IMG/VR virus record: IMGVR_UViG_3300030099_000923
Location: 318 to 28,788 of that record
Direction: 5' to 3' (one strand)
Length of the DNA stretch: 28,471 bases
Source of the DNA: a virus
Shown: positions 1 to 28,471 of the stretch, in pieces
Layout of the letters: each line of letters opens with the position of its first letter
Position numbering within the stretch: position 1 is the first letter of the stretch
The notes under the pieces: model-generated
What the model was told of the DNA's origin: nothing
Seen by the model: only the letters and a program-made list of their open reading frames with translations
The model's database searches: none
Program-made: the position numbers and the translations under genes

Positions 1-120
1 CATGTAACGATTGCAACTAGCCCTGATGGTGGTAAACCATTTCATTCGAATCAGATTAAGGATTTTAAAAAATACAGTGGTAAGTTAAGTGGAGTTGTGG
101 AAGAAGTTCCTAATAGGTGA
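1..120 (+). CDS. 3' end of an unidentified protein (5' truncated)
   Basis: Frame 1 is open from the first base to a TGA at 118-120 and encodes the last 39 residues of a protein that begins outside the window. The stop codon is embedded in the GGTGAT ribosome binding site of the next gene, which supports this frame as real and translationally coupled. The piece starts HVTIATSPDGGKPFHSN. The H-x-T pattern recalls the second motif of 2H-type phosphoesterases, and the nucleotidyltransferase next door would fit an RNA-end-processing module. This is a weak suggestion from very few residues, and the product is best called unknown. Confidence 0.7.
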   Translation, partial: HVTIATSPDGGKPFHSNQIKDFKKYSGKLSGVVEEVPNR

Positions 121-124
121 TATT

Positions 125-1375
125 GTGGGATGGATGCAAATTTTAAAGGCTTCATTAGATATAATCACTAGTGAGTTGCGCCAAGATGTAAAATCTATGG
201 GCGGTAAAATATATCAAATCGGTGGAGCAGTTAGAGATGAGTTTCTAGGTAAAGTGTCAAAGGATTTAGATTTGATAATTACTGGTATAGACATAGAAGA
301 TTTACAAGAATTGTTAAATAAACATGGTAAAGTCAATTTAGTTGGTAAAAGTTTTGGAGTGTTAAAATTTAATCCTACTGGTGAGAAAGGAGAGCCTGTA
401 GATATTGTTGTTCCTAGAATAGAAGTAAGCACTGGGGAGGGTCACAAGGATTTTGAAGTTAAGTTGGGTAAAGATATTACTTTAGAAGAAGAACAATTGC
501 GTAGAGATTTTTGGATGAATGCAATTGCTAAGGATATTGAAACTGGAGAACTAGTAGATATTGAAGGTAGAGGTCAACTTGATATAAAAAACAAACAAAT
601 TTCTGTAATTAATCCAAAAGCGTTTGAAGATGACCCATTAAGGATGTTAAGGGCTGTTCAATTTGCGGCTAGATTTGAGTTTAAAATAGAAGAAGAAACA
701 ATGAAAGAAATAAAGAAAAATGCTCAAAAAATTAAAACTGTTTCTAATGAACGATTCCAAGAAGAATTTCGAAAAATGTTCGAAAAATCCCTGAAGCCCA
801 CCATAGGAGTTAAACTTTTAGTCGAGACTGGATTGATGAAACATATACTTAGTAATGGAAAAGTTAATCCTTTAATGGATAAATTGGATAAAAATGCTTT
901 TCCAGCGTTTTTGGCGTTATTTGGCGAAGATTCAAGTAGTGAGAAGTTACAAGATTTAATGAAATTATCTAATAAAGATGCTAAAATAGTTAAAGCAGTT
1001 ATGGATTTTCAAAAACTAGATGTAAATGACCTTAATATTGTTAGATTTTTATCTAAAATGACTGATAAAAATGATATTATTCGTAATATTGATGCGTTAC
1101 AGAAAGCCAAAAATCAAAAAACTCTAAGTGAACAACTAAAATCAATGAAAAGTGAAGGAAAACCGACAAATTTGAAAGAATTGGCTATCTCTGGGCAAGA
1201 CCTTTTAGATAAGGGACTGAGTGGAAGAAAAGTTGGAGAAATTTTAGACTTTTTATTAGAATTAGCAGTTAAAACTGGTAAAAATAACAAAAGTTTCTTA
1301 CTTGAACGTGCTAAGTCTAAGTTTAGTGGAGAATTATGGAAAAGTATATTAAAGAAACAATATAATATTAAATGA
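125..1375 (+). CDS. class II CCA-adding / poly(A) polymerase-type nucleotidyltransferase, tagged at both ends
   Basis: This 416-aa protein belongs to the Pol-beta superfamily, class II (bacterial/eukaryotic type), whose members add CCA or A tails to RNA 3' ends. Visible motifs are GGAVRD at residues 33-38, the metal-binding D47-x-D49, RRDFWMNA at 126-133, the nucleotide-selecting EDDPLRMLRA near 168-177, and ERFQEEF near 209. The frame is open further upstream to a GTG at 89. I chose GTG 125 because GGTGAT lies at 116-121 and because the protein then begins MGWMQILKAS, matching the tag shared by many genes here. The C-terminus, ELWKSILKK, resembles the same tag. Class II enzymes are atypical of archaea, so viral or bacterial ancestry is likely. 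Activity on tRNA is inferred; poly(A) or another RNA substrate is possible. Confidence 0.85.
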   Translation: MGWMQILKASLDIITSELRQDVKSMGGKIYQIGGAVRDEFLGKVSKDLDLIITGIDIEDLQELLNKHGKVNLVGKSFGVLKFNPTGEKGEPVDIVVPRIEVSTGEGHKDFEVKLGKDITLEEEQLRRDFWMNAIAKDIETGELVDIEGRGQLDIKNKQISVINPKAFEDDPLRMLRAVQFAARFEFKIEEETMKEIKKNAQKIKTVSNERFQEEFRKMFEKSLKPTIGVKLLVETGLMKHILSNGKVNPLMDKLDKNAFPAFLALFGEDSSSEKLQDLMKLSNKDAKIVKAVMDFQKLDVNDLNIVRFLSKMTDKNDIIRNIDALQKAKNQKTLSEQLKSMKSEGKPTNLKELAISGQDLLDKGLSGRKVGEILDFLLELAVKTGKNNKSFLLERAKSKFSGELWKSILKKQYNIK

Positions 1376-1407
1376 GATATAGTTACGGTTGGACATTGGG
1401 TGGTATT

Positions 1408-1866
1408 ATGACATGGACAGGGTTACTTAAAAACAACAAAGACTCTATCTATAAAAGAAAAACTCAATACTCTGGAACATGTCCTAAATGTAAAGAATTT
1501 ATTGCTACTTTAACTGGTTTTTGTCCATTAAAATTACCAGCAAAGGGAGAAACTTCAGCGGCCCCTTATTGTCCGATGTTAAATAAGGCTATTATAGAAA
1601 CAGAATTTGTTAGAGATTATCCACAATACGTTACTGAAATGAAAGAGGAAATGAAATTTAGAAATATGGACCAGCCCGAGGCAGAACTTAAAGTTGCTAA
1701 GAAATACCGTCTACCTATTTTGTCTAAGTTACGGGGTAAAAGTGGCGGAGGCCGTTGGACTAGAATGTTAAAACTTGCAGGTGCGGTTACTAGTACAACC
1801 GCTGGAATTGAAAGTAAACCCATATACGGAAAAAAGAAAAAGAAAAAGGAGGAAGATGAAGAATGA
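1408..1866 (+). CDS. tagged basic zinc-binding protein
   Basis: This 152-aa protein begins MTWTGLLKNN, the shared N-terminal tag. The in-frame ATG at 1372 overlaps the previous stop, but the ATG at 1408 is preceded by GGGTGGTATT and gives the tag at the exact N-terminus, so I prefer it. Residues about 25-58 contain CPKC, a second Cys and a CP pair that together could bind one zinc. The middle is helical and charged, with a glycine/arginine stretch (GKSGGGRW). The tail is a run of lysines followed by acidic residues. No family was recognised. Zinc and lysine content suggest nucleic-acid binding, which is an inference. The gene overlaps the next one by four bases (ATGA). Confidence 0.75.
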   Translation: MTWTGLLKNNKDSIYKRKTQYSGTCPKCKEFIATLTGFCPLKLPAKGETSAAPYCPMLNKAIIETEFVRDYPQYVTEMKEEMKFRNMDQPEAELKVAKKYRLPILSKLRGKSGGGRWTRMLKLAGAVTSTTAGIESKPIYGKKKKKKEEDEE

Positions 1867-3155
1867 GTTGGACAAGTCAACTATGGAAAAGAGAGCCAAT
1901 TTTAAAGGCTAAAAAGAAATCATTAAAGAAAAAACAATTAGTTAGGTTTAAAGGACCAGATGGGGTAATTTCTTTTATAGACCAAGATGTAGGGGAAATA
2001 CATTCTAAATTAAAAGCGGATTTTGCTAAATGGACTGACACCTGTAAAGGATTAAGCAATGAGGATATCGGAGTTGTCGGTTCTGCGGCAATTGGGAGCA
2101 AAGGCACACCTAAAGGTAAAAAATATTTTGATACTTTATATGAGCATTTGGACAACCATGTAACTTCCGCCGCTTCTCGTAAAGGACAAGCAAAGCGTTT
2201 ATTTAAAGAACAATTAGCCGATTTCGAAAGAATATTGGGAGGGGAAGATGGGTTAATTACAGAAGAAGATGCAGAAGATATGAAAGAATTTACAGCAACA
2301 ATAAAAGGATTTGCTGGTGGAAAAGATGACCCTAAAAATATTCCTTTTACAGTTCCCGCTTCTATATCAGCGAAAGAAGGCGGTGGCTTTGAGGTTGACG
2401 AAATGACTGTTGTTCATGGTCATTATAGAACACCTAAATATGTTGAAATGAGAACTAAGGTTAAAGAAGCAGGTGATGAAATGCCCGCTGTTCCCTCTTC
2501 TTGGTATGGTGCAGAAAATGGTAATCAAACCCCACCAATGCATCAAGCCATGTTTGCTAATTCAAGTGTATCTAAAAAAGGAACATTAATCACAACTGGT
2601 TTATTAGGCTTATTAGAAAAATTCGATAAACAAATAGAAGGTGCTGAAATAGATGAAGTAATTATTGATTTTGCTACAAGTGGTGGTGGAATTAATATGG
2701 ATAAAAAAGCGCAACAATTAGCAGACTGGAAACTGTTCGCTAATTATGTAAGAAGAATAATGAAATCTACTGGAACTTATGGAACTGGTAATGCTTCTAA
2801 TAAAGTTATTTACAGTGGAGGCCCAAGTAGAATATTAGATAATATAAATGGTAAAGTGTTTAATGTTAATAGATTAAGTTCTAAATTTATAACCGCTATC
2901 GGTGGTTTTCAAGATATAGTAGGTCATGAAAATATTAAAAAGTTTAGAATTAAAATTACACGTCCTTTATTATTTAGAGTTATCAATAAAGTTATGAGAG
3001 AAAGAGGCGATTTCGAAGCCCCCGATGGTAGATTATTTTATACTCCTGATGACGGTGGTGTAAAAGGAGTACTAAGAAATTGGAGTAATAAAATTCCAGA
3101 GAAATTAAAACCGAAACCAGTTAAGAAAAGTTGGGCCGCTAGTTTATGGAGTTGA
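1863..3155 (+). CDS. unknown 430-aa protein with W-tags at both ends
   Basis: The protein starts MSWTSQLWKREP and ends KKSWAASLWS, so the same S-W-x-x-x-L-W pattern stands at both termini. The start ATG overlaps the upstream stop and has GGAGG at 1848-1852. Residues about 15-30 are very lysine-rich. The central part has mixed alpha/beta character with glycine-rich turns, including DFATSGGGINM and GGFEVDEMTVVHGHYR. No catalytic signature or membrane segment was recognised. Its tags place it with the putative internal virion proteins, but its actual role is unknown. A viral structural or DNA-processing protein would fit the context. Confidence 0.75.
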   Translation: MSWTSQLWKREPILKAKKKSLKKKQLVRFKGPDGVISFIDQDVGEIHSKLKADFAKWTDTCKGLSNEDIGVVGSAAIGSKGTPKGKKYFDTLYEHLDNHVTSAASRKGQAKRLFKEQLADFERILGGEDGLITEEDAEDMKEFTATIKGFAGGKDDPKNIPFTVPASISAKEGGGFEVDEMTVVHGHYRTPKYVEMRTKVKEAGDEMPAVPSSWYGAENGNQTPPMHQAMFANSSVSKKGTLITTGLLGLLEKFDKQIEGAEIDEVIIDFATSGGGINMDKKAQQLADWKLFANYVRRIMKSTGTYGTGNASNKVIYSGGPSRILDNINGKVFNVNRLSSKFITAIGGFQDIVGHENIKKFRIKITRPLLFRVINKVMRERGDFEAPDGRLFYTPDDGGVKGVLRNWSNKIPEKLKPKPVKKSWAASLWS

Positions 3156-3159
3156 TTCA

Positions 3160-3822
3160 ATGGCTAAAACAAGAAAACGCTGTAGGCTCTGTCAACACCC
3201 TGATAGAGAGCAATTAGAAGAAAGGTTAACTTCTTTACAAATTACTCCCGATGAACTGGATGCTGAAATGCAATGGCCTAGTGGTGTTTCTTCAAGACAT
3301 TTAAGAAATCACATGGATACAGAATATACCGACCAATCCAATCCTAGATGTGCATTATGTGTTAGTCCTGATAGACAAACATTAGAGTTAGCCATTCATG
3401 AAGGAGAAATATCTCCTACAACTGTTGCGGCAGATTTAGGAGTTACTCGCCAGCAAGTAATGAAACATATGAATAAGCATTTGAAGCCTATTGTACAAAA
3501 ATCTGCGGCAATGGAAATAGCAAAAAGAGAACTAAATGAAGTAGATATGCTTGCTGATAATATTCATAGATTAGAAGATAAAATAGAAATGTTGTTTGAT
3601 GAAGACGACTTAAATCCAAAATACATTGACAGTCTAACCAAACTCGCTAAAGAAATACGTGAGTCATTAAAATACATGTTGGAGTTTAAAGGCCAACTTG
3701 TTCATAAAAGACAGGACACCATTATTGTCGCACAAATGCAGGTAGTCCAAGAAGTATTAGCACAGCAACACCCCCAAGTTTGGTTAGACATCAAATCTAA
3801 ATTACAGGAGCAATTACAATGA
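3160..3822 (+). CDS. tandem CCHH zinc/HTH DNA-binding protein, candidate terminase small subunit
   Basis: This 220-aa protein contains two copies of a zinc/helix-turn-helix unit. The first has C8, C11, H47 and H51; the second has C64, C67, H103 and H107. Spacing inside the units is identical (C-x2-C-x35-H-x3-H) and the period is 56 residues. The histidines lie on what should be the recognition helix (SSRHLRNHM, TRQQVMKHMNKH). Residues about 120-220 are a long charged helix, likely for oligomerisation. It lacks the W-tag. Small terminase subunits typically combine HTH DNA binding with helical oligomerisation, so TerS is a sensible candidate, but no direct TerS signature is present and TerL is 7.6 kb away. 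A transcription regulator is the alternative. Confidence 0.7.
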   Translation: MAKTRKRCRLCQHPDREQLEERLTSLQITPDELDAEMQWPSGVSSRHLRNHMDTEYTDQSNPRCALCVSPDRQTLELAIHEGEISPTTVAADLGVTRQQVMKHMNKHLKPIVQKSAAMEIAKRELNEVDMLADNIHRLEDKIEMLFDEDDLNPKYIDSLTKLAKEIRESLKYMLEFKGQLVHKRQDTIIVAQMQVVQEVLAQQHPQVWLDIKSKLQEQLQ

Positions 3823-6104
3823 GTTGGTCTTTGCTTCTTCTTAAACAAGTTCCTAAAAACTGGACTACTCAGTTACCAGCGGATGACCCTATACAATGGG
3901 CGCAACTTATTAGATTCCATAGTCTCACTCAAGATAAAGAAGGAAATAAAAATATACCTTTAGATAATGATGCATTCATTAACGATATAAAAAGTGGGTC
4001 ATATCCACAAAAGGGTATTAGAGGAACTATTAAACAACTAGAAGAATGGAAAGAAAATCCTAATGCTTGGAATAGAACTGTAATTGGTAGTTTGGCTTCA
4101 GGGCGTAATCCAGTTACTAGACCAAAACATCTACGTGCTATTATTGATAGATTTGTTAAAGAGGTTTTGCCTATACTAAAAAAGAATATAGGAGATATAG
4201 ATTCTAAAAGAACTAAAGGTACTCAATTTAAACGCAAAACAGATTGGAATAACACTGAGTCTGCTATTAAGGCTTTAACAGGTATAACTGAATTATCTAA
4301 AGGGGAACAATTAAAACTTTTAGAGGAATTCAATTCTAATATTAGAGATAAAACTAAAGTAAATGATAAACTGCAAAGTTTCGGATTAAAACTTAAACCC
4401 AATATTAGGACTATTCTTTCTAATGTAGGTTTATTAGATAAAAGAAAAATAATCATATCTAATCAAGGAATGCCTCTTGAACAATGGAATAGTGTAAGAT
4501 TAGATTCAATAGATGGTATTACTTTTAAAAAGGAAAAAGCAGAAATTATTTCTAGTCCTATCGACAAAGATAAATTTGCAAATTTAAAAGAAAAAATTAT
4601 GGAGAAACTTAAAACTAGAAACCTAAAAATTTCGACTAAACCGTTACCAGTTGTTAGGGTTTTTGGTGTTGGTAAATTAATTACAGCGCAAACAGAAGAA
4701 GATTATAAAACAACGCCAAAGAAAGAGGGAACTAGATTATCTCAAGCAGAACTATTACAGCAACAAGAGAAAGAATTTGAAAAATATAAGGTAAACCCGA
4801 ATTTCACTTTTGACCATGCTCAATACTATTATGGATATATAGTTCGTAAAGGTGCTAAGTTTGTACCAGAGCGATTAAAGGGTTCTCAATTAATAACTGG
4901 AACATCGGGAACAAAAAGTCCTAAAGGGGCTAATCCTATTGTGTTGCAATTATTAGATGATGAGTATTCTGATACTTCTACTCTGTATTCTGATTTTATG
5001 ACGAATACCACACAACAACTCTATAAAAATAGAAATGCTGTTATGAATTACTATATTGAGAGAATAATAGAATCGGGTGGAAAAGATTTTAAAAGTTTGT
5101 TTGGGAAAGATGTTGGTAGACTTTCAGATATAGAATTGAGCGAATTTCAGTCAAAAAATGATAAAGAAAAAAGATTATATCTAAAACAACAGTTTACTAA
5201 TCCTGATTCTTCTCTTTATCCTTTTTTAAATAAAATGGTAGATGATGATAGAAAAGTAACTCCTTATCTTTCTTTATCTCTTTCAGATGTAGAATTAAAA
5301 TTTGTTGAGAAATTAAAGGACTATGATAAGACAATAGAAAAAATAGAGGAAGAAACTACAGATGAGGGTGGAGTAGAGGATTTTCAAATATTAAGACCTC
5401 TTTTTGTTAATCCTGTTAAAGAAACATCTGGAATAAAACATTTTACTACTAAAGGTAATCGAGATAGGTTAGATGAATTTATTGCTAATATTAAAGTCTT
5501 AGACACTATACAACAAGTAAGAGATAGATTTGGTGACACTTATGCTAGAATGATAAATTCACTTAGGAAGAAAGCAAAACCAAAAGTTACAATAACGCCA
5601 CAAATACAATCAGTTATGAAAGAAAGAACCGAAGGATTAAATCCAAAAGAAAGAGATGTTGCACTTGTTGTGTTTTCAGCGCTTGATAATAAAAAGGATT
5701 TTAAAGATGTTTTAAGGTTTCAATCTTCAAGTGCAAGTGCGCCATCATTTGGTGAGTTATTCGCAATTTTAACTAAATTAGGTAGAGCGTTTACCACTCA
5801 ATTAGGTGTTAACAATTATACTGAATTCATAGACGATTTGAAGTATGACGAAGAAAACCCAAAATCCGATGCCGAAGTAAAAAGTATAGTGAAGGATTTA
5901 GTAGCGGCTGTAGAACAAGATATACCTAAAGTTAGAAATTTTTTGAAAGAAGAAGCGGAAAAGAAAGTAAAAGAGATACTCGAAAACCCCGCTAAACATT
6001 TAGATAAAGAAACTAGACGAAAAGCCCTTGCTGGTAAAACTAAAGGTAAAACTAGTATTATAAATTTATTAGTGAGACAAAAAATAATAGTGGAGGATAA
6101 ATAA
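3819..6104 (+). CDS. large tagged protein of unknown function (761 aa)
   Basis: The gene begins at an ATG overlapping the previous stop, with AGGAG about 8 nt upstream, and encodes MSWSLLLLKQ, the shared tag, followed shortly by a second W-containing segment (NWTTQL). The rest is a soluble, charged, largely helical protein with no signal peptide or membrane segment and no motif I recognise. The last 60 residues are highly charged and helical. The size, the tag and the position between a TerS-like gene and a second giant protein suggest an internal virion or ejection protein. That is inference only. Confidence 0.7.
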   Translation: MSWSLLLLKQVPKNWTTQLPADDPIQWAQLIRFHSLTQDKEGNKNIPLDNDAFINDIKSGSYPQKGIRGTIKQLEEWKENPNAWNRTVIGSLASGRNPVTRPKHLRAIIDRFVKEVLPILKKNIGDIDSKRTKGTQFKRKTDWNNTESAIKALTGITELSKGEQLKLLEEFNSNIRDKTKVNDKLQSFGLKLKPNIRTILSNVGLLDKRKIIISNQGMPLEQWNSVRLDSIDGITFKKEKAEIISSPIDKDKFANLKEKIMEKLKTRNLKISTKPLPVVRVFGVGKLITAQTEEDYKTTPKKEGTRLSQAELLQQQEKEFEKYKVNPNFTFDHAQYYYGYIVRKGAKFVPERLKGSQLITGTSGTKSPKGANPIVLQLLDDEYSDTSTLYSDFMTNTTQQLYKNRNAVMNYYIERIIESGGKDFKSLFGKDVGRLSDIELSEFQSKNDKEKRLYLKQQFTNPDSSLYPFLNKMVDDDRKVTPYLSLSLSDVELKFVEKLKDYDKTIEKIEEETTDEGGVEDFQILRPLFVNPVKETSGIKHFTTKGNRDRLDEFIANIKVLDTIQQVRDRFGDTYARMINSLRKKAKPKVTITPQIQSVMKERTEGLNPKERDVALVVFSALDNKKDFKDVLRFQSSSASAPSFGELFAILTKLGRAFTTQLGVNNYTEFIDDLKYDEENPKSDAEVKSIVKDLVAAVEQDIPKVRNFLKEEAEKKVKEILENPAKHLDKETRRKALAGKTKGKTSIINLLVRQKIIVEDK

Positions 6105-8791
6105 TGATAACTGAAGATTGGAAAGAAAAAGCAAAAGAAGCGTGGAATAATCAACAATGGAATAATTTTTCAGATGACTTATTTGACCATTTAGAAACAA
6201 CTAATCCTGATGCGTCTGAGGAAGCAATAGATAAAGAGATTAATGAACTGAGAGATGAACTCGCCGCCCAACTTCCAGAGGGAAAAACAAAGGATGAAAA
6301 CCCATTCGAAGAATTTAATAAGAAAGTAAGTAAATATTTTAATTGGAGAGATAAAACAAGAGCCGTTAATTATGAAGATTTATTTGTTTCAGGTTTTGAT
6401 TTGGATAATGTTAAAGTTAAAAATAGAGTTGATAACGAAAGAGAGATTGAGCAAGTTAAGAATATTTTAACGGATTTGTCACAATCTGGTCATCCAGCAG
6501 TTAAAGATGATGCTCAGAAAAGAGATATAAATAATAATATTAATTTACTAAAAAAATTATTAGATAAAAGAAAGTTAAAATTAGAACAGGCTAGAGTCAA
6601 AGATACAAGGAAAAAAATAGATTTAGGTTGGATAGAAGAGATTGGTAATTTACCTTTTGGTAGATGGGAAACTAGAGAAAGGATATACGATTACTGGGAA
6701 GGAATACATAAAAAACACGATAAAGTTATCACTGCTTTTGATAAATTTAATAAAGATGCAAACGCATTACTTGATGATAAGAAAAGAAATGGTGAAGATG
6801 ATGAAACTTTAAAAGAGGCATTAAGTGAAGTTCGAGAATTATATCAGAAAAAATATTTACAAGGAGATATAATTATACCTAACTATGTTTTAAAATTAAA
6901 TAGTTTTTCTATGGAGATAGAAGAAGGACTTCCACTTGCTCTAAAGTTAATTGGTAAGTTTATGGAGTTAAAAGGTATATCCGAAGATGAAGATATAAGT
7001 GGCGCAGAAGTGGAAGTTGCTGGTAAAGAAGATGAAAGAGTAGGAGAAAACGTAGAACATGAGGATGTCTTCGATACTTTACACGAAGAAGACCGTCCTA
7101 CGTTTGTAGAAACTGCTTCTATGAATCCAGCAGTGCAAGAAGTAGTTGATGAAACTGAAAAGATAAAATTAACTGCTAAGAAAACTAAAGCCTTACCAGT
7201 TGACCCTATCTTTTGGTACAAATACAGTGATGAGTATGAAGATATGCCTATACCTATGGGGGATTTAAGAAAACTTAGAAATTTACTTATTGGTGGCGGA
7301 GAATATAGGTCTTTATTATCAATGATGCCTATATTTAAAGAAAACCAACAATTAACTGATGAGTTTATTTCTAAGTTCGATGAGTGGGAAAATAACATAT
7401 CTATGACTAGGAAAAAGGCTCCTTATTATTTGCCTATATCTCCATTTATAGAAGATGAATATTACGCAAGGCAACAGCCTAAAGAAGTTATAGAATTGAA
7501 AGTAAAAACAGGAACAGGAGAAATATATGAAACTTCTACTAAAAAGCCAAAAGATAGTGAACTTTTCTTTCAAGAATTTACTAGAGGTAAAAAGGGTAAG
7601 AAACAACGAAATATAGTTAGTGAAGAATATCTTGATGAAGTCAATGAGATGACTGAAGATTTCTTAGAAGTTCTTACTATATTTGGGAAAGAAATTAGAG
7701 ATGCGTTTGATGTTTATAACGAAAAAATATCAGAAAAGGACCAAGGAGATAGCGCATTAGGTGGCACTTTTGGCGCTATAAAACAAATAACTTCTCAAGG
7801 TATTAATAGAAAATTACCAACCGAACTAACTAAATCTTGGAATAATTTAATGGAGGCTATGTATGAATATTATATTGAGCCTTTATCTGGAAAATTTTAT
7901 GTTCAGGCAAAAGAAAGGCCAAGATGGTCAACAGGAAACGCTTGGTTAAATTTATCTAAAATGGTTAGAGATAAACAAGAGCAATTAGTAAGTCCTATTG
8001 GTTCTCTATTAGATAAAGGAATGGATGATATAAGGAAGAAAGATGTTGAGTCATTAATTGCCTTCATGCGTTTAGCAACAAGGGGAACTTTAGTAGATGA
8101 TGAAAGTAGTTTATTTAGAGCCGCTAGAAGGGCTTCAAAAGCATTAAATGAAATATTTGGTCAACAGTTCGATAAAAAGAATAAAATTTCTGTTCTAAAT
8201 GTAATTAAAGGTGCTATGCCCACCGCTGATATAAAAAATCAAACAAAGGCAATGCAAAGATTTTTTGGTGATTTAAAACCTGATAAAGATAGAAGAGGTA
8301 AAAATTACCCAATAGATATGTTAAGACACGCTATTAATCTTCCAGAGTTTACGGCCTTCTTTGGCATTAGTAGTTATAGAGCAGGTGCGCCAAAACGTGA
8401 CCCCGATGTATTTGGTGAAGGGGGTTCATTGCCTAGAGCAGAGAAAAATTTAGCGATTGGAATGGATGAAGATTTATATGAGTCCTTATTGCGATTAGAT
8501 AGATTATTTGATGAGTTTCATAAAATGGATGAAATAAATGAGTCTTTGTTGTATGCTCATGATACTATTAGAAAAATGGAAAATAAACCTATTGTTAAAT
8601 CTTATCTATCATTAACAGATGTAGACCAGATGGGTTTAGTTATTAATAAAATACATAAAGAACATAGGATGGATTTAACTGCCACTGAAATTGATAGAAT
8701 AGTTAAGGCGGTTTCCTCTTACGAATCTATTTCAAGAAATTATGGAATAAATGAAGAAGTGGTGTATACAATTAAAGCAATGTTTAGGTGA
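6104..8791 (+). CDS. very large protein of unknown function (895 aa)
   Basis: This is the largest protein of the window. Its ATG abuts the previous stop, with GGAGG at 6092-6096. The N-terminus (MITEDWKEKAKEAW) is tryptophan-rich but only loosely like the tag shared by its neighbours. The body is acidic and helical, with probable coiled coils in the first 200 residues and an acidic segment around residues 285-330. No enzyme motif, repeat or membrane segment was recognised. Co-transcription with the preceding tagged gene suggests a related virion role, perhaps internal or tail-associated. It ends four bases before the next start, and its last codons overlap that gene's ribosome binding site. 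Confidence 0.7.
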   Translation: MITEDWKEKAKEAWNNQQWNNFSDDLFDHLETTNPDASEEAIDKEINELRDELAAQLPEGKTKDENPFEEFNKKVSKYFNWRDKTRAVNYEDLFVSGFDLDNVKVKNRVDNEREIEQVKNILTDLSQSGHPAVKDDAQKRDINNNINLLKKLLDKRKLKLEQARVKDTRKKIDLGWIEEIGNLPFGRWETRERIYDYWEGIHKKHDKVITAFDKFNKDANALLDDKKRNGEDDETLKEALSEVRELYQKKYLQGDIIIPNYVLKLNSFSMEIEEGLPLALKLIGKFMELKGISEDEDISGAEVEVAGKEDERVGENVEHEDVFDTLHEEDRPTFVETASMNPAVQEVVDETEKIKLTAKKTKALPVDPIFWYKYSDEYEDMPIPMGDLRKLRNLLIGGGEYRSLLSMMPIFKENQQLTDEFISKFDEWENNISMTRKKAPYYLPISPFIEDEYYARQQPKEVIELKVKTGTGEIYETSTKKPKDSELFFQEFTRGKKGKKQRNIVSEEYLDEVNEMTEDFLEVLTIFGKEIRDAFDVYNEKISEKDQGDSALGGTFGAIKQITSQGINRKLPTELTKSWNNLMEAMYEYYIEPLSGKFYVQAKERPRWSTGNAWLNLSKMVRDKQEQLVSPIGSLLDKGMDDIRKKDVESLIAFMRLATRGTLVDDESSLFRAARRASKALNEIFGQQFDKKNKISVLNVIKGAMPTADIKNQTKAMQRFFGDLKPDKDRRGKNYPIDMLRHAINLPEFTAFFGISSYRAGAPKRDPDVFGEGGSLPRAEKNLAIGMDEDLYESLLRLDRLFDEFHKMDEINESLLYAHDTIRKMENKPIVKSYLSLTDVDQMGLVINKIHKEHRMDLTATEIDRIVKAVSSYESISRNYGINEEVVYTIKAMFR

Positions 8792-8795
8792 TAAA

Positions 8796-9005
8796 ATGGA
8801 CTGGGAAGAAGTATTAAAGAAAAAGAAAAAGAAAAAATCTACTGTTAATCAGGCTGGTAATTATACCAAACCTACTATGCGTAAAAGAATTTTTAATCGT
8901 ATAAAGGCAGGTAGTAAAGGTGGCCCTGCTGGTAAATGGTCAGCACGAAAAGCACAAATGTTGGCTCAAGCCTACAAGAAAGCGGGTGGCGGCTATCGTG
9001 ATTAA
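8796..9005 (+). CDS. small basic DUF5872-like protein with N-terminal tag
   Basis: This 69-aa protein starts at ATG 8796, three bases after GGTGAT (8787-8792), giving MDWEEVLK followed by a run of lysines. An in-frame ATG at 8751 lies inside the previous gene and is not used in this call. The C-terminal 40 residues (IKAGSKGGPAGKWSARKAQ, then AQAYKKAGGGY) resemble the DUF5872-type domain found as a short module in phages and giant viruses; this is from memory of the pattern. The function of that domain is not established. The very high lysine content suggests DNA binding. The gene overlaps the next one. Confidence 0.75.
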   Translation: MDWEEVLKKKKKKKSTVNQAGNYTKPTMRKRIFNRIKAGSKGGPAGKWSARKAQMLAQAYKKAGGGYRD

Positions 9006-9270
9006 ATGGCAAGAAGTCTTAAAAGCCAAAACAAAAAGGCAACAAGACTTATCCACTTGGACCGATGAAGAGTGGGGTAGCCAAGAACAACATAGAGCAA
9101 AAGCCAAAGGAAAAAAAGTACCTTCTAAAACAAAAGGAAGATATATGCCAAAAGCAACATATCAAAAAACTCCTAAAAAGACTTTAGATTATCAAGATAG
9201 AAAGAAAAGAAAAGGAAGAAAACAAGGTAAACAACATATACCAACAGGAAAGAAGTTTAGCCAAAAGTGA
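8998..9270 (+). CDS. small basic tagged protein
   Basis: This is a 90-aa lysine/arginine-rich protein with little predicted fold. I place the start at GTG 8998, which overlaps the stop of the preceding gene, because it yields MIKWQEVLKAK, the shared tag with one extra residue before W, and follows a GGGTGG stretch. The frame is open farther upstream to 8920, but that part lies antiparallel in sense to nothing recognisable and is out of frame over a good gene. The C-terminus is almost entirely basic (DRKKRKGRKQGKQ). Nucleic-acid condensation inside the virion is an inference from charge and tag. Confidence 0.65.
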   Translation: MIKWQEVLKAKTKRQQDLSTWTDEEWGSQEQHRAKAKGKKVPSKTKGRYMPKATYQKTPKKTLDYQDRKKRKGRKQGKQHIPTGKKFSQK

Positions 9271-9275
9271 TTATT

Positions 9276-9731
9276 ATGCCTATAACTAAAAGAAAGAATG
9301 GATACTATTGGGGTTCTAAGGGTCCATTCAAAACTAAGAAAAAGGCACAACAAGTTGCTCAAGCGGCCTATGCTAGTGGTTATGTAAAGAAAAGTTGGCA
9401 AGATATTTTAAAAAAGGAACCAAGAAAAGGTACGGGTAAAAAACCGCAGGGTTCTACTAGAAGGTTATACACTGATGAGAATCCAAAAGATACTGTACCT
9501 GTAAAATTTAGAACAGCACAGGATGTTAGAGAAACATTTTCCAGTTCTGCATTTAAAAATAAACCACATAAAAGGCAGTCACAAATTATTAACTTAGTGG
9601 AACAAAGAGCGAGAGTTGCCGCTAGAAGGGCTAAAGACCCTGAAGCGAAAAAGAGATTAAATGCGGCTCATAAGGTTGCTTTATCCCGAAAGGAATCTAG
9701 CAAGAGAAAAACACAGAGGATGAAAGCATGA
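9276..9731 (+). CDS. two small phage modules joined by an internal W-tag
   Basis: The 151-aa protein starts at ATG 9276 behind AGTGATTATT. Residues 1-35 (KNGYYWGSKGPFKTKKKA, then AAYASGY) look like a short module often found as a small phage protein. Residues about 38-45 are KSWQDILKKE, an almost perfect copy of the tag that is N-terminal in neighbouring genes. The second half begins YTDENPKDTVPVKF and carries EQRARVAARRAK, resembling another small phage-associated family that I know only as a pattern. One reading is a fusion in which a tagged gene lost its own start and was appended to the small module. The protein is strongly basic. Function is unknown. Confidence 0.7.
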   Translation: MPITKRKNGYYWGSKGPFKTKKKAQQVAQAAYASGYVKKSWQDILKKEPRKGTGKKPQGSTRRLYTDENPKDTVPVKFRTAQDVRETFSSSAFKNKPHKRQSQIINLVEQRARVAARRAKDPEAKKRLNAAHKVALSRKESSKRKTQRMKA

Positions 9732-10234
9732 ATTGGGAAGATATACTAATAAAACGAGAACTAAAAGATGGAGAAACTACCATTACTCATGATGAATGTA
9801 AAGACATGGAAAAAAAGATTTTAGCAGAAGTTAAAAAAGAAGGAGGGGCTTTAGGTATGAAAAATTTAAAGGGAATAGGTTCCCCCAAAAAGTTAAAGAT
9901 GGTTCTTGAAGATATGAAAAAGAGGGGAACTATTCATGAACATTCTAATGGAGATTTTTATACTCATGAACCAAAATTATCTAAGAAAAGTATTGATTTG
10001 ATATTACCTAGAGGTAAACAAAAAGTGTTGAAAGCAGAGGATAAAGATTATGATAGAGGATTACTTGTTAAATTATTAAAAAATGGAGGCTATGATATGG
10101 CATATTGGGCAGGTAAACATGAGCCTTATCCAGTTGAAGTATTAGTCGATGGAGTATCTATTAAAAAAGATGCTAAGAAGGTAACAATGAAATTCCATCC
10201 TGAAATGGAAAAAAAGAGAGGTGATAAAAAATGA
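9728..10234 (+). CDS. tagged winged-helix protein
   Basis: This 168-aa protein begins MNWEDILIKR (tag) at an ATG overlapping the previous stop, with GAGGATGA upstream. Residues about 28-75 form a probable winged helix: an AEVKKEGGALGMKNL helix, a second helix with SPKKLKMVLEDMKKRG, and a wing with NGDFYTH. The same arrangement occurs in the next gene (KKEGGAAGL... GD), so the two appear to be paralogues. The C-terminal part is basic and unrecognised. DNA binding is likely. Whether it regulates transcription or rides with the genome in the capsid is not shown by the sequence. Confidence 0.7.
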   Translation: MNWEDILIKRELKDGETTITHDECKDMEKKILAEVKKEGGALGMKNLKGIGSPKKLKMVLEDMKKRGTIHEHSNGDFYTHEPKLSKKSIDLILPRGKQKVLKAEDKDYDRGLLVKLLKNGGYDMAYWAGKHEPYPVEVLVDGVSIKKDAKKVTMKFHPEMEKKRGDKK

Positions 10235-10569
10235 CATGGGAAGATGTATTGAAAATGCATTGTGGAACACATAAAGTAGATGATGATGATGAAGAGGAAA
10301 AGAAAGCATTGGTCGGCAACCAAAAAAGAATAGATGCTGATGGTGATGGTAAAATAACTGGAGAAGACTTTAGACAACTAAGAGAGAAAAAGGCTGACCC
10401 AAAACCAATTATTATTAGAACTTTAAAGAAAGAAGGTGGGGCCGCTGGACTAGATGTTTTATGCAAAGCCACTGGATTATCTAAAAAAGAATGTAAAGCG
10501 GTGCTTAATTCAATGGATAATGTGAAAACACATAAAGACGGAGATATCATTTTAATGGACGGATTGTGA
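10231..10569 (+). CDS. tagged EF-hand plus winged-helix protein
   Basis: This 112-aa protein starts four bases inside the previous gene, with GGTGAT at 10220-10225, and begins MTWEDVLK (tag). After an acidic segment comes a textbook calcium loop at residues 35-46 (DADGDGKITGED), with Asp at positions 1, 3 and 5, Gly at 6, Ile at 8 and Asp instead of the usual Glu at 12. Residues about 60-105 resemble the winged helix of the upstream gene, including KKEGGAAGL and a final GD turn. It could be a calcium-responsive DNA-binding protein. Calcium binding is a good prediction from the loop; its purpose is unknown. Only one EF-hand is visible, so pairing would need dimerisation. Confidence 0.75.
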   Translation: MTWEDVLKMHCGTHKVDDDDEEEKKALVGNQKRIDADGDGKITGEDFRQLREKKADPKPIIIRTLKKEGGAAGLDVLCKATGLSKKECKAVLNSMDNVKTHKDGDIILMDGL

Positions 10570-10573
10570 TATT

Positions 10574-10861
10574 GTGAATTGGTTCGACTTACTTAAAAAA
10601 GATAAAAAGGATATGAGAGTGGGTCGAGTTTATCCTAGTGATAGAGAAGGTAAAAAAATAATGATGTTAACACATGAAGGTAAAAAGATTCACGCTGGTG
10701 CAAAGGGCTATGGTAATTATAAGCGTAAAGGTAAAAATCGTGGCGGTGGAACTCATAGAAGTAGTAAGCGCAGAGCCAACTTTAGGGCAAGGCATAACTG
10801 CGACCAATGTAAAGGTAAAATCACAACTCCTAAATGTTTAGCATGTAAGAAGTTGTGGTGA
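10574..10861 (+). CDS. tagged basic zinc-ribbon protein
   Basis: This 95-aa protein starts at GTG 10574 after TGTGATATT and begins MNWFDLLKKD (tag). The middle (KKIHAGAKGYGNYKRKGKN, then FRARHNCDQC) resembles a family of small phage proteins with a GA.GY...H...R..F.ARH pattern; this is a tentative recollection. The C-terminus is a compact zinc ribbon, C-x2-C-x8-C-x2-C, ending CKKLW. It is strongly basic. Nucleic-acid binding inside the particle is the simplest inference. Confidence 0.7.
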   Translation: MNWFDLLKKDKKDMRVGRVYPSDREGKKIMMLTHEGKKIHAGAKGYGNYKRKGKNRGGGTHRSSKRRANFRARHNCDQCKGKITTPKCLACKKLW

Positions 10862-10866
10862 TTTAC

Positions 10867-11418
10867 TTGGATTGGTTTGATACTTTAAAGTTCCATGATA
10901 GATTAAAAGAACTTTTAGGCAATCAAGAAGAAGTCATTATTGATTTAGGACCAAGCGAAAGTAAAGTCCAAGAAATGTGGAACGCCAGCAATCCTGATAA
11001 CCCTTATATTATGCGTAATGTTAAAAACGAAGGTACTTCTAAATACCCCGTTGAAAATTGGTATGGTGTAATTATTAATGAAAATGGTAAAGCACGATTA
11101 GTTGCTATAAGTGGTTTCGCCGTTAGACAAGGTAAAGACGGAAAGCAGTTTGCATATAAAGGGGGAACCCGAACTGTGATTGCTGGTAAAGGATATGGAA
11201 GTAAAGCAAGAACAAAAGCCATACAAAATAAACCCGATGTTCCCACTATTGCAGGTTATACAGCCGCAGGTAGTAAGTTGTTTAACCCTAGACCTAGATT
11301 TAATCCCGATAGACATAATGTAATTCCCGATGAAGTCATTCAACATTTCAAGGATAATTATGAAGGGGGAGGAAAAAGTTGGTCTATTTCTAAATGGATG
11401 AAAATGTTGCGTGATTAA
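10867..11418 (+). CDS. GNAT-like protein with tag-like sequences at both ends
   Basis: This 183-aa protein starts at TTG 10867, four bases after GGTGAT (10857-10862), giving MDWFDTLKFH (tag). The body has a beta-rich arrangement followed by GKGYGSKARTKAI, which resembles the acetyl-CoA pyrophosphate loop (motif A, R/Q-x-x-G-x-G/A) of GNAT acetyltransferases, then a segment VPTIAGYTAAGSKLF typical of the C-terminal half of that fold. The last residues (SWSISKWMKMLRD) again look like the tag. The GNAT assignment is moderate. The substrate is unknown, but modification of a virion or host protein is possible. Confidence 0.6.
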   Translation: MDWFDTLKFHDRLKELLGNQEEVIIDLGPSESKVQEMWNASNPDNPYIMRNVKNEGTSKYPVENWYGVIINENGKARLVAISGFAVRQGKDGKQFAYKGGTRTVIAGKGYGSKARTKAIQNKPDVPTIAGYTAAGSKLFNPRPRFNPDRHNVIPDEVIQHFKDNYEGGGKSWSISKWMKMLRD

Positions 11419-11419
11419 T

Positions 11420-12871
11420 ATGGAAATAAAAGACTTAGACTTTAGTAGAAATATGGATTTAGAGTTATCTAAAAATTCCTTTCCTTATTTTTTTACAGAA
11501 GTATTAGGCTTTGAATTTACCTCTTTTCATCAAGAGTGGTTAGACTTAATGAATAAAACTGATAGAACGGTTATTATTTGTAGTCGTGACCATGGAAAAT
11601 CTGTATTCATGCATTCATGGGCAGTATGGCAGTTATGTTTTCAACCTGCTCCTTATCAAATGTTATACATTTCTTCTAATCATAAGCAAACTATGGTCCA
11701 CATGAGAGATATAGATAAACTGTTTAACAACCCTACTATTGCTCATTTTCGGCCATCAAGAGGATGGGCTGTAGGGAACATTACTCTTACTAATGGTAAT
11801 TCAATTTTAGAACGTTCAGTAGGCTCTCAAATTAGAGGGCTTCACCCACAAGAAATAATTATTGATGACCCTCTAAAAGAGTTTAGTCTCACCGCTATTA
11901 AAAAAGTTACAGATTGGTTTTTTGGTGATATGATTCCCACACTTCATCATACTGCTAGTCTCAGAATGATTGGAACGCCTTTTACTTATACAGATATTTT
12001 TAGTTTATTAGCCAGTGAAGAATATTCAGAAGTTTATACTGTTAGGAACTATCCTTGTTTAAATCAAAACAATGAACCACTATGGCCTTCTCGTTGGGAT
12101 TATGATTCTTTAATGCAAAGAAAAAAAGAAGTGGGTTCATTGAAATTCACAAGAGAATATCTTTGTATTCCTATATCTACTGGGACTGCCTTATTTGCTC
12201 AAGAACATATAGATGCATGCAAAGAAGCGGGAAAAAAGGATATTCTACGGTTAAGACATAGAAAGGATTCGGGGTATAATTACTATGTAGGGGTTGACCC
12301 TGCTATTTCTACTGATGGTGATTATAATGTTATTATGGTTTTAGAAGTAGACGAACAAAGAAATAAAAGAATTATTTATGTTGATAGACAAAAGAATGTA
12401 GAGTTTAGAGATAATATAAATAAAATAAAAATGGTTGCTCAATTATTTGAACCTGATGTAATTTATTTTGAAACAAATACATTTGCTAAATCCTTTACTC
12501 AAGAGTTGCGTAATGAAACTGATTTAAACATTAGAGATGTTACTATGACTCGTAGGAAGAAAGAAGAAATCATTCTTAATTTACAAATGAATATAGAAAA
12601 CGCTAAGATTGTATTCCCTAGAGGAAATGATGAATCGAGAAAGGTGACTGATAACATTATAGAAGAATTATCTATGTTTAGTATTACTGACAGTGGAAAG
12701 TTTGAAGGGGTGGGTGCGCACGATGACTTAGTTATGGGACTCGCTCTTGCTAATTCTGCCACACATGATATGTTAGAATCAATTATATTATTAGACGACA
12801 TGGCAATATTTGATAATGAGCAACCACAGGCCACTGTTATAGGAGGGGGAGCGTTTGGACTTAATTTCTAA
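11420..12871 (+). CDS. terL: terminase large subunit
   Basis: This 483-aa protein is the DNA-packaging motor, with ATPase and nuclease activities. Walker A is CSRDHGKS at residues 54-61, Walker B is IIIDDP with the catalytic Glu shortly after (LKE) near 144-153, and the coupling motif is IGTP. The RNase H-like nuclease is shown by GVDPAIS near 291, YFETN near 349 and HDDLVMG near 433. Length is normal for TerL. I start at ATG 11420 behind CGTGAT; an in-frame GTG at 11411 is less likely. It lacks the shared W-tag. Its 3' end contains the ribosome binding site of the next, overlapping gene. Confidence 0.97.
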   Translation: MEIKDLDFSRNMDLELSKNSFPYFFTEVLGFEFTSFHQEWLDLMNKTDRTVIICSRDHGKSVFMHSWAVWQLCFQPAPYQMLYISSNHKQTMVHMRDIDKLFNNPTIAHFRPSRGWAVGNITLTNGNSILERSVGSQIRGLHPQEIIIDDPLKEFSLTAIKKVTDWFFGDMIPTLHHTASLRMIGTPFTYTDIFSLLASEEYSEVYTVRNYPCLNQNNEPLWPSRWDYDSLMQRKKEVGSLKFTREYLCIPISTGTALFAQEHIDACKEAGKKDILRLRHRKDSGYNYYVGVDPAISTDGDYNVIMVLEVDEQRNKRIIYVDRQKNVEFRDNINKIKMVAQLFEPDVIYFETNTFAKSFTQELRNETDLNIRDVTMTRRKKEEIILNLQMNIENAKIVFPRGNDESRKVTDNIIEELSMFSITDSGKFEGVGAHDDLVMGLALANSATHDMLESIILLDDMAIFDNEQPQATVIGGGAFGLNF

Positions 12872-14210
12872 AAGTGAAGAAGGGGATAAACTTCGAGAAG
12901 AGGCACAGCGGGTTAATGAATTGGCAGAATTAAAGGATAGAGAACAAGAGATAAAAGACCAATTAGAAACGGTTGATAAATGGGTTTCAACTTTACCTCT
13001 TATGAGTGATTATGAAGTAGCAATGAGTGTTTCTAAAAAATATAATATGAATATTACAGAAGCAAAATCTCAATTAGATTCTTTTCCAAAACAATATACA
13101 ATCGAAAACAAATCAATTCCTGAAGTTGTTAAAGATTTAAAAAAGTATAGACGAAAATTAAAAGGAGATAATAAATTAGAATTCACTAAGGGAATAGAAA
13201 ATTTAATTGTCGCTTATTCTAATCATCTATCGGATTGTATAAAATCTATTTATTGGTTAGCACCATATGAAACTCCCCTTAGACAAATGAGATATACAGA
13301 AAATGATTTAAAGAAAATACACTCTATTAAAGATGAAGTAACTAGAAGAGATATTATAGAGTGTTTGTGTAAATTTTGGGAGGCAGAATTACATAGAGGT
13401 AACAATTATAATTCTAATTATTCTTCTTTAACTAAAACAATGACTAATTCTAAAAGAGAGTTTAGAAAAATAGTAACTAATATTCCTAATCAAGTTATCA
13501 AAACAAATATTTCTAAACAACTAGATGATTTTGTTTTAAAATCAGTATGTAATGAACAAGGAATATCCGCTAGACAAATATATGATAGATTACCAACTAA
13601 ATTACATAGAAGGGCTTCTCCACAAATTATCTGTAAAATAGCAGATAAAATGAATATCACTAATATAGATGGGGAATATTATAAATTACCTATGGAAATT
13701 AAAAAAGACCTTTATGCTTATACTGCGGCCTTTATAGATTCAGATGGTTACATAACTATGGATAGAAATTATAATCCTAGAATTGGAATTATTGCTACGG
13801 GTAATAGGGGTAAAGCATTCGTAACTGAATTACATAAAGAACTAGGGTTTGGAAAATTACATTTAGACCAAAAATCTCCACAAGCAACTAGGGCTGTTCA
13901 AAGGTTAAACTTTTATTCTCAAGATGATATTACTAAGTTGATTTCAAAAACTAGGCCACACTATAGAATGAAAGGAGATAATGCTGATATTCTTACAGAG
14001 TTGATTCGTATAAAGAAAAACCATAAAAAACAATCTTGGGCTAAAGAAAGAATGCAAGAATTATTTAAGTTGATGAAATGGGCCAACCACGCAGACCATG
14101 TTAATTATGACTTTTCAAAGGATGGTATAGATGTGGAGAATATTGCTAAATATAAAGAGAATAATAAAATGAGTGTTATGGATAGATTAGAAACAGGAGT
14201 AGTGGTATGA
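12855..14210 (+). CDS. winged-helix plus LAGLIDADG-type nuclease-like protein
   Basis: This 451-aa protein starts at TTG 12855 behind AGGAGGGGG and overlaps terL by 17 bases. Residues 1-45 are a charged coiled coil, and the middle is helical. Residues about 222-278 look like a winged helix (ISARQIYDRLPTKL, then ADKMNITNIDGEYY). Residues about 285-385 are a single LAGLIDADG-type domain, with the core YTAAFIDSDGYITM and a following beta strand RIGIIATG. A single motif implies a homodimer. It is not inside an intron or intein here and sits between TerL and portal, so it may be a free-standing homing endonuclease or a packaging-associated nuclease. Confidence 0.75.
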   Translation: MDLISKSEEGDKLREEAQRVNELAELKDREQEIKDQLETVDKWVSTLPLMSDYEVAMSVSKKYNMNITEAKSQLDSFPKQYTIENKSIPEVVKDLKKYRRKLKGDNKLEFTKGIENLIVAYSNHLSDCIKSIYWLAPYETPLRQMRYTENDLKKIHSIKDEVTRRDIIECLCKFWEAELHRGNNYNSNYSSLTKTMTNSKREFRKIVTNIPNQVIKTNISKQLDDFVLKSVCNEQGISARQIYDRLPTKLHRRASPQIICKIADKMNITNIDGEYYKLPMEIKKDLYAYTAAFIDSDGYITMDRNYNPRIGIIATGNRGKAFVTELHKELGFGKLHLDQKSPQATRAVQRLNFYSQDDITKLISKTRPHYRMKGDNADILTELIRIKKNHKKQSWAKERMQELFKLMKWANHADHVNYDFSKDGIDVENIAKYKENNKMSVMDRLETGVVV

Positions 14211-15856
14211 TGCCTGAAGAAAAAAGAAGATTTTCTATTGTTAATTTCTTTCGGAAATCAACTCCCGTCCCTGCTGATAGAGAAGTATATCAAATGGGAA
14301 TACAAGAAAGACATCATCCTTTAATGATGACTGGCCCTATAGTCTATCATGTTGCGGATAGTTCAGTTATTCTTAGGACTTGTATAACTCAATTAAAAAA
14401 TGAAATATTTAGACGAGGATATGAGTGGGCTCCTAAGTTTGCTGTTAAGTGTAAAAATTGTGGTAAAGAGCATGAAGAACCCGTAAAACAATGTGCAGAA
14501 TGTAATTCTACTAATCTCATTAAACCTAATAAAGACCAAAAGAAATACGCTGATAGTTTTATGAACCATTCTTATGTTAATGAATCAGAACAAATGTTCA
14601 TTGATGTTCTAAAAGAATTAGAAGACGATTTGAATATAATGGATGATGCTTATTTAGTATTAGTCAAAGAGTATTTTATTGATGGTAATGGTAACATTAG
14701 AGCGCATAAAATTAAACAAGTATATCGAGCAGACCCAGTAACTATGGCTATTGTTTGTGATGATGAAGGAAATAAGGGAGGTGACACATATACTTGTATT
14801 CACCATAGAGAAATCACTACTAGTGACCCTCATGAAAAATGTTCTGAATGTGGTGGAGATACTTATCCAGTTCATTACACTAACAGAGCGCATGGCTATC
14901 AGCAAAATTTCATAAAGGGAGAAGTACTTCATTTTAGTAAGTATTCCCCAAGTAGATTATATGGAACTAGTCCTGTAATAACTTTATGGAATCACTTAAC
15001 AACTTTAATCGCTATGGAGAATTATATTAATCAAGCATATACAAAAGCAAGAATGCCAAAAGGATTATTGGCAGTTCAAACTAGAAATATAGAATCAATG
15101 AAAACTTTCTGGAGGGGGGTAAAGGAAAAGATGGAGCAAGATGCCCACTTTATTCCTGTTATGGGAATAGAAGCAGAGAATGGTAGGGGTTCTGTAGAGT
15201 GGGTTAAGTTCATGGATAGTTTAAAAGAAATGGATTACATTTCGGTTAAAGAAGATTTAAGAGATAGGGTTGCCGCTTTCTACGGTGTAAGTAAAATCTT
15301 TATGGCGGATAACTCTGCTAGTGGCGGATTAAACAATGAAGGTATGCAAATACTTGTAACTAATCGTGCAGTAGAAATGGCTCAAAATGTTTGGAATAAA
15401 TATGTATTTCCGTTTATAGTTGAACAATTTGGTATAACTGATTGGAAGTTAATTTTACCTCCTTCAGAAGAAGAAGATGAAATAGCAGTTATGCGTAAAA
15501 GAGAAATCGAAGTCAATATTGCTGGTCAAATTAAAAATTTAGGATTTGAAGTTGATATGGATGAAAATGGCAAGTTTATTTTTAGTAAACCAGAACCACA
15601 AAAACAGGAGGGCGGAGAAGAGGAAGAAGATAAACCGATTGAATCTGACCCTTATGCTGGAACTGATATTGACCAATCACAACTAGGACAAATGATGGAA
15701 GCGGGAACTAGACCTACAATGGCTGAGGCGGGAAAGCCCGCTGAAGTAAAGTCTAAACCTAAGATGAGCGTAGGGCCACCTAATCGTAGTAAAGGTTTAC
15801 CAAAAGAGGCCGCTAATAATAATGTAGATAGAAGAACTGAAAGAGGTGGAATATAA
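14207..15856 (+). CDS. portal protein with zinc-binding insertions
   Basis: This 549-aa protein is the dodecameric channel at the capsid vertex. Support comes from its position after terL and from the portal-like core, including LHFSKYSPSRLYGTSPV, a helical LTTLIAMENYINQAY stretch, and the typical DLRDRVAAFYGVSKIFMAD followed by NNEGMQILVTNRAVE. Two Cys clusters are inserted in the N-terminal half: C82-x2-C85...C96-x2-C99, and C197-x2-H200...C212-x2-C215. The C-terminus from about 465 is a low-complexity Glu/Pro/Lys-rich tail. Starts at 14207 and 14210 (ATGATG) are both possible. It has no W-tag. Confidence 0.92.
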   Translation: MMPEEKRRFSIVNFFRKSTPVPADREVYQMGIQERHHPLMMTGPIVYHVADSSVILRTCITQLKNEIFRRGYEWAPKFAVKCKNCGKEHEEPVKQCAECNSTNLIKPNKDQKKYADSFMNHSYVNESEQMFIDVLKELEDDLNIMDDAYLVLVKEYFIDGNGNIRAHKIKQVYRADPVTMAIVCDDEGNKGGDTYTCIHHREITTSDPHEKCSECGGDTYPVHYTNRAHGYQQNFIKGEVLHFSKYSPSRLYGTSPVITLWNHLTTLIAMENYINQAYTKARMPKGLLAVQTRNIESMKTFWRGVKEKMEQDAHFIPVMGIEAENGRGSVEWVKFMDSLKEMDYISVKEDLRDRVAAFYGVSKIFMADNSASGGLNNEGMQILVTNRAVEMAQNVWNKYVFPFIVEQFGITDWKLILPPSEEEDEIAVMRKREIEVNIAGQIKNLGFEVDMDENGKFIFSKPEPQKQEGGEEEEDKPIESDPYAGTDIDQSQLGQMMEAGTRPTMAEAGKPAEVKSKPKMSVGPPNRSKGLPKEAANNNVDRRTERGGI

Positions 15857-16068
15857 TGAGTTGGATTTCAGTTTTAAAATTAGGAGAGATGGGTTCTAGG
15901 AAAACATTCGATGATTATGATAAAGCAAGAAGATTAGCATTTCAGTGGTCTTTTGCGGTTCCTCATGTTATTAGGGAAAAGGAAGGAAAGTTTACAGTTA
16001 TGATGAAAAGAGATACTTTTAGGGCTACTGATTATGGCCCTGTTATTTGGGAACAACCAGTGAGATGA
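15856..16068 (+). CDS. small tagged protein (70 aa)
   Basis: It begins MSWISVLKLGEM (tag) at an ATG sharing one base with the portal stop codon, with GAGGTGG upstream. The remainder is a small mixed alpha/beta domain (FDDYDKARRLAFQWSFAVP, then KEGKFTVMMKRDTFRA). It may be a compact decorator or cargo protein, and no family was recognised. Immediate coupling to portal suggests the product is made during head assembly. Confidence 0.7.
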   Translation: MSWISVLKLGEMGSRKTFDDYDKARRLAFQWSFAVPHVIREKEGKFTVMMKRDTFRATDYGPVIWEQPVR

Positions 16069-16072
16069 TAAT

Positions 16073-16294
16073 ATGACAACAAGAGAAGAAGCGACAAAAA
16101 TGAGAAAAGAATTAGTTAGGGCTGAGAGAATTTTAGCACAACAAGAAAAAATTAAAGCACCTAAACCAAATTATATGCCAATGCAATTAAAGAAAGAAAA
16201 GGATAGACCTGAACCTAAAACTAATAGCGTACCTAATGTAATTCATTTACCTAAAAGAAAAAAACAAAAGAAAGAAAATATACCATTTTTTTAA
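16073..16294 (+). CDS. small basic protein (73 aa)
   Basis: It starts at ATG 16073 behind TGATAAT, four bases after the previous stop. The first 30 residues form a charged helix; the rest is proline/lysine-rich and probably disordered, ending KKENIPFF. No tag and no known family. The very basic composition fits DNA or scaffold contact, but function is unknown. Confidence 0.6.
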   Translation: MTTREEATKMRKELVRAERILAQQEKIKAPKPNYMPMQLKKEKDRPEPKTNSVPNVIHLPKRKKQKKENIPFF

Positions 16295-16303
16295 GTGATT
16301 TAA

Positions 16304-17815
16304 ATGACAACATTGTTAAAGGCTCATCTTCGTAAAACGAATAATCCTTTAGATATGTTTGAAATTTTATTACATGAGTATTATCCTACTATCCTCAAAG
16401 CCACTGGTAAAACCTTTGTAGATGCTATATTAGATTCTGGAGATTCAGAAGTTTTTAGTAAAGAAACATTAACGGCTTTTAAAAAATTAGCAGGTGCTAG
16501 TAAAAGAACTAAAGTAGGAAGATGGATGAATAAAGATAATCCTCCTTTTTTATTAGAGACCGTTAGAGAGAATGACGGTTATGAAGAAGAATCAAGAGAA
16601 CAAAATCTTATTAACTTTAGAAATTTATTAGAGAAAGAGACTAAGTGGGATGCTTCTAAATATGGAGATTTAAAAAAAATAATTGCTGGTTTAAATCAAT
16701 TAATATCTATAGAAGATAAAAGACTACAAGGAAAAACGCCAAGGAGCGTTGGTATGTTTGAAGCGGAGCGTTCCGCATCTAAAGAAAAAGTAGTAGAGGT
16801 TGATAAAGAATTAGATAAAGACTTAAAAGATTTACAAAAGTTAAGTGGCTTATTAACAAAAGTAGATTTGTTGGATTTTGAAGGTAAATTAGTTTATGAA
16901 TCTGAAGTAGAAGACCCGTTATTAGAGTTGATTCCAAACAACAAAGCAATAGAAAAATTGGAAGAGGCCGCTAAACCTAGTTATTATTTTAAACCTTTAA
17001 ATGTTAAAGAGGCTAATCGTAGCCAAAATAGTTCCTTAAATAAATTAATTAGAGATGATTTTGAAAAGGAAATTAAAAGTGAATTCGAAAAACTAAAAAG
17101 AGAAAAATTCGGATTAGAAAGATTATCACAAAAAACGAAGCCATTTGAAGAATACAGGGAAGAAAGAAGTAAAGATTTTAAATCATTTAAAAAGAATTGG
17201 TTAGATTCCAACTATGAACAAGTAGGCGTAAATACTGAGAATAAACTTTATACAGATGATTCTGAGGTTAAATTGTTTTCTAAAAATAATATGAAAGTAA
17301 ACGATTTAAAAGAAGAAATACATAACACATTAACTGCTAAAAAGAAATATCCAAGATTAGATGGCTCAAGACCCAGTGTAACTTTATTAGATGCTTTGTT
17401 ATATGCTATTGAGCAAAAAAGGGGAGTTGTTTTGGAACGCTCAAAAGAAAATAGAAAAAAGTTTTTGAACGATTATAGGGCTTTAGTAAGAGAACTACAA
17501 GAAGGAGAATTGATGGCCTTATTACAATTACAAAGGATACCTGTAAGAGTAACACTAGCAAATAATAATTTAGACTGGGAAGAAGAAAAAACAAATATTA
17601 AAAATTATTTAAATCAAGAATTTGATAATGTTAGATATCTTAAAGCGGCGGAAAGATTAGATGGAATATTACCTACTGGTATTTTTGATTTTACAGAACC
17701 ATTAGAAGGATTCGATGATAATGAATTTCTTGATAATTTTAGGAATACCTTTGGTAATAAAGTTATAGTTTCTACGGATAGAACGGAATTAGAAGGACAA
17801 ATGGAGAATGATTAA
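16304..17815 (+). CDS. unknown helical protein (503 aa)
   Basis: It starts at ATG 16304 behind AGTGATTTAA and begins MTTLLKAHLRK, without the W of the shared tag. The protein is soluble, highly charged and mostly helical, with likely coiled coil around residues 140-190 and 240-290. No catalytic or metal-binding motif was recognised. It is followed directly by a tagged small protein. In composition it resembles the two large unknown proteins at 3819-8791 (charged, Lys/Glu-rich, no motifs), but I could not align them by eye. Confidence 0.65.
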   Translation: MTTLLKAHLRKTNNPLDMFEILLHEYYPTILKATGKTFVDAILDSGDSEVFSKETLTAFKKLAGASKRTKVGRWMNKDNPPFLLETVRENDGYEEESREQNLINFRNLLEKETKWDASKYGDLKKIIAGLNQLISIEDKRLQGKTPRSVGMFEAERSASKEKVVEVDKELDKDLKDLQKLSGLLTKVDLLDFEGKLVYESEVEDPLLELIPNNKAIEKLEEAAKPSYYFKPLNVKEANRSQNSSLNKLIRDDFEKEIKSEFEKLKREKFGLERLSQKTKPFEEYREERSKDFKSFKKNWLDSNYEQVGVNTENKLYTDDSEVKLFSKNNMKVNDLKEEIHNTLTAKKKYPRLDGSRPSVTLLDALLYAIEQKRGVVLERSKENRKKFLNDYRALVRELQEGELMALLQLQRIPVRVTLANNNLDWEEEKTNIKNYLNQEFDNVRYLKAAERLDGILPTGIFDFTEPLEGFDDNEFLDNFRNTFGNKVIVSTDRTELEGQMEND

Positions 17816-18154
17816 ATGACATGGGAAGATATATTAAAAGAAGAAAATAAAATTCTTAACGCTTTAGATTCTAAAATGAAAAAGAGGTTAAAGAAAACGC
17901 TTCAAGCGGCAGAACCTACAGAGTATTTCGGCCAAGACTTTACACAGTTAGGCGATTTAATTGGTATGTTAGAAGAACTTGATTTGATTAAAGATGATAA
18001 TAAGATGAAAAAGCGAATGAAATCTATTAATGAGCAAAACGTTGATATGGTCGCTACTGCGAGCAAACTCCGTAAGCAGTATGAACAACTGTATCGACAG
18101 GTGAGAAAAATAGTATATCCAAAGAGTGCTGGTAGTTTAAGGGATGATGAGTAA
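17816..18154 (+). CDS. small tagged helical protein (112 aa)
   Basis: It begins MTWEDILKEE, one of the cleanest copies of the tag, at an ATG directly after the previous TAA and behind TGATTAA. The remainder is helical, with a basic MKKRLKKTL segment and a final coiled coil ending in an acidic tail. No family recognised. It shares one base with the next gene, whose product carries the related peptide at its C-terminus. Confidence 0.7.
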   Translation: MTWEDILKEENKILNALDSKMKKRLKKTLQAAEPTEYFGQDFTQLGDLIGMLEELDLIKDDNKMKKRMKSINEQNVDMVATASKLRKQYEQLYRQVRKIVYPKSAGSLRDDE

Positions 18155-18390
18155 TGACAGAAGAAAATAATGAAATGATGGACTTACTAAAAGAATTAGT
18201 AAGTAGAATAAAAGAGATTGAAAAGACAGTTTACAATAATGATAATCTTTTGATGAAATCAGGAATGGTTACAACTAACACACCAGTTCCAGCAATGAAA
18301 ACACATTCAGATGTTCCAGATTCAGATACAATTGCTAAGATGAGTTGGGATGATATAAACAATTTAGTAGACAGATTAGGTGGTAATTAA
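18154..18390 (+). CDS. 78-aa protein with a scaffold-like C-terminal tail
   Basis: Residues 1-27 form a probable coiled coil (EMMDLLKELVSRIKEIEKT); a flexible Thr/Pro/Met segment follows. The last 19 residues start IAKMSWDDINNLV and closely match the C-terminus of the protease-scaffold protein about 4.7 kb downstream. Codons of the two tails differ at most synonymous positions, so the peptide rather than the DNA is conserved. It may be a mini-scaffold, a capsid-binding adaptor, or a competitor for the scaffold site. The start ATG overlaps the previous stop by one base. Confidence 0.75.
   Translation: MTEENNEMMDLLKELVSRIKEIEKTVYNNDNLLMKSGMVTTNTPVPAMKTHSDVPDSDTIAKMSWDDINNLVDRLGGN
18331..18387 (+). 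other. C-terminal scaffold-like tail (peptide repeat, copy 1)
   Basis: Encodes IAKMSWDDINNLVDRLGGN. It aligns residue for residue with copy 2 at 23024-23083, sharing IAKM-x-W-x-DIN-x-LV-x-RL and then G. The M-S-W-D-D-I core is also the consensus of the N-terminal tags of many genes in this window. Confidence 0.85.
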
Positions 18391-18391
18391 A

Positions 18392-18736
18392 ATGAGTTGG
18401 AAAGAAGTTTTGAAAGCACCTATGCCAATGTCGGTTATAGAAGAAAGAGATACGGGGGCCAAACAAAAAATTATTGATTTTGAAAAGAATAAGATAGAAC
18501 CTGCCTTTACAGAATATACTCGTAATTTACCACCACAATCACCTGTGAATTTGGAGGTTCTCCTTAGTAGTCGCACTGGTATGAGAGGTAATATTTTTGA
18601 AATCAATGAAGCGACTATTAAAGAATTAGGTGGTAATCAAAAACTTGTTTTTAATACAATAGCAGAAATATATGAGAAAGAAGGATATAAAGTTAATAAT
18701 CGACCTGATTATGGTAAAATAGTAATTACACGATAG
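18392..18736 (+). CDS. small tagged protein (114 aa)
   Basis: It starts at ATG 18392, right after the previous TAA and behind GGTGGTAATTAAA, and begins MSWKEVLKAP (tag). An in-frame GTG at 18380 would add four residues and lies inside the previous gene, so it is disfavoured. Residues about 28-110 look like a compact alpha/beta domain (FTEYTRNLPPQSPVNLEVLL, then GNQKLVFNTIAEIYEKEG and DYGKIVIT). It may be a winged helix, but the family is not recognised. Confidence 0.7.
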   Translation: MSWKEVLKAPMPMSVIEERDTGAKQKIIDFEKNKIEPAFTEYTRNLPPQSPVNLEVLLSSRTGMRGNIFEINEATIKELGGNQKLVFNTIAEIYEKEGYKVNNRPDYGKIVITR

Positions 18737-18745
18737 GTGAATAAA

Positions 18746-18940
18746 ATGAGTAGATACACACAAGAATACATGGAAGAACTAAAGAAATTCGTTATCGGCG
18801 AAGAAATGAAATTGAAAAGAACTAAAGGTGAAAAGGCAAAACCTAAAGAATTAGGCGTTGGGCATCTTTCTGAAGAAGCAAAAGGACAAGATTTAAGGGC
18901 TGGAGAAAGAGTTTACGCAGGTGCTAATAAGAAAAAGTAG
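18746..18940 (+). CDS. small basic protein (64 aa)
   Basis: It starts at ATG 18746, five bases after AGGTGA (18735-18740). The N-terminal 20 residues are an amphipathic helix (YTQEYMEELKKF); the rest is lysine-rich and probably disordered, ending in KKK. It has no W-tag and no recognised family. It lies directly upstream of the DNA ligase. Confidence 0.65.
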   Translation: MSRYTQEYMEELKKFVIGEEMKLKRTKGEKAKPKELGVGHLSEEAKGQDLRAGERVYAGANKKK

Positions 18941-18950
18941 GTGATTACGT

Positions 18951-21431
18951 GTGCCTCTCTTATTTCAAAAAGATAAAGACTCTTTAACCATAAGGGTAAT
19001 TCAGTTTTTTGAAAAAATGAGAATGTCATACTTATCTGCTTTATCGGATAAGAAAACCTATGGTAAAAAATGGTTAAGTGAAATTAAAACACTTAGAAAA
19101 CAATGGGACGACATAGATGATTTTGCACAAGCAATTAAACGAACTATAACAGAAAAAGAATTATTTTCTAATGAAGCAGAAAATGTAGAGAGTGATGACG
19201 CTAGAAGAATATATGAACAAATAAAAGAATTAAGATATTCTTCTGAATTAGTTAAAGACCCATTTGCCAATAAATATGGGGAAGAAGTATTAGATAAACT
19301 AATGAATAGTGAAGTATTGTTAGCCAAGTTTATTCACTGGGCCATTAGGAATCATGATAAATCATTTAGTAAAGAAGCGTGGGAAAAAAACGATTTAGAA
19401 CCCGATACTATTACTGAAGGTTATAGAGGATTAAATTTAGCACCGAAAGATGTAGTTGATTTTATTGTAGAACATTACGGTGATGGTAAAGATACTAAAA
19501 GAATAGAAGGTAAATTTAAAGCGGCTGAAAACTTATTAGAAAAAATTTATATTGCTCATCACAGTAAATCTACTTGGGATAACCTTGTTAGTTTTAAAAA
19601 AGCAGAAAAATCAGAATCTCATTTCTTAATTCCTAACAAGCCAATGTATAGAATTTTTGAAATAAGCGATTTAGAAGAATTGATAGGATTCACTGGTAAA
19701 TGGGTAGTCCAAGAAAAATATGATGGGATGAGAATACAAATTCATAAGATAGATAACAGGGTAAAAATATTTTCTTTTAATGGTAAAGATATTACAGATA
19801 AATGCCCTGCTCAAGTTAAAGTAATGAGGGCAAAACATTTTGGTGATTGTATTTTGGACGGTGAACTAATGTTATTTGATGGTGAAGAACCACTACATAG
19901 AGCAGAGGTTGTTGCTAGAATTTTTAAGAATAAGAAATCAGATACAACATTAAGAGCGCATGTTTTTGATATAATGAGGCATGAGGGTGATGAATTATTA
20001 GATACTGAATTGTCAGAGAGACTTACAACATTATTCAATAACTATTCACCTCATTCAGATGAGATGTTAGCATTTCCTTCTAAAAAAGATACTCGCTATG
20101 CTGATTCTATAAAAGAAGTGGGAGAATATTCAGAAGAAATTATGAAAATACCTACTGCTGAAGGGGTTGTCATAAAAGATATAACTTCTACTTATTTTAT
20201 AGGAACTAAGAAAAATCCTAAATGGGTTAAATGGAAAAAATTTGTTGATTTAGATTTAATAGTATTAGATAAGAAAACTACTAAATCTAATCTATTTAGT
20301 TATACTTTAGGTGCTGGACCTTTAACCGATGAAGATGATTTTAAAAACTTTAAAGAAATAGATGATAGAAAATACTTAGATGTCGGTAAATCGTTGAATA
20401 CAAAAATAGATGTTGATATTGGTAAAATTATTAGAGTTAAAATTGATGAAGTTAAAAAAGACAAAGAAGGTGGATATAAAGTATTATCCGCTAAAGTAAT
20501 AGAAATACCTGAAGTGGAACTTCCAGAGAAATTAATTACTTTAGATTTTTTATCTCAAGACACTAAGAAATCTCTAAATTATGATATTAAAGCGTTAGAA
20601 AAGGGATATTCAATAACTGATACTATACATGGTGAAGCCACCCTTATCTTTAAATCTGATTTAGATGGATTTACTTTTTATGGTTTTGAAGAAAATAATT
20701 TAATGGCGAAGAATGCAATGTTAGATATCGACATATGGAAAAAAGAAGTAGAAAATATGTTAAAAACTCAAAAATCTAAACTTAGAGTGGCAATTAAAAA
20801 TTTCTTAATGAAAGATAGAGATGGTAAACCTTATGGAAAAGTAGAGGAATTTGTTTCTGAAAAATACTCAAAAGAATTTAATAATTTATTTGGAGGTAAA
20901 ACTAAAAAATTAAAAGATTGGTTAAAGAATCAAGAAAGTATTACTCATGATAAAGAAAATGATATGTTTCATGCTAGGTTTGATATGATAGAAAAATATG
21001 AAACTCCTAAAAAATATAGAGAGGGAGAGTTTAAAGTCTATCGTAAGGATAATGATAATTTATCTATTATGTTTAAATTAGATGAAGAACTTATTGGTTG
21101 GGAAATAGATATAGAGGAAGAAGATGATATTTTTAGTTTATTCGGTAAATCTGGAAAGTTTCCCGCACAAGTAGAAAATAAATTCAGAAAAGGAAAACTT
21201 ATTGATTCTGGTAAAGTAAAGTTAGGAGTACAAAGGCATGGTTATCATGAATATTTCTTAGATGGAAATAAATTTGAAACTAAATTTCATGTAAGAGTTA
21301 TTCCTGTCGATGGTAAAGATATGTGGCTTGCTTGGACTGGAGTTGAAACGGAACCAGTTAATCCAGAAACAGATGATGGTATTTGGGATATTAGAGAGGA
21401 TAAGAAATCTAAACTAGTTTTGAAGGAATAA
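18951..21431 (+). CDS. ATP-dependent DNA ligase with long extra C-terminal region
   Basis: This 826-aa protein seals DNA nicks using ATP. The nucleotidyltransferase core shows motif I EKYDGMR with catalytic K256, DGELM near 304, FDIM near 340, EGVVIKD near 403 and WVKWKK near 424, followed by an OB-fold-like part to about 530. Residues 1-240 form an N-terminal helical region. The last 290 residues are not part of a normal ligase; a segment near 740-790 (KLIDSGKVKLGVQ, then HEYFLDG) vaguely recalls end-processing domains attached to some ligases, which is unproven. The start is GTG 18951 behind GGTGAT (18940-18945). It lacks the W-tag. Its place just before the capsid operon is unusual for a replication gene. 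Confidence 0.92.
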   Translation: MPLLFQKDKDSLTIRVIQFFEKMRMSYLSALSDKKTYGKKWLSEIKTLRKQWDDIDDFAQAIKRTITEKELFSNEAENVESDDARRIYEQIKELRYSSELVKDPFANKYGEEVLDKLMNSEVLLAKFIHWAIRNHDKSFSKEAWEKNDLEPDTITEGYRGLNLAPKDVVDFIVEHYGDGKDTKRIEGKFKAAENLLEKIYIAHHSKSTWDNLVSFKKAEKSESHFLIPNKPMYRIFEISDLEELIGFTGKWVVQEKYDGMRIQIHKIDNRVKIFSFNGKDITDKCPAQVKVMRAKHFGDCILDGELMLFDGEEPLHRAEVVARIFKNKKSDTTLRAHVFDIMRHEGDELLDTELSERLTTLFNNYSPHSDEMLAFPSKKDTRYADSIKEVGEYSEEIMKIPTAEGVVIKDITSTYFIGTKKNPKWVKWKKFVDLDLIVLDKKTTKSNLFSYTLGAGPLTDEDDFKNFKEIDDRKYLDVGKSLNTKIDVDIGKIIRVKIDEVKKDKEGGYKVLSAKVIEIPEVELPEKLITLDFLSQDTKKSLNYDIKALEKGYSITDTIHGEATLIFKSDLDGFTFYGFEENNLMAKNAMLDIDIWKKEVENMLKTQKSKLRVAIKNFLMKDRDGKPYGKVEEFVSEKYSKEFNNLFGGKTKKLKDWLKNQESITHDKENDMFHARFDMIEKYETPKKYREGEFKVYRKDNDNLSIMFKLDEELIGWEIDIEEEDDIFSLFGKSGKFPAQVENKFRKGKLIDSGKVKLGVQRHGYHEYFLDGNKFETKFHVRVIPVDGKDMWLAWTGVETEPVNPETDDGIWDIREDKKSKLVLKE

Positions 21432-21463
21432 TTAATATAGTTCATTCAGAAAAGCACTAAACA
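21432..21463 (+). promoter_or_regulatory. probable archaeal promoter of the capsid operon (leaderless)
   Basis: This is one of only two gaps longer than 20 bases in the window. TTAATATA at 21432-21439 matches the archaeal TATA box (TTTAWATA) at most positions, with a purine/A-rich GGAATAA just upstream as a possible BRE. The box is centred about 28 bases before ATG 21464, which places the transcription start at or next to the start codon. No GGTGAT-like site precedes this ATG, unlike nearly all other genes here, so leaderless translation is likely. Confidence 0.55.
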
Positions 21464-23086
21464 ATGAGCGCAACCTCTATTTTAAAAACAGTTACCCCTA
21501 CAAGGCATGATTCTTTTAGTATTTTAAAATCTAATGATTTAGTAATTGGAGGATATGCCTCAATAGAAATGGTTGATAAACAAAACGATTTAATCACTTT
21601 AGGGGCTTTAAGAGAAGCCGTTGACAAATATATGAAAATTACTAAATTTAGAAATGTAATGACTAATCATTCTAATGTTCAGGTAGGAGAAGTTATTTCT
21701 AAATATAGAGATAAAAACGGTAAACTATGGAAAACAGATGTTGATGATGTTGGGTTTTTTGTAGTTATTAAAATGAGAGAGGATATCGAAAAAGCAAAAG
21801 AAGTTGGCCGAGAAATAAGAAACGGTAGTCTTCGTTCTTTTAGTATAGGTGGGCAAGCCTTAGAGAAGAGAAAGAAAAATCATAAAGAGTATGGGGAATA
21901 CAATGAAATCTCCAAATTAGAATTACATGAAGTTACAATTTGCGAAAAAGGAATTAATCCAGAAGCAAAGTTTGATATTTTAAAAATGGAAAGGGGTGAA
22001 GCAAAAGTGAATGAAATAGAAAAAGCGTTAAATGAATTGAATAATACTTTAGATAGAATTAACAATATATCTAAAATGGAATTTTTAGAAACATTAACTA
22101 ATTATAAAAAAGGAAAAGCAACTTTACAAGATGTCCAAGATACTGCTAAAAAAGATATATTTACTACTAGAGGAAAAATAGACCCTAATAATAGAACATT
22201 AAGAAGATTAGTAGAAGAACAAATTTTTACTAGAAGAGAGTTAAATGAAATGGTAGAAGAACATAATTCCGAAGCAAGAGACAAAATGAGTGGAATGGAT
22301 ATGCCAATGGGGATGGACGATGATGATGTAGAAATGGCTAATTTAAACAAATCTACAGAAAAGCATATAAAGAACATAGTGAAAAACGCTGATTCAACGA
22401 AGGAGGCAACAGATATGTCAAACTTAAATAAAGAAGATTATATGGACAAAGAAGATGAAGAGAAAGCCATGTACGGTAAAGAAGACATGGAAGATAAAGC
22501 ACATGGAATGATGCATGACAAAGAAGACATGGATAAAGAAATGGCAAAAGAAATGGACAAAGAGATGGATAAGGAAGACATGGAAAATGCACAATACATG
22601 GACACCGAAAAGAAATCAAGACCTGATTTGGCTACTGGTCAAATAGAAGCAGGTAACGCAGGTGAATATGTAGATGACCCACATCCTCAATTAGATGGTA
22701 ATTACATGGCTAAGTTTGAAGACCAATCTACTCTTGATTTATCTCCAGAGAACTTAGAAAAGGCTTATGCAGAATTCAAAGCAGAACAATTAGAAAAAGC
22801 GGCTTATGAAGCAGTTAAAAATCAATTCCAAACAAGATTTGATGCTGAAATGGTAGCAAAAACAGAAGAAATTGAAAAGGCTAATTATGATGCTAAAGCA
22901 GAAGTAGCAGAATTAAAAGAACAATTTAGTTCTCTTTTAAAATCATTAAAAGAAGAAAAAGAAACTGTAATTAGAAAACAAGAAGAAGTAGTTGCAGAAC
23001 TTAATATTCCATCAGGCGATGAAATCGCTAAAATGGATTGGAGCGACATAAATGCTCTAGTTGAAAGGCTGGAGGGCCAAATTTAA
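21464..23086 (+). CDS. prohead maturation protease fused to scaffold
   Basis: This 540-aa protein combines two head-assembly functions. Residues about 20-175 form a U35/XkdF-like serine protease: GYASIEMVDKQNDLI, a histidine motif TNHSNVQVGE (H69), and the serine motif NGSLRSFSIGG (S125/S127), then HEVTICEKGINPEA. Residues 182-520 form a scaffold region with coiled coils and a Met/Glu/Lys/Asp-rich stretch. The C-terminal tail IAKMDWSDINALV is shared with a 78-aa protein upstream. The N-terminus MSATSILK is like the shared tag but has Ala for Trp. A nested start at 22415, and possibly one at 22007, could produce free scaffold. MCP follows 14 bases downstream. Confidence 0.92.
   Translation: MSATSILKTVTPTRHDSFSILKSNDLVIGGYASIEMVDKQNDLITLGALREAVDKYMKITKFRNVMTNHSNVQVGEVISKYRDKNGKLWKTDVDDVGFFVVIKMREDIEKAKEVGREIRNGSLRSFSIGGQALEKRKKNHKEYGEYNEISKLELHEVTICEKGINPEAKFDILKMERGEAKVNEIEKALNELNNTLDRINNISKMEFLETLTNYKKGKATLQDVQDTAKKDIFTTRGKIDPNNRTLRRLVEEQIFTRRELNEMVEEHNSEARDKMSGMDMPMGMDDDDVEMANLNKSTEKHIKNIVKNADSTKEATDMSNLNKEDYMDKEDEEKAMYGKEDMEDKAHGMMHDKEDMDKEMAKEMDKEMDKEDMENAQYMDTEKKSRPDLATGQIEAGNAGEYVDDPHPQLDGNYMAKFEDQSTLDLSPENLEKAYAEFKAEQLEKAAYEAVKNQFQTRFDAEMVAKTEEIEKANYDAKAEVAELKEQFSSLLKSLKEEKETVIRKQEEVVAELNIPSGDEIAKMDWSDINALVERLEGQI
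22415..23086 (+). CDS. nested in-frame scaffold protein (probable internal start)
   Basis: Inside the protease-scaffold gene, AAGGAGG at 22400-22406 lies eight bases before an in-frame ATG at 22415. This is the strongest Shine-Dalgarno sequence of the region. Translation from here gives a 223-aa acidic, Met-rich, coiled-coil protein with the conserved tail but no protease domain, just as phage lambda makes scaffold Nu3 from within protease gene C. A second candidate start is GTG 22007, behind GGGGTGA and exactly at the protease/scaffold boundary; it would give 359 aa. Internal initiation is inferred from sequence only. Confidence 0.5.
   Translation: MSNLNKEDYMDKEDEEKAMYGKEDMEDKAHGMMHDKEDMDKEMAKEMDKEMDKEDMENAQYMDTEKKSRPDLATGQIEAGNAGEYVDDPHPQLDGNYMAKFEDQSTLDLSPENLEKAYAEFKAEQLEKAAYEAVKNQFQTRFDAEMVAKTEEIEKANYDAKAEVAELKEQFSSLLKSLKEEKETVIRKQEEVVAELNIPSGDEIAKMDWSDINALVERLEGQI
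22430..22600 (+). repeat. imperfect Met/Lys/Glu/Asp protein repeats in the scaffold
   Basis: The encoded protein repeats short units of the KEDMDKEM type (for example YGKEDMEDK, DKEDMDKEM, KEMDKEMDKEDMEN). The DNA shows matching imperfect repeats around GAAGACATGG. This region is acidic, helical and unusually methionine-rich, and is a hotspot for slippage. It lies at the start of the nested scaffold product. Confidence 0.75.
23024..23083 (+). other. C-terminal scaffold tail (peptide repeat, copy 2)
   Basis: Encodes the last 20 residues of the protease-scaffold, beginning IAKMDWSDINALV. It matches copy 1 at 18331-18387. Scaffold C-termini commonly contact the major capsid protein, so this is the likeliest capsid-binding element of the system. 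Confidence 0.8.
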
Positions 23087-23100
23087 AGGAAGTGAATAAA

Positions 23101-24459
23101 ATGACAAAATACATAAACACAATAAGAGATTTAGAAGCGGCTACTTATGGTAACATAGGTGGTACTGGGAATGGATTGTTGAAAAGTGCTGGTATTGTTG
23201 GTTCTATTAACAGTGGATTTACTGGTTCTAGTGACACAGCATTAACATTAAATGGTACAGCAGGTAATAACTTAACTGCACTTTACAACATAGTATATGG
23301 GCAAAAAGTTTGGTCAATGATTAACCAAGAAATAAACCCACTAGCAATTCTACCTAAAAGACCATACACATCAAGTGGATGGAGAGTAATGACTAACAGA
23401 CCTCAAGGTGGTTCAGCGGCGGCATTCTCCGTTGGTGCTACAACTGGAACTGGCGCTCAAGGTGCGGCAAGTCCTGATGGTGACTTAATTGGTGGTGTTG
23501 GAGAAAATGAAGCATTAGACAGTACACAACTAAAAGCATTGGCTCCTGAATATACAACTCTATACATGAATCCAAAAATTGTTGCTCACATGTTTGATTA
23601 CAGTGAATTAGCGGCAGAAATGGCAAAGATTGATGATGGTGTTGGAGACATTAGAAAACTTATTCGTGAAGATATGGGTAAATTCCATGCAGAATCTCAA
23701 TCAGTTATGCTAGTAATGCCTCTTGAAAACTATGATACACTTGGAGCAGATACCTCAAGCGGAAGGATTCGTGAAAACTATACTTCTCTATTGAAGATTG
23801 TTAGTAGTAATGATGAATTATCAGACAGCGGTGGTGAACTTGATAGACTTTCAAGTGTTTCATCCGCTATTGCTGACTTAGATGCTGATGTAACAACTCT
23901 TTATGGAAACACATCAAGAGCAAGTGGAGCATCATTCATGGATTCAGTGGTTAACTACGGTTCATCATACGCAACAGCAGGTAGAGTTTTAACATTAAGT
24001 ATAATCAATGATGTTATCCAAAACCTACGATTGAACGGTGGAACTCCAAATGTTATCTTAACAGGATATGATACAATCCAAGCGATATCTGACTTGTTAC
24101 AAAGCCAAGAAAGATTCATGGATGCTAAAGAAATCATACCTACACATAACGGTGTAAAAGGTGTAAAGGGTCAAGAAGTCGGATTCAGAGTAGCAACATA
24201 CTACGACATTCCACTAATTCCTTGTAAAGACATGCCTAAGACTGGTTCAGCATCAACAGGTATATCTGATATGTTGTTATTAGACACTAACCACTTATGG
24301 TTTGCAACTATGAAGCCAACCCAATACTTCGAAGATGGTATCAATCATGGAAACCCATTCGGTGTTGGTGTACTTGGAAACAGAGGACTTTACAGAACAA
24401 TGGGTGAAACTGGTTGTACTTTCTTTAGAGGACAAGGAAAAATCACCAACCTAAAATGA
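23101..24459 (+). CDS. HK97-fold major capsid protein
   Basis: This 452-aa protein forms the icosahedral shell. It begins at ATG 23101 behind GGAAGTGAATAAA, 14 bases after the protease-scaffold gene, the usual order for HK97-type heads. The C-terminal third has the expected pattern: NVILTGYDTIQAISDLL, then VGFRVATYYDIPLIP, then LLLDTNHLWFATM, and finally GLYRTMGETGCTFFRGQG. The N-terminal part is Gly/Ser/Ala-rich. No long N-terminal delta domain is fused here, consistent with a separate scaffold. Codon choice uses more C-ending codons (AAC, TAC, ATC) than neighbouring genes, as expected for the most abundant protein. It has no W-tag. Confidence 0.93.
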   Translation: MTKYINTIRDLEAATYGNIGGTGNGLLKSAGIVGSINSGFTGSSDTALTLNGTAGNNLTALYNIVYGQKVWSMINQEINPLAILPKRPYTSSGWRVMTNRPQGGSAAAFSVGATTGTGAQGAASPDGDLIGGVGENEALDSTQLKALAPEYTTLYMNPKIVAHMFDYSELAAEMAKIDDGVGDIRKLIREDMGKFHAESQSVMLVMPLENYDTLGADTSSGRIRENYTSLLKIVSSNDELSDSGGELDRLSSVSSAIADLDADVTTLYGNTSRASGASFMDSVVNYGSSYATAGRVLTLSIINDVIQNLRLNGGTPNVILTGYDTIQAISDLLQSQERFMDAKEIIPTHNGVKGVKGQEVGFRVATYYDIPLIPCKDMPKTGSASTGISDMLLLDTNHLWFATMKPTQYFEDGINHGNPFGVGVLGNRGLYRTMGETGCTFFRGQGKITNLK

Positions 24460-24469
24460 GGTGATTTAA

Positions 24470-24826
24470 TTGGCTTTAGCATTTACAGTAACAATATTAG
24501 AAGACCACAAAGGTACAACTGCTCCTAGAGTTTCAGGTGATGAATACTTTGTTGATGCAGTAATAGATGTAACATCCCATGTAGCGGCGGGGGCTGTAAT
24601 CCCCGCCAGTGAGTTCGGTTTAACGACAATAACTGCGGCTTGTATTACAGGTTCAGAAGGTGGAAACACTAGACTTGCTGGAATTGAAACAAGTGCGGCA
24701 GGGGCTTATGAGTCGGCAACTTCGATTGCTCTTATCTTTACAAGTTTAGATGGTACTAATGCAACAGTAGCAGATGATGGCGACCCAACTTGTGCAGTGA
24801 GAGTTAGAGTATACGGTTTAATCTAA
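24470..24826 (+). CDS. small beta-rich capsid-associated protein
   Basis: This 118-aa protein starts at TTG 24470 after GAGGTGATTTAA. It is Ala/Thr/Gly-rich and beta-strand dominated (ALAFTVTILED, then CAVRVRVYGLI), a profile common for small proteins encoded just after MCP in phages. It is probably a head decoration or stabilising protein. Assignment rests on position and composition. Confidence 0.7.
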   Translation: MALAFTVTILEDHKGTTAPRVSGDEYFVDAVIDVTSHVAAGAVIPASEFGLTTITAACITGSEGGNTRLAGIETSAAGAYESATSIALIFTSLDGTNATVADDGDPTCAVRVRVYGLI

Positions 24827-24836
24827 GGTGATATCT

Positions 24837-25205
24837 TTGGCTAAAGTATCATTACTTCCCAAAGAGGAACAAGATGAAAGGGATACAATAAGTTCTTTCG
24901 TCTTTCAAGGTATAACCTTTGTAGCGGGTGAACCAGCACAAGAAGTAAGTACACAAATTGGTGTTATGTATATGAAAGAACCTAACTTTCTAGTACAATT
25001 CACCGATGAAGACTTCAAAGATTTACCTGAAGAACTATTGGTAGAAATGGGAGAGAAACTAAATTGTGATGTAAAATCAGTAAAAAATACATTACTACCT
25101 AGAAAATCCGTAGCATCTAAAGTTAAAACCACTCTAACAAAACCTAAAATTGTTAGAGAAAAGAAGGTAGAAGAACCAGCAGAAGAAGAAAGTTCTGATG
25201 AGTAA
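24837..25205 (+). CDS. small acidic capsid-associated protein
   Basis: This 122-aa protein starts at TTG 24837, four bases after GGTGAT (24827-24832). An in-frame GTG at 24828 is part of that binding site and is rejected. The N-terminal 60 residues hold a small domain (FQGITFVAGEPAQEV, then PNFLVQF) of the kind often found next to MCP genes. The rest is a helical, Lys/Glu-rich tail ending in acidic residues. It may be a head completion or decoration protein. It ends the capsid operon before a promoter-like gap. Confidence 0.65.
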   Translation: MAKVSLLPKEEQDERDTISSFVFQGITFVAGEPAQEVSTQIGVMYMKEPNFLVQFTDEDFKDLPEELLVEMGEKLNCDVKSVKNTLLPRKSVASKVKTTLTKPKIVREKKVEEPAEEESSDE

Positions 25206-25252
25206 TTTTATACCCTTTGAGTAATTAGCACCTTTTAACGAGGAAGAAAAGC
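25205..25252 (+). promoter_or_regulatory. possible archaeal promoter with short leader
   Basis: This 47-base gap is the longest in the window. ATTTTATA at 25205-25212 resembles a TATA box; transcription would start near 25236. The remaining short leader holds CGAGGAAG at 25239-25246, a usable ribosome binding site for ATG 25253. The match to the TATA consensus is moderate and the sequence is AT-rich overall. Confidence 0.35.
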
Positions 25253-25576
25253 ATGACTGGAATAGGTGGATGTAGAAGTAGCGGTAGGCTTCAAAACGAT
25301 AAACAGATTATAAAAGGACAAGGCAAAGTTATCAGTATTCATGGGATTGTAATTGGTGCGGCATCTGCAATGATAGAACTTTATGATGTTGATGATGCAG
25401 GTGATATTGCGGCAGATAATCTTGTGGGTGTATTAGGACTTGAAAAATCGGCTAGTGGAGAAGCAAGATACGCTGAATCTGACTTACATGGTGTTCTATT
25501 TAAAATAGGTCTTTATGCAGATATAACTTATTTGACTGGTTCTAGTGGTGCGGCTTTCACCGTTGAGTTTAATTGA
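25253..25576 (+). CDS. small beta-rich structural-type protein (107 aa)
   Basis: It starts at ATG 25253 behind CGAGG. The protein is Gly/Ala-rich with alternating hydrophobic strands (GKVISIHGIVIGAASAMIEL, then HGVLFKIGLYADITYL) and ends in a strand TVEFN. Its profile is that of a small virion surface or fibre-like module. No family is recognised. It heads the promoter-like second unit. Confidence 0.65.
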   Translation: MTGIGGCRSSGRLQNDKQIIKGQGKVISIHGIVIGAASAMIELYDVDDAGDIAADNLVGVLGLEKSASGEARYAESDLHGVLFKIGLYADITYLTGSSGAAFTVEFN

Positions 25577-25585
25577 GGGTTATAG

Positions 25586-25963
25586 ATGGCGGCAATAGAT
25601 AAAGATACGAGACTAATAATGACAATAATGTATGTAGGCGCAATGGCTGGAATGAATGTTTATTTCTATTCAGTGTATGGTGCTGAATTACCATTTACTG
25701 CTTTTACACATGCAGTATTATTCAGCCTAATTACGGTTGGAGTTATAATGTTACAAAAATCACTATTTGACATGGTGGTTAATGAACGATTTGAAATGTG
25801 GTTACTAAATAGAAAGATTGACCTTTATTGGGAAAAGAAATCAAGAGATGAAGCACAAAGAAAGAAAATAAAAGATTCAATGGCTCAAAGGAATTTAAAT
25901 TATTATTCCCCACAGCCGTCTTATGATGAGGTAAATGAATCCTTCCTAAAGGCATTAGAGTGA
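25586..25963 (+). CDS. membrane protein with two transmembrane helices
   Basis: This 125-aa protein starts at ATG 25586 behind GAGGGTTATAG. Hydrophobic helices cover residues about 10-30 (IMTIMYVGAMAGMNVYFY) and 39-60 (FTHAVLFSLITVGVIMLQ). A charged C-terminal half of about 65 residues likely faces the cytoplasm. It is followed by another membrane protein and an Arf-like GTPase. A role in host membrane modification, entry or egress is possible; no holin family was recognised. Confidence 0.7.
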   Translation: MAAIDKDTRLIMTIMYVGAMAGMNVYFYSVYGAELPFTAFTHAVLFSLITVGVIMLQKSLFDMVVNERFEMWLLNRKIDLYWEKKSRDEAQRKKIKDSMAQRNLNYYSPQPSYDEVNESFLKALE

Positions 25964-25975
25964 AGGTGATTACCT

Positions 25976-26185
25976 TTGTTAGATAGACTCTTAGGAGTAG
26001 ATGAGCAGTCTTTGGCTTATGATTTATCAAGAGCGCATTCAGCAGATGTTTTCTTTTTAAAATTAAGAGCATGGATTTGGGGAACGATTGCTGGTGTTTC
26101 TTGTTTTATAATCGGTAATGTTTTAGGTCACTTTGGTTTCGATTTAATTAGAATGACAATTAACAGTTTTAATGGTATATTCTAG
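25976..26185 (+). CDS. small membrane protein (69 aa)
   Basis: It starts at TTG 25976 after GGTGATTACCT. Residues 1-30 are polar/helical; residues about 33-55 form one transmembrane helix (WGTIAGVSCFIIGNVLG), followed by an amphipathic C-terminus. It forms a compact set with the upstream two-helix protein and the downstream GTPase, whose N-terminus is also hydrophobic. Function unknown. Confidence 0.65.
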   Translation: MLDRLLGVDEQSLAYDLSRAHSADVFFLKLRAWIWGTIAGVSCFIIGNVLGHFGFDLIRMTINSFNGIF

Positions 26186-26196
26186 GTGGGTTTAAT

Positions 26197-26874
26197 GTGG
26201 CAACACTACTTACAGGATTTGCAATTATAACCGCAGAAGCGGCGGCGGCATTTTATAGACGAATTCACGCTTTAAACTTTGGAGTGTATGGTGCTAGTAA
26301 AGTTGGCAAAACTACATTACATAGTCAATTAAGAACTAGGGGAGAAGTACCCGTTATTAGAGATAGAACTGTAGGATTGAAAAGAGCAACAAGAAAAGTT
26401 GTAAAAATTGATAAGGATTCTAGGACAATTAAAACTGCTGATGTTGGTGGTCAAACTTATTTTTGGGAAGAATGGAAAAAAGATATGCGTAAAAGAAAAG
26501 TAAAATATATTATTTTTATGATAGATGATAGGCACTTATCGGAAGCATATAATTTAGAACATCAGTTATCTTGGAAATACTTGGTAGATGTTGTATGTGA
26601 TGAATATTGGCGATTACCAAAGGGTAAGTCTAAAAAGAAGAAGGATAAGGATTTCCCCATCGCAGTAGGTATATGGGCGAATAAGTTTGATTTGTGGAAG
26701 GATAAATATGAACACAACGGGGCCATTGACAAGCATCCTATTTTTGAACCGTTCAAACTCGGAATGCAACGATTACAGGATAGAGGTATTCCCTGTTTCA
26801 AATACATCGTGTCTGCGAAGTCCGACCCAGAAATGGTCTACAGAGGAATAATGACAATGGTAAAGGAGTATTGA
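26197..26874 (+). CDS. Arf/Ras-like small GTPase with hydrophobic N-terminus
   Basis: This 225-aa protein carries all main G-motifs: P-loop GASKVGKTT (32-40, K38), a switch I candidate DRTVGLKRAT, G3 DVGGQ (82-86, with the catalytic-type Gln of Arf proteins), G4 NKFD (162-165) and G5 SAK (206-208). Residues 3-20 are hydrophobic and may anchor it to a membrane. It starts at GTG 26197 behind GGTGGG; a nearby out-of-frame ATG gives only 11 codons. Small GTPases of this type are rare in viruses. Linkage to two membrane proteins suggests a membrane-related role. Confidence 0.85.
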   Translation: MATLLTGFAIITAEAAAAFYRRIHALNFGVYGASKVGKTTLHSQLRTRGEVPVIRDRTVGLKRATRKVVKIDKDSRTIKTADVGGQTYFWEEWKKDMRKRKVKYIIFMIDDRHLSEAYNLEHQLSWKYLVDVVCDEYWRLPKGKSKKKKDKDFPIAVGIWANKFDLWKDKYEHNGAIDKHPIFEPFKLGMQRLQDRGIPCFKYIVSAKSDPEMVYRGIMTMVKEY

Positions 26875-26878
26875 TAAA

Positions 26879-27499
26879 ATGGCAAGCATATATACACCAA
26901 ACATAATAGGAAGTAATAATACAATGATTAACCCTTTAAAAATTAGTAGTAACGCTAGGAATGCAGGGCCAATTATAAATTATGAGTTTAAGACTTTTAC
27001 ATTAAAGAAACAATTAAAGGAATTACTTACAATTTTAAAACCTGAAAAGAAAAGATTTATTTTTCAATATGGATATAAATTTAATATTAGAGATAGATGT
27101 GTGGTTTGTGGAGCACATCATATATGGGAAGCGGGAGATAATCTTAGGCCACCTATCCCTCTAACTGGTGTAACAAAGGGTAGACCATTAAGAGGAACTT
27201 ATTGTCCTAGACATGCTTCTATGCATAAACAACTAGAAATGATAGAGCAACAAGTCATTGCCGAGAAACATGGATTAGAGTTTAAAAAGTATATTCCTAA
27301 ACCAAAAGTTCCACAACTTATGAATAGGGGACCACTAGTTACTCTTTCACAGGGAGATATAATTTCATTAACCTCTAAAGGTTGGCAAATCACACCGCCA
27401 CAAGCGGAAACCACAACAGCGGAACAAAAGTTAGTAGAATTACTTATAGAATTAAAAGGAAAAATAGGACAAATAGATGAATTAGTAGGTGAAGAATAA
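26879..27499 (+). CDS. zinc-binding protein of unknown role (206 aa)
   Basis: It starts at ATG 26879 behind TTGATAAA. A single zinc site is likely, formed by C74-x2-C77, H80/H81, C109 and H112 (CVVCGAHH, then CPRHASMH), arranged like an HNH-less zinc knuckle. The N-terminal 60 residues include a charged helix. The C-terminal part has a small beta segment followed by a helix ending acidic. No nuclease motif is seen. It may be a virion or tail assembly component. Confidence 0.65.
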   Translation: MASIYTPNIIGSNNTMINPLKISSNARNAGPIINYEFKTFTLKKQLKELLTILKPEKKRFIFQYGYKFNIRDRCVVCGAHHIWEAGDNLRPPIPLTGVTKGRPLRGTYCPRHASMHKQLEMIEQQVIAEKHGLEFKKYIPKPKVPQLMNRGPLVTLSQGDIISLTSKGWQITPPQAETTTAEQKLVELLIELKGKIGQIDELVGEE

Positions 27500-28203
27500 T
27501 GGGAATATTAGGAACAAGTAACGGTGCATTAGCATCACAAATGAATCAACATAGTACTGATAATTTTAAAGCAATGAATAATCTTTTAACATTACAAGAT
27601 AATCATGTAGAAGAGTTTTTACTTTATCATGGTGAATCATTCTTTACGGCTTATGAAAAATTACTAGAGGATGTTATTGAAAGAGTTATGAGTAAAATGT
27701 TAACTAAATTGCATTTTAAATTAGAAGCAACTCAAGGAGATATTAAGTTAGAAAAAATGTGCCTTGCTGAATATGAAAGAATAACAGAGGAAAATATTCA
27801 ACTAGATATACAGCAAATATTGGGAGCATCTATAAACCAAGAAGTTGTTTATCAAAGACAGATGGCTAAGAGTCAATACTTAGAAGCACAGGGATTTGGT
27901 GATGGTGGTTCTCCAGCGGGCCAAGGAATGCCAGCGAATACAGGAATGATGAACAACCAAGTTCCTAATAATATTCAAGGACAACCGATGACTGGAGGAA
28001 TGAATCAAAATATGGCTATGGGCCAAGCGGCAATGACAAATCAATCTGGTTATCCAGTTCCGCCAGCAGGTTATGATAACTATAACAATCCATACTGGAT
28101 AGACCCTGCTACTGGTCAAGCAAGTTATAATCCTCCAAGTGCAGGTTTAGGATTAGGTAAGATGATACAAAAGGGTGCGGCATGGGCTAAATGGCTTGCT
28201 TAA
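27499..28203 (+). CDS. helical protein with Gln/Gly/Met/Asn-rich tail (234 aa)
   Basis: Its ATG shares a base with the previous stop and follows GGTGA. Residues 15-135 are helical, with probable coiled coil (EEFLLYHGESFFTAYEKLL and following). Residues about 135-220 are low-complexity, rich in Gly, Gln, Asn, Met and Pro (GGMNQNMAMGQAAMTNQ). The C-terminus ends AAWAKWLA. It is probably a virion or tail-linked protein; no family recognised. Confidence 0.65.
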   Translation: MGILGTSNGALASQMNQHSTDNFKAMNNLLTLQDNHVEEFLLYHGESFFTAYEKLLEDVIERVMSKMLTKLHFKLEATQGDIKLEKMCLAEYERITEENIQLDIQQILGASINQEVVYQRQMAKSQYLEAQGFGDGGSPAGQGMPANTGMMNNQVPNNIQGQPMTGGMNQNMAMGQAAMTNQSGYPVPPAGYDNYNNPYWIDPATGQASYNPPSAGLGLGKMIQKGAAWAKWLA

Positions 28204-28214
28204 GGGTGAGTTAG

Positions 28215-28471
28215 ATGGCTGAAGAAAAAAGATTTTATCTTCCCATAGTAGGCAAAACCGATGTTAGATTAAAAAATATAGATGATTATAATGTTAAAAA
28301 ACTCGTATTAGATTACATTTTTATATATTATGAAAAGGATAGGATGGGATTAGAAAACTTAGATGAACTTTTAGAAGAACAAGATGAAGAGTTTGAAAAG
28401 AGAAATAAAGAATATACTCAAGAAAATATAAACACTTTATATGATTCATTTAGTGAGGCTTTAGAGTCTGT
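28215..28471 (+). CDS. 5' part of an unknown acidic protein (runs off the window)
   Basis: It starts at ATG 28215 behind GGGTGAG, 11 bases after the previous stop, and stays open to the end of the window, giving 85 residues. It begins MAEEKRFYLPIVGKTDVRLK, then a Leu/Glu-rich helical segment. It looks like a small structural or assembly-chaperone-type protein, but too little is visible for a call. Confidence 0.7.
   Translation, partial: MAEEKRFYLPIVGKTDVRLKNIDDYNVKKLVLDYIFIYYEKDRMGLENLDELLEEQDEEFEKRNKEYTQENINTLYDSFSEALES

Follow-up and report, generated by a model that had tools for sequence, protein, structure and literature searches.

A short tryptophan-containing peptide on unrelated proteins of a magrovirus-like virus as a candidate capsid-loading signal

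Head genes and tagged proteins in the window

The window analyzed here (28,471 nucleotides, bases 318-28788 of the 28.8 kb IMG/VR virus record IMGVR_UViG_3300030099_000923) encodes TerL, a portal protein, a prohead protease (S78) that has a long extension at its C-terminus, a major capsid protein (MCP) of the SU10 type and an ATP-dependent DNA ligase. The protease (21464-23086, 540 aa) matches Pfam Peptidase_S78 over residues 26-173 (E 1.3e-10) and the MCP matches SU10_MCP (E 1.4e-8). The ligase gene (18951-21431) lies within the head operon, with small head-module genes on one side and the protease on the other, and none of the 69 homologues in its cluster carries the peptide described below. 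A 451-aa gene product (12855-14210), flanked by TerL and portal, falls in a cluster of 62 and has no Pfam match, and a conserved Ras/Arf-like small GTPase (26197-26874; weak Pfam matches) is encoded downstream of the MCP, near small probable membrane proteins.

Viral contigs are rich in relatives of this TerL, and the longest of them reach 84-99 kb. Among named phages, the MCP is nearest to that of the haloviruses HCTV-1, HVTV-1 and HCTV-5, the first two of which are classified in Druskaviridae. Magroviruses are tailed viruses of marine Poseidoniales with genomes near 90-110 kb and an ATP-dependent ligase (PMC12999244), and they have been reported among the most abundant viruses of the surface ocean (PMC10160649). 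Tailed-virus head genes together with an ATP-dependent DNA ligase, the size of the long relatives and an MCP most like that of the Druskaviridae haloviruses are all traits that the window virus has in common with the magroviruses (order Magrovirales); judged by its genes, it is magrovirus-like and agrees with the account of magroviruses in marine Poseidoniales. We infer an archaeal host for the record.

A sequence-only reading of this DNA had listed thirteen genes whose products begin with a shared N-terminal “tag,” and each was found where that reading had placed it; all features given here lie on the plus strand. VGWMQILK (125-148) opens a CCA tRNA nucleotidyltransferase (125-1375), MTWTGLLK (1408-1431) a zinc-ribbon-like protein with a weak Pfam hit, MTWEDVLK (10231-10254) an EF-hand-like protein and VNWFDLLK (10574-10597) a DUF5754-like protein, while MDWEEVLK (8796-8819), VIKWQEVLK (8998-9024; a homologue begins MNWRNILK), MSWISVLK (15856-15879) and MSWKEVLK (18392-18415) stand on further products. 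MTWEDILK (17816-17839) marks the most widely conserved tagged family, a cluster of 77 members. The remaining four of the thirteen are variants: MSWTSQLWK (1863-1889) and MSWSLLLLK (3819-3845, on a 761-aa protein) hold one extra residue each, in MNWEDILI (9728-9751) K8 is replaced by I, and in LDWFDTLK (10867-10890) the hydrophobic residue at position 6 is replaced by T. Four of the thirteen genes have non-ATG starts, GTG at 125, 8998 and 10574 and TTG at 10867.

Several further copies were absent from the sequence-only reading. SWQDILK (9393-9413) is internal, at residues 43-49 of the product of the 9267-9731 gene, behind a small N-terminal domain. Three tagged proteins also carry C-terminal copies: LWKSILK (1334-1354) on the CCA enzyme, SWAASLWS (3129-3152) on the 430-aa product of the 1863 gene and KWMKMLR (11392-11412) on the product of the 10867 gene. 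A related MSW/MDW-x-D-I motif, likewise missed, is common to the C-termini of the protease/scaffold protein (MDWSDI, 23033-23050) and of a small head-module protein encoded by ORF 18154-18390 (MSWDDI, 18340-18357).

Conservation, portability and carriers of the tag

The core motif W-x-x-[ILV]-[LIVM]-[KR], starting within the first 8 residues, was searched in the 1729 proteins of 80 TerL-related virus loci and the window, with the expectation taken from shuffles. It was found at the N-terminus of 385 proteins against 1.5 expected, a conservation in related viruses far beyond chance. In protein interiors the core motif occurs at 6e-5 per residue, and the tag in 0.12% of interior 14-mers versus ~19% of head-strand N-termini. 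The tag has the consensus M-S-W-[EKFQ]-[DNE]-[IV]-L-K, most typically MSWEDILK. At position 2, S, N and T predominate, all of them typical helix caps. Relaxing the pattern to W-x-x-[ILV] leaves K at position 8 in 91% of the 874 N-termini that match, and K8 is therefore no artefact of the search pattern. The exact 24-base tag pattern was present in 115 stretches of viral contigs; of the 113 new loci that it yielded, 78 have 30% or more of their genes in common with this virus group, and tag arrays are also present in most of the others. In 257 Gb of cellular genomes the same pattern gave 19 matches, mostly in spurious frames and near chance. One contig of 184,733 bases (L196) with 3 exact tag patterns is clearly above the 90-110 kb described for magroviruses.

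The sequence-only reading had treated the tag as strictly N-terminal, which it is not. In the 1863 family six columns are invariant across 23 homologues, among them the tryptophan of the C-terminal tag (W424), and the N-terminal tag is variable; members of the 10867 family have the N copy only, the C copy only or both. All three CCA enzymes (3/3) are tagged at both ends, the homologues in loci L024 and L021 starting MSWMDILK and MWFNILK and the latter ending in MSWEDLLWR. Some relatives of the 9267 gene product, where the tag is internal, begin at the tag itself, and its homologue gp40 of Pelagibacter phage HTVC033P begins right behind the tag position, without a tag. The 10574 homologues of Flavobacterium phage elemoE and phage ctfjg026 likewise lack it, so none of the homologues checked outside the virus group (elemoE, ctfjg026 and HTVC033P gp40) was tagged. 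The tag is selected at the protein level and is portable between termini.

The 813 non-identical tagged proteins from all loci form 353 single-linkage BLAST families (and 257 protein clusters have at least one tagged member). The tagged proteins are thus unrelated to one another, as had been proposed, and common descent of the tagged “clients” is rejected at the BLAST level. That a single short peptide recurs on unrelated proteins of the same virus is a feature of the capsid-targeting sequence (CTS) system of T4 as well. Most tagged families are of unknown function, and a Pfam match was obtained for only a few of 120 family representatives; these include the CCA tRNA nucleotidyltransferase, an RNA-repair HAD domain, a PAP2 phosphatase, kinase-like proteins and pentapeptide repeats, with weak matches to SAM-lyase and Ren-like proteins. 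A HAD_SAK search over the source records gave no match anywhere, so the HAD_SAK hit stands without a location.

The TerL, portal, MCP, ligase, GTPase and membrane proteins proved untagged, in line with the sequence-only reading, with 0 tagged members in each cluster (46-71 members), and the protease and tail families of the clustered loci are never tagged either. The idea of “basic cargo,” by contrast, does not hold generally: the median net charge per residue of tagged proteins is -0.018, no different from that of untagged families (p = 0.13). Tagged genes can form dense arrays, as in L198, where 19 of 25 genes are tagged by the strict pattern and several more start MSW or MNW. Some tagged genes are tandem paralogues that remain alike for ~25 residues behind the tag (e.g., NIQISSQRTSSKDYVKPDE or RQKLRSDNQPLPDDDE) and then diverge (L198 2186-7969; L264 424-4969; L197 2789-6437; L227 4502-8267); they look like a diversifying cassette array.

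Ties to head assembly and possible roles

Tagging follows the head genes. Among 160 loci whose orientation was set by TerL or MCP, the tag is present on 399 of the 2114 genes of the same strand and on 0 of 188 on the opposite strand. The tags listed for four genomes or near-whole stretches (88-96 kb) surround the head genes (in G004 they are also found at the start of the tail region), and all but one lie in the head/tail-gene region; the exception, a tag-like start MIDWEDMVK at 66217 of G001, lies in the replication half, on the opposite strand. Hardly any replication-module protein has a tag. The stretches of the related haloviruses HVTV-1 and HCTV-1 that were examined do not have the W tag. 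Several proteins in their head module (L162-L164) start with other recurring pieces (VYVDSPDEAPEGVQVQ..., PEAVEECVDSVLDDNPDYSESRAYAICW...), which could be their own equivalent of the tag.

The window virus encodes a prohead serine protease with a scaffold-like extension, a feature expected of a T4-type CTS system; by analogy with the usual S78 protease-scaffold arrangement, the extension is presumably the scaffold. The C-terminal motif of the protease/scaffold protein is M-[SD]-W-x-[DE]-[IVL]-[HN], present in 58 of 58 homologues when the pattern is relaxed slightly; the 18154 protein has the same motif at its C-terminus in 72 of 75, against a background of 1e-4 per residue. Independently, tblastn linked the protease/scaffold protein and the 18154 protein through the motif stretch in two genomes (63% identity over 24 residues). 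These ends have positions 1-6 in common with the tag and differ at positions 7-8 (H/N-x instead of L-K); the shared positions suggest that scaffold, small head protein and cargo all dock at a single site.

In the 17816 family, W3 is invariant in 58 homologues. Its AlphaFold model is all-helical, with a helix beginning at W3 (the first ten residues are of low confidence), and a fold search with it returned insignificant helical matches only. The 430-aa family of the 1863 gene (1863-3155) was modeled at pLDDT 75 and has three clear relatives among predicted viral structures; no PDB match to its fold was found.

The octapeptide M-[STND]-W-x-[DNE]-[IV]-L-K would be a portable docking peptide through which clients co-assemble with the core or inner face of the prohead as it forms; they would thereby come to lie within the virion and probably be delivered along with the DNA. 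The tag and the terminal peptides of the protease/scaffold and 18154 proteins would share a single binding site, for which the MCP shell or a core protein is the likeliest candidate, and would engage it via a short helix displaying W3 and I6/L7. The clients might be host-takeover or counter-defence cargo; the few that can be named (the CCA enzyme, RNA-repair HAD, kinase-like and pentapeptide-repeat proteins, and the weak SAM-lyase and Ren-like matches) fit early delivery.

The prohead protease may also cut behind K8. Two hydrophobic residues and K, followed by a small residue, are found near the N-terminus of the protease (ILK before Ser, 21521-21529; 58/58 homologues), in the 18154 protein (LMK before Ser, 18250-18258; 75/75) and at the N-terminus of the MCP (LLK before Ser/Ala, 23176-23184; 45/47), and these predicted sites, the one in the protease being a candidate self-cleavage site, lie in places at which a prohead protease could act. 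The tag ends in the same run of two hydrophobic residues and K, and the near-invariance of this run in those three proteins is what makes a cut after K8 possible; with such a cut, the tag would be a “target-then-cut” sequence like the T4 CTS. Residue 9 behind K8 is, however, unrestricted (most commonly N, E, K, A or R), unlike the small residue at the predicted MCP and protease sites, which makes cleavage of the tag doubtful. A plain cleavage site finds no support at position 9, and removal of the tag by the prohead protease is a possibility toward which we do not lean.

A signal in the DNA or in translation initiation, rather than in the protein, might account for some features of codon usage: AGT is the Ser2 codon in 93% of tags (88% without gene overlap), compared with 62% at untagged Ser2 and 25% inside genes, and 37% of tags start in ATGA overlaps. 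These overlaps explain the AGT bias only partly, and a bias this strong indicates that start-codon context also shapes position 2. Yet codons are varied at L7 and background-like at K8, the tag has internal and C-terminal copies, and the same motif stands at the C-termini of two conserved proteins; the C-terminal copies rule out such a signal as the sole cause, and we regard it as an extremely unlikely explanation. It is also quite unlikely that the tag sends proteins elsewhere in the infected cell (to a membrane, a factory or a host partner) with the capsid uninvolved. In favor of such a role, the peptide may form a short amphipathic helix, but tagging goes with the head genes and hardly ever reaches the replication module, and the motif is shared with the protease/scaffold protein.

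The location of tagged genes on the head strand, around the head module, would also suit proteins that dock on the head exterior or neck as decoration. This is very unlikely, given that the core motif ends a protease/scaffold protein of a type that acts inside the prohead and that enzymes such as the CCA enzyme would be improbable decorations. Clients might instead be placed in the scaffolding core only, where they would serve assembly or size control and then be digested or expelled, with no delivery to the host. Proteins of the most widely conserved tagged family (17816) are small and helical, with their gene next to ORF 18154 and close to that of the protease, and in T4 the assembly of the head is likewise affected by an internal protein, IPIII (PMC9026906); nevertheless, hundreds of unrelated, virus-specific clients, among them a CCA enzyme with conserved catalytic-family domains, would make a poor disposable scaffold, and we consider this role unlikely.

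Capsid loading is the best reading because the tags are confined to the head strand, the tag is portable, the clients are unrelated and vary from virus to virus, and the motif is common to the protease/scaffold C-terminus. The capsid-loading code put forward by the sequence-only reading is partly supported on these grounds, but its restriction to N-termini and its basic cargo are not. Against capsid loading speak the tag-like start in the replication half of G001, the unrestricted residue 9 and the lack of the tag in the HVTV-1 and HCTV-1 stretches examined. It is probable, as judged from the gene sequences, that the tag is a docking peptide that loads clients into the prohead by imitating the end of the protease/scaffold protein, like the T4 CTS but presumably unrelated to it in sequence. 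We also slightly favor the broader proposal that it is a general cargo code of marine archaeal viruses, in which the first six residues copy the protease/scaffold end and ~10-25 fast-changing proteins would be loaded per head and injected. Such a code would give hundreds of unknown protein families a testable common role and points to injected proteins, loaded beforehand, as a major component in the workings of these archaeal viruses. New counter-defence and takeover proteins can be sought by means of the tag, which might also be a tool for placing chosen proteins into virus-like particles, and the rise of T4-like cargo loading in unrelated viruses becomes directly testable. The open-access literature searched holds no earlier account of the motif and describes no tag system in magroviruses; most subscription literature, including the founding magrovirus paper, was outside its scope, and priority is not certain.

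Comparison with known cargo-loading systems

Encapsulin cargo-loading peptides are short and put cargo inside an HK97-fold shell; they are usually C-terminal and usually serve one or a few cargo types, and the shell is not viral. The tag resembles them as a short peptide loading cargo into a shell (a role predicted here from the genes), and its sequence is presumably unrelated to theirs. In phage P1, the N-terminal 30 residues of DarB suffice to package a reporter into the capsid; the signal is not reported there to be one short motif that recurs across hundreds of proteins (PMC9024508).

A close parallel is T4, whose internal proteins are diverse and have only the CTS conserved (PMC3012670). 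Of the 10 residues of the CTS, 4 and 7 are those for targeting and 8 and 10 those for processing, and Alt undergoes processing at both of its ends (PMC9026906). As with the CTS of IPI-III and the propeptides of Alt, we find a short N-terminal peptide on otherwise diverse proteins in a virus that has a prohead serine protease. The T4 CTS sequence is, we assume, unrelated to the MSWEDILK consensus, and we claim no membership by descent. T4 has a handful of clients, whereas here there are hundreds of families, with up to ~20 tagged genes in a row, in an archaeal-type virus in which C-terminal copies are frequent and the core motif is common with the C-terminus of the protease/scaffold protein.
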